DNA of 64,000 nucleotides, taken from contig NZ_VILB01000020.1 of NCBI RefSeq assembly GCF_009712035.1, forward strand, positions 38,670 through 102,669, written 5' to 3'. Of this stretch, positions 1 through 64,000 are shown one piece after another. Source of the DNA: Anabaena sp. UHCC 0187. GTDB lineage: Bacteria > Cyanobacteriota > Cyanobacteriia > Cyanobacteriales > Nostocaceae. The translations under genes and the position numbers were made by a program. Within the stretch, counting starts at the first letter, position 1, and each line of letters begins with the position of its first letter. The notes below the pieces were generated by a model, which searched no databases, was not told the origin of the DNA, and saw only the letters and a program-made list of their open reading frames with translations.

Positions 1-641
1 AAAATGTCCATTGACCGTACCCAAGGATGCCATGCCAAAAAAGAAGTTTCACTTTTGTCTTCCCAGCGTTCTTTCTGAACATTGAAGACAACCCAGCTAT
101 TAGGTGTAATAGTATTAAATGCTGTAGACCAAGCACCGACAGGAATATGATTAAACCCAAGAGCAGAACCACAAACAATACAATTAAAACCTCGACTTCT
201 GAGGGCTTTATCTACTGTGTCGCTTAAATTTGTTAGGTCTTCAACATAGTAATTTTCGTAAATTCCTGGATGTTCCCGTTGTGCAGCTTCGGCGGCTTCT
301 GGCAGAATATCAATTCCAGTGATTGATTTGACTCCGATATCCTTTAAAGCTTTTCCTGCCATTCCACTTCCTGCACCAACTTCTAGCACTACCAGGTCTT
401 CAATAGTACCACCAGTTTTGTTGACTTGATCTCTTAGTAAAGAAGACAGCACTGTATGAGATTTAGCTTGTAACTTTTCCATTAAATTTTCATACAGATG
501 TGGAACTCGGTACACTTGGGCATAATCGTGTAATTTCAGCTTAACTTCTTTACCATCTCTCTTTAGCCAAAAAAACTCTTCCTGGATGACTAATTTGCTA
601 GTTTCTTCTGGGATTCGGATTTCAAAATCAAGGTCTTGCAT
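1..641 (-). CDS. SAM-dependent methyltransferase, C-terminus cut off by window edge
   Basis: About 213 codons are visible, running off the left edge with no stop. A class I methyltransferase motif I, EVGAGSG, lies at residues 87-93, followed by GIDILPEAAEAA, the usual acidic end of strand 2 that binds the SAM ribose. The first 80 residues are a helical lead-in. The start is ATG at 641; an A/T-rich stretch precedes it. The substrate cannot be told from sequence. Recognition of the fold rests on the glycine-rich motif and its spacing. Confidence 0.8.
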   Translation of the reverse strand, partial: MQDLDFEIRIPEETSKLVIQEEFFWLKRDGKEVKLKLHDYAQVYRVPHLYENLMEKLQAKSHTVLSSLLRDQVNKTGGTIEDLVVLEVGAGSGMAGKALKDIGVKSITGIDILPEAAEAAQREHPGIYENYYVEDLTNLSDTVDKALRSRGFNCIVCGSALGFNHIPVGAWSTAFNTITPNSWVVFNVQKERWEDKSETSFLAWHPWVRSMDI

Positions 642-751
642 TGTTTTTTACTTTTTATTAGGGTTGGACAACTATTTTTTAGAATTTTAAAAAGTTATAC
701 CATATACTAAATTTCAAAGAATTGGCAGATATAGGAGTCAAATCATAATTT

Positions 752-850
752 TTAGCCTTCGTCCCAAGGTGCGATGGGGTAAAGAATCCCTAAAATCTTT
801 GGATTTCCTGGCCATAGTGCATCTCCTGTTTTAAATTGGTACTCATTCAA
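752..850 (-). pseudogene. Possible C-terminal remnant of a lost gene
   Basis: Directly behind the DUF928 gene an open frame encodes about 32 residues rich in Gly, Pro and Trp, ending ILYPIAPWDEG then TAA. It has no ATG (at best TTG at 850) and an in-frame stop a few codons upstream. It reads like the tail of a longer protein. The family is not recognised; it could also be chance. Confidence 0.25.
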
Positions 851-868
851 TCTTATTTAATTACTGCA

Positions 869-1579
869 TTACTTAAACGGTTGCTGGGAAATATCCTGCA
901 AATCAACAGACTTGAGTAGGGAACGCCAATATGCCATGAGCCTCAAGTTTTGGGGGGATTCCCGACGTAACTGAACCAAGGTGGAAATTGCCTCTACCCA
1001 GATTCCATTTTTGGCATAGATAACAGCTTTTTGGAGAGGATTTGCCTGTTTGAGTTCCGATATCAGTTTTGCCGATGGTTCAACCCGTCGCACCAGTCCC
1101 CTAACATTAATCCCTGTAGAGGGGTCATCAGCATCACAATATATGTCAAATCTCCATAGATAATCTTTACCTACTTCTAAAGCCATATTTTCTGGCAAAT
1201 TAATCTCTATGATTCCCTCATCTGATATTGGTATTTTTGTTTGGTAAATTTCCTCATCATTTGCCGGGACTATCAAACGAAACTCACCCTCAAGTTTTCC
1301 ATCTGGTGACTCAATAAACTTTGATTCTATCTTTGGCACATTAACAAAAAACCCAGGACGAGCAGACATAGTTAAGGACGGACTATTATTCGGTACAATC
1401 CCCAGCATTTTTGACTTACGACATCCACAGTGACAGCCATGATATCCTGGTTCTTGTCGTCGCCATCGGTAGTTTTCATCTACAGTTACTTGCTCTGGTT
1501 TCTGAAACTGTATCTGTGCCTGGACTGGTGTGGCCATTAACGGCATTGCCAACAAAATCAAACCAATATATTTTTGCAT
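869..1579 (-). CDS. DUF928-type secreted protein
   Basis: 236 aa with a signal peptide (MQKYIGLILLAMPLMATPVQA). It then has the layout of cyanobacterial DUF928 proteins: a beta-sandwich-like middle in which an IPxxDEGIIEINLP stretch leads to a conserved WRF/C-D region, and a helical C-terminus. The family is common in cyanobacteria and often sits near CHASE2/CHAT genes; its function is unknown. An odd GCHCGCRKS cysteine cluster follows the signal peptide. It lies downstream of parAB on the same strand, 35 bp away. Confidence 0.75.
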   Translation of the reverse strand: MQKYIGLILLAMPLMATPVQAQIQFQKPEQVTVDENYRWRRQEPGYHGCHCGCRKSKMLGIVPNNSPSLTMSARPGFFVNVPKIESKFIESPDGKLEGEFRLIVPANDEEIYQTKIPISDEGIIEINLPENMALEVGKDYLWRFDIYCDADDPSTGINVRGLVRRVEPSAKLISELKQANPLQKAVIYAKNGIWVEAISTLVQLRRESPQNLRLMAYWRSLLKSVDLQDISQQPFK

Positions 1580-1614
1580 ACTGTATTATGGGATTACTGA
1601 AAGTTTCCTGGTTT

Positions 1615-2517
1615 CTATTCCAACAATTGTTCTAAATCCCCCAACAGTTTCTCTAGCTTCTTGGTTTTCTTGGCATCTTCCCACACCTGGGCATTCTTCA
1701 ATCTTTTACCAATCTCAGAATATTTAGCATTCAATGTTTCTTTGACTGTGGGTTTCCCTGGGGTTAATTCCTTGACTAACTGCTTAATCTCACTTAATGA
1801 CAGATTTTCATTGATAACTTTATCCAGTAATCCCCTACGTTCACCCTCATCTTTAACTTTAGCAACAGCCCTAGCTTTGGTGTATTCTAGTTGACCCTGA
1901 CGCAAGCTTTCCAGGACATCATCGGGTAAATTCAACAATGGTAAACGACTAGTCCGAAAACTTTCAGCGGTGAATCTCCCCACACCCTGTAACACCGATT
2001 CCACAATTTCCAGTTGACGGGAAACGTTTTCCGTAAGTTCTAAGTTACGTCTTTTAGCGTTGGCGACTTGATTGAGAATTGATATAACCTCACCAGAATT
2101 TACATCAAGTTCAATACAGAGTAATTCTAGAATCCCCTCGGTTTCTTCAATGGGGTTGAGGTCTTCCCGTTGCAGGTTTTCCAATAAAGCGATTTGCAGG
2201 GTTTGATGATCTGATAATTCTTTACTGATAATCGGTACTTCCGTCAACCCCGCTGCTTTGGCCGCCCGGAGTCGGCGTTCACCAGCGACTAACTCAAATT
2301 CACCATTAACAGCACGCACCAACAAAGGTTGTAAAATCCCGTGTTCTTTAACTGACTGCACCAATTGACTGAGTTTTTCCGGGTCAAAATACCGTCGGGG
2401 TTGTTGAGCAGGTAAACGAATTTTATCAATATTAACGGTGGCAGTTGGTGATTCTACATCCATACTCAGTAAATCTTCCACACCACGCATTTTCGGGAGT
2501 TCTAATTTCTTGACCAT
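1615..2517 (-). CDS. parB: ParB-like partition protein
   Basis: 300 aa from ATG 2517, which overlaps the parA stop by one base (TGATG), indicating coupled translation. The N-terminal ParB/Sulfiredoxin domain (residues about 30-120) has VAGERRLRAAKAAG, the CTP/phosphate-binding box of ParB proteins, and ALLENLQREDLNPIEE. The centre of the protein, where a DNA-binding HTH is expected, is diverged. The C-terminus is charged and helical. It would bind a centromere-like site and work with ParA in replicon segregation. No parS site was recognised. Confidence 0.88.
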   Translation of the reverse strand: MVKKLELPKMRGVEDLLSMDVESPTATVNIDKIRLPAQQPRRYFDPEKLSQLVQSVKEHGILQPLLVRAVNGEFELVAGERRLRAAKAAGLTEVPIISKELSDHQTLQIALLENLQREDLNPIEETEGILELLCIELDVNSGEVISILNQVANAKRRNLELTENVSRQLEIVESVLQGVGRFTAESFRTSRLPLLNLPDDVLESLRQGQLEYTKARAVAKVKDEGERRGLLDKVINENLSLSEIKQLVKELTPGKPTVKETLNAKYSEIGKRLKNAQVWEDAKKTKKLEKLLGDLEQLLE

Positions 2518-3266
2518 CACAGTTTCTCCATCCCCAATGCTATCTTTTTCAACACTGCGATCGCTGGATGTTTGGGGTCATACACAGCCAACGGTTGACT
2601 ATTCATCACTGCATCCGCAAAGGCTGTGGCACGGGGTATCTTGGGATAAACTTTAGCTAGTGGGGATAACTGCTGTTCCAAAGCCTCCAAAATCACTTTG
2701 TCTTGGTTGGCGTTCACATACAAGGTTGGCACAAATCCGGCGATCGCTAATTTAGAATTGATATGTTTCTTCACCTGTTTGATGCTATCCAATAATAACT
2801 CCGTTCCCTTGAATGCTTTGTAATGAGTCTGGACTGGGACTAAAACATGAGTAGCAGCACAGAGTCCGAGAATACTGAGAATACCCAGAGAAGGAGGACA
2901 GTCAATCAAAATGAAATCGTAGTTATTTAAAATGGGTTCTAAAGCTTGTTTGAGACGTAGTTCCCTGGCCATAACCGCAGAGAGTTGTAATTCTACAGCA
3001 CTGAGGGTAATATTAGCCGGGGCTAAATCCATACCGTGTAAATTGTGGTGAATTGGTAATTTAGTCTCTGGTGTGAGCAGGGAGTCAGCCACGATTTCTT
3101 CGAGTTCATGGGGTTCAAGTCCCATAAAAGTTGTTAGGGATGCCTGGGGGTCAGTATCCACCAATAAAACTTTATGTTTGAGGGAAAGATGATAACCCAA
3201 ATTCATCGTTAGACTGGTTTTCATCACCCCACCGGCTTGATTGAAAATAGCAATAATTTTAGTCAC
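2517..3266 (-). CDS. parA: ParA-like partition ATPase
   Basis: 249 aa, full length for a short (type Ib-like) ParA. The deviant Walker A reads FNQAGGVMKTS: the usual signature lysine is Ala11 and the usual glycine before the P-loop lysine is Met15. Walker A' DTDPQASLTTF and Walker B LIDCPPSLGILS are intact. First gene of the parAB operon, divergent from the adenine deaminase gene. The NQAGG form of the P-loop is, from memory, frequent in cyanobacterial plasmid ParAs; the Met is less usual. Confidence 0.9.
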   Translation of the reverse strand: MTKIIAIFNQAGGVMKTSLTMNLGYHLSLKHKVLLVDTDPQASLTTFMGLEPHELEEIVADSLLTPETKLPIHHNLHGMDLAPANITLSAVELQLSAVMARELRLKQALEPILNNYDFILIDCPPSLGILSILGLCAATHVLVPVQTHYKAFKGTELLLDSIKQVKKHINSKLAIAGFVPTLYVNANQDKVILEALEQQLSPLAKVYPKIPRATAFADAVMNSQPLAVYDPKHPAIAVLKKIALGMEKL

Positions 3267-3416
3267 AATTTTCTTTAAATTCTTGGTTCTACGGTTTATG
3301 CTAATACTTGAGAGTCAGGAAAAATCAGGGGTTATTCATCAGTAAAATCCTTACTTTATTATTGCATTTTTTTGTCATAAAAACTCTACCTTTAGTTATT
3401 ATTTAACGATAAAATT

Positions 3417-5048
3417 ATGAATAACTTTACACTCTCTGGCAACATTGTTGATGTTCTCCACCGTCGCATTTTCCCCGGTACTATCTACATTCAGGATGGA
3501 CGCATTCAAACCATAGTCCAAGACCAGGGGCAATATTCACAGTACATTCTTCCCGGTTTTGTTGATGCTCATGTTCATATCGAAAGCTCGATGCTTGTGC
3601 CTAGTGAATTTGCCCGATTAGCGACGGTGCATGGTACGGTGTCCTCTGTCTCTGACCCCCACGAAATCGCCAATGTGTTGGGTTTGGCAGGTGTGGAATT
3701 TATGATAGACAATGCCGCCCAGACTCCTTTTACAATAGCCTTTGGTTTTCCTGCTTGTGTCCCTGCCACCGAGTTTGAAACTGCTGGGGCAAAACTGACG
3801 GTAAACGATTTCCGTCAACTGGTTTCCCAGGGGATTTCTTATCTGAGTGAGGTGATGAATGTTCCTGGTGTTTTGGCAGATGATGTAGAAATGATGGACA
3901 AAATTCACCTAGCGCAAAGTCTGGGACTACCCATTGATGGTCACGCACCGGGGTTATCTGGTACAGGATTACGTAAATATACTGCTCAAATTACCACTGA
4001 TCATGAATGTTCCACACTAAATGAAGCTGTAGAGAAATTAGCATTGGGAATGAAGATACAGATCCGGGAGGGTTCAGCAACTAAAAACTTTGATGCCCTG
4101 CACAGTTTGATTGACTCTTACCCTGAACATTGTATGTTTTGTAGCGATGATAAACACCCTGATGATTTAGTTACTGGACACATTAATCTACTGGTGAAAC
4201 GGGCTGTGGCATTAGGTCACGATGTGATGAATGTGCTGCAAATTGCCTGTGTGAACCCCGTCAAACATTACAATCTTGATGTGGGACTATTGCAGATTGG
4301 TGATATTGCAGATTTGATTGTTGTCAATAATTTACAAGATTTTCAGGTGTTGGCTACCTATTGTCAGGGAATATTAACAGCAAAAACAGGGTCAACTTTG
4401 TTACCATCAGTTCCTATTATACCCATCAATAAATTTATCACTACTCCAAAAACACCGGGGGACTTTGCAATTACCGCCAGGGGTGCAACAGCCAGAGTCA
4501 TCACCGTTACCGATGGACAATTAATCACAGGGGAAAAGTGTGTACCAGCACATATTGAAAACGGTGAGGTTATAGCTGACTTAGAGCAAGATATCCTAAA
4601 AATTACGGTTGTTAATCGGTATCAAGACAAACCCCCAGCATTGGCATTAGTGCAGAACTTTGGATTGAAACGGGGGGCGATAGCTTCGAGTGTGGCGCAT
4701 GATTCCCATAATATTGTGGCAGTGGGGACAACCGACACGGAAATCTGTGCAGCGATAAATGCCATCATTCAACATCAAGGTGGTATTGCAGTAGTAGAAG
4801 ACAATGTAGTTCATGTATTACCTTTACCTGTGGCTGGGTTGATGAGTGATACTGATGGTTATGAGGTAGCAAAACAGTATGCAGAACTTGATGCTGGGGC
4901 AAAACGATTAGGGTCAAAACTGACTGCACCATTCATGACACTTTCATTTATGGCATTGTTGGTGATACCAAACTTAAAACTCAGTGACCGGGGGTTATTT
5001 AGTGGTCAAGAGTTCCGGTTTGTGTCGTTGTGGAGTGATACAAAATAA
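3417..5048 (+). CDS. ade: Adenine deaminase
   Basis: 543 aa, full length for the bacterial amidohydrolase-type adenine deaminase (adenine to hypoxanthine plus ammonia, purine salvage). The metal-binding HxH lies in GFVDAHVHIESSML near residue 55. GHAPGLSG, DHECST and FCSDDKHPDDL supply the remaining metal ligands and catalytic Asp. The C-terminal adenine deaminase domain (VAHDSHNIVAVG, GGIAVVEDN) is complete. Single gene divergent from parA with 150 bp between them. Confidence 0.93.
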   Translation: MNNFTLSGNIVDVLHRRIFPGTIYIQDGRIQTIVQDQGQYSQYILPGFVDAHVHIESSMLVPSEFARLATVHGTVSSVSDPHEIANVLGLAGVEFMIDNAAQTPFTIAFGFPACVPATEFETAGAKLTVNDFRQLVSQGISYLSEVMNVPGVLADDVEMMDKIHLAQSLGLPIDGHAPGLSGTGLRKYTAQITTDHECSTLNEAVEKLALGMKIQIREGSATKNFDALHSLIDSYPEHCMFCSDDKHPDDLVTGHINLLVKRAVALGHDVMNVLQIACVNPVKHYNLDVGLLQIGDIADLIVVNNLQDFQVLATYCQGILTAKTGSTLLPSVPIIPINKFITTPKTPGDFAITARGATARVITVTDGQLITGEKCVPAHIENGEVIADLEQDILKITVVNRYQDKPPALALVQNFGLKRGAIASSVAHDSHNIVAVGTTDTEICAAINAIIQHQGGIAVVEDNVVHVLPLPVAGLMSDTDGYEVAKQYAELDAGAKRLGSKLTAPFMTLSFMALLVIPNLKLSDRGLFSGQEFRFVSLWSDTK

Positions 5049-5096
5049 ACGATGTTTGTGGTGTTTTTGTGGGGATTGTCAATGTTTAATATTGAT

Positions 5097-5114
5097 TTAT
5101 TTTAGCTAAAATAA
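5097..5114. promoter_or_regulatory. Perfect 18-bp palindrome upstream of small coiled-coil gene
   Basis: TTATTTTAGCTAAAATAA is a perfect inverted repeat without a loop, 35 bp before the next start codon. Position and symmetry suit a dimeric repressor operator. No regulator is assigned. Confidence 0.45.
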
Positions 5115-5148
5115 TGTTAGAATCGGACTAATTTATGGAACTCAACAA

Positions 5149-5385
5149 ATGCCAACTATTGCGGAAAGAAAAGCGGCTCTAAAAGTTTCCCAAAATATAG
5201 CATTGACAGCCCTAAAAAAGAAACTCAAGAATGATTTAGATTATCTGAAAATCGCAAGACAAAAGCAGATAATGGATATCAAAACCACTCTTGCCAATGA
5301 CGTGGTGAAGATGAAAGCTGCTCATAAAGCTCAAATAGATGCAGTGAAAGCAAAAAACAAAAATGATTTGGCTGCTATCAAATAA
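5149..5385 (+). CDS. Small Lys-rich coiled-coil protein
   Basis: 78 aa, almost wholly alpha-helical by composition, with heptad-like Ala/Leu/Lys spacing and no Cys, Trp or Pro beyond residue 2. The start ATG follows CTCAACAA. It is followed at 20 bp by the PAS/membrane protein gene and may be co-transcribed with it. Function not recognised. Confidence 0.6.
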   Translation: MPTIAERKAALKVSQNIALTALKKKLKNDLDYLKIARQKQIMDIKTTLANDVVKMKAAHKAQIDAVKAKNKNDLAAIK

Positions 5386-5404
5386 ATTGACCCTCTGCAA
5401 AAAG

Positions 5405-6217
5405 ATGATTGAACTTAACTTTATAGATGCCATGCCGGGGTTTATTTCAATTATTGACTTAAACCTGAGATATCTTATGGTTAATAAAAAACTAGCTGAG
5501 TTAATGAACTTAGATAGAGAATCGTTTAAGGGAATGTCTGTAGGTAGTAGATGTCATGAACAAAGACAAGGAATCCAGAAGTTGATAGATGCTCCCATCG
5601 GCACAGAGATAAACTGGGAGTATTATTATCATGATATTTGTTTATTGGTGTCTTCTAAAAGAGAAGAATACTTTATTATCAATCAAGCACTTGACATTAG
5701 TGATAGAAAAAACCTAGAGGAAAAACTCAAAGGCTTAAATAAAAGAAATGGGATATTACTAAAAGCTATTCCTGAAGCTATCAAATCAGTAGCAGGAAGA
5801 CGCTCGACCGATGAGTTAGAGTTTCTTGTGAAATCTTTAACTGAAAATCCCATTGTTGACCAAAGACAATCGTTAGAAACTTTAGTAGAATTAGAAGTAC
5901 AAGTCAGGGGAAATTCTGCCAGAATGCAGCAAATTGAAAAAGTGCTATTTTTGGATGGGTCTTCATTAATGAATAGAGTCAAAGAACTGGAAATACATCA
6001 ACGCAGCGATAATGAAAACTGGCAGGAATTTGCAGAAAACAAAGATAAAATAGAGAACTTATCCAGAATTTCCACTATTGTTACCAACATCCCCGGTGGG
6101 TTAAAATCCTGGTTTATCATCTTTATTATCTTCCAAATGGTTGGTATTTTCTTTATTGATGTGGGCATCCGGGTATTTAATTTGGAGTCTGTTGTCCCCC
6201 TGGAAAGAAAAAAATAA
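5405..6217 (+). CDS. PAS-domain protein with coiled coil and C-terminal membrane segment
   Basis: 270 aa from ATG 5405, chosen because the longer frame begins inside the preceding gene. The N-terminus (DAMPGFISIIDLNLRYLMVN, then a PAS-like core ending DISDRKNLEEKL) has the usual PAS-to-coiled-coil junction. A long helical region follows, then a single hydrophobic segment near residues 232-252. No kinase or output domain is present, so it may be a membrane-tethered sensor or scaffold. The ligand is unknown. Confidence 0.65.
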   Translation: MIELNFIDAMPGFISIIDLNLRYLMVNKKLAELMNLDRESFKGMSVGSRCHEQRQGIQKLIDAPIGTEINWEYYYHDICLLVSSKREEYFIINQALDISDRKNLEEKLKGLNKRNGILLKAIPEAIKSVAGRRSTDELEFLVKSLTENPIVDQRQSLETLVELEVQVRGNSARMQQIEKVLFLDGSSLMNRVKELEIHQRSDNENWQEFAENKDKIENLSRISTIVTNIPGGLKSWFIIFIIFQMVGIFFIDVGIRVFNLESVVPLERKK

Positions 6218-6218
6218 C

Positions 6219-6722
6219 TCACACCAATTTCTTGACCTCATGAGGCAATAGAATATTATCCCCCCAAAACCCAGACTTTAGTTTATAGGCTTTTGCACAA
6301 TTCTTGATGATTCCTGTATATAAACTTAGTTCCCTGGTGGTAAAATCATAATGTTGGAACGGTAAATAATAAGCACACATTCCCGCTAAACACATTTGTA
6401 GTTGAATATTATTAGTTGCGGAAACCGTGCCAACATACCAATCACATAACCACCGATTATATTGGTCTAATTCATAAGGAATAATAATCAAGGGTTTTCT
6501 AGTGATTAAACTTCCCAGAAACTCTTGAGACTTTATTGCCCATTGCCAATGTTTTAATATTTGAGGGTTATCACTATATTGTCCGGGTTTCTGCATTTCT
6601 GGGGCATCAATCCACCTGGCACGACTATGAAAATCTTGTCCATCATAATTGAGTTTTAGCGTATCCCCATCAGCAATAAATTTCAAGGTGGGTTTGATTC
6701 TTTTATTTGGTATTATCATCAT
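6219..6722 (-). CDS. Staphylococcal-nuclease-like (SNase) protein
   Basis: 167 aa. It shows the SNase OB-fold landmarks: IADGDTLKL (substrate loop), SRARWIDAPEMQ (catalytic Arg and Glu, ID-APE signature) and DQYNRWLCDWYV (second catalytic Arg). No signal peptide is evident. It converges on the PAS gene (1 bp between stops) and diverges from a second SNase-like gene. A Ca-dependent nuclease activity is expected from the family. Confidence 0.75.
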   Translation of the reverse strand: MMIIPNKRIKPTLKFIADGDTLKLNYDGQDFHSRARWIDAPEMQKPGQYSDNPQILKHWQWAIKSQEFLGSLITRKPLIIIPYELDQYNRWLCDWYVGTVSATNNIQLQMCLAGMCAYYLPFQHYDFTTRELSLYTGIIKNCAKAYKLKSGFWGDNILLPHEVKKLV

Positions 6723-6742
6723 CTTTTTCTAAACATTATAAC

Positions 6743-7183
6743 ATGAATCACAAAATTATTTGGGGACTCGGTTTATTTGGGGTATTGGGTATCATTTTCA
6801 TATTAACATCTGGTAAAAATCCCCCCAACGGTGAAACTTACACGGTGTTAAATATTGAGGATAATTTAAGTTTGAATATTAGCAATGCCAAAGAGCAACA
6901 TCAAATTAAACTTTGTGGGGTGGATATCCCCAAAAGTCAACAATCAACAGCGAAAACTTTGATATCCAAAGAACTACAAACTGTTGATAATATAGTATTG
7001 GTTACATTCATTGGTGATAAAGCCGAGGTGTTTTTAACTGATAGTTCTCCAGAAAAAATGTTATCTGAGGAATTATTAGTGCAAGGATTAGCCAAACTAC
7101 AACAGGATAATTGCCCCAATCAATCTAGTTTAGAAACTGCGGAAAATATCGCTAAACAAAATAAAATTGGGGTCTGGAAATAA
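6743..7183 (+). CDS. Membrane-anchored, probably inactive SNase-like protein
   Basis: 146 aa from ATG 6743; the longer frame would need a TTG inside the opposite gene. A hydrophobic N-terminal anchor (IIWGLGLFGVLGIIFIL) is followed by an SNase-like OB fold. The motif equivalent to R-x-x-G-I-D-x-P-E reads IKLCGVDIPK, so the catalytic Arg/Glu are missing. The C-terminal AENIAKQNKIGVWK is the usual SNase ending. Likely a binding, non-catalytic relative of its neighbour. Confidence 0.6.
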   Translation: MNHKIIWGLGLFGVLGIIFILTSGKNPPNGETYTVLNIEDNLSLNISNAKEQHQIKLCGVDIPKSQQSTAKTLISKELQTVDNIVLVTFIGDKAEVFLTDSSPEKMLSEELLVQGLAKLQQDNCPNQSSLETAENIAKQNKIGVWK

Positions 7184-7194
7184 CCCCATAACTA

Positions 7195-8157
7195 TTACGA
7201 ATTAACCAAAACAGGTTCAATCCAAATCCGTTTTGATTGTTTCCATTTATTATCACTAGATGGTTCAAGAACCCGCCAATGTCCCCGTCTCCAATGAGTA
7301 TGGGGTGATGAATGAGTACCAGATTTAGTAATATCAGATTTAGTTTGGTATCCTTTACCTAACCATCTAGCCCGACGGATATTGGGGTTCTTAATCACAC
7401 CGAAACCCTGGGATTTAGTAATAATTTCACCATCGGAAACCTCGGTATTGAGAGTTGGGGAATATTCCAAAGACAACAGGATATTAACAACAAAGTTTCT
7501 TACCCTGTCTAAAAACTCTCTGTCAGCTTCGTCAATGGTATTCCTACCAAGATTATTGTCATCGTTGTAACTCAAATCACCGTTATCTGTAACCTGACAA
7601 CTAGACATCCACACAGTTTCTTTACTGCTGGTTGTAGACCAATCAAAGTGCAAATCTTGAGTCTGAATCTCTGGAATTTCAATATCTCTCCACTTCCCTG
7701 TTCCCCATTCTGGATGTTGGTTATTATTACAATGAACCACCAAATAATCTATATCCCCACTGGGTGATTTTAATACTTTGGGCAACGCTATCAAAAATGT
7801 CGGCAATGATGGTTGCCAGCCTGTTAATACCCCTGGTTTATTTAGTACATCGGTATTATCAAAAGCCTGAAATAACTCGTCTGTGATGCAATAAAGGGGG
7901 GCATCCTGAATGAACCATAATGACATTCGATGACTATGGACAAACGCCGAAAAGTCAGCATTAGCAAATTCGACATCACAGGTTGATAACCCCACCCCGA
8001 CAATACCGCTTAATTCTTCCCAGGAAATATAACCTTGGGGAGTCTGATAATTCCTATCAGCACGGATTTGTTTCAACAGTTTTTTATTGATTTTATTAAA
8101 GATTTTAAGGCTGTTGGTTCTGTTCATTTTGTTGGGGTCTAATACAATGGTTTTCAT
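7195..8157 (-). CDS. Hypothetical protein, first gene of the box array
   Basis: 320 aa from ATG 8157, 39 nt after the conserved box at 8197; a GTG at 8184 is an alternative. No family is recognised. The C-terminal third (RARWLGKGYQTK, HSSPHTHWRRGHWRVLEP) is basic and His/Trp-rich. That ending resembles a C-terminal stretch I have seen in plasmid proteins of unknown role, but no function follows. It is the largest unknown of the array apart from the 16.3-kb gene. Confidence 0.7.
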   Translation of the reverse strand: MKTIVLDPNKMNRTNSLKIFNKINKKLLKQIRADRNYQTPQGYISWEELSGIVGVGLSTCDVEFANADFSAFVHSHRMSLWFIQDAPLYCITDELFQAFDNTDVLNKPGVLTGWQPSLPTFLIALPKVLKSPSGDIDYLVVHCNNNQHPEWGTGKWRDIEIPEIQTQDLHFDWSTTSSKETVWMSSCQVTDNGDLSYNDDNNLGRNTIDEADREFLDRVRNFVVNILLSLEYSPTLNTEVSDGEIITKSQGFGVIKNPNIRRARWLGKGYQTKSDITKSGTHSSPHTHWRRGHWRVLEPSSDNKWKQSKRIWIEPVLVNS

Positions 8158-8196
8158 GATTAAATATTTCAATTGATAATTCACCGCTACCAGTCA

Positions 8197-8204
8197 GCGA
8201 TAGC
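8197..8204 (-). promoter_or_regulatory. Array box, exact (GCTATCGC)
   Basis: 39 nt before ATG 8157; preceded by a hairpin-plus-T-tract terminator. Confidence 0.75.
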
Positions 8205-8234
8205 ATTAAAAAAACCCAGGAATAACCCTGAGTC
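8205..8234 (-). terminator. Intrinsic terminator after the Gp37/Gp68-like gene
   Basis: Stem ACTCAGGG/CCTGGGT followed by seven T on the minus strand, directly abutting the box. Confidence 0.75.
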
Positions 8235-8242
8235 TTATGATA

Positions 8243-9286
8243 TTAAGGAAATTGACGTATCTGTAAATCCTGCGGGAACTCCATTAAAATCCCACCCTTT
8301 TTATCACTGATTTTGTAGGGTGCGTTATTTAACATGGGTTTTGCTCCGAGTTGTTTGATGAATACTGGGATTTGGGATTTTTGGCATTGGTGAACTAGCG
8401 ATCGCAGATTCTCAATATGACAAACACGGGCATTGTGTCCAGACTCCCCACCAATAATTACCCAACTTAATTGAGGTTTACACTGAGTACAAATTGCTAA
8501 TCCAGCTACGGGTGCAGCGTCAACAGCATAGAGAATATCCCGTTGTTCACCGCAACCGTCACAGATACCCGCACCAATAAACTCGCTTAAATACTCTGAT
8601 AAATCAAGTTCTTCAAGCAATGGTTCACAACTGAGAAACCGAATCTTGGCAGGTGTTTTTAGCAAATAATAAACATCTTCAGCGTCTTTCTGTGTGCATA
8701 CCGAATACCCCAACCACAGATGATCCAATGGTAACTTGAGTGCCGTTTCCTCTAAGAATCTGCAACTTTCCTCTACTAATTTGCGTACCCGTTTTGTTAA
8801 CTTGGTTTCCAGGATGTCAGATTTAGCTTTCACCAATGCAGACTTAATCTTTTGAAGACGGTCAGGACTGGTGAAATACCGATACATGATTTCCGGGCGT
8901 TTGGTGAGAATTTGGTAAATGTTCCACCGGGCGATGATCATGTATGCCACAGCTTCATCTATGAAATCGAAGGGTACATCATGATGAAATAAATCCCCCA
9001 AATTAGCGACAAATACGAGTTCTGGTTTTTCCCAGTTTCCCCATTCCAAAATCCATTTTAAGCGTTGAGGTTGTAGATTAATTTGTCCTGTCCATTGCAG
9101 TTTACCATTGGTTGATTTTCGGACTGTTCCTGCAAAAACATCAGAGATTTTGGGGTTGGGGTGATGTGAATGAATCCAACTTTCTAAAATTGCATAGCAA
9201 TTCGCGCACCCCTCAGAATCAGGGTCACAGCCCGTTACTATTGGCCATGTATTCCCAGTCCATTCAATATTAGAATCTTTGCTCAT
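8243..9286 (-). CDS. Phage Gp37/Gp68-like (DUF5131) protein
   Basis: 347 aa. It opens SNIEWTGNTWPIVTGCDPDSEGCANCYA, the signature of the DUF5131 'phage Gp37/Gp68' family, with a three-cysteine cluster like that of radical-SAM-type [4Fe-4S] proteins. ELVFVANLGDLFHHDVPF, QILTKRPE, IRFLSCEPLLEEL and WVIIGGESG are further family blocks. A CDGC...CTQC zinc-ribbon-like insert lies near residue 240. The exact role is unknown; the family is typical of phages and plasmids. Its start is 2 bp after the stop of the 69-aa gene, so the two share the box at 9538. Confidence 0.88.
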   Translation of the reverse strand: MSKDSNIEWTGNTWPIVTGCDPDSEGCANCYAILESWIHSHHPNPKISDVFAGTVRKSTNGKLQWTGQINLQPQRLKWILEWGNWEKPELVFVANLGDLFHHDVPFDFIDEAVAYMIIARWNIYQILTKRPEIMYRYFTSPDRLQKIKSALVKAKSDILETKLTKRVRKLVEESCRFLEETALKLPLDHLWLGYSVCTQKDAEDVYYLLKTPAKIRFLSCEPLLEELDLSEYLSEFIGAGICDGCGEQRDILYAVDAAPVAGLAICTQCKPQLSWVIIGGESGHNARVCHIENLRSLVHQCQKSQIPVFIKQLGAKPMLNNAPYKISDKKGGILMEFPQDLQIRQFP

Positions 9287-9288
9287 TT

Positions 9289-9498
9289 TTAACCTTCCAA
9301 GTTGAGATTTTTAGCTTGTTCAAGTAACTCCAGCATTTTCCTCAATGTTTGTTCACTCAGGTAAAGGTAACGCGCACTGTAGGTATCCGGGGCAGCATAG
9401 AAAAATCCAATTGTCATTTCGCATTTCTCACCAGTAATGTAATCAACATTTTCCTCATCATCACTGGATGTCTTGATATCAAAATCATCTATTTGCAT
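9289..9498 (-). CDS. Small acidic protein, array gene
   Basis: 69 aa, pI clearly acidic (DDFDIKTSSDDEENVDY), C-terminus helical. ATG 9498 lies 39 nt after its box and has a GGAGTA Shine-Dalgarno. It forms a two-gene unit with the DUF5131 gene. No family recognised. Confidence 0.7.
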   Translation of the reverse strand: MQIDDFDIKTSSDDEENVDYITGEKCEMTIGFFYAAPDTYSARYLYLSEQTLRKMLELLEQAKNLNLEG

Positions 9499-9537
9499 AC
9501 TTACTCCAAACTATTTAAAAGTAACCACAATCATTAA

Positions 9538-9545
9538 GCGATAGC
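9538..9545 (-). promoter_or_regulatory. Array box, exact
   Basis: 39 nt before ATG 9498; followed downstream by TGATTGTGGTT. Confidence 0.75.
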
Positions 9546-9574
9546 ATTAAAAAAAGCCGGGATAAACCCAGCTT
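9546..9574 (-). terminator. Intrinsic terminator
   Basis: Stem GCTGGG/CCCGGC with seven T, minus strand, abutting the box. Confidence 0.75.
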
Positions 9575-9583
9575 ATTTGTTAT

Positions 9584-9859
9584 TTAATTGCCATAGATAT
9601 CACCTTCTGGGATGAACTCATCATCAACAGGGGAATTACCATTAACAGTGAAAGTCTCTACTGATTGAGCTTTATTAATAAGTTTTCTGTATTCTTCCCT
9701 GACAGCTTCCCGACATTTATCTTGGAGAAGTTGAGTACACATATCCTCGTTTTCTCCTTCTGATATTGATGCCCAAATTGAACAGCCTAATGTGGCACTA
9801 TTAAAGTCGCCTAAATTAAACTTTCTTTCGTAGCTAACTGCGATGGTTTTGATGAACAT
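9584..9859 (-). CDS. Hypothetical protein, array gene
   Basis: 91 aa from ATG 9859, 42 nt after its box, with a GAGGTC Shine-Dalgarno. It opens with a beta strand (MFIKTIAVSYERKFNLGDFNSATLGCSIWASI) and ends in an acidic tail. This beta-first layout with S-x-R-KFNLG-F resembles a small family of phage proteins of unknown function that I cannot name with certainty. Confidence 0.68.
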   Translation of the reverse strand: MFIKTIAVSYERKFNLGDFNSATLGCSIWASISEGENEDMCTQLLQDKCREAVREEYRKLINKAQSVETFTVNGNSPVDDEFIPEGDIYGN

Positions 9860-9901
9860 TTTGACCTCTATTTTTTATTCAAAAGTAACCACAATCATGA
9901 A

Positions 9902-9909
9902 GCGATAGC
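9902..9909 (-). promoter_or_regulatory. Array box, exact
   Basis: 42 nt before ATG 9859; downstream TGATTGTGGTTAC matches that of the 9538 box almost exactly. Confidence 0.75.
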
Positions 9910-9940
9910 ATTAAAAAAAAGCCGGGATTTCTCCCAGCCC
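9910..9940 (-). terminator. Intrinsic terminator
   Basis: Stem GCTGGGA/TCCCGGC plus eight T on the minus strand. Confidence 0.78.
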
Positions 9941-9954
9941 ATAATTACAATTAA

Positions 9955-10179
9955 TTAGCTATTGTCAGGTTCATTTACTTTCCTTTGGGCAATCTCAGCA
10001 TTAATTTCTTGGTACATATCGTATGCACTAATGCAATCATCAGGTAGATTACTTGAATATTTATAACCATATCTGAGTAAGTTATAAAGTAAATTTATTT
10101 CATCATCATCGAAGTTAGCAAACCGAGATTCATTAGTTTCGGGATTATTACAAGTAGATTCAGACATATTTTTCTCCAT
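9955..10179 (-). CDS. Hypothetical protein, array gene
   Basis: 74 aa from ATG 10179 (32 nt from its box; a second Met at residue 5 is possible). Acidic and helical, DDDEINLLYNLLRYGYKY in the middle. No family recognised. Confidence 0.65.
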   Translation of the reverse strand: MEKNMSESTCNNPETNESRFANFDDDEINLLYNLLRYGYKYSSNLPDDCISAYDMYQEINAEIAQRKVNEPDNS

Positions 10180-10211
10180 TATGTAGCATTAATGATTACC
10201 AACATCACCAA

Positions 10212-10219
10212 GCGATAGC
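10212..10219 (-). promoter_or_regulatory. Array box, exact
   Basis: 32 nt before ATG 10179; followed by TGATGTTGGT. It lies only 5 bp from the stop of the preceding gene, and no terminator is seen here. Confidence 0.72.
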
Positions 10220-10224
10220 ATCAA

Positions 10225-10530
10225 TCACTTTCTCCAGTTGTCGGGGTTTTCAGGGGATGCCAGGGTTTCCTCATATTCTGAGTTAATGAATGCTAAATCA
10301 AACTGTTCTTTAGCTATTAATAACCCCAAGGTTTCAAACTTTGCATAGGCTTCTTCATCCCATATTGGTGCAGTTGCAATTGCTTCCAACAACCTTGAAT
10401 TATAATCTGTCAATACCCCATGATTATCCAATGATTCAATCACCTCTAATAACCGTTGCTTTGGTGGTTTTGGATGATAACATTTAGCAGGTAACAATGC
10501 TTTCGGGGTGAATCCTGTTAATAGTTTCAT
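10225..10530 (-). CDS. Hypothetical protein, array gene
   Basis: 101 aa; ATG 10530 has GGAGTC Shine-Dalgarno. The N-terminus is Pro/Lys-rich (LPAKCYHPKPPKQRLLEV), the rest acidic helices. It stands behind a weak box (10563). Function not recognised. Confidence 0.65.
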   Translation of the reverse strand: MKLLTGFTPKALLPAKCYHPKPPKQRLLEVIESLDNHGVLTDYNSRLLEAIATAPIWDEEAYAKFETLGLLIAKEQFDLAFINSEYEETLASPENPDNWRK

Positions 10531-10562
10531 TTGATAGACTCCTAATCAATTATACTCTAAAA

Positions 10563-10570
10563 GAGATAAC
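10563..10570 (-). promoter_or_regulatory. Array box, variant (GTTATCTC)
   Basis: Two mismatches from the consensus but at the standard distance (32 nt) before ATG 10530. Confidence 0.5.
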
Positions 10571-10602
10571 ATTAATAGGCTGGGAAACCCCAACCCGATT
10601 AA

Positions 10603-11052
10603 TTACTGATGAACTTCTAAAAAGTAGTGTTGAAGTTTCTGGAACAATTCAGTTAATAGCTCCCGGTTCTTCAAAGTTTCCAAACACCAATTCTCATTAG
10701 CGTAGTTTTTGGCATACAGATTAATTGCAGATTTGGTAATCAGATAAAACGCTATTTTTAACGAGCTTTCTGTATGAGATTCTAACAAATATTCTTTCTT
10801 GATTAGATTACCTAATCTACGGATTTCCTGTTCATTTATTGAAGCCAAGTAAATTTGTTCAACTGTTATGTTATACTGAAAATAATCACATTTTTCGGCG
10901 ATATTAACAAGTTCCAAATCATGTTTTATTTCGAATTCTGCAACTAATTCATGATTGCAATAAAAGTCTAATTCTGGTTCTGTTTCTCCCATACCAACAG
11001 ATTGATAATAATGTGTATGATGTTTGCAGTCTAAACAGCTAAATTCAGTCAT
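10603..11052 (-). CDS. Hypothetical Cys-containing protein, array gene
   Basis: 149 aa from ATG 11052, chosen because it lies 30 nt after the box; the longer frame would overlap it. The N-terminus has CLDCKHH and later DFYCNHE and KCDYF, a possible zinc site. The C-terminal half is helical. No family recognised. Confidence 0.65.
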   Translation of the reverse strand: MTEFSCLDCKHHTHYYQSVGMGETEPELDFYCNHELVAEFEIKHDLELVNIAEKCDYFQYNITVEQIYLASINEQEIRRLGNLIKKEYLLESHTESSLKIAFYLITKSAINLYAKNYANENWCLETLKNRELLTELFQKLQHYFLEVHQ

Positions 11053-11082
11053 TGGGGATTCCAAAATCAACACAATCATCAA

Positions 11083-11090
11083 GCGATAGC
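11083..11090 (-). promoter_or_regulatory. Array box, exact
   Basis: 30 nt before ATG 11052; followed by TGATTGTGTTG. Confidence 0.75.
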
Positions 11091-11121
11091 ATTAAAAAAG
11101 ACCCAGAAATAAACCTGAGTC
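11091..11121 (-). terminator. Intrinsic terminator
   Basis: Stem GACTCAGG/CTGGGTC with six T, minus strand. Confidence 0.72.
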
Positions 11122-11127
11122 AAATAA

Positions 11128-11493
11128 CTAGATAAAAGATGTTTTCTTATTAGCAAGTTCAATTAATTCATCTACAAATTTACATAAAGTTTCCATATCA
11201 TCATTTGGAGCTTTACGAACTTGTATAAACGTTTCATCTAAATCTGGTTTATCACCATCTCCCATCAGTCCGGGGTCAAACAAGATATGAACCAATGCTA
11301 CCTTAGTGTTCTTAGCCCATCTGGTAACTTGAATTTCATAATGTCCATATAATCCATCATCATAGCGAGAGTCTTTACATATAAACATGGAACTTTCTAA
11401 AAAGTCTATAAACTTTTTATCCTGTGAAATCCAGGTTCTTTTTTCCATTTGATTAATATCAAACAGTTCTGCGTACATTTCTAATTTCTCCAT
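11128..11493 (-). CDS. Hypothetical protein, array gene
   Basis: 121 aa from ATG 11493, 20 nt after the box. The longer frame starts upstream of the box and terminator and is rejected. The middle (GLYGHYEIQVTRW, VALVHILFDPGLMGDG) is beta-rich, and the tail is a charged helix. No family recognised. Confidence 0.65.
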   Translation of the reverse strand: MEKLEMYAELFDINQMEKRTWISQDKKFIDFLESSMFICKDSRYDDGLYGHYEIQVTRWAKNTKVALVHILFDPGLMGDGDKPDLDETFIQVRKAPNDDMETLCKFVDELIELANKKTSFI

Positions 11494-11513
11494 ATAGTCA
11501 ACAGCCCCAATAA

Positions 11514-11521
11514 GCGATAGC
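11514..11521 (-). promoter_or_regulatory. Array box, exact
   Basis: 20 nt before ATG 11493, the shortest spacing in the array apart from 19223. Confidence 0.7.
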
Positions 11522-11558
11522 TTTAAAAAAGTCAGCAATACCCTTATGTATTGCCAAC
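11522..11558 (-). terminator. Intrinsic terminator
   Basis: Stem TTGGCAATAC/GTATTGCTGA followed by six T on the minus strand. Confidence 0.75.
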
Positions 11559-11564
11559 TAATTG

Positions 11565-11843
11565 TTATAAATTATCTGGGTCATTCCAACCAGGAGGATT
11601 CAATACCAAAGTTGGTTCAAAAATAACATTTGCTCCATAATCTCTAACAAGGTCATCACAGTTTCTGAGAGATTGAATCAAACAACTGCTAAAATCTGGA
11701 GTACAAGCGTTACCATCAAATATATAGAAATCAGGATGCGAGGAAAGACTAACTTCGGAAGCATATCGTTGGTCAATCCATGTAGGATGATTTTCATAAA
11801 TTTTGATTTGGAATCCTTCGTAATGAACTATCATGTTATTCAT
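11565..11843 (-). CDS. Hypothetical protein, array gene
   Basis: 92 aa from ATG 11843, 35 nt after the box, with an AGGACACCC Shine-Dalgarno. Short alpha/beta protein with PSWx-like aromatic spacing (NHPTWIDQRYASEVSLSSH) and a Pro/Asn-rich C-terminus. No family recognised. Confidence 0.65.
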   Translation of the reverse strand: MNNMIVHYEGFQIKIYENHPTWIDQRYASEVSLSSHPDFYIFDGNACTPDFSSCLIQSLRNCDDLVRDYGANVIFEPTLVLNPPGWNDPDNL

Positions 11844-11878
11844 GGGTGTCCTAATTAATAAATAACCACAACCTCTAT

Positions 11879-11886
11879 GCGATAGC
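11879..11886 (-). promoter_or_regulatory. Array box, exact, with upstream GTTATC element
   Basis: 35 nt before ATG 11843. Upstream, on the sense strand, is GGTTATCAGTGGGGTT, the second conserved element found before about a third of the boxes. Confidence 0.75.
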
Positions 11887-11969
11887 AACCCCACTGATAA
11901 CCGGGGTGTAACTCTATAAAAAATCACCCCGATAGCTAAACATGACGTAAGCTATAGGGTGATAAAAGA

Positions 11970-12344
11970 TTAGATAAACAAGTGAGCAACATCAGAATTA
12001 ACGATGAATACCCCGGTGGTAATGTCATCTTTAAAACTGGAAGAATATACTTTACCCTGCCAAGGTTGACAAGGTATACGGGGATGTCTGAAAGCTTCAC
12101 CAACAATACCAAAATGTGAATCATCAACTTTGAGTCCTAAATATCTTTTAGAATCATGTTGATAGAGATAAAATTGGAAAGTTAGTTCTTCACCATTCCA
12201 GGGTTCAGCACGATTGAATGAACCAAACTGAACAGCGTAAACTTCGACAGCTAATAACATATCGTGTTCAATGTTAATAGCATGACAAGTTTGTCTTCTG
12301 TTGAGTCTAGAAAGATAAGTCTGATATTCGGATGCAGTAAACAT
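11970..12344 (-). CDS. Stand-alone relative of the RNA polymerase C-terminal domain
   Basis: 124 aa from ATG 12344, 39 nt after the box, with a GGAGAC Shine-Dalgarno. Residues from VYAVQFGSF...PWNGEEL to FGIVGEAFRHP match, block by block, the C-terminal region of the 884-aa polymerase (VYAVQHGSW...PWIGQT to LGLVGEQYRPY, residues 775-838). The identity of these blocks is seen directly in the two proteins. The domain has no assigned function; nucleic-acid or partner binding is a guess. Confidence 0.7.
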   Translation of the reverse strand: MFTASEYQTYLSRLNRRQTCHAINIEHDMLLAVEVYAVQFGSFNRAEPWNGEELTFQFYLYQHDSKRYLGLKVDDSHFGIVGEAFRHPRIPCQPWQGKVYSSSFKDDITTGVFIVNSDVAHLFI

Positions 12345-12383
12345 GATTGTCTCCAATAAATTCCAAAAAACCAACACCTCTTA

Positions 12384-12391
12384 GCGATAGC
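12384..12391 (-). promoter_or_regulatory. Array box, exact, interrupted upstream by an inserted element
   Basis: 39 nt before ATG 12344. Its upstream GTTATC element has been pushed 207 bp away by the insertion at 12395-12593. Confidence 0.75.
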
Positions 12392-12394
12392 GCC
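12387..12394. repeat. Left target-site duplication
   Basis: ATAGCGCC, repeated exactly at 12594-12601 on the other side of the inserted element. Confidence 0.8.
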
Positions 12395-12593
12395 CCAGGG
12401 GAAACGCATCTAAATCTTATTGACAAAATACCGTTTTAATGTATGAACCAAAAAATCCCTATTGATCGTTTGATTGATTTTTTTAGGATCATAGTGATGG
12501 ACTAAAGTATTGTCAATAAGTGGTCGTTAATGCGAATATTTTGGTCATTATTGAGATTGAATCGCCCTTATTGATAAGATGCGTTTCCCCTGG
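12395..12593. mobile_element. 199-bp MITE-like element
   Basis: Perfect 17-bp terminal inverted repeats (CCAGGGGAAACGCATCT at 12395-12411; its complement at 12577-12593), flanked by an exact 8-bp direct repeat. There is no coding capacity. Inner complementary stretches at 12416-12430 and 12508-12520 allow further folding. Removing it and one repeat restores the box-plus-GTTATC layout seen elsewhere. The transposase family that moved it is not identified; an 8-bp duplication is a constraint. Confidence 0.85.
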
Positions 12594-12601
12594 ATAGCGC
12601 C
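12594..12601. repeat. Right target-site duplication
   Basis: Second copy of ATAGCGCC; it continues into CCCCACCGATAACC, the displaced half of the regulatory element. Confidence 0.8.
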
Positions 12602-12662
12602 CCCACCGATAACCTTTCAGTAACGTTATCTTTGTTAACTTGGTTTCCAACATTGTCAGAGT

Positions 12663-12690
12663 ATTAAAAAAGCCGGGATTTCTCCCAGCT
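12663..12690 (-). terminator. Intrinsic terminator
   Basis: Stem AGCTGGGA/TCCCGGCT with six T on the minus strand, after the 74-aa gene. Confidence 0.75.
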
Positions 12691-12698
12691 ATTAAAAA

Positions 12699-12923
12699 TC
12701 AATATTCAACATCAATTTCACGATTAAGCCAATCATGAAAATCCTCACTACTCCATTGAGGTCGTAATATTTCCATCAAATCATCAGCTTGTCTTACTAA
12801 TTCTTCTTCTCCTTTATGATCCTCGCAAAACTTAATTAGTTTAAGACAGATATCTTCTAATTCAATAAGTGTACTGATACCATTGTTGATTCTAGCTTCT
12901 AATTCCATGAGTTCGTTATTCAT
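12699..12923 (-). CDS. Small array protein, paralogue of the 14.6-kb gene product
   Basis: 74 aa from ATG 12923, 32 nt after the box; the longer frame reads through the box. It aligns along its length with the 69-aa protein at 14623-14832: NELMELEARINNGISTLIELEDIC with ILNELETKINAGIASFDELDNVC, and LRPQWSSEDFHDWL with LRPDWSSVAFQAWM. Helical. Function unknown; the duplication shows the family is under maintenance. Confidence 0.7.
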   Translation of the reverse strand: MNNELMELEARINNGISTLIELEDICLKLIKFCEDHKGEEELVRQADDLMEILRPQWSSEDFHDWLNREIDVEY

Positions 12924-12955
12924 GATGTTTGTGATATTAACAGCACCACCTTTCA

Positions 12956-12963
12956 GCGACAGC
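12956..12963 (-). promoter_or_regulatory. Array box, variant (GCTGTCGC) with upstream GTTATC element
   Basis: 32 nt before ATG 12923; upstream sense strand reads GTTATCTGTGGGTGC. Confidence 0.65.
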
Positions 12964-13021
12964 GCACCCACAGATAACATTGGGGTAACGTCATCTAATT
13001 CTTTTTTGGAGATATCTATTG

Positions 13022-13063
13022 CATTACAATCCTGGTAAAACACTAAAGTATAGAAGCGATGGC
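13022..13063 (-). pseudogene. Relic array unit: box with no gene left
   Basis: A variant box GCCATCGC (13056-13063) is followed at 31 nt by ATG (13024) that reads only Met-Gln-stop, and then by the next gene's regulatory element. The spacing is that of a normal unit, so the gene body was probably deleted. Confidence 0.4.
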
Positions 13064-13118
13064 ACAAAAAACTCATTTTCGTTTATAATAAAAACATAGT
13101 CTAAAGTTAAACGAAATT

Positions 13119-13280
13119 ATGGAAGTTATCTTATCTCCAACAGAACCAAGAAGAATTAAACCACCTGAACCCAACCTTACATTAGTTAATGAATTATTCC
13201 CTGATTTTGCCAATGTAAAAATAAATTATCAAGAACTCGGCAAAGAATTGGAGAAAAAATTAACAACTAAGAAAAAGTAA
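13119..13280 (+). CDS. Small basic hypothetical protein on the opposite strand
   Basis: 53 aa, the only plus-strand frame in the array that looks coding. It has a Pro-rich start (SPTEPRRIKPPEPN), a short helix, and a Lys-rich tail. A TATAAT hexamer lies at 13084-13089. No Shine-Dalgarno and no box. Function unknown; it could be chance, but codon use resembles its neighbours. Confidence 0.4.
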   Translation: MEVILSPTEPRRIKPPEPNLTLVNELFPDFANVKINYQELGKELEKKLTTKKK

Positions 13281-13346
13281 AAACTAAAAAAATGTAGCGA
13301 TCACCTCAAAAAGAAGCGATCGCTATAATAAACCCCGACTAATTAA

Positions 13347-13691
13347 TTACTGTTTATTAACCAATTGTTGAAGCAGAGACTTCATTTCCTCCATAGATTT
13401 CTCTAACCTATCTATGCGTTGGTCAACAAAGTATTCCTCCTGATTCAAAGATTCCACATCATCCCATTCAATGTATGCTTTGCCACCCATTGCTTCAATA
13501 ATGTCCAGAATCGTAGACAACTTACTTTTCAAGGGTTCTTCAATTGCTTTAGATGTTGTAGTATGGTAATTCATCGGTTTCCCAGAACCTTTGATTTCGG
13601 CAATTATTTTGGATATTTGATATAAGGTTGTACCAATGTCTGCCAATCTTTGAGATAATGCTTCCGTGTTTAATTCAACTTGATATGTCAT
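13347..13691 (-). CDS. Hypothetical coiled-coil protein, array gene
   Basis: 114 aa. Strong Shine-Dalgarno GGAGGACACC before ATG 13691. The N-terminal half is helical (AEIKGSG); the C-terminal 35 residues form a clear coiled coil (RIDRLEKSMEEMKSLLQQLVNKQ). No box precedes it: only a terminator-like hairpin separates it from the gene before, so it depends on upstream transcription or on an unseen promoter. Confidence 0.7.
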   Translation of the reverse strand: MTYQVELNTEALSQRLADIGTTLYQISKIIAEIKGSGKPMNYHTTTSKAIEEPLKSKLSTILDIIEAMGGKAYIEWDDVESLNQEEYFVDQRIDRLEKSMEEMKSLLQQLVNKQ

Positions 13692-13708
13692 GGTGTCCTC
13701 CGGTTCAT

Positions 13709-13742
13709 AAAAAAAGCCGAGTCGGGGTTTCCCAAACTCAGC
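13709..13742 (-). terminator. Terminator-like hairpin inside a gene group
   Basis: GCTGAGTTTGGGAAACCCCGACTCGGC followed by T-tract, minus strand; here no box follows it. Confidence 0.6.
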
Positions 13743-13750
13743 ATTGTTTG

Positions 13751-14122
13751 TTAGTTCACTAATTTTCCGTATCTAATCATCAACTCATTAAGAACCCTGA
13801 TAAAATCATCATTAGTAGCAGAAGTTGATACTTGATTATCTTCTCGGTATTTATTGGCAATGAGATTCATTAACTCATCATATTCAGATTGATTGATTTC
13901 CCCAAAATTATGTTTCAAAATCTGTATTACATAAGCCTCCTTAGCAACCTCCCAGCTAATACCAAGAGCTTGTGCCTCAGCTTCTAGGACTAACATAAAC
14001 TTCTGGTGTATAGCTGCATAACCTTGATACTCAATAGGGAATTGGTCAATAGATTTATGTTTAATTGAATCAAGAGACTCATGAAACATAAAATACATTT
14101 CAGTCAAAGATTTATTGGTCAT
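13751..14122 (-). CDS. Hypothetical protein, array gene
   Basis: 123 aa, ATG 14122 with GGAGAACTAAC Shine-Dalgarno. All-helical and acidic in composition; FMLVLEAEAQALGISWEVAKEAYVIQILKHNFG in its centre resembles a small structural domain but no family is recognised. It also lacks its own box. Confidence 0.65.
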   Translation of the reverse strand: MTNKSLTEMYFMFHESLDSIKHKSIDQFPIEYQGYAAIHQKFMLVLEAEAQALGISWEVAKEAYVIQILKHNFGEINQSEYDELMNLIANKYREDNQVSTSATNDDFIRVLNELMIRYGKLVN

Positions 14123-14133
14123 GTTAGTTCTCC

Positions 14134-14165
14134 AAAAAAAAAGAGCCAGAATTACTCCTGACTCG
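14134..14165 (-). terminator. Terminator-like hairpin
   Basis: GAGTCAGGAGTAATTCTGGCTC stem with nine T, minus strand, between genes 13751 and 14174. Confidence 0.68.
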
Positions 14166-14173
14166 TGGTAAAC

Positions 14174-14623
14174 TTAATAAGCGTTAAGCATTTGACTAAC
14201 TAAACTAGGATTAAATTCAGCAAGTCTTTCTGCAAAAGATGCCGACTGTTTAATCTTTTCTTCCTTGGGTAGTTTCATTAACTCCTGAATTATCAAACTG
14301 ATTGCACGACGTTCAGCTTTATAATCCTCGAATTGAGAAAGCCATACCCAATGAATCCCTGAACTTGAAAAATGCTGAACAATAATATCTGTGTCGGTAA
14401 CTTCTCGAAGCACCTCCCTAGTTTTGTTCTCACCTTTCTCATCTTGAAATTCCTCAATAACTAATGTCTTAGTTTTGTAAAGAAGTTCATAAACTTTTCC
14501 AAGCTCATTATCATCTTCGGAAATAATTTTGATAAGTTCATATCCATGATTTTCCAAAATCCCACTCAAATATTGAAAGAATTGCTCATCTCTCTCTTTC
14601 ACTGTTTTCTTAGATTTCAACAT
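14174..14623 (-). CDS. Hypothetical protein, array gene
   Basis: 149 aa from ATG 14623, which overlaps the stop of the preceding 69-aa gene (TAATG), so translation is coupled. Mixed alpha/beta; IVQHFSSSGIHWVWLSQF in the middle, then a helical, Lys/Glu-rich tail. No family recognised. Confidence 0.68.
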   Translation of the reverse strand: MLKSKKTVKERDEQFFQYLSGILENHGYELIKIISEDDNELGKVYELLYKTKTLVIEEFQDEKGENKTREVLREVTDTDIIVQHFSSSGIHWVWLSQFEDYKAERRAISLIIQELMKLPKEEKIKQSASFAERLAEFNPSLVSQMLNAY

Positions 14624-14832
14624 TACAAAATCTCCCCAATCATCCAAGCCTGAAAAGCAACACTTGACCAATCGGGTCTTAACTTTTCAAACAATTCATT
14701 AGCTTTAACTGCCAACTCATTTTGTTGATGAATGATATTAATTAACTCAGAACAAACATTATCTAATTCGTCAAAAGAAGCAATACCAGCATTGATTTTG
14801 GTTTCCAATTCGTTCAGGATATCCGGGTTCAT
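14623..14832 (-). CDS. Small array protein, paralogue of the 12.7-kb gene product
   Basis: 69 aa from ATG 14832, 30 nt after the box. Homologous over its whole length to the 74-aa protein at 12699-12923, including the LRPDWSS core. First gene of a coupled pair with 14174. Confidence 0.7.
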   Translation of the reverse strand: MNPDILNELETKINAGIASFDELDNVCSELINIIHQQNELAVKANELFEKLRPDWSSVAFQAWMIGEIL

Positions 14833-14862
14833 AATTACCTTTAAAAACACCAAAACCCTGAA

Positions 14863-14870
14863 GCGATAGC
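14863..14870 (-). promoter_or_regulatory. Array box, exact
   Basis: 30 nt before ATG 14832; the sequence after it (TTCAGGGTTTTGGTG) is identical to that after the 15469 box. Confidence 0.75.
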
Positions 14871-14929
14871 AATAAAAAAATACTGGCATCAGCAAACTGT
14901 TATTTGCCTGGCCAAGTATTCTCTGTTAC

Positions 14930-15436
14930 TTAAATTTCTTGTTTTTTCACAAAACTCAACACTCTTTTGATGCTTTCATCGCATCCATGAACTGTATGAC
15001 TAGTACCTTGAAAATAGGGGTTTGGGCAACTCCAATGATAATAAAGCGTTGCTATTTTCTCCTTCAGACAATAAAAATCCTCTTCTCTTGCTTCTTGAGT
15101 GAAATACAAAACTTTTACATCTCCATCTATTAATTGCACACGGTAATAACCTGTGTCTCTGCTCAAATCAGTTTCTTTCTTCCTTTGAAATCTTTCCTGA
15201 TTCATAAACATAATTTTCTGCAAGTTCCTCACTCTTTGACAAGTAGATAAAATTTCCCCTATTTTCTCTGCCACTTCTTTGCTGTAATTACCTTGCAGAT
15301 TATCTATAATTTCCAGCAATCTTTTAAGTCGTAAATTATCTTGTGCGCTGGTCACAAAGTATTCATTGGATGCTGCTTGTTCCTCAGAAATCATATCAAT
15401 AGAAGAAGAATCAAAGTTTAAAATTCTGCCAGTCAT
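14930..15436 (-). CDS. Hypothetical protein, array gene
   Basis: 168 aa from ATG 15436, 32 nt after the box; an upstream TTG is rejected. The N-terminal half is helical; the C-terminal half (YYRVQLIDGDVKVLYFTQEAREEDFYCLKEKIATLYYHW) is beta-rich, aromatic, and has HGCDESIKR. No family recognised. Confidence 0.68.
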   Translation of the reverse strand: MTGRILNFDSSSIDMISEEQAASNEYFVTSAQDNLRLKRLLEIIDNLQGNYSKEVAEKIGEILSTCQRVRNLQKIMFMNQERFQRKKETDLSRDTGYYRVQLIDGDVKVLYFTQEAREEDFYCLKEKIATLYYHWSCPNPYFQGTSHTVHGCDESIKRVLSFVKKQEI

Positions 15437-15468
15437 TATCAATTCTCAAAAAACACCAAAACCCTGAA

Positions 15469-15476
15469 GCGATAGC
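15469..15476 (-). promoter_or_regulatory. Array box, exact
   Basis: 32 nt before ATG 15436. Confidence 0.75.
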
Positions 15477-15506
15477 ATTAAAAAAAGCCAGGAAACCCCT
15501 GACCTT
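15477..15506 (-). terminator. Intrinsic terminator
   Basis: AGGTCAGGGGTTTCCTGGC stem with seven T, minus strand, after the exonuclease gene. Confidence 0.72.
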
Positions 15507-15516
15507 TATGTTAGAA

Positions 15517-16209
15517 TTAAACTATCTCAGTCTCAAAAGACAATGTTTTCATGAAATCTGCAACTCGACATTCCCGGACTTTCTTTGTCCATGCTTTGCG
15601 ATCGCCATCCCACCAAAACCCTGCATTACTAGCCAAACTACGAGTTTCATATTCAACCAATGCCTTCAACTCAATCATCGGTGAATTGGAGACAAATATC
15701 GCTTGTTCAACTATTTCTGGTAATTGTTGTTTACGCCGATTAAAGCACTCCACCAATAACCGGACATCATCACCAGCCCTGTGTACTGTGCTAATGCCAA
15801 TACCCATCCATAAAGCTAAATCAGTGAGTTTGTAACTGTCATTTTTAGCAGGATAATCCCAGTCAAAATCACGCATGGCACATAACCAATTGAGGTTTGT
15901 ATCCAATAATTCATCTACCAATGGTGCATCAAATTCAGCATTAAAAGCAACTGTATAATTAGCACAAGCAGCCATTCTTTTTAATAAGCTCATAGACTCG
16001 TCAACAAATGGATTCTTGCTTGTTAACTCCCAGGTAATACCATTAACGAACTCTGCGGGGTTTTCTGTCACTGGTAATAATGCTGAAACACTACAAATCG
16101 CCCCGGTTTCCCTGACATTATCACCAACTTGATACAAAGTCCCCGCAATCTCACATATCTTTGCATCATTAATATCTGTGGTTTCGGTGTCAATAATTAA
16201 TAGTTTCAT
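15517..16209 (-). CDS. DnaQ-like 3'-5' exonuclease
   Basis: 230 aa. DEDD-family exonuclease: IDTETTD (Exo I, residues 6-12), FNAEFDAPLVDEL (Exo II) and HRAGDDVRLLVECF (Exo III, with the His of the DEDDh class). A C-terminal add-on, ASNAGFWWDGDRKAWTKKV, is a short Trp-rich module. It would trim 3' ends of DNA or RNA in proofreading, repair or turnover. ATG 16209 lies 36 nt after a variant box. Confidence 0.88.
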   Translation of the reverse strand: MKLLIIDTETTDINDAKICEIAGTLYQVGDNVRETGAICSVSALLPVTENPAEFVNGITWELTSKNPFVDESMSLLKRMAACANYTVAFNAEFDAPLVDELLDTNLNWLCAMRDFDWDYPAKNDSYKLTDLALWMGIGISTVHRAGDDVRLLVECFNRRKQQLPEIVEQAIFVSNSPMIELKALVEYETRSLASNAGFWWDGDRKAWTKKVRECRVADFMKTLSFETEIV

Positions 16210-16245
16210 TTGGTTCTCTATTTAATTTAATACCAACGCATTTAA

Positions 16246-16253
16246 ACGATAGT
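16246..16253 (-). promoter_or_regulatory. Array box, variant (ACTATCGT)
   Basis: 36 nt before ATG 16209; the outer bases differ but the inner CTATCG core is kept. Confidence 0.55.
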
Positions 16254-16289
16254 AATAAAAAAAAGACCCAAGGTTTCCCCTGAGTCCTT
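16254..16289 (-). terminator. Intrinsic terminator
   Basis: AAGGACTCAGGGG/CCTTGGGTCTT stem with eight T, minus strand. Confidence 0.7.
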
Positions 16290-16310
16290 AATTTTCCGTG
16301 AATCCTTTGA

Positions 16311-17291
16311 CTACTGTTGACTTTCTGGTAATGCTAACTTAGTAGGTGCTGGTAACAAAGCCTTGACGGTTTCATCAAAGCCTAAACTAGTATCATACTT
16401 TTCCAACACCGCAGACATTTTAGTTCTTGTTCCCATAAACAAAGCTGGGAAGTTTTCTTCATCGGGGTGAATGTAACTCCCTACTTTGCAGCAATAAGAT
16501 TTCTGTCTAGCGTCACCTTCCTTAACACCTTTGAACTCCACATCAACAACACACAATGACCGCCATCTATCATCTTTACCACTGGGTTTCTTGTTCAGCA
16601 TTCTCGCAAATGTCAACTCAGCTTGAGAGTAATACTGTTCCAAAGCTTCTCGTAAACTCCACAGCGATACATTCTTGAATCTGATTCTGATTGGGGTTTC
16701 ATGGAGAAAATTGTTGGCATTATCCAGAAACATGACTAAATGCTCTGAAACTACACTCATCATTTTCTTGTCAATTTCTTCAGGATATTCGTCATACCAA
16801 CCAATCATGACTCCTTCTAATTCTCGGTTATTCTCCAGGTCGTTTTTATATCGTAGGTATGGACGCACATTACCCAACACTATCATTCTGGCATTGGTCA
16901 TAAACAACCCTTGTTCAACACCACCGGATAAGTCTTTCTCAACTATCTGAGGAGTGCCAAACCACCCAGCCTTAACTAAACTCTTTTCGGGAATGAATAA
17001 CCCGGCTGTTTCGGCATTGATGACAATACCATAAGGAAATCGCTTGGGTCTTACATAATTAAACTCTTCTCCCATTACCGCAGGGTCAATCTCAAATTCT
17101 GCACTAACATCTACTTCTTGATTATCAAGATTCTCAGTAACTTCATCAACTGTGTTTTCAACATTATCAGTCATTTCATCAACTGTGTTTTCAAGATTCT
17201 CAGTCATTTCATCAACTCCATTTTCAACATTATTCTCAGTCATTTCATTAACTCCAGTGTCAACATTATTGGCGGTTTTTTTTCTAGTCAT
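16311..17291 (-). CDS. Plasmid/phage protein, possibly DUF5895-like, with N-terminal repeats
   Basis: 326 aa from ATG 17291. Residues 5-50 are an acidic repeat (MTENVENTVDEMTDN and variants), the DNA of which is a degenerate tandem repeat. The rest is one globular domain (PKRFPYGIVINAETAGLFIPEKSLVKAGW, SYIHPDEENFPALFMGTRTKM). I have a weak memory of this domain as DUF5895 in cyanobacterial plasmids. It is the longest protein of the array's centre; a structural or nucleic-acid-binding role is only a guess. Confidence 0.65.
   Translation of the reverse strand: MTRKKTANNVDTGVNEMTENNVENGVDEMTENLENTVDEMTDNVENTVDEVTENLDNQEVDVSAEFEIDPAVMGEEFNYVRPKRFPYGIVINAETAGLFIPEKSLVKAGWFGTPQIVEKDLSGGVEQGLFMTNARMIVLGNVRPYLRYKNDLENNRELEGVMIGWYDEYPEEIDKKMMSVVSEHLVMFLDNANNFLHETPIRIRFKNVSLWSLREALEQYYSQAELTFARMLNKKPSGKDDRWRSLCVVDVEFKGVKEGDARQKSYCCKVGSYIHPDEENFPALFMGTRTKMSAVLEKYDTSLGFDETVKALLPAPTKLALPESQQ
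17125..17255. repeat. Degenerate in-gene tandem repeat
   Basis: Units based on TCATTTCATCAACTGTGTTT recur four to five times with small changes, encoding the acidic VDEMTEN repeat at the N-terminus of the 326-aa protein. Confidence 0.6.
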
Positions 17292-17347
17292 AATCAAAAT
17301 CGAAAGACATTAACATCATTTAGTTTCATAGAAACCAACATCAAAAA

Positions 17348-17355
17348 GCGATAGC
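17348..17355 (-). promoter_or_regulatory. Array box, exact
   Basis: 56 nt before ATG 17291, the longest spacing in the array; followed by TTTTTGATGTTGGTTT. Confidence 0.7.
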
Positions 17356-17388
17356 ATTAGAGATAAGGTTTCCCCTATCTCCTAACTA

Positions 17389-17844
17389 TTACGTCAATAA
17401 ATTCACCGATGTATCCACCAAAGCATGACCACTATTATCAATCAGTGTTTTCATCCGTTCTTCGAGTCCTGGTTTTCCCCGAACACCCGAAAATGAATAA
17501 TCAAAGAATTCACTTTGTTCCTCAAATTTCACTAAACTAATGGTGGTGACTACTCCACATAATTCAATCTCATTTTCAACTTGTTTTCTGTATTGTAACC
17601 AAGGATTCAAAGCATCAGTAATCCCGCTATTTAACAGTGCATAACACCAATTTCCTTGCATATCAAGAAACGTTATTTGCACCCAATTCTGTGCAGGTAA
17701 ATGAGCAAATGGTTTACCAAATACTGGTGCAGATGCCCATAATATAATCATCTTCAAAGTTGCACCAATTTCACTCAATTGATTGCCAACTTCCAGATAA
17801 ACTTTACCTACTTTGCGATTAAACCGATATCTTCTTAATTCCAT
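17389..17844 (-). CDS. Hypothetical protein, array gene
   Basis: 151 aa, ATG 17844, 31 nt after a variant box. N-terminus basic (MELRRYRFNRKVGKVYLEVG). The region WVQITFLDMQGNWCYALLNSG is a beta hairpin with aromatic core. No family recognised. Confidence 0.65.
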   Translation of the reverse strand: MELRRYRFNRKVGKVYLEVGNQLSEIGATLKMIILWASAPVFGKPFAHLPAQNWVQITFLDMQGNWCYALLNSGITDALNPWLQYRKQVENEIELCGVVTTISLVKFEEQSEFFDYSFSGVRGKPGLEERMKTLIDNSGHALVDTSVNLLT

Positions 17845-17875
17845 TGTTTAGCATTGAACTCAACAACACTGGAAA

Positions 17876-17883
17876 ACGATAGT
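17876..17883 (-). promoter_or_regulatory. Array box, variant (ACTATCGT)
   Basis: 31 nt before ATG 17844; same variant as 16246. It abuts the stop of the preceding gene. Confidence 0.55.
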
Positions 17884-17884
17884 A

Positions 17885-18331
17885 TTAATTCAAAAACACC
17901 GATAAATTGGGGTCTAAAGACATCGTTGATTCCCGGTGTTCATGGTACTGTTTCTTGAGTGTGCTAATCCGGCGATCGCTCAATAATCTAGCCTGTTGTT
18001 TCTCCAATTCTTCAATAGCATCCCGGTGATTAGCAATCTGAGATTCAATATCTGCAATTTCCCCAGAGTGTTTATTAGCCAATTCCCCAGTAATCCGTTG
18101 AATATCCTCGTCTAATCTGGCAAGTTTGGTATCCTCTTTAGTAGTAGCAAACTTTTTCTTCAACACTAAAACAATTCTGCCATCCTTATTATGATAGACA
18201 ACCCTGTTCTTAGCAGTTTCCACAAGTTTCAAAGCCTCAGCAATAGCGTCGGGCATAATAGCCTCAATTTCGTGCTGGGTTTTAATTACGGTGTTTCGCA
18301 GACTTAATAACAAATCCAGATTCTTGGTCAT
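17885..18331 (-). CDS. Coiled-coil hypothetical protein, array gene
   Basis: 148 aa; GGAGTAAT Shine-Dalgarno before ATG 18331. The second half (IQRITGELANKHSGEIADIESQIANHRDAIEELEKQQARLL) is a long coiled coil; the first is helical with a short beta strand RVVYHNKDGRIVLVLKKK. No box of its own; a terminator-like hairpin precedes it. Confidence 0.68.
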   Translation of the reverse strand: MTKNLDLLLSLRNTVIKTQHEIEAIMPDAIAEALKLVETAKNRVVYHNKDGRIVLVLKKKFATTKEDTKLARLDEDIQRITGELANKHSGEIADIESQIANHRDAIEELEKQQARLLSDRRISTLKKQYHEHRESTMSLDPNLSVFLN

Positions 18332-18340
18332 ATTACTCCT

Positions 18341-18371
18341 AAAAAAAAGACCAGTGTGGGTACACCAGTCT
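18341..18371 (-). terminator. Terminator-like hairpin
   Basis: AGACTGGTGTACCCACACTGGTCT with eight T, minus strand, after the 65-aa gene; no box follows. Confidence 0.75.
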
Positions 18372-18379
18372 GTTAATTT

Positions 18380-18577
18380 CTATTTATTTACTGTTTCCTG
18401 TGCTAGAATTGATGTGAGGGTTTCCCGGTCAAAATCTAACAAACCCTTGACACTTTGTTGAAACAGTTTAAACTTTTGCAGGGCATAATCTGACTCAACA
18501 AACCCAGTTCTTTGCAGAAACTGTGGGTAATCCATTTTCCAGTATGTACTAGCTAAAGATTCTAGAAATTCATTCAT
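18380..18577 (-). CDS. Small hypothetical protein, array gene
   Basis: 65 aa from ATG 18577, 32 nt after the box, with CAGGAA Shine-Dalgarno. Helical with aromatic residues (YWKMDYPQFLQRTGF). No family recognised. Confidence 0.65.
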   Translation of the reverse strand: MNEFLESLASTYWKMDYPQFLQRTGFVESDYALQKFKLFQQSVKGLLDFDRETLTSILAQETVNK

Positions 18578-18609
18578 TTCCTGAATACCGAAAACAACAA
18601 CATCAAAAA

Positions 18610-18617
18610 GCGATAGC
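18610..18617 (-). promoter_or_regulatory. Array box, exact
   Basis: 32 nt before ATG 18577; followed by TTTTTGATGTTGTTG. Confidence 0.75.
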
Positions 18618-18623
18618 ATTAGT

Positions 18624-18872
18624 TCATTTGATTTTCACTGGTACACCCCGACATAGTTTGTTATAGACAATCACCGCAGCCCGTTCTTTCTCAAACTTCT
18701 GTTCCCCAAATAAATGCCAACCCCCATCCGTTGATTCTTGTTTGGGAATATTCGCTAAAGTTCCTACAGAATAAATACCATCATTATTCCGTAACATCAC
18801 AAAATGGACATTTTCCCTAATTTGTTGATAACGTAATATCAGAAAGTTTACATTAGTAGGTAATTTTGACAT
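18624..18872 (-). CDS. Small hypothetical protein, array gene
   Basis: 82 aa from ATG 18872, chosen for its GGGGGAATCA Shine-Dalgarno. It overlaps the end of the preceding gene by 20 bp, so translation is probably coupled. Beta-rich core (HFVMLRNNDGIYSVGTLANI). No family recognised. Confidence 0.6.
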   Translation of the reverse strand: MSKLPTNVNFLILRYQQIRENVHFVMLRNNDGIYSVGTLANIPKQESTDGGWHLFGEQKFEKERAAVIVYNKLCRGVPVKIK

Positions 18873-19203
18873 TGATTCCCCCATTGTATTGCATTGAATG
18901 TTGTTGAGATAATTCATTAAAAACCCGGCGAATATCCGTGATTCTCAGACTTTGATAGTTAGTAGCCCCAATTGCGTATTTTCTCCACACACCAATTTGC
19001 TGGAAATAAACGCAGAGATAATATCCATAATCAGGTAATATCAACACCGGACATTTAAGACCTGTATAATATGGTTGGAATTGTTTGACAGGGTTTCCCA
19101 AATCGTTTAAACTACCCTTATTAACCAGCCAGAAATCGGCATTAGCAAAGTTGTTTTTGACAATCCAACGAAAACAAGACTTATTTTCCAAAATGCTTCC
19201 CAA
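18853..19203 (-). CDS. Hypothetical protein, array gene, TTG start
   Basis: 116 aa. No ATG precedes the conserved body; TTG 19203, 19 nt after the box, is the best start. FWLVNKGSLNDLGNPVK followed by LPDYGYYLCVYFQQIGVWRKYAIGATNYQSLRITDI recalls the target-recognition part of restriction-modification specificity proteins. I hold this as a weak resemblance only. Confidence 0.55.
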   Translation of the reverse strand: MGSILENKSCFRWIVKNNFANADFWLVNKGSLNDLGNPVKQFQPYYTGLKCPVLILPDYGYYLCVYFQQIGVWRKYAIGATNYQSLRITDIRRVFNELSQQHSMQYNGGINVKITY

Positions 19204-19222
19204 AACACAACGGCATCGGGAA

Positions 19223-19230
19223 GCGATAGC
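19223..19230 (-). promoter_or_regulatory. Array box, exact
   Basis: 19 nt before TTG 19203. Confidence 0.7.
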
Positions 19231-19231
19231 A

Positions 19232-19714
19232 TTAAAATAAACTTAGTTGTCTGGGTTCAATTACTGCGGTTTCCAAGGTTCTGGGATTAAATTGGATTAC
19301 TGGGAGATTGTGAGCGATCGCCAAATTTACAGTCAGCGCAGCACCCCCAGTCAACCGACCATCATAAACAGCCAAGCAAATATCAGAATGCTTGACCATC
19401 CAAATATCACGGGCTTGCATAACACCAGGTGTATATTCTGGATACAATACAATCTTGTTAGATGCAGACTTCAGAAGTTCTTGGTATTTAAGTTTTTGTT
19501 GGGGACTCCATAATCTGTCTTGGTTTTGACAGGGGATTACAGCAGTCCAATTTAATTCTCTTTCAATTAATATTTCAGCAGCTTCCTGATCAACACCCAA
19601 AGCCATACCATTCATAAATTCAGTAACACCACGTTCCCAAGCAATATCAATCAATTGATTGATTCCATCTTTGATATTGACGATATCCCGGTGTCCAGTG
19701 AAAAATGCTTTCAT
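19232..19714 (-). CDS. SLOG-domain protein (DUF1273/YpsA type)
   Basis: 160 aa from ATG 19714, 29 nt after the box. Rossmannoid SLOG fold: FTGHRDI (nucleotide-binding loop), EFMNGMALGVDQEAAEIL, AVIPCQNQ, and SDICLAVYDGRLTGGAALTVNLA, the order and spacing of DUF1273/YspA-like proteins. The superfamily binds or cleaves nucleotides and their derivatives. It joins a second SLOG protein, a DUF4326 protein and a macro-domain fragment in the same array. Confidence 0.82.
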   Translation of the reverse strand: MKAFFTGHRDIVNIKDGINQLIDIAWERGVTEFMNGMALGVDQEAAEILIERELNWTAVIPCQNQDRLWSPQQKLKYQELLKSASNKIVLYPEYTPGVMQARDIWMVKHSDICLAVYDGRLTGGAALTVNLAIAHNLPVIQFNPRTLETAVIEPRQLSLF

Positions 19715-19743
19715 AATGCTGATGTAAATAACATCACTAACAA

Positions 19744-19751
19744 GCGATAGC
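19744..19751 (-). promoter_or_regulatory. Array box, exact
   Basis: 29 nt before ATG 19714. Confidence 0.75.
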
Positions 19752-19757
19752 ATTAGC

Positions 19758-19789
19758 AATAAAAAAGTCCCTAGTTAGACTAGAGACTC
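19758..19789 (-). terminator. Intrinsic terminator
   Basis: GAGTCTCTAGTCTAACTAGGGACTT stem with six T, minus strand. Confidence 0.75.
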
Positions 19790-19795
19790 ATGGGT

Positions 19796-20083
19796 TTATT
19801 CAATGTCAGTTAACTTTTGAACTTCCTGAATAGATTTAATGGTGTTGTTAATCAATCTACTAATCAATTCAATCCTTACTTCATACGATATAGTAGGATC
19901 ATTCAGATTTTCAATTTGGAACTTTGCCGATAACATATTATTGAGAGCCACTGCTAAATTTATTTTCATTTCATCATCTCGTTGTTCGTATTCCTGAACC
20001 TCTAACTCCCAATCTTCTGGTTCATGTTTTGTTACAGAAACGGGCATTCCATGAGCTTCATGATATTCAGTATATTGTGACAT
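19796..20083 (-). CDS. Small acidic helical protein, array gene
   Basis: 95 aa, ATG 20083, 31 nt after the box. An acidic, Tyr/His-rich start (SQYTEYHEAHGMPVSVTKHEPEDW) leads into two helices. No family recognised. Confidence 0.65.
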   Translation of the reverse strand: MSQYTEYHEAHGMPVSVTKHEPEDWELEVQEYEQRDDEMKINLAVALNNMLSAKFQIENLNDPTISYEVRIELISRLINNTIKSIQEVQKLTDIE

Positions 20084-20114
20084 AATGATATTACAAAAAC
20101 ACCATCGTCAACAA

Positions 20115-20122
20115 GCGATAGC
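20115..20122 (-). promoter_or_regulatory. Array box, exact
   Basis: 31 nt before ATG 20083. Confidence 0.75.
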
Positions 20123-20164
20123 ATTAAATAGCCCCAATCTAATGACTGGGGTTATTGTTAATTA

Positions 20165-20608
20165 CTAGTATTTCTTATTGTGAATAAACTCTGCTACTTC
20201 AGCACGATTTCTAGCTTCTATTTCATCCAATTTAGCCAATGCTTCATCCAAACTTTGAGTTGAATAAATACAATAAGCTTTGCGTTTGACAAAGATGCCA
20301 TAATAGCCGGTGATACCTTGAGCTTTACCTGCTCTGGTGATATCTGTACACCACTTCACGTAAATGTGATCGCCAACAGTAGCTAATTCTCGTTTAACTA
20401 ACTCCTTTTGTTTGAGTTGTTCGCCGATTTCTTTAACTGCTGTGATAACTTCTTCACGGGTGTTAGACCACCAATGACAATCTTCACTCTTCACTAAAAC
20501 GTCATCAATATATATTTCATAACTCCATACGTTCTGACGCATAGATTCACGATAATATTGACGAAGATTGCGAATACTGCCTTGGATTTCAGGGGCTTGA
20601 TAAAACAT
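20165..20608 (-). CDS. Hypothetical protein, array gene
   Basis: 147 aa from ATG 20608, 31 nt after the box. Beta-strand core with YEIYIDDVLVKSEDCHWWSN and YGIFVKRKAYCIYSTQSLDEALAKLDEI; the C-terminus is a charged helix. No family recognised. Confidence 0.65.
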   Translation of the reverse strand: MFYQAPEIQGSIRNLRQYYRESMRQNVWSYEIYIDDVLVKSEDCHWWSNTREEVITAVKEIGEQLKQKELVKRELATVGDHIYVKWCTDITRAGKAQGITGYYGIFVKRKAYCIYSTQSLDEALAKLDEIEARNRAEVAEFIHNKKY

Positions 20609-20639
20609 GATGAATACCAAAAAATAACGCCCCCTGTCA

Positions 20640-20647
20640 GCGATAGC
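20640..20647 (-). promoter_or_regulatory. Array box, exact, with upstream element
   Basis: 31 nt before ATG 20608; upstream sense strand TTATCTGTGGGGGC. Confidence 0.78.
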
Positions 20648-20667
20648 GCCCCCACAGATAAATAAAC

Positions 20668-20699
20668 AATAACTCCAATCTTGTTAGACTGGAGTTAAG
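20668..20699 (-). terminator. Hairpin terminator without long T-tract
   Basis: AACTCCAGTCTAACAAGATTGGAGTT, nearly perfect stem, followed by ATTGTTTATTT; its twin lies at 21359-21391. Confidence 0.6.
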
Positions 20700-20703
20700 T
20701 AAA

Positions 20704-21297
20704 TTAATAAACTTGTCGAATTGTCAGGTTGAGTCTGCCACCATTCTTGAGCAAACTGGAAGTACCTGGTATTATCTTCTTAATGCCATGAAAAGCAAGT
20801 CTGGAATCACCATGCAAAATCAAGATGTCGCCGCTTTTGAGCAAAATCTCTTGAGTTGGAGCGTTTCTTTTGTTGCCACCGATTAAGAAGATTGCATCAT
20901 CACCAAGACTAATAGAGATAATCGCTGGTTTCAGATTCTTCTCAGAATTATCTTGATGAAGTCCGAGTTTACCTGCTGACTTATAGAAATTAATCAAGCA
21001 AGTTTGAGGATGATAATCGGGTTCACCAATCTGATTAGCCAAATCTTTAGCGAGATTATTAATTATCTCTGGTATTGGTGTCCAAACTCTTCCAGTAGTT
21101 GGATGCTTTTTGGTGTATCTATAACCTTTAGTATCAGAAATCCAGCCAAGTTCACCGCAGTTAGTCATTTGGTAATTAAAAGGTTTACCAGATGGCATTA
21201 CAGGAGTGAATAAAGGAGATTGTCTGGCTACTTCTCTGCAAACTTTGAGGATTTCAGTCTGCTGTTCTAATGTTAAATGTTGTTGTAAGTGAAGCAT
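20704..21297 (-). CDS. AlkB-like 2-oxoglutarate/Fe(II) dioxygenase
   Basis: 197 aa from ATG 21297, 32 nt after the box. AlkB family: INFYKSAGKLGLHQDNSEK (HxD iron ligands), FLIGG, LKSGDILILHGDSRLAFHGIKKI (distal His) and RLNLTIRQV (R-x5-R binding 2-oxoglutarate). It oxidatively removes alkyl groups from nucleic-acid bases. A second, diverged dioxygenase lies just upstream in the array. Confidence 0.9.
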   Translation of the reverse strand: MLHLQQHLTLEQQTEILKVCREVARQSPLFTPVMPSGKPFNYQMTNCGELGWISDTKGYRYTKKHPTTGRVWTPIPEIINNLAKDLANQIGEPDYHPQTCLINFYKSAGKLGLHQDNSEKNLKPAIISISLGDDAIFLIGGNKRNAPTQEILLKSGDILILHGDSRLAFHGIKKIIPGTSSLLKNGGRLNLTIRQVY

Positions 21298-21329
21298 GGT
21301 TAAATTCCCAATAAAATCATCACTTTTCC

Positions 21330-21337
21330 GCGATAGC
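21330..21337 (-). promoter_or_regulatory. Array box, exact, with upstream element
   Basis: 32 nt before ATG 21297; upstream TTATCTGTGGGGGC. The stretch from the box through the hairpin is nearly identical to that at 20640-20699. Confidence 0.78.
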
Positions 21338-21358
21338 GCCCCCACAGATAAATAAACA

Positions 21359-21391
21359 ATAACTCCAATCTATTGCTAAACTGGAGTTATT
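21359..21391 (-). terminator. Hairpin terminator, twin of 20668
   Basis: AACTCCAGTTTAGCAATAGATTGGAGTT stem, minus strand, between genes 21403 and 20704. Confidence 0.6.
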
Positions 21392-21402
21392 TATGTTTAC
21401 AA

Positions 21403-21930
21403 CTAAACTATTGGGAAATAACCTTTCTGTTGATTCAACTGCCAGAGATTAATACTAAATCTTTCTTCACTCAAGATTTCAGTTACTCCATGAAGTTTCT
21501 TACAATTAAACTCAATGATATCACCATCATTAAGTTGATAATCTTTACCATCATAATTAAATATACAACTACCAAGATTCACAGTTCTAGCAATTGGTCT
21601 AGAATAAGTATGATCCCGATGTGATATAATCAATCCGGTACTTTGAATATTACCAATCTTGCCACCAAAAGTTAACAAGCCGATATTAGTTCCGGGATAA
21701 ACTCGCTGACAGAAATTCCAAAGTCTATCATTATGATAAGCTTTAGTGATTGTTCCAGGAGTTCTCAAATCACACTCATGAAATAACCAAAGACGATATC
21801 TACCTCTAGCGTAACTAGAAACATCGCTAGTCATTAAATTGACGCTTTCTCGACAAAAGCTTCTTAAATCAGCTAAAGTTTCGGATTTAACTTTGCTAAT
21901 TAATTTCAAATCACTGGGGTTAGGATTCAT
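21403..21930 (-). CDS. Probable 2OG-Fe(II) dioxygenase-like protein
   Basis: 175 aa from ATG 21930, 30 nt after the box. The pattern SHRDHTYSRPIARTVNLG (HxD), YQLNDGDIIEFNCKKLHGV (distal His) and ERFSINLWQL (Arg plus strand) has the order of a double-stranded beta-helix oxygenase, with a longer aromatic N-terminus than AlkB. Substrate unknown. Confidence 0.6.
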   Translation of the reverse strand: MNPNPSDLKLISKVKSETLADLRSFCRESVNLMTSDVSSYARGRYRLWLFHECDLRTPGTITKAYHNDRLWNFCQRVYPGTNIGLLTFGGKIGNIQSTGLIISHRDHTYSRPIARTVNLGSCIFNYDGKDYQLNDGDIIEFNCKKLHGVTEILSEERFSINLWQLNQQKGYFPIV

Positions 21931-21960
21931 GAAATTCTCCAAATTACTCAACTCCCCTCA

Positions 21961-21968
21961 GCGATAGC
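21961..21968 (-). promoter_or_regulatory. Array box, exact, with upstream element
   Basis: 30 nt before ATG 21930; upstream GGTTATCTGTGGGGGC. Confidence 0.78.
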
Positions 21969-22138
21969 GCCCCCACAGATAACCTATCAACAACATTGAG
22001 CGCCAGCGATTCTAAATCAAGTTTGCAAAGAATAGCCCTGGACTGCTTGCAGGACACGGCGGTATTGGCTCAACGAGTCGGTTGATGTGATTGTTAGTGA
22101 TTAAGCCAGTATCCCCAATGAGAATACCAGCTTATCAA

Positions 22139-22531
22139 TTAAACTTGAGTTAATAACCATTCAACACAACGTTGGATTAACTCTGCATGAGAGCGATCGC
22201 TAATATAAATCAATTTCACATTCTCATGTTGTTTTGCAAATTCAACAATGTGGATGAGATGTTTGAAATACATTCCACGATACCAATTGGGTTCTGCTCC
22301 CCAAACTTTCAATTTACCTTCCTGATAACGGGGAAGATAGGCTTTGATTTCCTGCCAGAGTATGATTCTTTGTTGTTCAATGGTACGGTCATATCTCCAA
22401 AGATGAGAACTGCCAAGAACATCATAATCTTGAGTCCAACCCTCACTAACATTGAAAACCTTGTCACTAAGTCTAAATTTGGTCTTTTCAACTTGACAGA
22501 TTTGGGGATTGAATTGTTCGAGAGTAATCAT
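22139..22531 (-). CDS. Hypothetical protein, array gene
   Basis: 130 aa from ATG 22531, 31 nt after the box. The C-terminal part (LIHIVEFAKQHENVKLIYISDRSHAELIQRCVEWLL) is Rossmann-like alpha/beta. No family recognised. Confidence 0.65.
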   Translation of the reverse strand: MITLEQFNPQICQVEKTKFRLSDKVFNVSEGWTQDYDVLGSSHLWRYDRTIEQQRIILWQEIKAYLPRYQEGKLKVWGAEPNWYRGMYFKHLIHIVEFAKQHENVKLIYISDRSHAELIQRCVEWLLTQV

Positions 22532-22562
22532 GGTAAATACCAAACAACATCACTCTCATTCC

Positions 22563-22570
22563 GCGATAGC
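22563..22570 (-). promoter_or_regulatory. Array box, exact, with upstream element
   Basis: 31 nt before ATG 22531; upstream GGTTATCGGTGGGGGC. Confidence 0.78.
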
Positions 22571-22638
22571 GCCCCCACCGATAACCTCCCGGTAACTCAA
22601 GACTGCAACGCCAACAGAAAACCCAGAGGTATTTGAAC

Positions 22639-22676
22639 AATAAAAAAAGCCCGGATTCCCATAGAGAACCAGGACT
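22639..22676 (-). terminator. Intrinsic terminator
   Basis: AGTCCTGGTTCTCTATGGGAATCCGGGCT with seven T, minus strand. Confidence 0.7.
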
Positions 22677-22682
22677 AAAGGA

Positions 22683-22976
22683 CTACAAATTAACTAAAAT
22701 CTGACCAACTTCATCATATTCAGCATCACGATGGGGCGGGTATTCTTCACTTTCATTGCTAGTAAAATTAAGAAAATGATTTTTACCATGATAGTAATTA
22801 CCAACAAATAAATCACAACGATGATGATATAATACAAGTTGATGATTGGTTAAATAGGGTTGAATATGCTCACGTTCAAAGCGGGTTTTTCGAGTAAGTT
22901 CACCAAAGTCAATACCCTTTCTAGGTTGTTCAGGAGGTAAACCACTACCAAATTTACTGGGGATGTTAATAGCCAT
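22683..22976 (-). CDS. Hypothetical protein, array gene
   Basis: 97 aa, ATG 22976, 33 nt after a variant box. It starts MAINIPSKFG; the next gene's protein starts MAINILSKAN, so the two may share a translation-initiation segment copied between units. HPLVLYHHRCDLFVG-like beta/aromatic centre. No family recognised. Confidence 0.65.
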   Translation of the reverse strand: MAINIPSKFGSGLPPEQPRKGIDFGELTRKTRFEREHIQPYLTNHQLVLYHHRCDLFVGNYYHGKNHFLNFTSNESEEYPPHRDAEYDEVGQILVNL

Positions 22977-23009
22977 AAATTCCTGATGTTAGATAATCAA
23001 AAACGCCAA

Positions 23010-23017
23010 GTGATAAC
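23010..23017 (-). promoter_or_regulatory. Array box, variant (GTTATCAC)
   Basis: 33 nt before ATG 22976. Confidence 0.55.
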
Positions 23018-23056
23018 ATTAAAAAAAAGCCCTAATCCCCAAAGGAGACTAGGACT
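23018..23056 (-). terminator. Intrinsic terminator
   Basis: AGTCCTAGTCTCCTTTGGGGATTAGGGCT with eight T, minus strand. Confidence 0.75.
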
Positions 23057-23065
23057 TTAAACTAC

Positions 23066-23377
23066 TTAGTATGGAATATCATCAGGATTGGCAGGTTCAT
23101 TACCAATACCTTGAGATTTATTACGCTTCTGGTAATATCTGGTTCTTTCACCAAGCAAATCATCTACGGTATAACCCAAATCTGCAATGAACTTATCAAA
23201 CTTGGCTTGATCCATCTTATGAATGTCATGAGTTAACCATTCCTGTTCAAAGATTTTATAACCTTCCTCACCTTTAACACGATTATCAATCTTGTACTGT
23301 TCCCAAGCTAAAACTCGAATTCCATCCTTGAGTTGAGAAAGTTTCTTGTTAGCTTTGGAAAGAATGTTGATAGCCAT
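23066..23377 (-). CDS. Hypothetical protein, array gene
   Basis: 103 aa, ATG 23377, 31 nt after the box. Helical, with DLGYTVDDLLGERTRYYQKRNKS near the end. The first residues resemble those of the 22683 gene product. No family recognised. Confidence 0.65.
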   Translation of the reverse strand: MAINILSKANKKLSQLKDGIRVLAWEQYKIDNRVKGEEGYKIFEQEWLTHDIHKMDQAKFDKFIADLGYTVDDLLGERTRYYQKRNKSQGIGNEPANPDDIPY

Positions 23378-23408
23378 AACGATACCGGGTAAACAACGCC
23401 CCCCCTGC

Positions 23409-23416
23409 GCGATAGC
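23409..23416 (-). promoter_or_regulatory. Array box, exact, with upstream element
   Basis: 31 nt before ATG 23377; upstream GTTATCGGTAGGGGC. Confidence 0.78.
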
Positions 23417-23545
23417 GCCCCTACCGATAACTTCCAGGTAACTCAGGACTCCAACGCCAACGAGTAGACCATGTTTACAGTGTTTGTCGGGGGGTTTTAG
23501 AATGAGCGATCGCTATGGTCAAGGTAAGCATCGCTACATTTCCGC

Positions 23546-23580
23546 AATAAAAAAAACCCAGCATTAAGGAACACTGGATT
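23546..23580 (-). terminator. Intrinsic terminator
   Basis: AATCCAGTGTTCCTTAATGCTGGGTT with eight T, minus strand. It lies unusually far (130 bp) from the next box. Confidence 0.72.
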
Positions 23581-23585
23581 TAATG

Positions 23586-23960
23586 TTATGCAAGTATTAC
23601 TTTAGTACGTTGAACTCGTTGGATATTAGCAGCAGTACCCCGACTTTTACCATCCCAAATTGCTAAACCATAATCAGCGATACTGCACATTTGTTTATCC
23701 CTATCAACATAATTACCAAGCACCCCAACTACATTAAAACCACTGGTATTGCGGGGTTTACCATTACCATTAAACATCGCATAATAAACGGTAACATTTT
23801 GATAACCTTGGGATTTTAGATACTGTTGAATTAAATTATCAACACCGGGGGCATCACCAATGATTACTTTAAATTCCAGTTCAATGATTTTGTTTAAACT
23901 GATAATTGTTGGTGTTGGTAATTCATGAATACACCGACTACCAGAGATTATTACTATCAT
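23586..23960 (-). CDS. SLOG-domain protein (YspA-like)
   Basis: 124 aa, ATG 23960, 31 nt after the box. VIISGSRCIHELP, FKVIIGDAPGVDNLIQQYL and DYGLAIWDGKSRGTAANIQ are the phosphate-binding and substrate motifs of the YspA branch of SLOG Rossmannoid proteins, proposed to bind nucleotide-derived ligands. Neighbour of DUF4326 and a macro-domain fragment. Confidence 0.82.
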   Translation of the reverse strand: MIVIISGSRCIHELPTPTIISLNKIIELEFKVIIGDAPGVDNLIQQYLKSQGYQNVTVYYAMFNGNGKPRNTSGFNVVGVLGNYVDRDKQMCSIADYGLAIWDGKSRGTAANIQRVQRTKVILA

Positions 23961-23991
23961 GGGTTTATTTTAAATCAACTAAATTCATATT

Positions 23992-23999
23992 GCGATAGC
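23992..23999 (-). promoter_or_regulatory. Array box, exact
   Basis: 31 nt before ATG 23960; a shortened upstream element (TTATCTGTAGGTGC) is present. Confidence 0.75.
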
Positions 24000-24030
24000 A
24001 CCTACAGATAAATAGATGCTACCGAAACTC

Positions 24031-24417
24031 CTAAAAATATTCGCTGTATGCAGATTTAAACCAATCTTGTTTGATTATCCATTCAGCAGCCCTGATAATA
24101 TTGTCACCATGACACTGATAGGGTTTACACCAACAAGTTAGAATTATTTCTTCTCCAGCCACTAACTTTAAACAGATATCCCTCAAAGCACTTGTAGTTT
24201 CATCAAGTTCACCTGTTTGAGACCATTTAAGAATCTTATGGTAAAGATATTTATGAAAGAAACTACAAACTTTCTCTCTTTCACTTTCTCCATTACCAGA
24301 CATTTTAAATGGATTATGTAAGGGTGATTCTGGTAAATCATAATAACTATTAGCTCTACCAATATAGATTCTATTTTCACCAATAAACCCGGTGGTTTTG
24401 CCATTTGCAACTTTCAT
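24031..24417 (-). CDS. DUF4326 protein
   Basis: 128 aa from ATG 24417, 30 nt after the box. YIGRANSYYDLPESPLHNPFKM and ILTCWCKPYQCHGDNIIRAAEWI are the hallmark blocks of DUF4326 (paired Cys-W-C and C-H-G-D). The family often sits with SLOG proteins and is thought to act on nucleotides. Adjacent to the YspA-like SLOG gene. Confidence 0.85.
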   Translation of the reverse strand: MKVANGKTTGFIGENRIYIGRANSYYDLPESPLHNPFKMSGNGESEREKVCSFFHKYLYHKILKWSQTGELDETTSALRDICLKLVAGEEIILTCWCKPYQCHGDNIIRAAEWIIKQDWFKSAYSEYF

Positions 24418-24447
24418 ATCTATACCAAAAAACAACATCCCCTCTCA

Positions 24448-24455
24448 GCGATAGC
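24448..24455 (-). promoter_or_regulatory. Array box, exact, with upstream element
   Basis: 30 nt before ATG 24417; upstream GTTATCGGTGGGGGC. Confidence 0.78.
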
Positions 24456-24522
24456 GCCCCCACCGATAACTTTGGTTCAAACACAATGATGTTAATATCT
24501 AAGTAATTGAATGCAGACACTA

Positions 24523-24699
24523 TTAATGGTTTTTAGTAGGAAAGTTGATAATGTATTTGGGTGTCCCTGGGTTCTCTGTAATCAATATTTTACCAATCAT
24601 TAATTCCTGGTTTTCACAAGCTGATTTATAAACCCGGAAATTCCCAGGATAACGCTGTTTAAATTGTAGTGCTAATCCTTTACCCTTAAATTCTATCAT
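24523..24699 (-). pseudogene. Macro-domain fragment (DarG-like), truncated
   Basis: 58 aa. KGKGLALQFKQRYPGNF, then VYKSAC and KYIINFPTKNH, match the core of ADP-ribose-binding macro domains of the DarG type. The N-terminal strand that carries the first ADP-ribose contact is missing, and the protein stops at the NFPTK-H motif instead of continuing. Uniquely among array genes, its ATG lies 11 nt from the previous terminator with no box between. A deletion that removed box and 5' end would explain both. Confidence 0.72.
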
Positions 24700-24710
24700 G
24701 TTACGTCTTT

Positions 24711-24745
24711 AAAAAAAGCCTAACTCCTTTTAGGAATTAGACTTT
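24711..24745 (-). terminator. Intrinsic terminator
   Basis: AAGTCTAATTCCTAAAAGGAGTTAGGCTT with seven T, minus strand. Confidence 0.75.
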
Positions 24746-24757
24746 AAATTACATTAA

Positions 24758-24967
24758 CTAAAATGGAACTGATGGATCTACTTTTGCAGATTCTATCAAA
24801 CCATTATCTATAAGACACTTCCCAGCTTCGATTGCTGATTGTGTATCTTCTTCGGGTTTCCAAGAATCACCGTTTACAGAATAAACAACTGATTCCTCAC
24901 AGGCAATAACAAAGATATCGTTATCCTTGTAATCAACTCTAGTTGAGTAAATTGCTGTGTTAACCAT
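24758..24967 (-). CDS. Small hypothetical protein, array gene
   Basis: 69 aa, ATG 24967 with GGAGGTTTC Shine-Dalgarno, 34 nt after the box. Beta strands (AIYSTRVDYKDNDIFVIACEESVVYSVNG) then a short helix; compact fold suggested. No family recognised. Confidence 0.67.
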   Translation of the reverse strand: MVNTAIYSTRVDYKDNDIFVIACEESVVYSVNGDSWKPEEDTQSAIEAGKCLIDNGLIESAKVDPSVPF

Positions 24968-25001
24968 GACGAAACCTCCAAATAAAAACTAACTTCTCTT
25001 T

Positions 25002-25009
25002 GCGATAGC
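25002..25009 (-). promoter_or_regulatory. Array box, exact, with upstream element
   Basis: 34 nt before ATG 24967; upstream GTTATCGGTGGGGGT. Confidence 0.78.
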
Positions 25010-25034
25010 ACCCCCACCGATAACTTTGGTTTTA

Positions 25035-25376
25035 TTACTCAGGTAAACAAGAAATCACTTCCAAATCGAGTTCCTTAGCTACAGATTCAATTTGTTTCCA
25101 GACTTCAGCATTATCAACAAACAATCGTTTTACATAGAGTCTGAGTTTAGTATCAGGTAATGTCAACATTCTAATTCCCAAATTCTCGGCATCCTGTTTA
25201 ACGGTTCTCACGGACTCAAATAAATCATCACCATATTTAGTCGTTAAAGTTCCCTGAACTCCCCGTAATTGGGCATGACTTTCATCTTCAAAATCAACTT
25301 GGGCAATCCATTTATTTTCAGTGCCAGGATACATTTGATAAATACCGATTCCCGTGGTAAATAATTGTCCAATCAT
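25035..25376 (-). CDS. Hypothetical protein, array gene
   Basis: 113 aa, ATG 25376, 27 nt after a variant box. N-terminal beta sheet (TTGIGIYQMYPGTENKWIAQVDFED), C-terminal helix. No family recognised. Confidence 0.66.
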   Translation of the reverse strand: MIGQLFTTGIGIYQMYPGTENKWIAQVDFEDESHAQLRGVQGTLTTKYGDDLFESVRTVKQDAENLGIRMLTLPDTKLRLYVKRLFVDNAEVWKQIESVAKELDLEVISCLPE

Positions 25377-25403
25377 GATACAATCCTTTATATTATTGAA
25401 TAA

Positions 25404-25411
25404 GCAATAGC
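25404..25411 (-). promoter_or_regulatory. Array box, variant (GCTATTGC)
   Basis: 27 nt before ATG 25376; one mismatch, with GATTATCGGTAAT upstream. Confidence 0.58.
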
Positions 25412-25445
25412 ATTACCGATAATCAATAACGCTATTTGCTATTTG

Positions 25446-25799
25446 TTATTGCTGAACTAACTCAACAACAGATTCAGCGAGTAATCCCCGCACCTTAATC
25501 TCCAGTGGAAATCTGCGGACTCGTTTTGATTGTCGGGGTGTACCGTCGTCTCCCTCAAAATACCCATTATTAGCAATTACCCAATCTCGGAATCTGGGGA
25601 ACTCCAATTGTTTCAAACCAATGTAAGTGATAAAACTGGTGAATCCCGAACTTTCATCGGTGGATTCCTGCCAGTTAAACTTGTTCGAGTAAGTGCCGAC
25701 GATGGTAATGCGATCGCTAAGTTCCACCACCTGATAATTCCCATGTGGACTAACTTGTAAAACCTTACCTTCAATACCCGCAAAATTGATTGTGTTCAT
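25446..25799 (-). CDS. Hypothetical protein, array gene
   Basis: 117 aa, ATG 25799, 31 nt after the box. First half beta-rich (EGKVLQVSPHGNYQVVELSDRITIVGTY), resembling a small barrel of SH3/OB size; C-terminus helical and basic in the middle (RQSKRVRRF). No family recognised. Confidence 0.65.
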   Translation of the reverse strand: MNTINFAGIEGKVLQVSPHGNYQVVELSDRITIVGTYSNKFNWQESTDESSGFTSFITYIGLKQLEFPRFRDWVIANNGYFEGDDGTPRQSKRVRRFPLEIKVRGLLAESVVELVQQ

Positions 25800-25830
25800 T
25801 ATTAAAATCTCAAAACACCAAAACTAAAAA

Positions 25831-25838
25831 GCGATAGC
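25831..25838 (-). promoter_or_regulatory. Array box, exact
   Basis: 31 nt before ATG 25799. Confidence 0.75.
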
Positions 25839-25857
25839 ATCAATGATTTTTGTAATC

Positions 25858-25943
25858 TTCATCTAACTATATAAAAGTTGATTTTATTAGTGCTTGTGCT
25901 AAAATCAAACAATGGCTAGATTTCAGTTAACTAGATGATGAAG
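25858..25943. repeat. Long imperfect inverted repeat between array genes
   Basis: Outer arms CTTCATC (25858) and GATGAAG (25937-25943), inner arms GATTTTA/TAAAATC around a 13-nt loop. It could form a branched hairpin about 85 nt long. It lies in an otherwise gene-free spacer and has no T-tract. Role unknown: regulatory RNA, recombination site or decayed mobile element are all possible. Confidence 0.45.
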
Positions 25944-25949
25944 TGATGG

Positions 25950-25976
25950 GAATAGATTGACTCATGCCTATTCCCT
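25950..25976. terminator. Hairpin after the last array gene
   Basis: GGGAATAG and CTATTCCC pair around an 11-nt loop, just beyond the stop at 25983. No T-tract. Confidence 0.5.
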
Positions 25977-25982
25977 TTCTCA

Positions 25983-26204
25983 TTAATCCTGGGGGTAACT
26001 ATCAAACCAGATTATTTCACTATCAGCAAACCCAATCACCTTAGCTAAACCATCTTCACAGTTAACAATTAACTTACCCGAACCTGAAATATCAACAACT
26101 CCAGTAATGCGGGGTTCATTGAATAACAGATTTAATTGTTCAACCGTTAATTGAATTGAGTTTGAAGGTTTGATTCCTGTACGTTTAAAGAATGCAGTGG
26201 TCAT
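25983..26204 (-). CDS. Small hypothetical protein, promoter-proximal end of the array
   Basis: 73 aa from ATG 26204, 30 nt after the box. Beta-rich (RITGVVDISGSGKLIVNCEDGLAKVIGF) with a helical middle; a small DNA-binding or scaffold fold is possible but not shown. It is divergent from the polymerase operon. Confidence 0.66.
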   Translation of the reverse strand: MTTAFFKRTGIKPSNSIQLTVEQLNLLFNEPRITGVVDISGSGKLIVNCEDGLAKVIGFADSEIIWFDSYPQD

Positions 26205-26234
26205 GATATTAACTAACAACAACACCACCCCAAA

Positions 26235-26242
26235 GCGATAGC
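26235..26242 (-). promoter_or_regulatory. Array box, exact, first unit of the array
   Basis: 30 nt before ATG 26204. No matching box faces the polymerase operon on the plus strand, so that operon probably uses the host polymerase. Confidence 0.75.
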
Positions 26243-26290
26243 GTTAGCATCCCCAACATATTTTTATTAACTAAATTAAATTGATAGACC

Positions 26291-27904
26291 ATGACACCAG
26301 AAGAAGTTTTAAGTCAAATAACCGATGGAATTTGGGTAAACAAGGGTGGGTTACGAGTCCCATCAGAAGTTGTCCAAGCCTTATCAAATAAAGAAGATTG
26401 GTTTGATTCAATTCAACCTGTGACATACTCGCAAGATAATTTACCGGATATAAAAGCGATTATTAATTACTTTTCCGAATCAGAATTAGACGATGAAATT
26501 GGCTATACTTCTGCGGAAATCTTGCAATCTTGTTATGGTGTCAACAAAGTTTTTAATTCTAAAGTACACGGTAATCCAACAGCAGTTGGACAACAAAAAC
26601 TTGATACCATTGGACAACGCCCAGCGAATATCGAAACCTATAAAGCAGCCGTAGAAGTTAATAATATCCTGATTAATTGGCAGAATATTAATAACAGTGA
26701 TTATGCTAACGATGATTCAATTTATGACAGAATCAAATCTGTAGAACAAGTCAATAAGAGTTGGTTTTCTCAACAAATTGCGGATTTAAAAACATTAATG
26801 CTCAATGCCTATGATGATTTATTATCCCAATTTGAACAACAACAAGACCCTGTACCACAAGAGGTAAGGAATCACTTTGTGGCAATTAGGGAGAAAACCG
26901 ATAAGAAGTTTTCATCGGCGATCGCTGATTTCCCCCAGGACAACCTCAACATTGTCAATGTATTCCAAGGACTCCTAGATAAACTCAAAGAACAACTTAC
27001 TAATGCTTTACAATCAATCAAAGAATTGATGTTAGGTAAAGATGAATCCAAGACAGCTAAAGCAGCAGCCAGACAAGAACACAAAGGTAAATCAGGAGTG
27101 TTGAAATTTCTGAAAGGGAAGATTGTGAATCCAACGATTAACGGTATCAAAAAACTATTTAGAAAAGCCGGGAAATTGTTATCTAATAAAGAAGAAAATA
27201 ATTATAAAGAAGATACAATTAAATCCCAATTTGGCAATATTTCGAGTGCTTATGGAGCAATAGTTCCTGTGGATGCACCAACAACCATCAACGCCATTGA
27301 AGTATTAAAAAAGATTACCGAAAGTATACTGACAACATTTATTTTAAAGGGAGTGCAATTACCGGGGGTTTTCGTTGAAGCCTTAAAAAATACTACGATT
27401 TCCATAATCTTAAAACGATTGGATATTCCCGGAGGTGAAGCCATCAGATATATTACCGGGGGATTACTAAGAACAGTCAAAGATTTATTACCAGCAGTTT
27501 TCAATAATACCGGAATGTTTGCGGGGGCATGGGGTCTATTAACAGCTTGCGCTCCTTATATTTTAGCAGCAGCAATATTGGTGATTATTGCCATCAAGAT
27601 GGCTAAAACCAATCAACTTGGTGATTTTATATTGATACTGGGATTACTGACATCACAAACAGAACCCGATATCTGTTGTGCCAGGGTAATTGGTGACGAG
27701 AAAATGGAGGATATCCAAACATTGAAAGAGGGATTTATTGCCGAAACCAATAAGAATTATGACTTTATTTATGCCTTGACATTTAAGAATGAACAGATTG
27801 CTAGAAGTTTGGATATATCACAGGAAACTCCGGTAATTATCCCTGAAGAAGCAGCTATCACAATTAAAGAAGGATTATCAAGTTTAGAATATATGGATTT
27901 TTAA
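26291..27904 (+). CDS. Polymerase-operon partner protein with a membrane segment
   Basis: 537 aa, stop two bases before the polymerase start codon, so the two are made together. The first 200 residues are acidic and helical, the centre (250-300) is strongly basic (KTAKAAARQEHKGKSGVLKFLKGK), and a hydrophobic segment spans about residues 412-437 (LLTACAPYILAAAILVIIAI). After it comes a short Cys-containing tail. No family recognised. Tight linkage suggests an accessory subunit, a delivery or anchoring protein for the polymerase. A virion-packaged role is possible but there are no virion genes here. Confidence 0.75.
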   Translation: MTPEEVLSQITDGIWVNKGGLRVPSEVVQALSNKEDWFDSIQPVTYSQDNLPDIKAIINYFSESELDDEIGYTSAEILQSCYGVNKVFNSKVHGNPTAVGQQKLDTIGQRPANIETYKAAVEVNNILINWQNINNSDYANDDSIYDRIKSVEQVNKSWFSQQIADLKTLMLNAYDDLLSQFEQQQDPVPQEVRNHFVAIREKTDKKFSSAIADFPQDNLNIVNVFQGLLDKLKEQLTNALQSIKELMLGKDESKTAKAAARQEHKGKSGVLKFLKGKIVNPTINGIKKLFRKAGKLLSNKEENNYKEDTIKSQFGNISSAYGAIVPVDAPTTINAIEVLKKITESILTTFILKGVQLPGVFVEALKNTTISIILKRLDIPGGEAIRYITGGLLRTVKDLLPAVFNNTGMFAGAWGLLTACAPYILAAAILVIIAIKMAKTNQLGDFILILGLLTSQTEPDICCARVIGDEKMEDIQTLKEGFIAETNKNYDFIYALTFKNEQIARSLDISQETPVIIPEEAAITIKEGLSSLEYMDF

Positions 27905-27906
27905 TT

Positions 27907-30561
27907 ATGACAATAACATTCACAAACACCCGTTATATCGAAGATGGTTCAGTTGGCACAATCGTCACCGTTGCTGAGTTTTCAGTATGGAATTGTCTAG
28001 ACAAGAAATGGTCTTCAGCACCCAAAGTAGTATTACGCAACATTTTATTAACAGGTTTACACCCAACCCTAGATTTTTGTATTGGGGAAATCGAAACAAC
28101 AACAACAAACCCATCAGCACTAAACGCATTTAAACCCAAAGATTATGCAGCAGCATTCTTTCTGGATTTAGCCAGTGGTTCTAGAAATCATGGGAGATTC
28201 ACATTTACGAATAAACAAACCATCGGTAAAAAGTATTTTGGGGAAGCAGCTAAAGAGCAATGGAAACGCATAATTTACGGTAGTATTTTGCATACTGGTT
28301 GTAAGAAACTGGTATACAAACAAATGAAGTATGTGGTGGTAGACGATGAAAATAAAGATGCCGATGGTAACGAGTTAGATGATGCAGTCAATAATGTTCA
28401 TTGGGAAACTGGGGATAGTCACGCCAAAGCTAGTAAAGCCCTGATGCAATTATTGGGACTACCAGTAAAACAATTTAATCCAGATACTGGGGAAGATGAA
28501 GAACTTGAACCTGATGAAAATAAACCCTTACAATTCAGAGTAGCATTCAGAAGCAATGATAATTTAGTAGAATGGATTGGTAAAGGAACTGTTGGTTATA
28601 ACCCTAAACTCGATGATTCTGAATTTGATTTAGTCATTCCCTTATCTTCACTCAAAGGTAATAAACCAGCGTTAGGTAATCATCAGGGTAAACTATTATT
28701 TGGTTTGGTGTTTGAGGGGGAATTACGCCGGGCTAAACCAGGTTGGATGTTACTCCAGTGGTTCTCATTTGCAGTGCTAGAAAAAGATAAAATTATTGAT
28801 AACCTGCGGAAAAAGTGCGATCGCCTATCCAAAGCCTATAACAACATCACCGACCTAGCAGAAATCCTGAGAATTGACCAATCAGAAGCCGAAGCCGAAA
28901 TTGAAGAGGGTAGCGACAAACTTCAATCCGAAGCTGAATATGAAAACACGATGATTCGGATTATTAAAGCCGATAAAGCGGGTCTTTTACTGTTACATCC
29001 CTATGTGGTAACTCGCGTCAAAGAACGGATGAGGGCTGCATGGTTAAACTTAGCTAAAGCTGCTGGTATCCGATTCTATTCAACAATGGCACAACCTGAT
29101 GAATCCCTGGCACATTACCATGAGGTACTATCTGATGGACGGATCAAAGGCAGAAAGGTATTTTGCGCCCCGGACTTTGAACCAGGTGAGTACATAGTGT
29201 TCTGTAATCCCATGCGTCATTGGGGGGATTGTCAACTCTGGGAAAACAAACACGAAGGCACTTACATCAACGCCACCGGCATCATGGCCGCTCCTCGGTT
29301 ACTACTACTGAATCTGGGACGGGATACGGATGGGGATTTTATACAACTAATCAAATCTTCTGCGTATCCGAATATGAGGAATGCGATCGCCAATTTTGAT
29401 AAACCCCCAGCGACGAAGAAATTCCCGAAGATGGCGTTACAGGGGAACTTACAACAGATTGCCATTAATAGCATGAATGATATGACTGGTGTGGTGGCCT
29501 CATTGTTGGCACGCGCCCGTTCTGGTGGTTGTGAACAAATAGTATTGAAGATTCCCGCCGGGGGTGAACAAAAAGAAGATGAGGAAATGCCGATTATTGA
29601 TTTTCTATCTCAACAGGTACAAATTGCTGTTGATAGTTTGAAGTCGGCATATCCCAACAATAAAAACGGATTGGATGCAGTCAGGGATTTTTTAAATGAA
29701 CAGGGTGCGGAATCCCCCTGGTTAAAAGACTTCAAAGACAAGGAGTGTTATTTGGAACGTCCCTGTGCGGTTAAAGATGATGCCCGTGATACGATTTCCA
29801 GACTGGTGCAAACTGTTAATAGTTATTGGAAAGCCCCGGATTTAAGGATAGATTCTTCACCTAGAACCTATGAGAAGGTGTTGTTTGGGAATGTTGAATA
29901 TGCACCGGCACAATTAGAGAAAGCAATGGCTGACCGGACAGAATATCGGGCGGCAATGAAAAAAGCGTTTCTTTGGAAAGAAGAAAATGATGATAGCACC
30001 CGCATGATCCGGGAAGTTTGCGAACTATTTAAAGCCCGTAAGGAAAGTATTTATACCACACCCAAACCAGACGGTAGTTTATACCATCCTGAATCATGGG
30101 TGGCGGTGTATTGGAAAGTTGCACATCAGGCGGAAACTGGTGAAGCCGGCATGGTGTTTACAATGTTTGCTGATGAGATTATAGAAAAGTTGAAAAATAT
30201 GCAACCCGAAATAGCCAAAGTTTTGAAAGTTTATGCTGTGCAACATGGTAGTTGGTCTGCCCCCAGAGCAACACCCTGGATAGGTCAGACAGTACAAATC
30301 CGTTCCAAAATCATAGAGCAGGGAGGTAGACAAAAATTAGCAATTGAGATGCAATTCCCTGATGCTAAACAACAATTTGGTTGGCATCATCTAGGATTAG
30401 TTGGCGAACAATATCGTCCTTATTACCCCCCAGGACTCACGAAAACTATGTTGGCTTATAGTACAAGATTTGTCACTGCAACTGGGAAAACTAGCGAACT
30501 GACATTATTTGACCCGAATATGGACAAGGAAGATATCAAGGATTTTCTGACTTTTAAATAA
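27907..30561 (+). CDS. Single-chain double-psi beta-barrel RNA polymerase (YonO/RDRP type)
   Basis: 884 aa, close to the roughly 900 aa of YonO of phage SPbeta, a proven one-subunit DNA-dependent RNA polymerase. Residues 472-478 read RDTDGDF, the D-x-D-G-D that holds the catalytic magnesium in the second double-psi barrel. Upstream, FCNPMRHWGDCQLW (432-445) matches the RNP-x-x-H-x-GD block of eukaryotic RNA-dependent polymerases. The first barrel may lie near GKGTVG...SLKGNKP (about 225-255). After the catalytic loop, SMNDMTGVVASLLARARSGG fits the bridge-helix region. The C-terminal domain (775-838) recurs as a separate 124-aa protein in the box array. It probably transcribes the array; RNA-template use cannot be excluded. 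Confidence 0.68.
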   Translation: MTITFTNTRYIEDGSVGTIVTVAEFSVWNCLDKKWSSAPKVVLRNILLTGLHPTLDFCIGEIETTTTNPSALNAFKPKDYAAAFFLDLASGSRNHGRFTFTNKQTIGKKYFGEAAKEQWKRIIYGSILHTGCKKLVYKQMKYVVVDDENKDADGNELDDAVNNVHWETGDSHAKASKALMQLLGLPVKQFNPDTGEDEELEPDENKPLQFRVAFRSNDNLVEWIGKGTVGYNPKLDDSEFDLVIPLSSLKGNKPALGNHQGKLLFGLVFEGELRRAKPGWMLLQWFSFAVLEKDKIIDNLRKKCDRLSKAYNNITDLAEILRIDQSEAEAEIEEGSDKLQSEAEYENTMIRIIKADKAGLLLLHPYVVTRVKERMRAAWLNLAKAAGIRFYSTMAQPDESLAHYHEVLSDGRIKGRKVFCAPDFEPGEYIVFCNPMRHWGDCQLWENKHEGTYINATGIMAAPRLLLLNLGRDTDGDFIQLIKSSAYPNMRNAIANFDKPPATKKFPKMALQGNLQQIAINSMNDMTGVVASLLARARSGGCEQIVLKIPAGGEQKEDEEMPIIDFLSQQVQIAVDSLKSAYPNNKNGLDAVRDFLNEQGAESPWLKDFKDKECYLERPCAVKDDARDTISRLVQTVNSYWKAPDLRIDSSPRTYEKVLFGNVEYAPAQLEKAMADRTEYRAAMKKAFLWKEENDDSTRMIREVCELFKARKESIYTTPKPDGSLYHPESWVAVYWKVAHQAETGEAGMVFTMFADEIIEKLKNMQPEIAKVLKVYAVQHGSWSAPRATPWIGQTVQIRSKIIEQGGRQKLAIEMQFPDAKQQFGWHHLGLVGEQYRPYYPPGLTKTMLAYSTRFVTATGKTSELTLFDPNMDKEDIKDFLTFK

Positions 30562-30650
30562 TATTTAAAAAATCTTACTTACCACTTGTCAAATCCACCT
30601 GTTTTTGAGTAATAATTAAATCACGACCTGATGCTAAATGCTCCGAGAAT

Positions 30651-31169
30651 ATGAACGCTAACTTAACCGAATATTTGCAACAATCCACTGGTTATACTGA
30701 ACCAACAGTAACTAGCGTGATTGAATCTTTCTGTAAATTTATTCAAGTTTCTCTTCGCAATGGTGAGGAAGTAAGAATAAATAAGTTTGGAGTTTTTAGT
30801 TTTAAAGATTTACCAGACCGTGAAGGCAGAAATCCTCGCACTGGTGAAAAAATTGATGTAGAGGCTACACGAAGACCAACCTTTAAATTCTCTAAATCTT
30901 TTAGTGTTGAACCTGACCCAGCGACATTGCCAATCATTGAAGCAATTAAGCATAATAGTCCGCCAATTCCACCGATTCCCACAGAATTACTAACACAAAG
31001 TAATAGAAATTGGTTTATGAATATTGGTGATCAACCTGTGGAAATACCTGAATCAGAATTAATCTCCAAGGGATTAACAAAAACTACTCCGTTATGGAGT
31101 GAAGAAACAGGTTGGAAACGTGCCAGCGAAATTGCTGAACTCGGTTATTTATTTCAGAAAGTTGCCTAG
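30651..31169 (+). CDS. HU/IHF-family protein fused to a GYF_2-like domain
   Basis: 172 aa. Residues 1-90 are an HU-type DNA-bending domain (VRINKFGVFSFKDLPDREGRNPRTGEKIDV, the beta-arm with the conserved RNPxTGE). A linker rich in Pro leads to a GYF_2/DUF4339-like domain (NWFMNIGDQPVEIPESELISKGLTKTTPLWSEETGWKRASEI). Ordinary HU is about 90 aa, so this is a fusion. It would bend DNA and bring in a Pro-rich partner. It lies 90 bp behind the polymerase gene on the same strand. Confidence 0.85.
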   Translation: MNANLTEYLQQSTGYTEPTVTSVIESFCKFIQVSLRNGEEVRINKFGVFSFKDLPDREGRNPRTGEKIDVEATRRPTFKFSKSFSVEPDPATLPIIEAIKHNSPPIPPIPTELLTQSNRNWFMNIGDQPVEIPESELISKGLTKTTPLWSEETGWKRASEIAELGYLFQKVA

Positions 31170-31208
31170 TTTTTATCAATAACCCTCCTTAAATATTATG
31201 GGGGGTTA

Positions 31209-31844
31209 TCAACTATGTAATAGTTCAATAAAAATAATAACAGATTCTAAAACAATTCCTAAAATTGATAATATTTTTCTACATTCCCATTTGATAATTA
31301 TCCGTTGATAATTTGGTGTTAATTTTTTTAGTTCAGTTAGTAACTTCTCTGTGTGTTCTGCTTCATCTTCAATCAACAACCCCAGTTTTCTATAATTCTC
31401 TGATTGTGATAAAACCCGATAGAAATTGACTTGGAATTTCTCTAACACATACATGAATGCTAGTTTATCTATTAACGAATATAAATTAGGATGTTGAAAC
31501 CAGAAAAATAGTTTGGTGAAGAAGAATTTCTCATAAACCAACCCAGCTATTTGATAATTTTTATTGCTAGAATCCCAACCTATTTTAGTCCAGGTGATGG
31601 ATTGCTGTTTAGAAAATAAAGCATTAGCAGTTAATTGTAACTTATTACCAAGTAATGAGGAAATAATCATCGCGTGATTGTACTCACTTTTTGACATTTC
31701 CTCAAATAAATTTTGCAACTCTGGGTAAAGTATAGCTTGTTTTCTCAGTATTAAGTAAACTGCAAGTTCATTTTTCTGCAATAGAAATAACCCCCTTTGT
31801 TGGGGTATCAAAGTAAATAAACTTGCTATCAAAACATCAATCAT
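31209..31844 (-). CDS. Ferritin-like di-iron protein
   Basis: 211 aa, four long helices. Two E-x(2)-H pairs typical of the ferritin/rubrerythrin fold are visible: ELAVYLIL...MSKSEYNHAMI and YVLEKFQ...IEDEAEHTEKL. The last 20 residues are hydrophobic (ILSILGIVLESVIIFIELL), suggesting membrane attachment. Its ATG overlaps the end of the Calx-beta gene by 8 bp. Exact substrate unknown. Confidence 0.65.
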   Translation of the reverse strand: MIDVLIASLFTLIPQQRGLFLLQKNELAVYLILRKQAILYPELQNLFEEMSKSEYNHAMIISSLLGNKLQLTANALFSKQQSITWTKIGWDSSNKNYQIAGLVYEKFFFTKLFFWFQHPNLYSLIDKLAFMYVLEKFQVNFYRVLSQSENYRKLGLLIEDEAEHTEKLLTELKKLTPNYQRIIIKWECRKILSILGIVLESVIIFIELLHS

Positions 31845-32670
31845 ATCTCAACAAATTAACCGTAGACCCATTGATAGTAAAGAAGGGAACGTCATACATA
31901 TTATTTTTCTCTGGGTTTCTACAGCCAAAGTGTATCCACTTATATTCAGGGGTGACATTTAAACGAACTTGTCCACCAGATTCAGTGAGTTTAATAATAG
32001 CCGTTTCTTCTTTGCCATGTTGCTGATAATTTGGCAATTGATTCCATCTATGCACAATAATGGAGTTAGCACCTGGGGTAATGTTTAATTGAGGACTGAC
32101 TTGAATATTTAACTCAATTTCAGTTGCACTACTAACATTAAATTCATAGACTTTACCCGCACCATCATGACTATAATCTGTACAAAGCATTTGTCCTGTT
32201 GTCGGAGCAAAAAACCTTTTTAAGTCAGATAGTTTTACACCTATTGGTATATGCGGTTGGTTTTCATTATGTACTAAAATTATTAGTGAATCTGATGGAT
32301 TTTGAATGGCAACATTAACTTTTTCACTAATCACCAATTGAGCAGTTTTCACACTGGCATATTTAGCACCTTTGATACCAGATAAGGATAAAGTTGCAAA
32401 TTCTTCTCCCTCGATGTACATATCTTGAATCGGTTTGATATCCACAAATTTAGGAGTTGTATCACCATCTGCCCAGGTCAAAGTCTGGCTAATTTTCTCT
32501 ATGTCTTTACCTACGGTGGCAGTTTCAGTTTTGGCATTAACTTTAACTGATACATTCCCTGTTGCCCCATCTGTACGTAATACTTGTACTCGTTCTGTCA
32601 ACCATTCACCAGATTCGGTAATCCGATAAATTGGTTGGCTAAATTGTAAAATTCCTGGTGCTATCGGCAT
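31837..32670 (-). CDS. Calx-beta-domain protein
   Basis: 277 aa. Residues 10-105 form a Calx-beta domain (VQVLRTDGATGNVSV, ATVGKDIE, TLTWADGDTTPKFVDIKPIQD, EGEEFATLSLSG), a calcium-binding immunoglobulin-like fold. The rest is beta-rich with no signal peptide. Calx-beta units usually occur in large surface proteins; this is a short version. Forms an overlapping pair with the ferritin-like gene. Confidence 0.78.
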   Translation of the reverse strand: MPIAPGILQFSQPIYRITESGEWLTERVQVLRTDGATGNVSVKVNAKTETATVGKDIEKISQTLTWADGDTTPKFVDIKPIQDMYIEGEEFATLSLSGIKGAKYASVKTAQLVISEKVNVAIQNPSDSLIILVHNENQPHIPIGVKLSDLKRFFAPTTGQMLCTDYSHDGAGKVYEFNVSSATEIELNIQVSPQLNITPGANSIIVHRWNQLPNYQQHGKEETAIIKLTESGGQVRLNVTPEYKWIHFGCRNPEKNNMYDVPFFTINGSTVNLLRYD

Positions 32671-32732
32671 TTATAGATTCCTATTGTTTCAAAAATAACC
32701 CCGAACTTGTAGTCCGAGGTTATAAAAGCGGT

Positions 32733-33233
32733 CTAAGTTTGAGTTAACAATGCACTGGCATAAACAGTTTCCGTGCCAACTGTTCCCACAATGAACATTC
32801 CCACGCTGGGGTCAGCAGGAGCATCAACATAATAGATTTTAGGATTGGTGACTTGTTTAAACGCCGCATACAGTTGGACATAATATTCAACTGATTCTGC
32901 TTCTGCCGCTAACGTTTCCAAACTGGCAGTTCCCGCACTAAGTAATTCGCCTTGATCATTCAATGCCTCAATCGCATTCAAAGCCAATGGTTTAAATACT
33001 TCGTCTAAGGTCTTTTGAACAATTGTCCTGGTTTCCAAGAACTCTTTAGTTGGGGCAACCCCAGCATTTTTGGTACGGAGTGACCTATCCAAAGACAGGA
33101 TTTTATCGTTATCTATAACAGCTTTGGTAGTGCTGATTTTTAAGGGAGAATCAGACTCACTTTGTCCCCAGAAATTATAATCTTTGATAACGGCTCTGAT
33201 AGAAGAAGCAGCCTTACTCGCAGTTAAAAACAT
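32733..33233 (-). CDS. Hypothetical protein
   Basis: 166 aa. The N-terminus is helical with SIRAVIKDYNFWG; a long helix (TLAAEAESVEYYVQLYAAFKQVTN) follows; the C-terminus is a small beta sheet. No family recognised. It sits upstream of the Calx-beta gene, 62 bp away, on the same strand. Confidence 0.65.
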   Translation of the reverse strand: MFLTASKAASSIRAVIKDYNFWGQSESDSPLKISTTKAVIDNDKILSLDRSLRTKNAGVAPTKEFLETRTIVQKTLDEVFKPLALNAIEALNDQGELLSAGTASLETLAAEAESVEYYVQLYAAFKQVTNPKIYYVDAPADPSVGMFIVGTVGTETVYASALLTQT

Positions 33234-33480
33234 CTCAATTCCTCGTCTTGAACTTTGACTATTTTAACCAAAAACTGCCGATTTAGCAGGGATAATTCGA
33301 GTTTTTTAATACTATTTCTTTCTGAGATAATTGCTGAATTATTATGTTAATGATTTGCTGAAAACCAGTATTTGATTAGACTAAAGTATCAATAAAAATA
33401 TCAATAACAAATAATGTTATTCTGTTATTCAATAACAAACTATGATATAGTTAAATAGTGGGAGTTACCCCACCATAATG

Positions 33481-33724
33481 CTATTTACTTTGCCAGTCGT
33501 CGAGTGCTTGATTCAATTTGTTAGCCAAAGATTTCGCTTTTCTCTTAGGTAAACAAAATCTGATGGTAATATAAACAAGATGAATTATGATAAATCACAT
33601 CATAACTTTTACCAGAAGAACCAAGAATCGCCGAGAATCTGTCTTTGGGACATTCACTAATTCGTTGATGGTGTCCATTATCAAGAAACGGTAATTGCAC
33701 CGCAACCAAAGCCATTTCTTTCAT
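33481..33724 (-). pseudogene. Frameshifted gene following the DUF6876-like gene
   Basis: The ATG (33724) overlaps the previous stop (TAATG). The first frame runs 59 codons to TAA at 33545-33547. The next frame, open from there to a TAG at 33481, reads FCLPKRKAKSLANKLNQALDDWQSK, clearly protein-like. Adding one T to the T-run at 33555-33558 (minus strand) joins both into one about 81-aa protein. A one-base loss, real or a sequencing error, or a programmed slip. Confidence 0.65.
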
Positions 33725-34128
33725 TAGTATTCCCCAGGTAACATCAACACACCCTGAACAAGAAAAAGTTTGATTTCAGATAGGGGAAAATCAGTAAAGT
33801 CAATATCCTGTCTGACAGGTGGTGTGATTCCTATATTGGGTGTATCCCCCCAACAAGTGACTACCGCTTGATGATGAGGTTGGGGTTTGATAAATTCATG
33901 ACTGTCACCAACCATCAAATACCATAACTGAAAATTTCTGAGCATTTGATCAGTTAATAGTTTCTTGGTTTGATAACTAGCAATCACATCTATTAACCAA
34001 TAACACTGCGCTTCTTCTGCTAAATACTGAACCCCGTCGGTATAGCGAATACCTAACAAATGTCGGTAATAATTATCAGTACCAGTAAAATGCTTGAGAG
34101 ATTGTTGTAATTCTTGTGCTGAAATCAT
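33724..34128 (-). CDS. DUF6876-like protein, box-controlled
   Basis: 134 aa from ATG 34128, 30 nt after a box identical to those of the array. GTDNYYRHLLGIRYTDGVQYLAEEAQCYWLIDVIASYQ and DFTDFPLSEIKLFLVQGVLMLPGEY match what I recall of DUF6876. Function unknown. It shows the box regulon extends past the polymerase operon. Confidence 0.75.
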   Translation of the reverse strand: MISAQELQQSLKHFTGTDNYYRHLLGIRYTDGVQYLAEEAQCYWLIDVIASYQTKKLLTDQMLRNFQLWYLMVGDSHEFIKPQPHHQAVVTCWGDTPNIGITPPVRQDIDFTDFPLSEIKLFLVQGVLMLPGEY

Positions 34129-34158
34129 GGTAAAATACCAAAGAGAACAGCACCTCAA

Positions 34159-34166
34159 AGCGATAG
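34159..34166 (-). promoter_or_regulatory. Array box, exact, outlying copy
   Basis: 30 nt before ATG 34128, 8 kb away from the main array; it abuts the stop of the KfrA-like gene. Confidence 0.75.
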
Positions 34167-34169
34167 CAT

Positions 34170-34907
34170 TTACCTAATTGCTACCGACACCCTACCATTG
34201 GATTGAAGATTAATAGTAGCATTAGCTTCATCCAATTGAGTTTGTAACTGTGCTAACCTTTTACCAAGTTCATTATTTTTAACAATCAAATCATTACGTT
34301 CTTGATATAACCCATCCAACTTAGTCCGAATCTCTTCACTATCAGCTAATTGTTGTTTATTAAGATTTATATAGGCTTCTTTAAGTTCCCCTCGCTGGCG
34401 TTCACATTCAGCCCTATGGAAATTAAGCTCAAGTTGTAATCCCGGAAAATCTCTAAGTTGTTGTTTTAACAATTCATTCTCAGTAACTAGATATTTCATT
34501 CTGTCACCGACAACCGAGGAGTCAGCATTTTGGTAGGCAAGTCGGTAAACAGCGATCGCCCATTGGTTCATAGCAGTCAAATAATCCCCTGGAATATCGG
34601 ACACATCGAGAACCCCGTCATCAACAGATTCAAGAATTGCGGTGATTAGGCTTTTTTCGTTGCTTTTAAGTGCCATGTTCTCAGCCCGCCATTGACGTAA
34701 GAAATCACAAACCGTGTCAGAACTGCCACCAATGCCGTAAATGTATTTTAAAGCTGATTGCACACTACGGATAACAATACCAACCTGATTCTTTTGTAAA
34801 ACAGCACAAGCAATATCAACCATTGATTTAGTAATACTATTGTACTGCTTAGTTTCAATATCAAATCCGGTGAGGTCGAGTTCCTGGAATGTTGTTGGTA
34901 GTTTCAT
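34170..34907 (-). CDS. KfrA-like plasmid DNA-binding protein
   Basis: 245 aa. The N-terminal 120 residues fit the KfrA_N domain (VVIRSVQSALKYIYGIGGSSDTVCDFLRQWRA is its DNA-binding helix pair); the rest is a long coiled coil (residues 140-235). KfrA proteins autoregulate and help plasmid partition. The upstream region holds a repeat shared with the XRE gene. Confidence 0.85.
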   Translation of the reverse strand: MKLPTTFQELDLTGFDIETKQYNSITKSMVDIACAVLQKNQVGIVIRSVQSALKYIYGIGGSSDTVCDFLRQWRAENMALKSNEKSLITAILESVDDGVLDVSDIPGDYLTAMNQWAIAVYRLAYQNADSSVVGDRMKYLVTENELLKQQLRDFPGLQLELNFHRAECERQRGELKEAYINLNKQQLADSEEIRTKLDGLYQERNDLIVKNNELGKRLAQLQTQLDEANATINLQSNGRVSVAIR

Positions 34908-34935
34908 AGCGCACCTTAGTATCTATACAAAGTAT

Positions 34936-34958
34936 GTAAGGTTAACTTTACATTGTCA
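34936..34958. promoter_or_regulatory. Shared operator-like repeat upstream of the KfrA-like gene
   Basis: GTAAGGTTAACTTTACATTG, containing palindromic AAGGTTAACTT; closely matches the repeat before the XRE gene at 35224. It overlaps a possible TTGACA -35 on the minus strand. Confidence 0.6.
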
Positions 34959-35207
34959 AGAATCATCCTCATGAGGAAAAGCCAGTGCCAGTTCAGTCAG
35001 GGTGCATTCAAGGATTTCGATAACAGCCAAAGTTTCTGCTGGTGATAAGTTGGGGATTGCATGACCGTTTACCCAAGCACTCACAGCCTGTCGTGAAAGT
35101 GGACGACCGGAAATGGTACGCCAGGCATTCTGTACAAGTTCTACAAACTTTTCTTGAGTTAAACCCCGATGTTCCAACAGTTTGATAAACTTGGTTCTTT
35201 TTGCCAT
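34956..35207 (-). CDS. XRE-family HTH regulator
   Basis: 83 aa, ATG 35207. HTH of the Cro/C1 type (GLTQEKFVELVQNAW...LSRQAVSAWVNGHAIPNLSPAETLAVI). Small enough to be a simple repressor. An AACCTT-N5-AAGGTT palindrome lies just upstream, and a related sequence precedes the KfrA-like gene, so the two genes may be controlled together. Confidence 0.85.
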   Translation of the reverse strand: MAKRTKFIKLLEHRGLTQEKFVELVQNAWRTISGRPLSRQAVSAWVNGHAIPNLSPAETLAVIEILECTLTELALAFPHEDDS

Positions 35208-35214
35208 TCAAGCT

Positions 35215-35231
35215 AACCTTGAAGTAAGGTT
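35215..35231. promoter_or_regulatory. Palindromic operator before the XRE gene
   Basis: AACCTT-GAAGT-AAGGTT, followed by CACTTGACATTATCA, matching the 34936 repeat at most positions. Confidence 0.6.
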
Positions 35232-35383
35232 CACTTGACATTATCACATATATGGAAAAATCTATGATTAAAATATAAAATTCTTATATAAGTAAGCAAT
35301 AGACAGTGTTTTATTAACCAATAAAGTCAATAAATCAATGAACTTAAACCGAGCTTAATAGAGAACACACTAATACAAGCAAA

Positions 35384-35737
35384 CTAAGATTTTCTGATGA
35401 TATCGGCAATAGCTAAAATGAGGTCTGATAATTGTTCTGTAGAAGCCGACTGAATATTATAGAAATTCGTTGCGGTAACTTGTGCTTGTCCCAAAGTTAT
35501 TTGGAAACTACCATCACCTAATAACCCCTTAATGAGTTTGGCTTTAATATCTGGACTCATATCAGAAGCAAGCTGTTCCAACAAAGCCGATTTTTCCTGA
35601 TGCTCCAGTTTATCCACTAAATTTTTGATGACATTGCTAATGCCTGTGTCATCCAGTTGATGGCATTGATTAAGTATTTGCTTCAAAATATCTTGACTCA
35701 CCCTGGTACTCTCTATTTTCCTACTGTTGACCTGCAT
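35384..35737 (-). CDS. Hypothetical protein, paralogue of the 41.1-kb gene product
   Basis: 117 aa. Its C-terminal half (PDIKAKLIKGLLG...ITLGQAQVTATNFYNIQS...AIADIIRKS) aligns with DEKAKLVKKLFP...ITMVNSQVHATTVYQFNL...AMADRIRNN of the 91-aa protein at 41082. The layout of helical adaptor plus short beta hairpin resembles signalling-adaptor modules found in cyanobacteria. Function not assigned. Confidence 0.68.
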   Translation of the reverse strand: MQVNSRKIESTRVSQDILKQILNQCHQLDDTGISNVIKNLVDKLEHQEKSALLEQLASDMSPDIKAKLIKGLLGDGSFQITLGQAQVTATNFYNIQSASTEQLSDLILAIADIIRKS

Positions 35738-35757
35738 AAAATTATTGATACTGCAAT

Positions 35758-35970
35758 ATTCTAGCTTTTTCTTCTAGGGATACTCTATCAACACCACTGC
35801 TAAATCAATGTTTACAATCCTAACTTAGCAAATATTGGTAAATTCATACACCTTGGTAATTATGCAATTTTTTTAATAACTTCTTAGACCAAATATCATC
35901 CTTCTCTCTATTTATCAACCGGATAATTACGCTCGTATTTACACTGAATTCTTGACAAGTCTTAACTTTA
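35758..35970 (-). pseudogene. Decayed copy of the HTH-regulator family
   Basis: The DNA matches the 36672-37013 gene over more than 150 bp: CTAGCTTTTTCTTCT, then GCTAAATCAATGTTTAC / GCTAAGTCAAAGTTCAC and CCTAACTTAGC, down to ATCCTTCTCTCT. Stops and small deletions break the frame. This is most of the 356-bp space between genes here. Confidence 0.68.
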
Positions 35971-36093
35971 TTGTCTAAGTAAATACTGAGGTTATGGTAA
36001 ATCATGCGGCAACTTATATCAAAACACTATGGATCATAGAATGTTGGCACTATCCACCACAAACAACTTGATAATTATATTTATTATTCGGTT

Positions 36094-36462
36094 TTAAGCG
36101 CAAATCTTCCGGTCAGATGAACGCAGTGATAATGCCAAAGCTTGCATAATATCTGCTTTATCTTCTTTGTCTAAAAAGGGAATTAATTTCGCTATTTCCC
36201 GTCCTTTCAAATATTTCACCATTTCTTCAGGCTGAACTTCGGTTTTTATCCCCAGTTTTATCAGTGCTTCTTTGCGAATATCCTCATCTAAGCAATCCAA
36301 AATGCTGAAATAAAAGCCAGCATATAAATCTTCTTGAAGACCCTTTATTAACCGACTTAAAGAACTGCCGCTGACTCCAGACATTTTCGATATGTTAGCT
36401 GCGGTTTGTCCCCGTGCGATCGCTTTGTTTAATGCGTCAATTAAAATTTCTCTGTGATTCAT
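36094..36462 (-). CDS. HTH regulator, family member 1
   Basis: 122 aa. The N-terminal HTH (IARGQTAANISKMSGVSGSSLSRLIKGLQED) resembles lambda-repressor-like folds. Paralogous to the 36672 gene throughout (MNHREILIDALNKAI / EPKEILIEAIEQAM). The C-terminal half is helical (KADIMQALALSLRSS). Target unknown. Confidence 0.75.
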   Translation of the reverse strand: MNHREILIDALNKAIARGQTAANISKMSGVSGSSLSRLIKGLQEDLYAGFYFSILDCLDEDIRKEALIKLGIKTEVQPEEMVKYLKGREIAKLIPFLDKEDKADIMQALALSLRSSDRKICA

Positions 36463-36671
36463 ATTGCGTTATAGGTAATTTAAGATTATATTTAGTTTAT
36501 AGCAAATTAGATAGTTACTGCCAATAGTACCACAACAGTATCCAACTCATTTCGCTTTAGCGTCTAACTTAGAAATTTCCATAAGTTACACACCAACGAT
36601 TTTAATCTAATTACCTTTAGTTTGCAATGGGGGGTAGTCAATTTCTAAACAAATGGATCAGGTTTCTTAGT

Positions 36672-37013
36672 TTACGCCACTGCTTTAGCTTTTTCTTTGT
36701 TTTGCACTGTTAAAGAATGGGCGATCGCTTCCAACACCCTAGCTTTTTCTTCTGGAGGCGAACTTGCCGCAATTGCCGCTAAGTCAAAGTTCACCATTCC
36801 TAACTTAGCCAAAGTTGCTGATTTGATGTGTTGGGGCAATGAATAAACCAGCTTAAAGAAATCTCTAGACCTTATATCTTCTCTTTCTCTAGTTAACAAC
36901 CGTGAAATCATACTATTGTTTACACCGGACGCGCGAGAAAGTTTGGCATTGGTCATTCCTTCACTCATTGCCTGTTCTATCGCCTCAATTAATATTTCTT
37001 TAGGTTCTAACAT
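36672..37013 (-). CDS. HTH regulator, family member 2
   Basis: 113 aa, same architecture as member 1: HTH TNAKLSRASGVNNSMISRLLTREREDI, helical C-terminus ending in a Lys/Ala-rich tail. A third, broken copy lies at 35758. Three copies in 1.3 kb beside plasmid-maintenance genes suggests local gene duplication. Confidence 0.75.
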   Translation of the reverse strand: MLEPKEILIEAIEQAMSEGMTNAKLSRASGVNNSMISRLLTREREDIRSRDFFKLVYSLPQHIKSATLAKLGMVNFDLAAIAASSPPEEKARVLEAIAHSLTVQNKEKAKAVA

Positions 37014-37166
37014 TGTTATTTAGCAGAATTATAGTTTATATTCTTGTTATATGGCAAAAACTAATTTTTCGGCAAGGGGGGAACTTAAATTCAGTTGTAA
37101 AGAAATACCTTAACCATAAACAGTGGCTAAGGCAAACGTTAAAAAAATAAATTTCTTAACTAAATT

Positions 37167-37427
37167 ATGACTCATAACCAGGGATTTTTCCACTGTCTCC
37201 AGTCCGAACTAGGAGATTGTTGGATTTCAGCATCAATAAAACCGGATTTACTGACATTTCTCATCAGTGTTTTTCTACAGTCCAGCACATTGAAAGTATT
37301 TCCTACGAGGACTTTCAAGGATTTAGGGGTTGACTGTGGTGATAGCTTGGGTGGCGTACTCACCAAGATTTTTCAACCAAAAGCAATAACCAGTTATTTA
37401 CTCTCAATTACTTTGGGGGTGCATTAG
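37167..37427 (+). CDS. Doubtful small ORF leading into the replication gene
   Basis: 86 aa, stop two bases before the next start. Composition is mixed and hydrophobic without clear signal or domain. It may be a translated leader that couples to the replication-protein gene, or non-coding. Kept because of its position. Confidence 0.3.
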   Translation: MTHNQGFFHCLQSELGDCWISASIKPDLLTFLISVFLQSSTLKVFPTRTFKDLGVDCGDSLGGVLTKIFQPKAITSYLLSITLGVH

Positions 37428-37429
37428 CC

Positions 37430-38413
37430 ATGACTACCAAAACTCGTACCGTTCGTTATCCACAACCTATCGAGGAATCAAGAATGCAAGGTTATTTCAT
37501 GATTTCTAAGCGTGATGCTGCTGTGGTTATTACCAAAAAGCTAACAGGCAGTCAGTGTCGTCTTTGGCTTTATTTGATGCTTATTGACCCGTTTGCTGAT
37601 TATACCGCTGATGGTGAGGTCAAATATCACGATTTGCCTTCTGTTGCGGAAATCGCTGTGGCTATAGGTGGTTCAGTAGAATCCGTTGAAAAAGATTTAA
37701 GAAAACTTCGGAGCTTGGGGCTTTATGAATATCGCACTGTGGTCATTCAGGGTCATAACACTACTGCTGCTAATGCTAGGGCTGAGGCAGATCGGTTAAA
37801 ATCTCAGTCTAAATCTAAGCCCAAACCCAGTCAGGATAACCGTTCGGCTTATTTAAGCCCCAAAGAAGATTATTTAAGCCCCAAAGAAGATTATTTAAGC
37901 CCTGAAGAAGCTTATTTAAACCCCGAAGGAGATTATTTAAACCCCGAAGGAGATTATTTAAGCCCCGATCAACAGCTAGAACCCTTGCCAAGAAATAATT
38001 TCGGCGCTCTTCAGACTAATCAAACTAACCAAACTTACCAAAACTTTCTCTCAGACTTATCAAATGGCGAGAGAGAGAACTTTGAAAAGTTTGCTTTAAC
38101 AAAAGTCAAGCAATTACCTAACGTTCCAACATTGCCCCAAAGATGGATTGAAGTGCATTTTGAGGAATTGCGATCGCAGTGGGAAAAATCCCAAGGTAAA
38201 GTTTCCGCTACACAGGCCAATAAATGGGAGAACCACCCAGAACGAGAAGAATGGCTGGAGAAAATTCGCAAGTTAGGACAGTTCGGTTTCTTTGCTGAGA
38301 GTAAGCCAGAAGAACAAGAACGCAGGGAATTTTATAAGTGGGCAGATAGTAAAAACCTAGTATGGGGCGAAATCCCCAAAGTGAACCATGATCAACCATT
38401 TACCGAAGTTTGA
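37430..38413 (+). CDS. Replication-initiator-like winged-helix protein
   Basis: 327 aa. The N-terminus (QGYFMISKRDAAVVITKKLTGSQCRLWLYLMLIDPF, then PSVAEIAVAIGGSVESVEKDLRKLRSLGLYEYR) is a winged helix like those of RepA/DnaD-type plasmid initiators. Residues 140-181 are six tandem YLSPKED-like heptapeptides. The C-terminal half (LPQRWIEVHFEELRSQWEK) is helical. Context, a zinc protein and a methyltransferase downstream, suits a plasmid replication operon. Assignment as initiator is inference. Confidence 0.6.
   Translation: MTTKTRTVRYPQPIEESRMQGYFMISKRDAAVVITKKLTGSQCRLWLYLMLIDPFADYTADGEVKYHDLPSVAEIAVAIGGSVESVEKDLRKLRSLGLYEYRTVVIQGHNTTAANARAEADRLKSQSKSKPKPSQDNRSAYLSPKEDYLSPKEDYLSPEEAYLNPEGDYLNPEGDYLSPDQQLEPLPRNNFGALQTNQTNQTYQNFLSDLSNGERENFEKFALTKVKQLPNVPTLPQRWIEVHFEELRSQWEKSQGKVSATQANKWENHPEREEWLEKIRKLGQFGFFAESKPEEQERREFYKWADSKNLVWGEIPKVNHDQPFTEV
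37847..37972. repeat. Six in-frame 21-bp tandem repeats inside the replication-like gene
   Basis: Units such as GATTATTTAAGCCCCAAAGAA differ at a few positions, some of them silent. In-gene repeats of this size mark the origin (iterons) in some plasmid families, where the initiator binds within its own gene. Confidence 0.7.
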
Positions 38414-38858
38414 ACGTAACCCTATCAATCCTGAAGAACCCCAGGATCAGGAATTTTTTTACCCTAAGTGGCATTGTTTCTGTTGCCAAGATTCTGGCTT
38501 GGTTTCACAAAATTTAGTTCGTTTAATCATACCGAACTACGATAACAGCCAAGATAAATGGGTACTATGCCAAAACGTAGGCTGCAAAGCATTTAAACAT
38601 TGGGAAAATCTACCAATTGAGAACTTTGATACTCGATTTACACCCGTAATTTGTCAGAAGTTGGATTTAAAGGACAGAGGAAACTGGCATAACACAGTAC
38701 AGCGTCAGATTGATATTCGCGCCTTAGCTAAAACAATGGCAATGTCTGGAGTCGCTAACCGCACGGAAAACGAGAACCGCGAAATTCAACAACGCAAACA
38801 AGAAGCTGAAAACTTTGACTGGGCAGCGGCTTCAAAAGCATATCTAGGGAGTGAGTAA
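38388..38858 (+). CDS. Zinc-binding plasmid protein
   Basis: 156 aa, overlapping the previous gene by 26 bp. An early WHCFCCQDSGLV and later LCQNVGCKAFKHW give two Cys pairs for a zinc ribbon. The tail is charged and helical with WAAASKAYLGSE. Seen beside replication genes on other cyanobacterial plasmids in my memory; function unknown. Confidence 0.68.
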   Translation: MINHLPKFERNPINPEEPQDQEFFYPKWHCFCCQDSGLVSQNLVRLIIPNYDNSQDKWVLCQNVGCKAFKHWENLPIENFDTRFTPVICQKLDLKDRGNWHNTVQRQIDIRALAKTMAMSGVANRTENENREIQQRKQEAENFDWAAASKAYLGSE

Positions 38859-38859
38859 A

Positions 38860-40401
38860 ATGACAACTCATGTACTAACTACACCTTGGAATTACCCTGA
38901 ACATTGGCATGACGGTTTCTATGATGGTCACAAGATTATCTGGAAAGACTGGACCATTCCCGTTACTGACTACATCAAACAACGATATCTAAGTCCACTT
39001 TGGTATCTAAACCAACTCGTTGAACACTGGGAATTGTTGGGAGGAGTAACTTTATTCCTAAGCGATGGATCAGCAGCTTCCACAACAGAACTCAGTCAAG
39101 CCCTCAACACTGACATATCAGTTATTAATCGAACGGTGGAACTGGGGTTTTCAATGGGGTGGTTTGATATTAATGAAAAAGTCAGTTTGATTTTCTTAGA
39201 GGAAAAATGCGACAACTCGATTTATGCTCCGGCGTTGGTGCAGGTTTTGCAATTGCCGGACTCCGTGCAGGTTGGCAACTCAGGGGTGTCTGCGACAACG
39301 ACGACTACTGTACAGACATCCTTGCAAAACGATTCCCCGGTATCCCCAACTACGGAGACGTGCGAGGGTTATCAGTTAGAAAACCAGGACAAATTGACGT
39401 GCTTACAGCTTCACCACCCTGTCAGCCCTTCTCCATCAACGGTAAACGATTGGGAGCAACCGACGAACGAGACTGTTTTCCCGCAGTGCTGGAAAGTATT
39501 ACCAGAATCCAACCCAAATTCTTTTGTATCGAAAACGTTACCGGACTGCTCACCTGTCCACACTACCCAGGACAACCATCAGGGTCATATTTTAGGGCAG
39601 TGGTCGCAACCATTGACAGCTACGGGTACGATGCGGAATGGATTTGTGTATGTTCAGGACACTTTACCGCCCCCTTCCTTAGAGAACGACTACTTTTGGT
39701 TGGAATCTCCCGGTGCATTAAGCTCAACTGGGAAATCACGACCCCCTGGCCAAACCAAGTTAGAAACACAATTGAAAAAGCTGGGACTCTTGCACAAAGG
39801 CGAAGTGCTAAACCCGGTTATCCTCAGCGAGTGGTACGATATCCCGCCGAGTTGGCTAGACCCCTGGGAGTCCCGTCCGGCAACGGCATTATTAGAAAAC
39901 AAAGACAGGCAGCAGGAAATCTTCTCGACCCCAGAATTGCGTCCGTCGGAGTTTCCAGAGTTCAATACCTTGCCAGCATCGCCGGGGACTACTGAGAAAT
40001 TCTTAGAGGAAAGTTTAGGTACTGAAAACCCCGAAGATAACAGTGGGGAATTAAGTAAGGAAACCCCGACTACTGAGAAATTCTTAGAGGAAAGTTTAGG
40101 TACGGATAAATCCCGTGCCTGTGGTTGTTTATATCAATATATAGAGAACAAGAAACTCAAAAATGGGTCAATAGTTAGTTATCCCCGTGTTGACGGTGAA
40201 AGAGACAAACACAATTATGCACATTGGCGATGGGGGTATAGTTGGGAGGAGAAGATTGATGGTGAATGGAAAAACCGTTCTCTGGGAGTCCCCAACAAAA
40301 TAGTTTACGCTGTTGCCAACATGATTAATCAAGGTTATTATGTGCGTGAGATTAAAGAGTTTATAACACTCAGTAAAAATAAGGGGAAATCCAATAAATA
40401 A
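38860..40401 (+). CDS. Long ORF: winged-helix-like N-terminus, overprinted middle, conserved C-terminal module
   Basis: 513 aa from ATG 38860 (GGGAG Shine-Dalgarno); GTG 38851 is an alternative. Residues 1-115 are a helical, winged-helix-like domain related in style to replication proteins. Residues 117-379 are encoded by the same bases as the cytosine methyltransferase in another frame; the first part is low-complexity Thr/Ser/Pro. A later block (GQTKLETQLKKLGLLHKGEV...WYDIPPSWLDP) looks conserved. Residues about 430-513 (GCLYQYIENKKLKNGS, HWRWGYSWEEKIDGEW) are a compact module. Two identical 36-bp blocks encode TTEKFLEESLGT twice. Confidence 0.65.
   Translation: MTTHVLTTPWNYPEHWHDGFYDGHKIIWKDWTIPVTDYIKQRYLSPLWYLNQLVEHWELLGGVTLFLSDGSAASTTELSQALNTDISVINRTVELGFSMGWFDINEKVSLIFLEEKCDNSIYAPALVQVLQLPDSVQVGNSGVSATTTTTVQTSLQNDSPVSPTTETCEGYQLENQDKLTCLQLHHPVSPSPSTVNDWEQPTNETVFPQCWKVLPESNPNSFVSKTLPDCSPVHTTQDNHQGHILGQWSQPLTATGTMRNGFVYVQDTLPPPSLENDYFWLESPGALSSTGKSRPPGQTKLETQLKKLGLLHKGEVLNPVILSEWYDIPPSWLDPWESRPATALLENKDRQQEIFSTPELRPSEFPEFNTLPASPGTTEKFLEESLGTENPEDNSGELSKETPTTEKFLEESLGTDKSRACGCLYQYIENKKLKNGSIVSYPRVDGERDKHNYAHWRWGYSWEEKIDGEWKNRSLGVPNKIVYAVANMINQGYYVREIKEFITLSKNKGKSNK
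39207..39995 (+). CDS. C5-cytosine DNA methyltransferase, nested in another ORF
   Basis: 262 aa, ATG 39207 with AGAGGAA Shine-Dalgarno. Motif I DLCSGVGAGFAIAG (residues 5-18), motif IV SPPCQPFS with catalytic Cys72, motif VI CIENVTGLL (ENV at 109-111), motif VIII APFLRERLLLVG, and motif X-like AAGNLLDPRIASVGVSRV. It is short (target-recognition part reduced) compared with most at over 300 aa. The gene is wholly inside the 513-codon ORF. It would protect replicon DNA or set its methylation; no restriction enzyme is adjacent. Confidence 0.9.
   Translation: MRQLDLCSGVGAGFAIAGLRAGWQLRGVCDNDDYCTDILAKRFPGIPNYGDVRGLSVRKPGQIDVLTASPPCQPFSINGKRLGATDERDCFPAVLESITRIQPKFFCIENVTGLLTCPHYPGQPSGSYFRAVVATIDSYGYDAEWICVCSGHFTAPFLRERLLLVGISRCIKLNWEITTPWPNQVRNTIEKAGTLAQRRSAKPGYPQRVVRYPAELARPLGVPSGNGIIRKQRQAAGNLLDPRIASVGVSRVQYLASIAGDY
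39987..40022 (+). repeat. 36-bp direct repeat, copy 1
   Basis: Starts GACTACTGAGAAATTCTTAG; the same 36 bases recur at 40068-40103. It contains the dispersed TTCTTAGAGGAAA motif. Confidence 0.85.
40068..40103 (+). repeat. 36-bp direct repeat, copy 2
   Basis: Identical to 39987-40022, in the same reading frame. Confidence 0.85.
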
Positions 40402-40404
40402 TAA

Positions 40405-40420
40405 TTTTCCTCTAAGAATT
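40405..40420. repeat. Dispersed short repeat TTTTCCTCTAAGAATT
   Basis: Four bases after the 513-codon ORF stop. Other copies (either strand) start near 39191, 40000, 40081, 41481, 42431, 42485, 43018, 43059, 45169, 53007, 56061, 59847 and 60328, with a variant at 48477. Confidence 0.8.
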
Positions 40421-40499
40421 TTTTCCAGTTAATTCCACAGTGCGAATTTAGACTTAGTATCTAAATAAAAAAACTCCCACAAAGGAAGTTTATGTACTG

Positions 40500-40883
40500 T
40501 TAAATTTGTACTGTTTGTTTTTGCTGTAGCGGCATCTGTCGTTCTGGCATTAATTGCAGCGGTGCATTAATAGGCGAGTATTTACAATAACAAATTACTA
40601 TCATCTCAAATCCCATACTAGGAATATCAGGAGTATAGGTTTCAACATTAGTTACTTCCCAATCACTTAAACGATGATGGGTTTTAGCTTCTGGATATTC
40701 AGGATCAACAAACTGTTCAACTTTAATAAACTCTGGTGGACGATAACCAAGCGTGGGTAATGGTGTATCAGAACAATCATAGTGTTCAGCTAAAGTTTTG
40801 GTTAAAGAACCGGTGTGAGCATATTTCCTATTTTGCCAACCTGGTTGACGTTTTTCAGCCCGGAAAACAATCCATCTACGCAT
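40500..40883 (-). CDS. Hypothetical protein
   Basis: 127 aa from ATG 40883, which overlaps the stop of the 67-aa gene. The longer frame would run through that gene and is rejected. Beta-rich with MRRWIVFRAEKRQPGWQNRKYAHTG; a Gln/Pro tail. Third gene of a small minus-strand operon. No family recognised. Confidence 0.66.
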   Translation of the reverse strand: MRRWIVFRAEKRQPGWQNRKYAHTGSLTKTLAEHYDCSDTPLPTLGYRPPEFIKVEQFVDPEYPEAKTHHRLSDWEVTNVETYTPDIPSMGFEMIVICYCKYSPINAPLQLMPERQMPLQQKQTVQI

Positions 40884-41079
40884 CGTCTTTTTCCTCGGTA
40901 TCGTAATATGATTTGGGAAACTCTGTTTGACCGTCAAATACACAGTCTACTGGCAAAATCTCGTTACCAGTTTCTTCCACGTCAACAAGTTTCCAACCGT
41001 ACTTTTCTGCCATTTCATCGCAACATTCCTCATCGGCGGCTGCATGACGTGATTTATTTTGGTTCTGGGGTTCTGGCAT
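40876..41079 (-). CDS. Small acidic protein
   Basis: 67 aa, acidic with a Cys pair (EECCDEMAEKYGWKLVDVEE). Its start is directly after the stop of the 91-aa gene; it overlaps the next gene by 8 bp. No family recognised. Confidence 0.62.
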   Translation of the reverse strand: MPEPQNQNKSRHAAADEECCDEMAEKYGWKLVDVEETGNEILPVDCVFDGQTEFPKSYYDTEEKDDA

Positions 41080-41081
41080 AT

Positions 41082-41357
41082 CTACTCAACTTTATCATCA
41101 GAATTATTGCGGATTCTGTCAGCCATTGCCTCCCATAAATGTGCAATTTCATCTTTACTGTTAAGATTGAATTGATAGACAGTAGTAGCGTGAACCTGAG
41201 AATTTACCATTGTGATATTACAACTACTATCATCTTTGACAGGGAATAATTTCTTGACTAATTTGGCTTTTTCATCTATGCTCAAATGTTCCATCACAGT
41301 TTCTAAGAATGCTAACTTTTGTTCACCGCTTAACTTATCGTAATGACTTCTATCCAT
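41082..41357 (-). CDS. Hypothetical protein, paralogue of the 35.4-kb gene product
   Basis: 91 aa: helical N-terminus (SGEQKLAFLETVMEHLSIDEKAKLVKKL) and a short beta part shared with the 117-aa protein at 35384. First gene of a three-gene operon with tight spacing. Confidence 0.66.
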   Translation of the reverse strand: MDRSHYDKLSGEQKLAFLETVMEHLSIDEKAKLVKKLFPVKDDSSCNITMVNSQVHATTVYQFNLNSKDEIAHLWEAMADRIRNNSDDKVE

Positions 41358-41480
41358 AATCTTGACCTAAATTATATTTGATGATTATAACATAATTGTA
41401 GTAATCATATAAATCTAGAAAAATATTGTCATGATATAATAGAATCAGAATAATTAATATTTGATAACTTAACTTTGGGA

Positions 41481-41494
41481 TTTTCCTCTAAGAA
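41481..41494. repeat. Dispersed short repeat copy
   Basis: TTTTCCTCTAAGAA, 18 bp before the GIY-YIG start codon. Confidence 0.7.
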
Positions 41495-41511
41495 AATATT
41501 GACAGTAGCAG

Positions 41512-42066
41512 ATGGAACAACTTAGTTTATTTTCAGCCACCGAGTACAAAACATTAAGAAGTCAAAAACCAGTGATGGATGCTGAAGCCCTACAGCAGTG
41601 GAAATCACGGGTCTTTACTTATCAACAGCGCATTAGAAACACCGAACCACCACAGCAGGTAAGTTTGTTTGACGTTCCATCTTCTCACTGTAATCCTGAA
41701 GAGATTAACCCTTTTAAACTACAATTACAGTCAATGGCGTTTTATAGAATGCCCGATAATTATGGTCAATCTGCCCTATATTTTGTGATTGATTCTGCTG
41801 CGGAAATACTGCTTTATGTTGGGGAAACCTGCCAAAGTAACAAGCGGTGGAAGAATACCCACGACTGTAAAGAATATATTGGTAGTTATCAAGAATTACA
41901 TTATAAATATGATATAACAACAGCTATTAATATCGGGTTTTGGTGGGATGCCCCAATAGACAGAAAACCACGTCAAGCATTAGAGCAAAAGATGATTCAG
42001 ACTTGGCGATCGCCTTTCAATAAGGAAATGTGGGAACTTTGGGGTCAACCTTTTAAACATTGTTAG
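41512..42066 (+). CDS. GIY-YIG nuclease-like protein with a sliding-clamp motif
   Basis: 184 aa. The core ALYFVIDSAAEILLYVGETCQSNKRWKN...EYIGSYQELHYKY is a GIY-YIG catalytic domain (Tyr and YVGET in place of GIY/YIG, then R in KRW). It ends WRSPFNKEMWELWG, usual for cyanobacterial members. The protein begins MEQLSLFS: QLSLF is the standard DNA-polymerase sliding-clamp binding pentamer. It is probably guided to replication forks or repair sites. Confidence 0.8.
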   Translation: MEQLSLFSATEYKTLRSQKPVMDAEALQQWKSRVFTYQQRIRNTEPPQQVSLFDVPSSHCNPEEINPFKLQLQSMAFYRMPDNYGQSALYFVIDSAAEILLYVGETCQSNKRWKNTHDCKEYIGSYQELHYKYDITTAINIGFWWDAPIDRKPRQALEQKMIQTWRSPFNKEMWELWGQPFKHC

Positions 42067-42119
42067 ATAGTAGATAATCAGGGGATTACTAATAGAAAAT
42101 CCCTGAAGTCAATAATAGA

Positions 42120-42257
42120 TTAATGACAGTGATAACCACCGCTTCTGGAATCATGATGACACCCAGCCCGATTGGTTCTGCCAGAATGAGAAAATGCTGG
42201 ACTAATTGCCGACAATAACACCATTGCTACTAATGGTACAACGATTAACTTTTTCAT
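42120..42257 (-). CDS. Small secreted YHYH/His-rich protein
   Basis: 45 aa from ATG 42257. A signal peptide (MKKLIVVPLVAMVLLSAISPAFS) leaves about 22 residues, SHSGRTNRAGCHHDSRSGGYHCH, the short Cys/His motif often found in small secreted bacterial proteins. It could bind metal. The longer frame upstream is hydrophobic noise. Confidence 0.72.
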   Translation of the reverse strand: MKKLIVVPLVAMVLLSAISPAFSHSGRTNRAGCHHDSRSGGYHCH

Positions 42258-42484
42258 CTTGATGTTTTGTAAATAAATGTAACTACTGGACAATAACATT
42301 AATGTCAACATTAAACACAAAGAATATCAAAACTTTAAGAACAGCAAAATCTTATGTGTATTCACTTAAAACCACCCTGGTTAGTTATTGTTTACTAGGG
42401 TTCTTGGATAACCTTGTGATGGGACTGAAAAATTCTTAGAGGAAATGCCAAAGTAATTATTGTTTTAGTGTAATCACTGAGGAA

Positions 42485-42500
42485 TTTTCTTAGAGGAAAA
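42485..42500. repeat. Dispersed short repeat copy serving as ribosome site
   Basis: TTTTCTTAGAGGAAAAATG places AGAGG just before an ATG that opens an 18-codon frame. Similar placement is seen at 39191, 53007 and 59847. Confidence 0.6.
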
Positions 42501-42572
42501 ATGAAATCTAGTTATATTACACAGAATATGTTAGTTTATATACAAATACATCAATAAATAAAAAACAAAGAT

Positions 42573-42920
42573 ATGAAAAAAATACTGAAATATGGGATAC
42601 CAACAGCGATGATATTTACTGTGTTAGTGGCGGATATACTACCAGCATTATCAAACCCAAAACCTAAGTATTCCAAATGTAAGAATAGTCAAGAGTATTG
42701 CTTACGACGGGGGGATAGAGGTGAATTGGTTAGTCAATTCATTGGTGGTTTAATCTGCGTTGGTATTAATATTAATACTGAAAGAAAAGATAACCCTAAT
42801 AATGCGGTGTTCACTCAAACAGTAGAAAATGCAGTCAAAGAATTTCAGAAAATTGCCAACATCAAACCCGATGGCATTGCTGGACAGGAAACTGTCAAAG
42901 CTATTCGATATGGTTGTTAG
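42573..42920 (+). CDS. Secreted peptidoglycan-binding protein
   Basis: 115 aa with a signal peptide (YGIPTAMIFTVLVADILPALS). Then a PG_binding_1 domain: LRRGDRGELVSQFIGGLICVGI...NAVFTQTVENAVKEFQKIANIKPDGIAGQETVKAI. It would bind cell-wall glycan outside the membrane. No catalytic domain. Confidence 0.8.
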   Translation: MKKILKYGIPTAMIFTVLVADILPALSNPKPKYSKCKNSQEYCLRRGDRGELVSQFIGGLICVGININTERKDNPNNAVFTQTVENAVKEFQKIANIKPDGIAGQETVKAIRYGC

Positions 42921-43103
42921 GTGATTGACATTGTTTAGTAGCGATGACTTTGCTAACAATTATGAACTGATTATTGCTCAAAGGTGATCACTACACTCGT
43001 AGTAGACATCCCCGAACTTTTCCTCTAAGAATTTTCTAGTTATTATGTACTATAAAAATTTCCTCTAAGAATTACGAGGCAGTCACCACAACTGCCCCCA
43101 TAC

Positions 43104-43772
43104 TTAGTTAAAACCATCAAGTCTGCGGACATCCCAAGGCAAAGACCGACGACTTTGGTTCAAAATTGATTGATACCCCTCTGGCGATAACCAAGAACCA
43201 TCTTCTAACTGTACATAATCTGGTGGCACTTCTTCCTGTGGTGTGAATGCTGGCAGTGTCCAAGGACGTTTGGGTTTGACACCGGGTACTAATTGCAATT
43301 GCTCTTGAATCTCGTTGAGTTGTTGGGTGATGGGAGTTAGGGATTTTTCAATAGCGGTGGTGATTATGGCATTCAGAAATTCCTGATTTACCTCAACAGA
43401 AGCAGTTTCCGCCATTCTGGTTTTGATAGCAAAGTAAGTTTGAGCAGCCGCAATTTCTGATTTTCGGGGGTCGCCATTCATGGCTGTGAGGTAACACGCA
43501 TACCGTGATAATTTGTAATCAGATTGTTTAGAGCCTCCTCCCTGTGGTCGTTTCACCAGATTGCCACCGTCGGCAAAGTGGTCATCAATGGTGTAACCTG
43601 AGTTCTGACAAGCTAACTTTGCTCGTTCAATTGTTTCTTCAAACCGTCGCCATTGTGTATACCCCAATAATGGTTGTAATTCACGGGCTAACCAATACTC
43701 ATTACCATCTTCATCAACTTGTTTAATCTTATCAAATGGATTTGTACCTTCAGTAAAAGCGATTAAATTCAT
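43104..43772 (-). CDS. DinD/BRO-N-like protein
   Basis: 222 aa. The N-terminal 130 residues match the DinD/BRO-N pattern: EYWLARELQPLLGYTQWRRFEETIERAKLACQNSGY, then DYKLSRYACYLTAMNGDPRKSEIAAAQTYFAI. DinD binds RecA; BRO-N proteins act as phage antirepressors. The C-terminal part is helical, then Pro-rich. Followed upstream by an HTH-nuclease gene. Confidence 0.82.
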   Translation of the reverse strand: MNLIAFTEGTNPFDKIKQVDEDGNEYWLARELQPLLGYTQWRRFEETIERAKLACQNSGYTIDDHFADGGNLVKRPQGGGSKQSDYKLSRYACYLTAMNGDPRKSEIAAAQTYFAIKTRMAETASVEVNQEFLNAIITTAIEKSLTPITQQLNEIQEQLQLVPGVKPKRPWTLPAFTPQEEVPPDYVQLEDGSWLSPEGYQSILNQSRRSLPWDVRRLDGFN

Positions 43773-43897
43773 AACAATCCTTGTTGGCTTAGTGTTTGAT
43801 TGGAATTTTTCAGTAGCGGCATTTGTAGTAAATAACAGATCATCAGTAAATAACTACCCTGCTTTTATAGTTATTCGTGATGGGTCTGCAATCATTA

Positions 43898-44701
43898 CTA
43901 GCAAAGAATTTGAGCTTGTTTTAAGGTTTCATTCGTGATGCTGTTATCTTCCCAAGTAACTCGGATACCCAATGTAAAACAAGACTCTTCTACTAACTGC
44001 TGAAATTGTTGGTGTGTATCTCCAAATAAATGTAATCGCTTTTGGTGGGATGGGTAATACACGGCATAACACATTACTTGACCAACAGCGTGTTTCCAAT
44101 CAGATGCTTGTTTTATCTCGATAATTTCTGTTGAAGTTAGTACATCTATATAACCAACAGGCACTAATACATTAATTTTTGCTTGTGATTCTTTTTGAAA
44201 ATGTAGTTGGATTTTACGCTCAACACTTTGGTAAGAATTACGCTTCTTGGAATCTGGTCTTACTCTTAGGTTTTTGGTATCTTCAATACTTTTTTCAAAC
44301 GATTCCGTTAATGTTAAATTATGTGAAAGCAAAGATTTGATTTGTGCAAATCTCATTCTTACAATATTTCTACCTTTGTATTTTCTGGCACTACAAGCAA
44401 AATATTCAAGGATAGCAAAGCAGACATCAAAGCTAACTAATACTGTTCCATAGCAGTCAATTGGTAAACTCCGTAATTGTTTGCCAATAAAGGGTTTTAG
44501 GGTATTTTGAAGATCATTCATAATGGGGTCAGAATCCCTAAGACGGTTTAATGTCTGGGTAATGGCAGATTTATCTACCCCACAAAACTGAGCTAAAGCT
44601 GTTACACTCATGCCACTGACACCATCACTAAAACGGGTGCAGTAACTTTGGTCTATGGCTTCGCCACGCAAGCTATCGTTGGTTTTCTCTATTTGTGTCA
44701 T
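43898..44701 (-). CDS. HTH protein with a C-terminal nuclease-like domain
   Basis: 267 aa from ATG 44701. Residues near 30-70 have SVTALAQFCGVDKSAITQTLNRL, an HTH. The last third has GYIDVLTSTEIIEIKQASDWKHAVGQVMCYAVYYPSHQKRLHLFGD, which fits a PD-(D/E)xK-type nuclease core (D, E-x-K, Q). Could be a DNA-targeted nuclease or an antirepressor of the BRO neighbour. Inference from motifs. Confidence 0.62.
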   Translation of the reverse strand: MTQIEKTNDSLRGEAIDQSYCTRFSDGVSGMSVTALAQFCGVDKSAITQTLNRLRDSDPIMNDLQNTLKPFIGKQLRSLPIDCYGTVLVSFDVCFAILEYFACSARKYKGRNIVRMRFAQIKSLLSHNLTLTESFEKSIEDTKNLRVRPDSKKRNSYQSVERKIQLHFQKESQAKINVLVPVGYIDVLTSTEIIEIKQASDWKHAVGQVMCYAVYYPSHQKRLHLFGDTHQQFQQLVEESCFTLGIRVTWEDNSITNETLKQAQILC

Positions 44702-44873
44702 GATGAGATTAACTTTGATAAATGGTTTGGGCGATTGCAACTTCTTGGCGGGAGGGCGATCGCCTTTGTCATAACTATTATAATTAATCTTATGTGTTCT
44801 GTACAGATAAAAAACTAATTATCATGTAAAATAAAAAATAGCTGATGTATTTTGCTTTAATAAGGGCGTAAAT

Positions 44874-45131
44874 ATGACAATAACTACTGTGGGAAGACCA
44901 AGAAGAAACCGACCAACTGACCGTGTTAATTACAAACTTGATAGGGACATCAGGGGTATTTTGTCACGGATAGCCGACCGTCAAGGTAGAACCGAGGGCG
45001 CACAGGTAGAGCAAATGATTTTGTTTTATGAAGCCTGTCAGCGTCTTAATTATGAAGGGGAATCCATCACAATGGATGCAATAAACGCCAAAGTTAACCA
45101 AATATGGGATGAATTAATAAGTAATGAGTAA
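44874..45131 (+). CDS. Small DNA-binding-like protein
   Basis: 85 aa, basic N-terminus (TTVGRPRRNRPTDRVNYKLDRDIRGILSRIADRQGRTEGAQVEQM): the beta strand and two helices fit a ribbon-helix-helix. Likely a plasmid or addiction-module regulator. No toxin gene is adjacent. Confidence 0.6.
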   Translation: MTITTVGRPRRNRPTDRVNYKLDRDIRGILSRIADRQGRTEGAQVEQMILFYEACQRLNYEGESITMDAINAKVNQIWDELISNE

Positions 45132-45168
45132 ATTTTGTTTCTATCTCTGAGATTCCACTGTATTTGAT

Positions 45169-45184
45169 TTTTCCTCTAAGAATT
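45169..45184. repeat. Dispersed short repeat copy
   Basis: TTTTCCTCTAAGAATT, exact 16-bp match, between two plus-strand genes. Confidence 0.75.
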
Positions 45185-45306
45185 GTACTGATATATGCTG
45201 GAACTCCTACACTCAATAAAGTCTAGTAAATCGGGACAAACAAGCACTCGCCTACAACACTGACATAGCTAATAACAAAGTATAAACAATATAAATTCAT
45301 CAGGGT

Positions 45307-46095
45307 ATGCAATACGCACTATTAACAAAAATCGGTGGGGAATTAATAGAGGCATCTAGGGCTGATTATCAGGACTATTATGGCTTTCTCAAATGCCCTG
45401 AATGTAATGAACCTGTATTTCTACGCCAGGGGCATTTAAGACAGCGTAAACAAATTAAAGCCAGTTTTGTCCATCATAAGGCAGTCCCGGAAATCAGTGC
45501 TTGCGAATTGAGAATAGGCAAATATAGCAAAGAAGATATTGAAGCTTTTGCATCTAAAGCTAAGAAGCAACGACTTCAAAAACTTAATATTAGTATGTGG
45601 AAATATGTAAAAACCAATATGGCAGTAAACTTCAAAGATTATGATAAATTGAAAACCCAGACTAAAAATGTCAAAAGTTATCAGGGTTTATTAGTTTATG
45701 CTGATAATTGTCTTACCAATAACGTTGAGTTTATTGTTGATAATTTAATACCACAAATTGGTAAAGTTATTAACAATAAAAATGCTGCTGTCGGCGAAAT
45801 TATGGGGTTACTAGATAAATTCAATAGTTTTGTTAATGATTTAAAATCAGACTGGTTACTACATGAGAAAATAGCCAAAGAAGCCGCAGGGTTATTTCTA
45901 TCACCGCAGATGAAGGAAATCAGATATAGAGCTTTGGTGGTGTTATGTTACCCTAAGAATATGGAATTATTGAATAGGGATCTAGTTGAGTTAAATATGC
46001 AAAGTGAGACATGGAATAAGTTATTTACCAATTATATTACACTACAAATCGCTTTGGTTTTCATTAGTATTAATTGGATAAAATTGTTACCTTAA
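45307..46095 (+). CDS. CoiA-like zinc-binding protein
   Basis: 262 aa. The first 60 residues (YALLTKIGGELIEASRADYQDYYGFLKCPECNEPVFLRQGHLRQRKQIKASFVHH) match the N-terminal zinc part of competence CoiA-like proteins (CPEC, FxHH). The rest is helical. The CoiA nuclease core is not evident, so the protein may be shortened. Function uncertain. Confidence 0.6.
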   Translation: MQYALLTKIGGELIEASRADYQDYYGFLKCPECNEPVFLRQGHLRQRKQIKASFVHHKAVPEISACELRIGKYSKEDIEAFASKAKKQRLQKLNISMWKYVKTNMAVNFKDYDKLKTQTKNVKSYQGLLVYADNCLTNNVEFIVDNLIPQIGKVINNKNAAVGEIMGLLDKFNSFVNDLKSDWLLHEKIAKEAAGLFLSPQMKEIRYRALVVLCYPKNMELLNRDLVELNMQSETWNKLFTNYITLQIALVFISINWIKLLP

Positions 46096-46122
46096 TCCTA
46101 AATTATAAGGTTTTGAAGATTT

Positions 46123-46152
46123 GCGATCTGCTTGCAGCAGCGCTTCGCTATC
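46123..46152. repeat. Palindromic extragenic repeat
   Basis: GCGATCTGCTTGCAGCAGCG CTTCGCTATC: a hairpin typical of the family listed at 60377. Confidence 0.6.
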
Positions 46153-46257
46153 ACTAACCAGACCGAAGGTATTGCCATTCAACAAAGAGATGTGGAATGA
46201 TTTTAATGGAAAAAATATGGGATTGGGGATTAAGAAAGCAATTGCTGATGCTATAAA

Positions 46258-46680
46258 TCATCTAAAGAATTTTTTTGCCCAATCTATATCATAAGGTAAA
46301 GGAGGTTTCACAGGACGATAATCTTTTTCATCGGTTTGCCCGTGCAGTAAAACAGCATTAACAACTATACAAGGTTCTTCACTAAGATTAATTGCACCAT
46401 GTAATACCCCCGGAGGAATTGTAATAATTGTTGGTTCTTTTTCACTCAAAAATGTATATTGATATTCACGGTTGTGCAGAGTAGTTATGAGAATTTGTCC
46501 CTTCACCACTAATAATTGATCCGTTTGATGTCTATGGACAAACATATTATCTATGAAATTACTAGCAATATGAACCAACGCAGTTTGATTACTGTTGGCT
46601 AGAGAATAAAATGAAACCATACCCACTGTCATGGAATCTAATTTGCGAAGTTCAATTCTTTTATTGGCAGTCATTTTCAT
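46258..46680 (-). CDS. Cupin-domain protein
   Basis: 140 aa from ATG 46680 (GAGGGATG Shine-Dalgarno); the longer frame starts upstream. Cupin barrel: NMFVHRHQTDQLLVVKGQILITT (first HxH, E replaced by Q), then ITIPPGVLHGAINLSEEPCIVVNAV. Similar to RmlC/WbsX-type sugar cupins. Metal-bound or not; substrate unknown. Confidence 0.72.
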   Translation of the reverse strand: MKMTANKRIELRKLDSMTVGMVSFYSLANSNQTALVHIASNFIDNMFVHRHQTDQLLVVKGQILITTLHNREYQYTFLSEKEPTIITIPPGVLHGAINLSEEPCIVVNAVLLHGQTDEKDYRPVKPPLPYDIDWAKKFFR

Positions 46681-46919
46681 CCCTCGTGATTGTCCTAATT
46701 GGGTAAATCTAGCGAGCGTGCCATGAGAAACAAATAGCACAAAACCTCAGTTTTTAAGATGACTAAAACCTTGATTCTTTCTAATTTGTGTGACTTTTAA
46801 CAAATGTATTTGATTTAGGTATAGATTATTTCATAAAAACCAATAGCTGAAAGTATATTTAGTAACATTAAGAATAAATAAATAAATTTCCAGTGTAAAA
46901 TGACCACATAGGGGAAACC

Positions 46920-47129
46920 CTACGGTTCTTCCCACACCTCCATAAACTGTTCCCATTCCTCATCGGTTTCCGGGGGTTTATTTTTCACCAATCCCACTAT
47001 CCGTGTTAATTTCCTGGCCTGTTGTTGGGGTTCACCGAGTTCAATTAGTTCAAGTTCTAAATTAGGATCATAACCCTGTGCTGCTAATTCGGCATATTCA
47101 GTATCTGTGATGTTGAGATTGTGTATCAT
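46920..47129 (-). CDS. Small hypothetical protein
   Basis: 69 aa from ATG 47129, GAGGGAAATC Shine-Dalgarno. Mixed helix with acidic ends (MIHNLNITDTEYAELAAQGYDPNLELELIELG). Resembles small antitoxin-size proteins but has no DNA-binding motif. No family recognised. Confidence 0.6.
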   Translation of the reverse strand: MIHNLNITDTEYAELAAQGYDPNLELELIELGEPQQQARKLTRIVGLVKNKPPETDEEWEQFMEVWEEP

Positions 47130-47168
47130 GATTTCCCTCAAGAATTTGGTAGATGTTGATAGGTGATG

Positions 47169-47213
47169 TCTACGGCGAGTGTTCGCGCAGCGTCTCGAAG
47201 AGAAGTGATCGCT
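47169..47213. repeat. Palindromic extragenic repeat
   Basis: CTACGGCGAGTG, later GAAGTGATCGC; imperfect hairpin with a loop, same sequence family as 48448 and 49213. Confidence 0.5.
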
Positions 47214-47401
47214 AACAAAAATTCCCAGTAATCATTAAATACTTATTCAATTGTATCAGGGTGTCTGAGATGATAATTTTCTGTAATATTTGTATTCTTC
47301 TATGGTGTTTATAAGTAATTAGCAGTGTAATGTTTATGATCAAACACTTTAGGCGAGTGTATCCTTAATATGAGGTTATCTACTAAGGTGTGAGGTGATT
47401 T

Positions 47402-48391
47402 ATGAGTAAAATGCGTTCATTTATCTGTGGAGCAGTTGGTTTTGGTACTGCTGTATCTGTGATATGTTTTAATACCAATACAGTATTAAATCCCAAATTA
47501 TCATCCACTACGATTGCAGCTACTCCATTTAAGACCCTAGCTCAAAATACGTCTCAGTGTTCCAGAGAGGGAAGGACACAAGCCAGCATATCATTTGTTA
47601 ACGATACTAATCGTCAAGTTGATATTTATTGGGTGAATTATCAATGTGAAGAAGTTAAGTATTATACTCTCCGTCCAGGACAATCTTACAATCAACGGAC
47701 TTACATAACTCATCCTTGGCGTGTCCGTGACTCACAGACAGGCAGAATACTCAATGAAGTAGTGACTAGACAAAGAAATTCACAGTTGAGAGTTTCCAGA
47801 TCCCAGACTTCACCAAATTCACAGCCTAGTAATAGTAATAATACTGTTAATGCTAATAATTCAGTTGGTAATCAGCAAGAATGTAATGGTCAGCAAATTT
47901 TAACTTCTAGATCCTGTGTTGGGGATGGTCTAGATTCTGAAGAACAGCGTTTATACAATTTAGTCAATCAATATCGCGCCCAAAATGGTCTACCTGCAAT
48001 TCCCTTTTCTCCATCTTTAAGTTTGGTGGCAAATCGTCATGTGCAAGACTTACAAAAAAATATCAAAACAGTAACACACGGTTGGAGTAATTGTCCTTAT
48101 AATGCCTCTAACCAAGCAACCTATGATTGTATGTGGAAAGCTCCCCAGCGTTTTGGAACTCCCTATCCTGGTAATGGTTACGAAAATGTTCATGGTGGTT
48201 CAGGGGGATATAAAGCTAATGCAAATTCCGCTTTAGAGTCTTGGAAAACCAGCAGTGCCCATAATGCAGTTATTCTCAATCAAGGTATGTGGCAAAATAG
48301 ACCCTGGCAAGCCTTGGGAATAGGTATTTATGGGGGCTATGCTGTTCTGTGGTTTGGAGAGGAAGTTGACCCTGCTGCATCTTCTCGATAG
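47402..48391 (+). CDS. Secreted VHL-beta plus CAP (SCP) domain protein
   Basis: 329 aa with an N-terminal signal. A VHL beta-domain (ASISFVNDTNRQVDIYWVNY...YTLRPGQSYNQRTYITHPWRVRD) precedes an Asn/Ser linker and a CAP domain (LYNLVNQYRAQNGLPAIPFSPSLSLVANRHVQDLQ, HGWSNC, GYENVHGGSGGYKANANSALESW, ALGIGIYGGYAVLWFGEEVD). The His and Glu of the CAP cavity are present. Extracellular; function in sterol/lipid binding or signalling unknown. Confidence 0.85.
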   Translation: MSKMRSFICGAVGFGTAVSVICFNTNTVLNPKLSSTTIAATPFKTLAQNTSQCSREGRTQASISFVNDTNRQVDIYWVNYQCEEVKYYTLRPGQSYNQRTYITHPWRVRDSQTGRILNEVVTRQRNSQLRVSRSQTSPNSQPSNSNNTVNANNSVGNQQECNGQQILTSRSCVGDGLDSEEQRLYNLVNQYRAQNGLPAIPFSPSLSLVANRHVQDLQKNIKTVTHGWSNCPYNASNQATYDCMWKAPQRFGTPYPGNGYENVHGGSGGYKANANSALESWKTSSAHNAVILNQGMWQNRPWQALGIGIYGGYAVLWFGEEVDPAASSR

Positions 48392-48447
48392 ATTTGGTTT
48401 GTAGGTGATCGCTACTATCATAGTTTCCCTCAAAAACGGGGTGCAAT

Positions 48448-48474
48448 GACTACGGCGAGTGAAGCGATCGCTTA
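48448..48474. repeat. Palindromic extragenic repeat
   Basis: GACTACGGCGAGTGAAGCGATCGCT with a HIP1 octamer, same family. Confidence 0.5.
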
Positions 48475-48551
48475 GGTTTCCTCTTAGGAATTAGTTAGTG
48501 AATTATTGGTACTTTGTTATAATCATAAAATAACAGTTTAATTGAAAGCAA

Positions 48552-48764
48552 ATGAAGTTTTTATCAACGAGCTTGTTTGGACTAACAACTATATCATTCT
48601 TGTTTTATTGTTATCCACCTGCATTCGCATTTGTATTTAATAACGTTTCGGCTATGCTTCACAGTCGGTCAGAAAACACTATTGGTCCCCGCATCTATCT
48701 TATTTATGATGTAGATGAGAAAGGTTCTGATCAAGATAAACTTGACAAAAAAGTTTTTCCATAA
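48552..48764 (+). CDS. Small secreted hypothetical protein
   Basis: 70 aa. MKFLSTSLFGLTTISFLFYCYPPAFAF is a signal peptide; the rest is short and charged with an acidic ending. No family recognised. Confidence 0.5.
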   Translation: MKFLSTSLFGLTTISFLFYCYPPAFAFVFNNVSAMLHSRSENTIGPRIYLIYDVDEKGSDQDKLDKKVFP

Positions 48765-48799
48765 CTTGAATGTTGCAAAACCACTATCAGGTTTACCAA

Positions 48800-49123
48800 T
48801 CAGCCTGTACCCTTAGTTTCTGCCATTAGCCAATTTAGGTAATCCTGATTTCCTTGTTCAATTGGTAAAGCCACCACACAAGGTACTTCATAAGAATGCA
48901 CTGATTTCACCTTTTCCGTTAATTCTGCAAATAAATCACGGCGGGATTTCATAATTAAAATAGCTTCTTTTTCTACTTGCAATTCACCGTTCCACCAATA
49001 AATACTGTCCATACCGTTAATTATGTTGGCACAGGCAGCAAGACGGGCTTCTACTACGGCTTTACCTACGTTAAGGGCTTCGGCACGGTCTTTACAAGTG
49101 ACGTAAACAAAAATAAATTCCAT
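48800..49123 (-). CDS. cutA: CutA1 divalent-cation tolerance protein
   Basis: 107 aa. The typical trimeric CutA1 fold: VYVTCKDRAEALNVGKAVVEARLAACANIINGMDSIYWWNGELQVEKEAILIMKSRRD, then VHSYEVPCVVALPIEQGNQDYLNWL. Conserved Cys and Trp-Trp present. Binds copper and other metals; role in signalling is debated. Confidence 0.93.
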   Translation of the reverse strand: MEFIFVYVTCKDRAEALNVGKAVVEARLAACANIINGMDSIYWWNGELQVEKEAILIMKSRRDLFAELTEKVKSVHSYEVPCVVALPIEQGNQDYLNWLMAETKGTG

Positions 49124-49212
49124 GTTTTGACTATTAAATGGTTATTATATCTGTTTGGGGTGCTTATTGATAATTTTCTTGGGAGAAATATCGAGCAATA
49201 CCCACACTGAAC

Positions 49213-49245
49213 AAAGCGATTCTTGCGGAGTGCTTCACTACGTCA
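49213..49245. repeat. Palindromic extragenic repeat
   Basis: GCGATTCTTGCGGAGTGCTTCACTACGTC: same family, diverged. Confidence 0.5.
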
Positions 49246-49358
49246 AAGTTAAAGCATTGTATCTAAAGACATAATTCAATTTATGACCCTAGACTCAAGC
49301 ATTGAGCAGACCAATATAGCAATATTGAATTATTTAGCACTGATTAATGAGGTTTATT

Positions 49359-49721
49359 ATGATTATCTCAAATCCAGTTGACAAAACCGCAAATATTAGT
49401 TTTCAAAAAGACACACTACTTATAGAATTAACTGCTGAAGAGTCTTCTAGTATTGTTGGAGGGTTTACAATTAGAAATGATTCAGGAGGTACAAGGCGTT
49501 TTTATAATTTAGGGGCAAATGTACCAGCGCAAGTGCAAACTTTACAACCTAATACAGAAGGCACTTATGATGGAGAATACATTATATATAACACATCAAA
49601 GACCGGATTTGAACCTGTATTAGTAAAAGTAGATCCCACAAAAACAGCAACTTTTCGTCAGGAAGGAAATGGTATAACTGTTGCTACTGATACTCCCAGT
49701 CTTTACATTTACAAGGGGTAA
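49359..49721 (+). CDS. Possible double-glycine leader (RiPP/bacteriocin-like) peptide
   Basis: 120 aa from ATG 49359 (GAGG Shine-Dalgarno). ELTAEESSSIVGG near residues 24-36 is a typical leader ending (helical E-L-T-x-E-E, then hydrophobic-GG), as in nif11- and double-glycine-type leaders. The following about 80 residues are beta-rich with no Cys. No maturation enzyme or PCAT transporter is in view, so it could simply be a secreted or carrier-tagged protein. Confidence 0.55.
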   Translation: MIISNPVDKTANISFQKDTLLIELTAEESSSIVGGFTIRNDSGGTRRFYNLGANVPAQVQTLQPNTEGTYDGEYIIYNTSKTGFEPVLVKVDPTKTATFRQEGNGITVATDTPSLYIYKG

Positions 49722-49776
49722 TATTTAATTTTATCTCTTGGAGTACAACGATTTCTTAGGGTTTTCTCTCAAGAAT

Positions 49777-49835
49777 TGCGATAGCGAAGTGCTGTTGTAA
49801 ATAGTTCGCTATTGCCAAGCACTTCGTAGGAATCA
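49777..49835. repeat. Palindromic extragenic repeat with insertion
   Basis: TGCGATAGCGAAGTGCT ... AGCACTTCGTAGGAATCA, a long imperfect palindrome. Confidence 0.6.
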
Positions 49836-49983
49836 TTAAATTTTAGGACTATCAGAATAGATTCAGAAATTCCGTAACAACATCTATAGGACGATTGTAA
49901 CACTCACCAGCATCATCATGTAATAAAACTCTGTCTCTTCTTTATTAACTATCGCTTTCTATTCTCGTCCTAACTTTGTAGAT

Positions 49984-50634
49984 TCAAGATTTATCATTAG
50001 TTTTGTGCTTTGGTCTTCTAAAAATACATTCATAAATCCCCCGACGGTCAGCATCAGGACCAGTTAATGCTCTCCTGGCAGACACTAATTCCCAGCCTTC
50101 ATTACCCATACGGTTCATACCGCTATCAAAAATAACATCTTCAAAACTTTCAATTTTATAATCCCATTCTACAGTTTTGGGTTGTTGTTCCCACCAAAGA
50201 TTAAAAACTAGGATTCCTAATATTCCTCCCAGAAGTATAGTATTGATTATTTCCCTGAACTGAATTAAAATATTAAATATATCAAACTTTGATTTAGATG
50301 TAGAATTGTTTTCTGTGTTAACAACTGGTTTTAGGATCTCGGTTTGTAAATTAATAGTTTGTCTCCAAACAGGGTTTTTATTACCAGTTATTTGTCCACG
50401 AATATACAGCCTTTTTACTGTTGGTAATTTTAATTTTTCTATGGCTTTATTCACATAATCAATAAAGAATGATTGTTCTATAGTTTCCTTGGATTCCCCA
50501 ATCACGGTTATACTTTCACCTGTGATATTTATTTGAACTGTGATTCCTTTAGGTAGCAAGGCTTTGTTCATTAGGGTAGCAATAGCTTGAACATCCCCCT
50601 GTTTAGCCAGTTCCAAAGTGTTTTGTGCAGTCAT
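49984..50634 (-). CDS. Membrane-associated hypothetical protein
   Basis: 216 aa. A beta-strand part (ALLPKGITVQINITGESITVIGESKETIEQSFF) and a membrane segment near residue 140 (IINTILLGGILGILVFNLWW), then a DUF4177-like ending (EWDYKIESFEDVIFDSGMNRMGNEGWELVSARRA...YECIFRRPK). The start overlaps no other gene; the stop of the following 158-aa protein is 3 bp away. Function unknown. Confidence 0.68.
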   Translation of the reverse strand: MTAQNTLELAKQGDVQAIATLMNKALLPKGITVQINITGESITVIGESKETIEQSFFIDYVNKAIEKLKLPTVKRLYIRGQITGNKNPVWRQTINLQTEILKPVVNTENNSTSKSKFDIFNILIQFREIINTILLGGILGILVFNLWWEQQPKTVEWDYKIESFEDVIFDSGMNRMGNEGWELVSARRALTGPDADRRGIYECIFRRPKHKTNDKS

Positions 50635-50636
50635 GA

Positions 50637-51113
50637 TTATTTATCCCTAACAGTAGTTTGCCCTGGTAATCTTGGTGGTACAGGTGGTGGTGTCCTTGGT
50701 AATGATGGTGAATTGAGTTGTCGTGCTAATGTCAAAACCCTAGTTCTAAATCCCTCTACATCCTGGGTTTTTTTGTAAAACACAATAATACTAATATTGG
50801 TGGTGTAAATTATCAGCCAATTTTGTTTGATGAAAAAGTAAAGGATGAGGAAAATAATACCAATACCCCAGGGAAGGGTAAAGATACCCAAGCCTAATAA
50901 CCAACTTAATGGACCAGAGGCAATTTCAATAGATTTGACATCTTGAATCCGGGTTTGAATGTCCTTTTTTTCTAGTTTGTAATATGATTCAGTGTTAGTA
51001 TGAAGCAAATCACCAACAATTTTAATTTTCAATCTGCCACTACCAGGAACAATCAAATTACCCCAAAGTAATCCGGGTTTACCGTTGATTTCTATGTTTG
51101 AATTTTCTCTCAT
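50637..51113 (-). CDS. PH-like membrane protein
   Basis: 158 aa, ATG 51113, inside the first copy of a 45-bp duplication. N-terminal beta-strands (GSGRLKIKIVGDLLH), a hydrophobic central region (WLLGLGIFTLPWGIGIIFLILYFFIK), then a beta strand and a Pro tail. Seems partner of the 49984 gene. Confidence 0.66.
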   Translation of the reverse strand: MRENSNIEINGKPGLLWGNLIVPGSGRLKIKIVGDLLHTNTESYYKLEKKDIQTRIQDVKSIEIASGPLSWLLGLGIFTLPWGIGIIFLILYFFIKQNWLIIYTTNISIIVFYKKTQDVEGFRTRVLTLARQLNSPSLPRTPPPVPPRLPGQTTVRDK

Positions 51114-51197
51114 TTAAAATCCTCCCACTTTTGATAATGCTGACTCAATCCGTCTCATTTAAAATCCTCCCACTTTTGATAATGCTGACTCAATCCG
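51108..51197. repeat. Perfect 45-bp tandem duplication across a gene junction
   Basis: 51108-51152 and 51153-51197 are identical. The unit includes the helicase's last codons (SALSKVGGF-stop) and the start ATG of the following gene, so the original stop-ATG contact became a 45-bp spacer with a 14-codon ORF. Confidence 0.88.
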
Positions 51198-52997
51198 ATT
51201 GGTAAACTCTGAGGAACGATGACAGGTAATAATCAATTGTTCCATTGCCCTGGTCATTGCTACATACATTAACCTTGTTTCTTCTGCTAACTCCTGGTTT
51301 TCATTGGGCATATAACCAACACCGGGAATACACACTATGGGAAACTCTAACCCCTTACTTGAGTGCATCGTTATCAGTTTTATACTTTGTTCATCAGGGT
51401 TATAATTCCGACTATCATTATTGGCATTCACCCACTCAATAGGTATGTGCATTCGTTGGAAGTCTTGACATAAGCGATCGCCCATAAACTTTACCCGATA
51501 GATAATAGCGATTTCGTTCCAGGGTGTACCCCGTTCATGTAGTTGTTGTAATCGTTGGGCTAGGTATTCTACCTCATGTTGGAAGCTGTGGAGTTTGATT
51601 AAATCTGGCATTGTTCCCTGTCGTCCCGCACTGGTAGGTTGCAGCAACACCACTTGATCATCATCTCCCGTGGTCGGTGTCATCACTTCCTTGGCAAATT
51701 CGTAGGCCACCCCCAACACCTGTTCTGTATTGCGGTAATTGAGTTTTAGTACCGTGCTGCGTCCCCGTGCCTGAATACCAACGCTCTTAAAGCTAAATTT
51801 CTTACTGCGTTTTTCACCGTATAAGTTTTGGGCATCGTCATACAGTACAAGCAAAGAATTAGTTTCCGGGTTTACCATCTGCGCGATTAACTTTAGCCAT
51901 TCTGGTTTAAAGTCGTGTCCTTCATCTAACATCACAGCGTCATAAGTACCGCTGGGTATTTTGCCAGCATCAACCGCACAGATTACACGGTTTACCAGTT
52001 CTTCTATGTAAGCTTCCCCTTGATATTCTGTGGATTCAGGTTTGGGGATGTTGTATTTCTTTAGTAGATCCATGCACCACCCATGAAAATGTCGAACTTT
52101 GACACGACTGATTTTATTGGGTTCTTGAATCATTTGCCTTAACTTAGCAGCAAGGGAAACATTAAAACACAACACTAAAATAGGTTTATTATTTTGTGCA
52201 AGGTGTTGACAACGATAACTTAAAATCATGGTTTTCCCAGAACCAGCGACACCGTGAATTACCCGATGTCCGTCACCCAAACTGCGGGCTAATTGTTCCT
52301 GTTGCAAGTCCATGATTTGCAGAATGTTTAGTGGCAGGGGTGCTTCAGTTTCAACATTAAACAAGGATAATTGTGTGATACGTATGTCTGGGAATATATG
52401 CCACCGGATTCTATCAATTTGCTTGTTGGTTAGGGTTTTATTAAAGTTATATGCTGATAAATCCCAAAGTCGTTGTTGAAATTCCCCAGGGTCGGTACTT
52501 GGTAACATTTCATCTTTGCAGATAATTAAATGTTCTTCAAATACTGCGGGGAGTTCGCTATTATTAAAATCCTTGCGGTTGATGTTAGTTAAAACTACAC
52601 CGTAACCGTAGGGAATAATTAACTTACCTTGATATTCTCCCTGTTGAACTAAACTGTCATCTTTTTCTAGTAATTGGTTGACTGCTAGGGCATAATCTCT
52701 GGCCTGTTGTAATGGGTGCTTGACTTCCTTGATTCCATCTTCAGTAATTATGGTGAATAGGGAAGGATTAACAGTTTGAATAGTGTTCAGTTTCCAATCT
52801 TTGACCTCCAGAATGAATAAACCCCGACTAGGATGTAAAACTATGAAATCAGGGTGTAATTGTTTTTTACCGATGGGTACGTCATACCACAATAGGTAAT
52901 CATCATCTAGTTTTTCCTCCATGCGCTGCGCTAACCTCTTTTCACCGGAGGTCATTCTGGAACTACAACTACTAAATGAAGGAATCAGTGTGGCCAT
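51159..52997 (-). CDS. NERD-domain UvrD-like helicase
   Basis: 612 aa. A NERD nuclease-related domain (ERLLWYDVPIG-like: LLWYDVPIGKKQLHPDFIVLHPSRGLFILEVKDWKL, residues 35-75) leads into an SF1 helicase: Walker A GVAGSGKTMIL near residue 250, DEGHD box VMLDEGHDFKPEW, and LEFPIVCIPGV, EETRLMYVAMTRA motif VI. Likely an antiphage or DNA-processing enzyme; it belongs to a defence-like island. Confidence 0.86.
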   Translation of the reverse strand: MATLIPSFSSCSSRMTSGEKRLAQRMEEKLDDDYLLWYDVPIGKKQLHPDFIVLHPSRGLFILEVKDWKLNTIQTVNPSLFTIITEDGIKEVKHPLQQARDYALAVNQLLEKDDSLVQQGEYQGKLIIPYGYGVVLTNINRKDFNNSELPAVFEEHLIICKDEMLPSTDPGEFQQRLWDLSAYNFNKTLTNKQIDRIRWHIFPDIRITQLSLFNVETEAPLPLNILQIMDLQQEQLARSLGDGHRVIHGVAGSGKTMILSYRCQHLAQNNKPILVLCFNVSLAAKLRQMIQEPNKISRVKVRHFHGWCMDLLKKYNIPKPESTEYQGEAYIEELVNRVICAVDAGKIPSGTYDAVMLDEGHDFKPEWLKLIAQMVNPETNSLLVLYDDAQNLYGEKRSKKFSFKSVGIQARGRSTVLKLNYRNTEQVLGVAYEFAKEVMTPTTGDDDQVVLLQPTSAGRQGTMPDLIKLHSFQHEVEYLAQRLQQLHERGTPWNEIAIIYRVKFMGDRLCQDFQRMHIPIEWVNANNDSRNYNPDEQSIKLITMHSSKGLEFPIVCIPGVGYMPNENQELAEETRLMYVAMTRAMEQLIITCHRSSEFTNRIESALSKVGGF

Positions 52998-53006
52998 AAT
53001 TTGGGG

Positions 53007-53022
53007 TTTCCTCTAAGAATTT
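53007..53022. repeat. Dispersed short repeat copy
   Basis: TTTCCTCTAAGAATTT; on the minus strand its AGAGGAAA lies 13 bases before the helicase ATG. Confidence 0.7.
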
Positions 53023-53070
53023 GGGGGGCTAAATGTGGGTGATCGCTGATGGTGATCGATCTGGTACTAA

Positions 53071-53904
53071 CTATTTCCAAGAGTAAATACCCCCCCGACG
53101 TAAAAAAGCATCTATATTCCAACCAACTTGAGCGAGGGCAGCACTTACACCTACTTTCAATATTGGTGAACTGTATGAATGCCCATTGTTTTTAGTGATG
53201 TTGTAAAACTGCCCTTGTGGATTGACCATTATGTAGGAATCTTTCATCAAGTCATTTGATTCTGGAATAACTTGAAATCCTTCGTTTATAAGGGGTTGGT
53301 GTCGTTCAATAAATTCTTGAAACTGTTGTGGTGATATCAGCAGTTCCTCAACGCTACCATCATTTTGACCCTGTACTGGTAACACTTGAAAGATTTTCCA
53401 TCGTTCTGGATGCACCCGCCTGACAAAAGTTGACATATTTTCTTGGTGGTTCAAGCGTGTAACTACTGTATTAAGTTTAACGCGGATACCGTATTGATGT
53501 AACTTATCAAATAAAGCAATTGATTGTATTACATGATTACCATTCCCCCGTCCTAAATCTTTTTGGACTGCTTCAGAAGCAGAATCCACCGATAATGCAA
53601 CCCAATCAATTTCATGAGCGTGTTTTTCTAGTAATTGAGTCATTCGCGCACCATTACTCACAAGGCTGGTTATAAATCCTAAACGATGCGATTCAGCTAC
53701 AAGTTCACCAATGTTAGGGTGTAGTGTTGGTTCTCCCCCAGCAAAGTTAAGTTTCTCTGCTCCTGCTTCACGTAATAAGAAAAGAAGATGTTTAGCATCG
53801 TTTAAAGTTAAAGCTCCTTCGATATCAGGAAAAGTAGCAAAACAAAATCGACAATGATAATTGCATGGTTTCCACAGATGAAAATTTACAGAAATTGGTT
53901 TCAT
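53071..53904 (-). CDS. Prokaryotic viperin (pVip), radical-SAM antiviral enzyme
   Basis: 277 aa, close to the usual length. Radical-SAM cluster cysteines C14, C18, C21 (WKPCNYHCRFCF), SAM-binding NFAGGEPTLHP, and NTVVTRLNHQENM...RWKIFQVLPVQGQN, a clear viperin block. The C-terminal YIMVNPQGQFY is also viperin-like. Viperin dehydrates CTP or other NTPs to chain-terminating ddh-nucleotides. A nucleotide kinase follows directly, as in many pVip operons. Confidence 0.87.
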   Translation of the reverse strand: MKPISVNFHLWKPCNYHCRFCFATFPDIEGALTLNDAKHLLFLLREAGAEKLNFAGGEPTLHPNIGELVAESHRLGFITSLVSNGARMTQLLEKHAHEIDWVALSVDSASEAVQKDLGRGNGNHVIQSIALFDKLHQYGIRVKLNTVVTRLNHQENMSTFVRRVHPERWKIFQVLPVQGQNDGSVEELLISPQQFQEFIERHQPLINEGFQVIPESNDLMKDSYIMVNPQGQFYNITKNNGHSYSSPILKVGVSAALAQVGWNIDAFLRRGGIYSWK

Positions 53905-53939
53905 GATAATTTTTTTGATAAATCAAACTTTGAAGTTAG

Positions 53940-54572
53940 CTAATTTACATCGAAATTTATAGACCTTATTATTGGTATACTTTCGCTAATTTTGCATAGT
54001 TCCCAGCACAAATTAGAATATGCTTGCTCAGGATTTGAATTAGTTGTATCAATTTGTATGATTGGTATATTAACTAATGCAAATATACGTTTGTATGATT
54101 CATCAAGATTATATTCAAGAGAAACTTTATCGCCATACCATTGTATAGGAATGTTCTGACTTCGTTGGGTAATACGCTGATTAATTGTTGACTGGGATGC
54201 TGTTACATAAACAATGACATCAGGTAGTAAAAATTCTTGTTCTGATTGCAGTATATGTAGATAAGAAGACAAGTCTTGTTTCATCAACAGACTATGATAA
54301 GCAAAAGTAGAGAACACATATCTATCAGCCACAACCCCTAAATCATTCAATTTTAGTTTGTATTCATAACTACGTAAAATGTTGCACAAACTATAAAAAT
54401 GGAATGTGCTAATTGGGGAATTAGTTGCGGCTATTTGTTTCCGCAAAGAAATTAATTCAGGTGGTATGCTACCGTAATAATCAAAATTTTGCTGCTTTGC
54501 AAATAGTTCTGCTAAAGTGGTTTTACCAGCCCCGTCTAATCCTTCAAATGCTAAAAAAGGAAACTTTTTCAT
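53940..54572 (-). CDS. Thymidylate-kinase-like nucleotide kinase of the pVip pair
   Basis: 210 aa. Walker A FEGLDGAGKTT (residues 9-19), DRYVFSTFAYHSLL (DRY substrate motif), and QRITQRSQNIP. Like CMPK2 beside eukaryotic viperin, such kinases raise the NTP pool or phosphorylate the modified nucleotide. Located 35 bp before pVip, same strand, so a likely operon. Confidence 0.8.
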   Translation of the reverse strand: MKKFPFLAFEGLDGAGKTTLAELFAKQQNFDYYGSIPPELISLRKQIAATNSPISTFHFYSLCNILRSYEYKLKLNDLGVVADRYVFSTFAYHSLLMKQDLSSYLHILQSEQEFLLPDVIVYVTASQSTINQRITQRSQNIPIQWYGDKVSLEYNLDESYKRIFALVNIPIIQIDTTNSNPEQAYSNLCWELCKISESIPIIRSINFDVN

Positions 54573-54677
54573 AGGTTAAAATTATCTCAACAGACAATAT
54601 AGGACTCTAGTTTGATTACTGAAAAGCTTTTTACCTTGCTATTGCGTTCTCCTAAGAATGAAGTGAGCAATGCTTAT

Positions 54678-54709
54678 GGCGATTCCTACGGAGTGCTTCG
54701 CTATCGCAA
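54678..54709. repeat. Palindromic extragenic repeat, copy identical to 60377 (inverted)
   Basis: GGCGATTCCTACGGAGTGCT TCGCTATCGCAA: 32 bases, exact reverse complement of the copy near 60 kb. Confidence 0.75.
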
Positions 54710-54710
54710 A

Positions 54711-55940
54711 TTAATCTTCACTTTCCAATTGTGGTGGGGAGTTCAAAGCATTTTCCATCAAGTCAACAATGGAGTTTTTAGTATTGTATAATATTACTAA
54801 ATGCTCCCTTGCCCTCGTCATAGCAGTGTAAATACCAGCTTTTTCTTGAAAATCGGTATCTGGGTTATCAGGGTATTCATTAGCCATGTCTAAACCAGCA
54901 ATAATAACAGCATCAAATTCAACACCTTTGAGGGCATTCCAAGAGTCAACAATTATAAAAGGTCTATCTACCACATTCATGTTTCTATCTGTAGAACCTC
55001 TGGGGGCGTGATGTTGAATATTTAGCTTTGATAATTCTGCACTAATTAAATTTTTGAGTTGCCAATTTTGTGGATGGACTAAAACACCAATGGAAGATTC
55101 TTTATAACTTGATAATGCTAATTTAACTTGTTGGGCAACTGTTGAAGGCATTTCATGATTGGGAATTTGTAGTAGTAAAGGTTGAATATTTGAACTTCTG
55201 GATTTTTTGGTTTTCGGTTCAATAATATCCCCAATTCTACCTCCAGCTTGTTCTTTTTTGGAAACTTTTATGTTAGCATCAGACAATGATGTAAGTATAA
55301 AATGCCAAGCCAATTCAAGAATTTCTGGGGAGTTTCTATAATTAACATCAAAGATTTGAGAACGACCTACAACATCAATTCCCAGTTTACGCCATGACCA
55401 ATCCGGTTTTCTTCTATGAGACTGACCATAAACAGATTGAGTGTTATCATAAACAAAAAAGAGAGAGTTGGTATCGTTATCTAATACTTCTAAAATAGCC
55501 CTAAACCACTCATCATAAAAGTCTTGGGCTTCATCTATTAAAATGGCTTGGTATTTTAAATGTGATTTTTGAGCTAAATCTATAATTTGCGCCCTTAGTT
55601 CATCATTATTATCAAATTCGTAACTATACTTTAAACTACGATAAGCCCAACTATGAAATGTTTGACAGGTGACTTGTCTATTAATGCCTTTTTCTGCTAG
55701 TTTTGAGGTAAGCCAACCATTCATGAAACGATTGTAACTAAGAATCAAAATATCATCATATTCATCAATGATTTTCTCAACTCTGTTTCTCAATACTAAG
55801 GATTTACCAGAACCAGCAATACCCCGAACCATTGCGTGTTTCTTGGTATTCATATTTCTGACTTTGGTTTGTTCTTTGTCTAAGTCTTCTCTGAGTAATC
55901 TTTGATTAATCGTGTGTTGAAAATCTATCCATTGACTCAT
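54711..55940 (-). CDS. SF1 (UvrD-like) helicase
   Basis: 409 aa from ATG 55940 (AGGA Shine-Dalgarno), shorter than usual, without NERD. Walker A VRGIAGSGKSLVL near residue 45, DEAQD box ILIDEAQDFYDEW, GVEFDAVIIAGL, YTAMTRAREHLVIL. Lies just behind the kinase-pVip pair, and could be a further part of the defence system. Confidence 0.82.
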   Translation of the reverse strand: MSQWIDFQHTINQRLLREDLDKEQTKVRNMNTKKHAMVRGIAGSGKSLVLRNRVEKIIDEYDDILILSYNRFMNGWLTSKLAEKGINRQVTCQTFHSWAYRSLKYSYEFDNNDELRAQIIDLAQKSHLKYQAILIDEAQDFYDEWFRAILEVLDNDTNSLFFVYDNTQSVYGQSHRRKPDWSWRKLGIDVVGRSQIFDVNYRNSPEILELAWHFILTSLSDANIKVSKKEQAGGRIGDIIEPKTKKSRSSNIQPLLLQIPNHEMPSTVAQQVKLALSSYKESSIGVLVHPQNWQLKNLISAELSKLNIQHHAPRGSTDRNMNVVDRPFIIVDSWNALKGVEFDAVIIAGLDMANEYPDNPDTDFQEKAGIYTAMTRAREHLVILYNTKNSIVDLMENALNSPPQLESED

Positions 55941-56060
55941 GTTATTAATCCTATGTAAATTACTATTCAAGGTGAACTAATTACTATGCACTAGATAATC
56001 ACTGACTTCAAAACTCAAGTTTTTGTATTATACGAATCCCTGGAAGACCCCTATTCCAAG

Positions 56061-56075
56061 TTTTCCTCTAAGAAT
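56061..56075. repeat. Dispersed short repeat copy
   Basis: TTTTCCTCTAAGAAT, 8 bp before the stop codon region of the 97-aa gene. Confidence 0.65.
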
Positions 56076-56082
56076 CAACAAA

Positions 56083-56376
56083 TCATACAAACCCCTCTTC
56101 CAACAACTCAATACCCTGAGTAGTAATTTTGTGTCTTTGACCAGAACCCCCGACGACCCTACTCCAACTCTCTGTGATTAATATTTCTTGTTCCCACCAA
56201 TAACTAAACCCCCCGTACATCCCTGGAATGGGAAACCAATGTTGTTCTTGATTCACGTTAAATTCTAGTTTGGGGAGTTCCAAGTTTTGACTGTTAATTA
56301 AATCCCCGGCACGTTGTCTCATTAGTTCATGAAAGTGATATTCAATTTGTTGTAGGGGTTCTGGTATCTGGTTCAT
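56083..56376 (-). CDS. Hypothetical cyanobacterial protein
   Basis: 97 aa with a Trp-rich middle (HWFPIPGMYGGFSYWWEQE...LITESWSRVVGGSGQRHKIT). Pattern suggests a compact beta domain. Conserved-looking in cyanobacteria from memory, function unknown. Confidence 0.62.
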   Translation of the reverse strand: MNQIPEPLQQIEYHFHELMRQRAGDLINSQNLELPKLEFNVNQEQHWFPIPGMYGGFSYWWEQEILITESWSRVVGGSGQRHKITTQGIELLEEGFV

Positions 56377-56425
56377 AAGATAAATATGATGTTGGGCGAT
56401 CGCTATATCTACAATTTTATGTATA

Positions 56426-57325
56426 TTAATGTGTAGCTTTTAGACGATTCATAAGATATTCTCCTGCAAGTATGGGAGCATAAATAGGATGTTGTGAACA
56501 GCTTTCCAAACAAGCAACTTCTGTATCATTATTAGGATGGCAGAAAAAAGCAATAGAATATCTTGACTGATTTATGCTGTCATCATTGGGAATAACAACC
56601 CGATGTTTAGTTGAGCAAAACATAAGATTTGTCCATCGCTGCATTAAATCACCAATATTCACTACCACCGTTCCAGGAATTGATGGTACTGCAATCCAAT
56701 CTTTATCTGCTGTTTGTACTTCTAATCCTCCCACTCCATCTTGAAACAGTAAAGTAAGACTGCCATAATCGGAATGTTCCCCTGCACGCATTTGTCCAGG
56801 TTTAGGAGATGTTTGTAACGGCGGATAATGTAACAGTCGCAAAGTATGATTTTGTTGATTGTGTCTACTAATGAAAAAATCCTCTGGCATTTCTAATGCT
56901 AACGCAAAGGTTTGAAGTATAGTGTTAGCTAACTCTGTGCAAGCATGATAAAAATTAACTATGACAGGATTATTTGCAACTAAAACAGAAGATAAAGAGG
57001 TATTACTTATTTCTTGATTTCCTATATTAAAAGCCTCTTTTAAATCCCCTGGTTGATGAGGATTAAGGCGTTCTCTTTCCCAACCCACATAACCAGTATT
57101 GCTAAAATGATCATTCCAAGCTAACTGCTGCTTGACTGCTAATGGTGAACTAAAAAAAGATTTACTTACATTGAAAACCTGTTCTAATTCTATTGATATC
57201 GGCGAACTTTGTATATACATAAAACCAATTTCATGACAGGCTTGATAAATTTGTTTAACTATAGTTTTTTGGCTGTCTTGGTTACTAAGTTTAAACTTTG
57301 ATAAATCAATTAATGGGATTGACAT
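56426..57325 (-). CDS. Isopenicillin-N-synthase-like 2OG-Fe(II) oxygenase
   Basis: 299 aa. IPLIDLSKF start; AGEHSDYGSLTLLFQD (HxD iron ligand pair) and STKHRVVIP with a later RYSIAFF motif (distal His and Arg). Highly typical of the IPNS/GA-oxidase family. Cytosolic; substrate cannot be told. Confidence 0.85.
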   Translation of the reverse strand: MSIPLIDLSKFKLSNQDSQKTIVKQIYQACHEIGFMYIQSSPISIELEQVFNVSKSFFSSPLAVKQQLAWNDHFSNTGYVGWERERLNPHQPGDLKEAFNIGNQEISNTSLSSVLVANNPVIVNFYHACTELANTILQTFALALEMPEDFFISRHNQQNHTLRLLHYPPLQTSPKPGQMRAGEHSDYGSLTLLFQDGVGGLEVQTADKDWIAVPSIPGTVVVNIGDLMQRWTNLMFCSTKHRVVIPNDDSINQSRYSIAFFCHPNNDTEVACLESCSQHPIYAPILAGEYLMNRLKATH

Positions 57326-57428
57326 AATATTATAATTCAGAGGTATTGAATACTGAAAAAGCTAGATAAAAATTGTTGGTAACTTTATAGGAAATGTACA
57401 GTTTTATAAATTCTATAGCAAAGAACAA

Positions 57429-57989
57429 CTAACGATTTCTACTAGACCTACCCAATCTTTGAGCAGCAGCTAAATCTATTTGTTTGATAGTTGGGCTATT
57501 AATGGTTCTCAAGTCAACATCATAATAGTCATCACCTCCTTCATTGGGGTTATGTTCGGAGTTTAATATATATCTTCGTTCTCCAACTTTGATGAGTTTT
57601 TGTAATCTGTAATCTTTACCTACATAACTTATTTTTGATTTCTGTCCAGGTTGTAAAATAGCCAGTCTAACAAAACCATCTTGCAATATCAAAACAGAGA
57701 ATAACTGATTTTTACTAAGCTGTTCAATGTTTCTTTGACCAGTAATAGAATATCCTAAATTATCTTGTCTGGGAACATTGGGGTTTTCTCCATTATAATT
57801 AGTTATAACCCCAGTACCCTTGCTCATATCATATACATCAAAAACTACTTTACCAGGAATATTATTAGATTGCGATATTAATATTTCTGAATTATTTGAG
57901 TATCCTGGTATCTGTGCTAAAGTTGGTAAACAATAATTGCTGAAAATTCCTATGGTCAGTATTGATGAATAAAGATAGTTTAGTTGCAT
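57429..57989 (-). CDS. Secreted hypothetical protein
   Basis: 186 aa with a signal peptide (SSILTIGIFSNYCLPTLAQ); ATG 57989 has a GAGGAGAACCCC Shine-Dalgarno. Beta-rich; VFDVYDMSKGTGVITNYNG. No family recognised. First of a run of four secreted proteins. Confidence 0.65.
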   Translation of the reverse strand: MQLNYLYSSILTIGIFSNYCLPTLAQIPGYSNNSEILISQSNNIPGKVVFDVYDMSKGTGVITNYNGENPNVPRQDNLGYSITGQRNIEQLSKNQLFSVLILQDGFVRLAILQPGQKSKISYVGKDYRLQKLIKVGERRYILNSEHNPNEGGDDYYDVDLRTINSPTIKQIDLAAAQRLGRSSRNR

Positions 57990-58021
57990 GGGGTTCTCCT
58001 CTATTTATGAATGTAACTGTT

Positions 58022-58627
58022 TTATCGAGTTCTTTTAATTGGGGTTTCATTAATCATTGAGTTGGCAATTGTAATTAATTTACTCTCTGAACAAGAACCG
58101 GAGGATACTAGAAACAATGTGCCGTTTTGAAACCAGGTTATGTTGTTCCATCCATCTCCTTTAAATAAAAATGCTTTGATGTTTTTATTAAGAGTTAACG
58201 GGGTAGTTAAGCCAGAATCATCTTGAAAATTTTTGTAATACTTAGAGGACACCAAAACAGCATTAATAGAAATTCGTATGCAATTTATAGCGTACAATCT
58301 ATCTCCAGTATTCATATTTTGGCAATATTTACTTGTATTCAGTAAGGATATATCAGCATTTAGATCGTTCACATTAAAAACAACTTTTAAATTATCTTTA
58401 CTAATTCCTTGAGTTATAGACTTAGGTAAACTACTTGGTAATCTAAAAACTAAATTATTTGGTAAGTGTTGTTTAATCTGATTAATTACAGGCTTAAATA
58501 TTGGTGCTGGTGCTGCTAATACTGATAATTCACTAGCACCTAAAGTAAATAAACTGAGTCCCAAGATAAATAGCGATTGCTGTGCTTGTGGTAATACTAA
58601 TTTTTTGGTCTTCAAAACAGGTTTCAT
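58022..58627 (-). CDS. Secreted hypothetical protein
   Basis: 201 aa with an N-terminal signal (LFILGLSLFTLGASELSVLAAPA) and a beta-rich body with two Cys pairs. The region VFRLPSSLPKSITQGISKDNLKVVFNV resembles the neighbouring proteins' layout. No family recognised. Confidence 0.62.
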   Translation of the reverse strand: MKPVLKTKKLVLPQAQQSLFILGLSLFTLGASELSVLAAPAPIFKPVINQIKQHLPNNLVFRLPSSLPKSITQGISKDNLKVVFNVNDLNADISLLNTSKYCQNMNTGDRLYAINCIRISINAVLVSSKYYKNFQDDSGLTTPLTLNKNIKAFLFKGDGWNNITWFQNGTLFLVSSGSCSESKLITIANSMINETPIKRTR

Positions 58628-58671
58628 AGATTTTCCTCAATCATAATAATAAAATCAATAATTTATCTTGA

Positions 58672-59235
58672 TTATTTAAGTAATTCAGTTGTTTGTAAAT
58701 ATTCAATAACAGATGTTTTATCAACTTCACAATCACAACCTGCACTCATTTCTATTACACCTTTACTGGGAACATTAAAAATTCCATAAGCACTGTAGCC
58801 ACCCTTAGCATCTATAATTAATGCTTGTGTATTATTGAAACTGTAATTAGTTATATTTGGTGTTTCACCCGTGATGTTGGGGTAAGAAATCTTAGCTAGT
58901 TCGAGTAAAGATAGTTTTTGAGGATTAGGTAAAGTTTTAATACTGAACGAATAAATCCCGTGTGGCGCTCTACATCTCATAGCTTCATGCGAACCTGGAT
59001 CTAAAATTATTATAGAACCATCATTCCGCACTGTTGTTCTATAATTAGCAGGAATTTTTACTTTAATACCAAATTGTTTTAGTTTAATTGTCCTAGTTGT
59101 TTTGTTGGCCTCTACTGGTTTTGTATTCCCACATTTCCTTTGCGCTATTGCCGGAGTATTAAATACTAGGTTCTGCGAACTCAAGGACAATATTGTAATC
59201 ACTGCTAACGTTGTGGTTTTTAAAATGTTTTTCAT
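58672..59235 (-). CDS. Secreted hypothetical protein
   Basis: 187 aa, signal peptide ending near ...APAIAQRK. IKLKQFGIKVKIPANYRTTVRNDGSIIILDPG, a beta layout, and a Cys pair in the tail (GCDCEVDK). No family recognised. Confidence 0.62.
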   Translation of the reverse strand: MKNILKTTTLAVITILSLSSQNLVFNTPAIAQRKCGNTKPVEANKTTRTIKLKQFGIKVKIPANYRTTVRNDGSIIILDPGSHEAMRCRAPHGIYSFSIKTLPNPQKLSLLELAKISYPNITGETPNITNYSFNNTQALIIDAKGGYSAYGIFNVPSKGVIEMSAGCDCEVDKTSVIEYLQTTELLK

Positions 59236-59258
59236 GGTTTCCTCAATAATATTTATAA

Positions 59259-59843
59259 TTAATCAATCGGTTCTTTAGTGCAAGTCAAATAATTAGAATT
59301 AACCCAGCCTTCCAATCCTTCAACTTTTTTGTTGGGTCCCCTAATCACATCGACATAAGCCCAAATCCCCTCTTGTTTCTTGAGTAGAACATGATTACCA
59401 TTATTTAAACCGGCTCTGGATTTGCCGTTGGGAGTAAACCGCAGTGCTAATTGTCCAGTTTTGATATTGACTACATCGCACCAAATAGCCCATTTAAGCT
59501 CAACTTTAGGCACTTTTTCTTCAACAGACACCAGTTTTTCGCGGAATATTCGTTTATCCTTGTTGACAATAGTTAAGTACATCCCCTCATTAGAGTTTTC
59601 CTTCCAAGAAACCGAGTAATAATAATCCCCATTACTCCAGGTCATCCCCCGATAACCTTGATCTTGCCATCCTGTACCGTTTTCTAATTTGAGGCACTGA
59701 CCTTTAGCATCACAGCCAACGTAGGTATTAGCATTTATAGTAACTTTGAACTTCCCAGCCCTGTAAGTATCGGCTTTGGCTTGGGTGGCTGTGGTAACAA
59801 TGCAAGTCGTTATGGCTGCTGCTAATAATAGTTTTAGGTTCAT
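59259..59843 (-). CDS. Secreted SH3-like hypothetical protein
   Basis: 194 aa, signal peptide (LLLAAAITTCIVTTATQAKA). The C-terminal half (ALRFTPNGKSRAGLNNGNHVLLKKQEGIWAYVDVIRGPN...GWVNSNYLTC) fits an SH3b domain. A dispersed repeat supplies its Shine-Dalgarno. Confidence 0.72.
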   Translation of the reverse strand: MNLKLLLAAAITTCIVTTATQAKADTYRAGKFKVTINANTYVGCDAKGQCLKLENGTGWQDQGYRGMTWSNGDYYYSVSWKENSNEGMYLTIVNKDKRIFREKLVSVEEKVPKVELKWAIWCDVVNIKTGQLALRFTPNGKSRAGLNNGNHVLLKKQEGIWAYVDVIRGPNKKVEGLEGWVNSNYLTCTKEPID

Positions 59844-60141
59844 GGGTTTCCTCTAAGAATTTGGGGTGTGAGCATGGCGAAATGTTGGTAGCAGTGTTTA
59901 GTTGTTGCTTATAAAAAAGTAGTAGTGTTATTGAATCTATCGAAACATAACCACGGATTACAAACCAGAAGGGAATAGCATATATAACATTTATAAAATT
60001 TACAGCACTATTTGATGTAGCAAGTAATATACCAGTTAAAATAATAATCACATTCAAGCGTAGTTGTAAAGACTTTATTTGTTTATTTTGATTGCTAATC
60101 AGATAAACACTGTAACAAAACTCCAGTGAAAATCTAGACAC
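59728..60141 (-). pseudogene. Doubtful membrane-protein remnant
   Basis: GTG 60141 begins a frame with two hydrophobic segments (LNVIIILTGILLAT, VIYAIPFWFVI); protein-like sequence continues upstream of the GTG to a stop, and the downstream end overlaps the next gene's start by 116 bp. This fits a truncated gene. The rest of the 59844-60440 gap holds only repeats. Confidence 0.3.
59847..59862. repeat. Dispersed short repeat copy
   Basis: TTTCCTCTAAGAATTT; on the minus strand AGAGGAAACCC leads to ATG 59843. Confidence 0.7.
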
Positions 60142-60327
60142 TGCTAATACAGTTTCAGCATAAATACGGTTGTAATAGTAAATTAGCCCTTTGTGTCAAA
60201 TAAACACTAATTCGCTGAACATAATAACCATAAAGGCTTTGCATCCTTGATACTTCCTTGTAGATAAACTGTAGGGTGTGCGTTATTCAGTGGATATACT
60301 GGGTTTTTGCTTCATATTTCTTTGGGG

Positions 60328-60343
60328 TTTTCTTAGAGGAAAA
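60328..60343. repeat. Dispersed short repeat copy
   Basis: TTTTCTTAGAGGAAAA followed by ATG and a 13-codon frame. Confidence 0.7.
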
Positions 60344-60376
60344 TGCAACTTTGGCTAGATTGCTTATATGAAAACT

Positions 60377-60408
60377 TGCGATAGCGAAGCACTCCGTAGG
60401 AATCGCCT
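60377..60408. repeat. Palindromic extragenic repeat, reference copy
   Basis: TTGCGATAGCGAAGCACTCC GTAGGAATCGCC; identical in reverse to 54678-54709. The ends GCGAT.../...ATCGC pair to a hairpin. Confidence 0.75.
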
Positions 60409-60440
60409 AAGTATCCCCAAAATCAGGCTTAATCAAAGTG

Positions 60441-61136
60441 CTACTGTACGCCGACTGATCTTCCTCCAGAACCAAAAATAATGGGACTGTCAGGCGTTTT
60501 TGGTTCCCAACCCACATCAAAACCTGCTTTCCAGGCAATTTCTCTAACTTGACGAAAAGTAGCAAAGCTATCGGGTCTAACTAAAAATGCCAAATAATCT
60601 TTCTGAGGTGCAAATTGAGATAAAGTTGTTCGATATTCAGAATTAACTTGAGTGAGTTCTTTACTGGATTCTCCACTATTAACTGACTTAGGGTTATATT
60701 GCCACGAACCAGACTCTAAATCAACTAATTCAACTTCATAGTTTTTTGTTTGTACTCGAAACTCTTTTAACTGTTGTAATTGGTTTTGCACACAACTTTG
60801 ATAATTTCTTAATTCATCAAGATAACCATCAACAAATCCTGAAATATAACTAGGTTTAACACAAGTAGGTAAATTACCAAGAAAATCTTTAATTTGTTGA
60901 TTAGCTGCTTTAGTATCTAAATAAATAACTCGATTACCACTAATTTCAAAAAAGTTTGGTTTTTTATCAGTTTCCTTTGCCAGTGGAGTCCTGACTATTG
61001 TACTTGATTGCACAGCAACTAAAGTAATAAAGAGACTCATAAACATTAGTACCCCGACAGTATTAGTTAAAATATCTAAGAAGGAATCTAGATTTTGTTG
61101 GGGACTTTGAGATGCAAAATAACGTTTTCTTCTCAT
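60441..61136 (-). CDS. ExbD/TolR-like protein
   Basis: 231 aa from ATG 61136, the Met after the preceding gene's stop. One N-terminal membrane helix (FLDILTNTVGVLMFMSLFITLVAVQS) contains the ExbD-type region, then a periplasmic part with a coiled stretch. Third gene of an ExbB-ExbD-type operon. Partner of the proton channel. Confidence 0.68.
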   Translation of the reverse strand: MRRKRYFASQSPQQNLDSFLDILTNTVGVLMFMSLFITLVAVQSSTIVRTPLAKETDKKPNFFEISGNRVIYLDTKAANQQIKDFLGNLPTCVKPSYISGFVDGYLDELRNYQSCVQNQLQQLKEFRVQTKNYEVELVDLESGSWQYNPKSVNSGESSKELTQVNSEYRTTLSQFAPQKDYLAFLVRPDSFATFRQVREIAWKAGFDVGWEPKTPDSPIIFGSGGRSVGVQ

Positions 61137-61155
61137 ATTTATACCAGTATTATTT

Positions 61156-61617
61156 TCAAATATTTCCTTGAATTTTGAGTTGCCATCCTTCGTCAATAGG
61201 TTCATAACCAATATCAATACCTTCGGACTCAATTAATGCTCTGATTGTTTTAAATACTTCAATACCATCAGGGCGAATTGCGACGATTAGATATTGTTTA
61301 TCTCGATTAGTTTTTACCTCTGTTAATAAAGTTTGTAATGGAGAATAGGAACTGTTAACTTGAATTAAAGGTACAAATTCTTGGCTAGGATAAAGAACAA
61401 TACCATCATTACGACATTCAATATAACGGGGTTGTTTACTCTGATTTTGTCCATTTTCAGTTTTAGCAACAATAGTAATTTGTCTTTGATTGCTAAATGT
61501 TTGAGCAGTCAGAACCATCAGTAATAAAATAAGTACGCCTATGGTACAAAACAAAATTGAAAGAAAAGGGAATAATTCAATTTCAGTGGCAGCACGATTA
61601 CTAATTCTTCTTGGCAT
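61156..61617 (-). CDS. ExbD-like protein
   Basis: 153 aa from ATG 61617. N-terminal helix EIELFPFLSILFCTIGVLILLLMVLTAQ, then a periplasmic domain. The ATG overlaps nothing but is 4 bp from the upstream stop. Such proteins couple proton flow to outer-membrane or wall work. Confidence 0.68.
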   Translation of the reverse strand: MPRRISNRAATEIELFPFLSILFCTIGVLILLLMVLTAQTFSNQRQITIVAKTENGQNQSKQPRYIECRNDGIVLYPSQEFVPLIQVNSSYSPLQTLLTEVKTNRDKQYLIVAIRPDGIEVFKTIRALIESEGIDIGYEPIDEGWQLKIQGNI

Positions 61618-61621
61618 AAAT

Positions 61622-63022
61622 TTATGAACGCTTTTCTTCAGATTCAACCAATGTAATCCGCCGGGGTTTATTCAAGTTTTCCAAAACAGGTTTTAATAAT
61701 GCTAGATTGGTACGCACTTCTCCTAACACTTGTTCTAATTGTGCTGTTTTTTCCAATGTCTGTAAACTTTGTTCTAAACTCTTCTGAAATTCGACAATTC
61801 TTGTTACCTGAATAGCACAGTTTTCCAAAGCTGCAATCCGACTATCTAAAGCCATTGCTGCTTTTTGGAGTCCTTCAGAAATTTGCTCTGTATGTTCTGT
61901 GAAATTATGATTAACGTTTTGGTAATTATCTTGAATTGCCTGACTAATTTGTTGAATCTCTTGGATAATTTCTTGACTAGATTTTTCTTGCTGGGTTAAT
62001 GTATTAACAAAAATTTCCCTATCTTTAACAGCCATTTGATTGATATAACTCATCTGTTGTATCAATTTATTAGTTGTTCCTTGGATTTTTCCTACTTCAG
62101 TTAAAAACCCCTGAGCTAAAGCATCTGCGGCTTGTTTAGCATATTCTTGGGCAGGTTGAATCAATACTTCGGGTGTTGGAAGATGTTTCTTAAATGCTTG
62201 GGATATAGCATCATCAACTAAGGCTTTATTTAAGTTCTCGGTTTCTTTGAGACGGAGTAATATTTTGTCATTGATATAAATATCAATTGCTAATAATAAT
62301 CGTGATTCTTGTCTTTCGACTAATACCAAAGGAATCATTACTAAAACGCTAACAAATAAAGCTAATAGTGTCGTATCAAAGGCTACTGCTAACCCACTGG
62401 TAACAGTTCCAATACCCTGTTTAATTTGTTCAATATCACTGGACTGCTGCAAGAATCCACTAAAACCATTGACTGCACCACTAATACCAACAACTGTACC
62501 GATAAATCCTAAGAGGGGAATTGCCCAGACTAAAATACGAGCTACGGAATAGGAAGTTTCTGCTGTACTACTATAAAATGCTGAATCTTCCATTGCAAAT
62601 TCAGTAGCCGTTTGGCGATTTCCTGAAACTATATATGCAGCGATAACCCGACTACAACGACGAGCTAATAAACTTTTTTCGTTACATAAGGACTGTTGTA
62701 ATCTTTCTACTTGGATAGATTTAGGGTTTTCAAGTACAACACTCTCAGGTAGTAAATCTTTGCTAAATGCTTTGGATTCAAGTTGGATTTTTGTAAACTT
62801 TAAAATAGTAATTGTTACTACCATACCGCCGAAAAATATGGCGAGAATTTGGGTAAATCCCCGTTCATATAGCAGAATACCCAAAAATGTATTTTTAATG
62901 GGGAATACTGCTGCATAAATACATAATGTAACAATTAATCCTATAACTAAAATCAGCCAAAGTTTGATATCTAATTCCTGCCTATCCGATTTGTGAGAAA
63001 ATTTGAGAGATTTTGCAGTCAT
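61622..63022 (-). CDS. MotA/TolQ/ExbB-like proton-channel protein with coiled coil
   Basis: 466 aa. Early membrane helices, then WAIPLLGFIGTVVGISGAVNGFSG and GTVTSGLAVAFDTTLLALFVSVLVMIPLV, the ExbB/TolQ/MotA core with a conserved Thr-rich helix. Residues 290-440 are an extra long coiled coil. Not matched by a MotB-like OmpA protein, so it is not a standard flagellar motor or typical Zorya set. Role: energised envelope machine of unknown task. Confidence 0.8.
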   Translation of the reverse strand: MTAKSLKFSHKSDRQELDIKLWLILVIGLIVTLCIYAAVFPIKNTFLGILLYERGFTQILAIFFGGMVVTITILKFTKIQLESKAFSKDLLPESVVLENPKSIQVERLQQSLCNEKSLLARRCSRVIAAYIVSGNRQTATEFAMEDSAFYSSTAETSYSVARILVWAIPLLGFIGTVVGISGAVNGFSGFLQQSSDIEQIKQGIGTVTSGLAVAFDTTLLALFVSVLVMIPLVLVERQESRLLLAIDIYINDKILLRLKETENLNKALVDDAISQAFKKHLPTPEVLIQPAQEYAKQAADALAQGFLTEVGKIQGTTNKLIQQMSYINQMAVKDREIFVNTLTQQEKSSQEIIQEIQQISQAIQDNYQNVNHNFTEHTEQISEGLQKAAMALDSRIAALENCAIQVTRIVEFQKSLEQSLQTLEKTAQLEQVLGEVRTNLALLKPVLENLNKPRRITLVESEEKRS

Positions 63023-63124
63023 GATTACTATTTGGGATTAGATGTTAAATTTTATTGCTATTTTAGTTAGACAAGTGAGGTGGTCATTATTTTTTACTCA
63101 ATGATATTCTATGATACAAATATG

Positions 63125-64000
63125 TTAAGAAAGCGAGAAAGAAACTTTCCAGTTCTTATTTTTTAATTCTTCGTATGAATAATTTAATTGACCACGACGA
63201 CCTACTTCAATACTGTAAAAATTTACTATTGGTACATTGTTAACTTGAAAATAAAAAATACAACGAACACTAGAATATTCTCCTTTAGGTCGTTTACCAT
63301 AACTTGTTTTTCCAAGTGATATAATTTTTCCTTGTCCATCTTTAACTGTTACTGGCATACCTCCTTCAATATCTTTAAAACCTTCAGTACCATAACAGTT
63401 ACTATCTGTTCCTCCAATATTTGAATCAACTAACTCTAAATATCCGGAAATTCGACTACTATTAGAAATTGTAGTATTTTTATTAATTGGACTTGGTTTA
63501 ACCAGAGAAGGTTTTTTATTTGAGACTTGATTTGTCGCTATAGACTGTATATTAATTTTACTATTTTGCGGTTTAATTGCATTAGATACTCTATATGTTA
63601 ATGGTTCTGGATTAGCCGTAGATGGAGGTTTAAGAGCCATTTGTTGGGCAAATTTTAAGTTACCTTGATATTCCTTGATTTTGCTTTGTGCTGAGGCATA
63701 ATTAGGACTTGTTTTAGGAACTGTTTCCATCAAATTAATTGATCCTTGCCACATACCAATGATTAAAGTCCAATCATTTTGTGATTGTGCTGATTGAGTA
63801 ATGGTTGCTGCACCTATAGCTTTTGAAATCGCATCTTGGTATGAATCCGTTGCAGGTGGTGATGGAGTAACTTCAGGTTTAGCTACTACAGTATTTTGTG
63901 TAGAAGGTACGGAAGGTGTAGAGGGTACGGAAATAGGTGAAGATGATTTTGTTTGGGTTTCATTATTTCCGCAGCTAATTAGAAAAAATACTAAAAATAC
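63125..64000 (-). CDS. Lipoprotein, N-terminus beyond the window edge
   Basis: The frame is open from 64000 without an in-window start: the apparent ATG at 63754 is internal. The visible beginning VFLVFFLISC-GNNE is the end of a lipoprotein signal with lipobox LISC. A Pro/Ser/Thr linker, a helical part and a beta C-terminus (MPVTVKDGQGKIISLGKTSYGKR) follow. Stops 100 bp from the ExbB-like gene and probably belongs to its machine. Confidence 0.75.
   Translation of the reverse strand, partial: VFLVFFLISCGNNETQTKSSSPISVPSTPSVPSTQNTVVAKPEVTPSPPATDSYQDAISKAIGAATITQSAQSQNDWTLIIGMWQGSINLMETVPKTSPNYASAQSKIKEYQGNLKFAQQMALKPPSTANPEPLTYRVSNAIKPQNSKINIQSIATNQVSNKKPSLVKPSPINKNTTISNSSRISGYLELVDSNIGGTDSNCYGTEGFKDIEGGMPVTVKDGQGKIISLGKTSYGKRPKGEYSSVRCIFYFQVNNVPIVNFYSIEVGRRGQLNYSYEELKNKNWKVSFSLS

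Follow-up and report, generated by a model that had tools for sequence, protein, structure and literature searches.

Repeated boxes ahead of small genes in a cyanobacterial plasmid element as candidate DNA-hairpin promoters of a predicted two-barrel RNA polymerase

Which polymerase transcribes a long run of small genes, most of which stand behind the same short box, and what in that box does it recognize? The question is raised by a locus of Anabaena sp. UHCC 0187, where such an array borders a divergent operon for a predicted single-chain RNA polymerase. YonO, the single-chain RNA polymerase of prophage SPbeta, has relatives noted in cyanobacteria, and the portions of its description that concern these points leave open what promoter single-chain polymerases use, whether they need helpers and which targets the cyanobacterial ones have (PMC5467207). 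By placing targets, candidate promoter and polymerase side by side, the array offers a concrete and testable answer to these questions. As judged from comparison with related plasmids, the boxes probably serve as DNA-hairpin promoters on the template strand, which the predicted 884-aa two-barrel polymerase of the element would read, with about 30 small genes that would mostly be transcribed singly.

Within the window, meaning the whole 64-kb stretch of DNA that was analyzed, GCTATCGC occurs 30 times exactly, against 0.36 copies expected from shuffles. The first-pass annotation had counted 25 exact copies on the minus strand between 8197 and 26242, and a recount returned the same 25. They lie at 8197..8204 (the box of gene 7195-8157), 9538..9545, 9902..9909, 10212..10219, 11083..11090, 11514..11521, 11879..11886, 12384..12391, 14863..14870, 15469..15476, 17348..17355, 18610..18617, 19223..19230, 19744..19751, 20115..20122, 20640..20647, 21330..21337, 21961..21968, 22563..22570, 23409..23416, 23992..23999, 24448..24455, 25002..25009, 25831..25838 and 26235..26242, the last belonging to the outermost unit, which adjoins the polymerase operon. 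Variant boxes on the same strand read ACTATCGT at 16246..16253 and 17876..17883 and GTTATCAC at 23010..23017, all three with both stem sides changed, GCTGTCGC at 12956..12963, where the template loop is GACA, and GCTATTGC at 25404..25411, where the stem is kept and a loop end is changed. One extra unit, with GCTATCGC at 34160..34167 on the minus strand and an ATG 31 nt downstream, lies to the right of the range first described.

The association of boxes with small genes is confirmed. A paired T-N-N-C box stands ahead of the ATG start in 28 of the 37 array genes, at a distance of 29-42 nt in 27 of these and of 56 nt in the remaining one (box 17348..17355); where ATGs competed, the one fitting the box distance was chosen as the start. 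The earlier statement that the box almost always lies 30-42 nt ahead of a start codon is thereby borne out, with the 56-nt case as the exception. A 29th boxed gene (18853-19203), which has no ATG start, follows the copy at 19223, and a 30th (25035-25376) follows the GCTATTGC variant. Three of the 37 genes (8243, 14174 and 18624) are second members of close or overlapping gene pairs, and a perfect box is absent for four (10225, 13347, 13751 and 17885).

On its gene side, the box is accompanied by a downstream element, G14-R15...T19-G20 when numbered from box base 1. A conserved GRNGKTG past the box had been described at a distance of roughly four bases; the element is present, but this numbering places its beginning 5 nt past the box, and GRNGKTG placed four bases after the box has no match, the true spacing being five. 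Across the 5.1-Mb genome, the combination GCTATCGC-N10-TG has 25 occurrences, of which 20 fall inside this element, as expected if the box is specific to it rather than equally common elsewhere. Other GCTATCGC clusters examined in the genome (C5 and C2) are mostly host repeats like GCGCTTCGCTATCGC without the downstream element. The host repeat HIP1 was considered and rejected as the source of the boxes: GCTATCGC is one base off GCGATCGC (1,756 sites). The boxes, however, carry a downstream element of their own, and those of other plasmids read GCTACCGC, GCTGTCGC, ACTATCGT or GTTTTCAC. The same rigid element and the fixed distance from box to start codon make it very improbable that the boxes serve as recombination sites in an array of the integron type, with each unit a mobile cassette. 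One-gene units that point the same way, with a structured repeat at every boundary and a content that differs among plasmids, are seen here and would also be expected of such an array, but none of the 30 boxes has both attC core motifs (GTTRRRY and RYYYAAC) close by.

The surroundings of the boxes bear on how the units begin and end. Terminator-like sites number 21 against 10.8 expected, and 19 of them are on the minus strand. Ten of these 19 end 9-23 nt ahead of one of 30 boxes and two overlap boxes, in keeping with the hairpin terminators that had been noted ahead of the box in many units. The distance past the terminator stem is 9 nt for the boxes at 9538, 11514 and 23010, 10 nt at 9902, 11083 and 20115, 14 nt at 19744, 21 nt at 21330 and 23 nt at 20640. 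Pairs of sigma-70-like -35 and -10 hexamers are not above chance (67 found, 66.5 expected), which agrees with the earlier view that no such promoter is conserved. That view needs amendment in one respect, as a 5-of-6 match to TATAAT, visible as TTTAAT, directly precedes 9 of 30 boxes.

Comparison with related plasmids shows covariation of the outer box bases as Watson-Crick pairs; the loop that they enclose reads TNNC on the sense strand and GNNA on the template strand. The sense strand has the form X-Y-T-N-N-C-Y'-X', so on the template the same paired ends flank G-N-N-A. The template stem comprises 2-4 bp and is closed on the GNNA loop by C-G or sometimes T-A. With the loop scored in the choice of sites, it is GNNA in 129 of 132 sites, and the closing pair is C-G in 110, T-A in 12 and A-T in 1 of 123; loop-blind scans were run besides. 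Stem positions were left unscored in the seeded motif search, and seed stems were removed in the follow-up covariation count. Bases in the stem are exchanged with pairing kept, although one-sided exceptions exist. One lineage has a GNA triloop in place of GNNA; it is found only in L014/L062 and L001, and most arrays have a 4-base loop on a 2-4 bp stem. DNA mini-hairpins with a GNA or GNNA loop closed by a G-C pair are known to be unusually stable. Its covarying stem and its conserved loop ends, in a form that fits the template DNA strand, mark the box as a signal of structure and not simply of sequence. Comparison of the sequences establishes stem covariation, conserved loop ends, a rigid two-part motif and restriction to this element; from these, we infer the promoter role of the box and its reading by the 884-aa enzyme.

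Several observations speak against a hairpin promoter. Two G-C pairs are present in only 97 of the 132 stems, pairing is incomplete in 15 of 44 sites with other than GC/GC stems, and one orthologous pair between the window and WA102 differs on one stem side only (GCTATCGC versus ACTATCGC). Loops are mixed in Lyngbya L009, the TG of the downstream element is poorly kept in Phormidium (1/9), as is R15 in Planktothrix (5/23). Nearest-neighbor folding of twelve 8-mers as DNA yields 0 kcal/mol for each of them on either strand, in a model that may lack a GNNA bonus, and the single stretch scanned in the distant Pseudanabaena L026 contains no such loop. The -10-like hexamers before 9 of 30 boxes also count against it, as do the even split of non-Watson-Crick stem cells between the strands and the distant or missing arrays of G178, G396 and L012 described below.

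The covariation can also be read in two other ways. The box might be a double-stranded dyad for a dimeric regulator that aids host RNA polymerase, given that GCTATCGC is palindromic at six of its eight positions and that operators changing with their protein also show covarying outer bases. This is distinctly unlikely, as different stems are found side by side on the same plasmid and mixed half-sites are few (four ACTATCGT and four CCTATCGG in B12; seven GTTTTCAC and other stems in C. aponinum), the box center lacks symmetry and is one base shorter in the triloop lineage, and sigma-70-like pairs show no excess. Alternatively, the hairpin could work in the mRNA, where a protein-bound 5'-leader structure in transcripts of the host RNA polymerase would control translation or decay. 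The distance of 29-42 nt to the start codon is usual for a leader and the -10-like hexamers would fit, making this reading slightly more plausible than a dyad but still unlikely. The mRNA loop would be U-N-N-C, to our knowledge not a stable class of RNA loop, whereas the template has GNNA or GNA. Terminators so close before 10 boxes leave little space for an upstream promoter, non-Watson-Crick stem cells favor neither strand (4 G-T and 4 A-C, so that G-T mismatches are not preferred), and Rfam 15 yields no match at gathering score in 8000-26300. A leader structure would also leave the tie between box and polymerase clade unexplained.

The polymerase itself is assigned from predicted structure. 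Its gene (27907..30561, plus strand) lies directly downstream of a 537-aa partner gene (26291..27904, plus strand), and the operon is divergent from the array. The 884-aa protein carries the metal-binding motif DxDGD/DxDxD as GRDTDGD at residues 471-477 (DxDGD at 473-477); in an alignment of 45 rows, D473, G476 and D477 are invariant and D475 nearly so. Its predicted structure fits two-barrel RNA polymerases, with QDE-1 and RDR2 as the best fold matches and P32 gp64 and P74 gp62 as the nearest phage folds, and it is therefore predicted to be a single-chain enzyme with two double-psi beta-barrels. QDE-1 and plant RDR2 are eukaryotic RNA-interference enzymes, and we know of no promoter array for either. 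Matches at the sequence level are sparse: Pfam RdRP is matched by one of 45 relatives (E 0.00024), a search of the PDB with the family gives no convincing match (best E 1.9), phage records give none, one viral contig matches, and the matching PHROGs family, phrog_34895, has no assigned function. The partner is poorly modeled (pLDDT 63.7).

Across relatives, the loop type largely tracks the polymerase clade, and one loop was forecast from the polymerase tree and then found. The greater part of the array is 43 kb distant from the polymerase in G178 and on a different contig in G396, no array was found in L012 despite the presence of the polymerase, and G398 was left out of claims on neighborhood. 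The gene content of the array varies between plasmids. The first-pass annotation had proposed a promoter dedicated to single-gene units and linked to the element's polymerase gene. This still appears to be the best reading, favored by specificity to the element, the predicted polymerase fold and the agreement of loop and tree; what has changed is that the box looks like a covarying hairpin and not a plain sequence motif.

For a hairpin promoter, the following course is proposed. The hairpin would be extruded from the template strand, either under negative supercoiling or where the DNA is single-stranded, in the manner of the early promoters of phage N4, and the polymerase would dock on it. Transcription would start inside the conserved G14...T19-G20-N-T region, and many runs would stop at the intrinsic terminator ahead of the next box. 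The 75 nt that precede the polymerase operon contain no visible box, and this operon may be started by the host enzyme.

Known systems offer partial likenesses. YonO, as described, is likewise a single-chain enzyme with two barrels, about 100 kDa in size and with its gene on a mobile element. Its targets are the late genes of the phage, and the relevant parts of PMC5467207 give its promoter sequence as not known. Thermus phage P23-45 gp64 and gp96 are two-barrel RNA polymerases with dedicated AT-rich and GC-rich promoter motifs, for which the main text of PMC10770324 does not use the word hairpin; its section 12 treats phage and plasmid single-subunit enzymes. Among the open-access papers searched, judged by title and abstract opening, none deals with hairpin promoters of two-barrel polymerases or of plasmids from cyanobacteria. 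The balance tilts towards a second, independent origin of DNA-hairpin promoters, in which a plasmid two-barrel polymerase, kin of YonO and the RNA-interference polymerases, reads template GNNA/GNA mini-hairpins in a private system of about 30 one-gene units, with loop and polymerase co-evolving. If so, hairpin promoters evolved twice, in unrelated superfamilies of polymerases, the start site of transcription is revealed for a little-known polymerase family, and cyanobacterial plasmids carry a private transcription system that is possibly gated by supercoiling or single-stranded DNA. The array further supplies natural compensatory variants and several loop types for swapping.

Among the closest parallels is the N4 virion RNA polymerase, whose promoters, in the portions of the two reports that treat them, need G and A loop ends and a C-G closing pair (PMC4496689, PMC12633501). 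The boxes share with N4 early promoters the template mini-hairpin, these loop ends and this closing pair, as well as a compact signal in which stem bases can be swapped when pairing is kept. T-A closing pairs in some boxes break the N4 rule. As described there, the N4 enzyme is T7-like, 3,500 aa long and carried in the virion, whereas the adjacent enzyme here is two-barrel by predicted fold and plasmid-borne; N4 has three early promoters with a 3-base loop and a longer stem (about 5 bp), in contrast to some 30 boxes with mostly 4-base loops on 2-4 bp stems. The template strand of the triloop stretches in L014/L062 and L001 reads GCGAAGC, a core shared with the P1 oligonucleotide shown in PMC12633501.

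The box, whose commonest form is GCTATCGC, occurs in this exact form 25 times on the minus strand between 8197 and 26242; the first-pass annotation had given the same count, and its observation is confirmed. Across the 64-kb window, GCTATCGC is found 30 times against 0.36 expected. Among the 37 array genes tabulated, 28 have an ATG preceded by a paired box with the sense-strand loop T-N-N-C, at a distance of 29-42 nt in 27 cases and 56 nt in one, the fitting ATG having been chosen where several compete. One further gene has an exact box and lacks an ATG start, one is preceded by the variant GCTATTGC, three are second members of close gene pairs, and four have no perfect box upstream. An additional boxed unit lies at 34160. 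The favoured reading of the box is that of a putative promoter. Several units of the window also carry an additional upstream element, GTTATCGGTGGGGGC or a close variant, that ends at the box (e.g., 11879, 20640, 21330, 21961, 22563, 23409, 24448, and 25002). In other units it is replaced by a terminator T-tract, and some units of Synechocystis B12 and Cyanobacterium aponinum have a G-rich stretch at this position.

The hairpin nature of the box goes beyond the earlier finding and is well supported by sequence comparison. Among arrays located close to relatives of the window's predicted polymerase, that of Anabaena sp. WA102 uses GCTATCGC, and those of B12 (ACTATCGT, CCTATCGG), C. aponinum (GTTTTCAC, ACTTTCGT), Planktothrix (GCTACCGC, GCTAACGC), and Phormidium (CCTACCGG, GCTACCGC) use other paired forms. 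In a set of 132 sites collected with stem bases unscored (136 found, four lying too close to an end), the largest pairing excess among 435 column pairs belongs to the outer pair, 1-8 as numbered from the first box base. Pairs 0-9, -1/10, and 2-7 are also in the top five; the fifth-ranked, -2/10, is not nested with the others. Once GC/GC and seed stems are removed, full pairing persists in 10 of 25 sites, where 1.8 would be expected. Two G-C pairs are present in 97 of the 132 stems, and the stem mismatches comprise four G-T and four A-C, a balance that favours neither strand. Aligned orthologous units of the window and WA102 show ACTATCGT versus GCTATCGC twice and a one-sided difference, GCTATCGC versus ACTATCGC, once. 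In a Planktothrix plasmid added later, 10 of 16 array genes have a paired box, one of these probably by chance, and many units of this plasmid resemble earlier ones. At Planktothrix locus L074 (17094-17927), a gene annotated as RNA ligase family, with box ATTATCGT, adjoins the polymerase operon.

The sense strand has fixed loop ends, T and C (A and G on the template), and the middle bases vary (TATC, TACC, TTTC, TGTC, TAAC, TGCC). With the loop scored during site choice, 129 of 132 sites have a GNNA loop on the template, and the pair closing it is C-G in 110, T-A in 12, and A-T in one of 123. A loop-blind scan ranks T-N-N-C first in 17 of 25 stretches (the window, WA102, B12, C. aponinum, five Planktothrix, Phormidium, L005, L006, L007, L009, G334, G116, and G309) and not in L003, L004, L011, L012, L014, G123, G178, or G314; the scanned stretches partly overlap (L005 with G116; L014 with G123/L062). 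When both strands of 18 loci are scanned, the leading loop of the array strand is TACC, TGTC, or TATC in L005, L006, L007, L009, L013, L015, and L060, the triloop TTC leads in L014 (9) and L062 (13), TTTC is tied for second in L011, L008 gives a tie, and no such tetraloop emerges in L001, L003, L004, L010, L012, L059, or the distant Pseudanabaena locus L026. L008 has GCTATCGC upstream of two genes. Triloop variants in L062, CCTTCGG and CCTGCGG, read GAA and GCA on the template; inspection by eye of L001, a tree neighbour of L014, finds GCTTCGC three times and ACTTCGT once.

Mini-hairpin DNAs are described that combine a GNA or GNNA loop with at least two G-C pairs, GCGAAGC melting at 78 C (PMC4686876). 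For phage N4 promoters, another source describes extrusion that requires a loop-closing G:C pair and loop-end A and G, a template-strand loop that resists single-strand probes, and stem bases that are exchangeable so long as pairing holds (PMC4496689). Because the same invariants recur here, the analysis favours a box that would act as a template-strand DNA hairpin. Membership of the stable GNNA class would explain how so short a stem could suffice; a folding program did not show this stability for box hairpins. The box is likened to N4 hairpin promoters in mode of action but falls outside their family, given an unrelated polymerase and a loop and stem of different length.

The bare word GCTATCGC is found at 185 places in the 5.1-Mb genome, a number raised in part by its likeness to the host repeat HIP1 (1,756 sites). 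Followed by TG at a fixed distance, the box has 25 matches genome-wide; 20 belong to this element and share one strand, and a control pattern matches twice. A comparison of 16 genomes from the genus gives 25, 22, and 27 such sites in the three whose polymerase is at least 93% identical, 7 in G178 (66% identical), 4 in G388, where about half of a polymerase is present, and 1-10 in each of the 11 that lack one. A host repeat cluster, GCGCTTCGCTATCGC, at G000:C5:154825-160186 (L063) holds 11 GCTATCGC on one strand and is unrelated to the box.

The 884-aa protein encoded at 27907-30561 (+) yields no domain in a Pfam search. Its structural model (pLDDT 85) matches plant RDR2, QDE-1, phage P32 gp64, phage P74 gp62, and crAss phi14:2; since these are two-barrel RNA polymerases, the protein is predicted to be one as well. 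D-x-D-G-D is conserved among its relatives, one of 45 of which matches Pfam RdRP (E 0.00024). Relatives on cyanobacterial plasmids number 33 records at E 1e-5 and 50 at E 0.01; of 388 genomes in the class, 26 have one at E 1e-30, many of the 26 being distant (~32% identical). The window shares with the WA102 plasmid a 93% identical polymerase, ParA, adenine deaminase, and part of the array order, so its contig is likely a plasmid or integrated plasmid. Immediately upstream of the polymerase, the gene for a 537-aa protein (26291-27904, +) shows faster divergence than its neighbour (38% in Anabaena azotica), and its product has a hydrophobic stretch, a weak tape-measure PHROG match, and a poor fold model. 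The polymerase gene of C. aponinum (L021 23693-27509) is interrupted by ~1.2 kb of other DNA and that of B12 (L020 28713-31293) matches in several pieces; both adjoining arrays are still boxed. Some relatives of ~1,200 aa (P0117, P0118, P0119) carry an AlkB-type domain (PF13532), and an AlkB-like gene is array cargo in the window too.

Loop type largely tracks the polymerase tree, in keeping with co-evolution. In this tree, the window, G334, and G391 form a group with TATC, and Nostoc ATCC 43529, Nostoc NMS8, and Anabaena azotica one with TGTC; TACC marks two groups, Cylindrospermum with G178, and Planktothrix. The triloop loci L001 and L014 are joined by long branches, a join the program flags as unsure, and the tree gives no resolved placement for L007, L008, L011, or L031. 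Loops are mixed in Lyngbya (L009). The loop types given for G178 and G396 come from whole-genome pattern matches: 11 GCTACCGC at 4054754-4064665 (with one GCTATCGC besides) and a further two near 4114000 in G178, and 9 GCTGTCGC in G396, on a different contig from the polymerase. For Nostoc NMS8, where the tree predicted TGTC, 10 of 22 genome matches of GCTGTCGC-N10-TG lie on the polymerase contig, nine of the 10 within 9 kb; a control pattern gives 5 genome matches. In a stretch of 841 bp with 94% identity between the window and G178, the loop differs (TATC versus TACC) in two of three aligned boxes and is unchanged in the third. A search of L012, which has a polymerase, found no array. On the Dolichospermum UHCC 0315A plasmid (L024 19153-26386), the polymerase gene matches residues 1-431 only, stopping before the catalytic motif, and few boxed genes are seen; the four array-side genes inspected are all boxed (three GCTATCGC, one GCTATTGC). 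This is a natural case of joint decay. On the WA102 chromosome (G391 C1:3760000-3776000, L071), a polymerase fragment with one stop adjoins eight leftover paired boxes, and another contig carries an intact copy.

Terminator-like sites are in excess (21 versus 10.8 expected); 19 of the 21 lie on the array strand, and 10 of these 19 end 9-23 nt upstream of one of 30 boxes. The first-pass claim that no sigma-70-type signal is conserved holds for -35/-10-like pairs, which are at chance level (67 versus 66.5 expected), but not entirely for single elements, as a -10-like hexamer immediately precedes 9 of the 30 boxes. Downstream of the box, conservation at a rigid distance involves G14 (64%), T19 (83%), and G20 (80%) of the 132 sites, the TG being weak in Phormidium and R15 weak in Planktothrix. 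The best reading, and one we hold to be fairly probable, is a template-strand hairpin read by the predicted two-barrel polymerase in runs many of which end at terminators. Supercoiling or single-stranded DNA would let the template strand fold into a GNNA or GNA hairpin of 2-4 bp, which the polymerase would bind, starting downstream of the box; many runs would terminate before the next box. If the spacing were N4-like, with the centre of the hairpin at -11, transcription would begin near box position 15-16, beside the conserved purines 14-15.

Among the named cargo of the array are an exonuclease with DEDDh matches in PHROG and PADLOC, an AlkB-like oxygenase, a SLOG protein, DUF4326, DUF5895, and DUF5131. 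The DUF5131 gene matches the candidate PADLOC models PDC-M41B (E 1e-47) and PDC-M30B (E 1e-44). Elsewhere in the window, two UvrD-like helicase genes (51159-52997, with a NERD nuclease domain, and 54711-55970) lie near a radical SAM gene.
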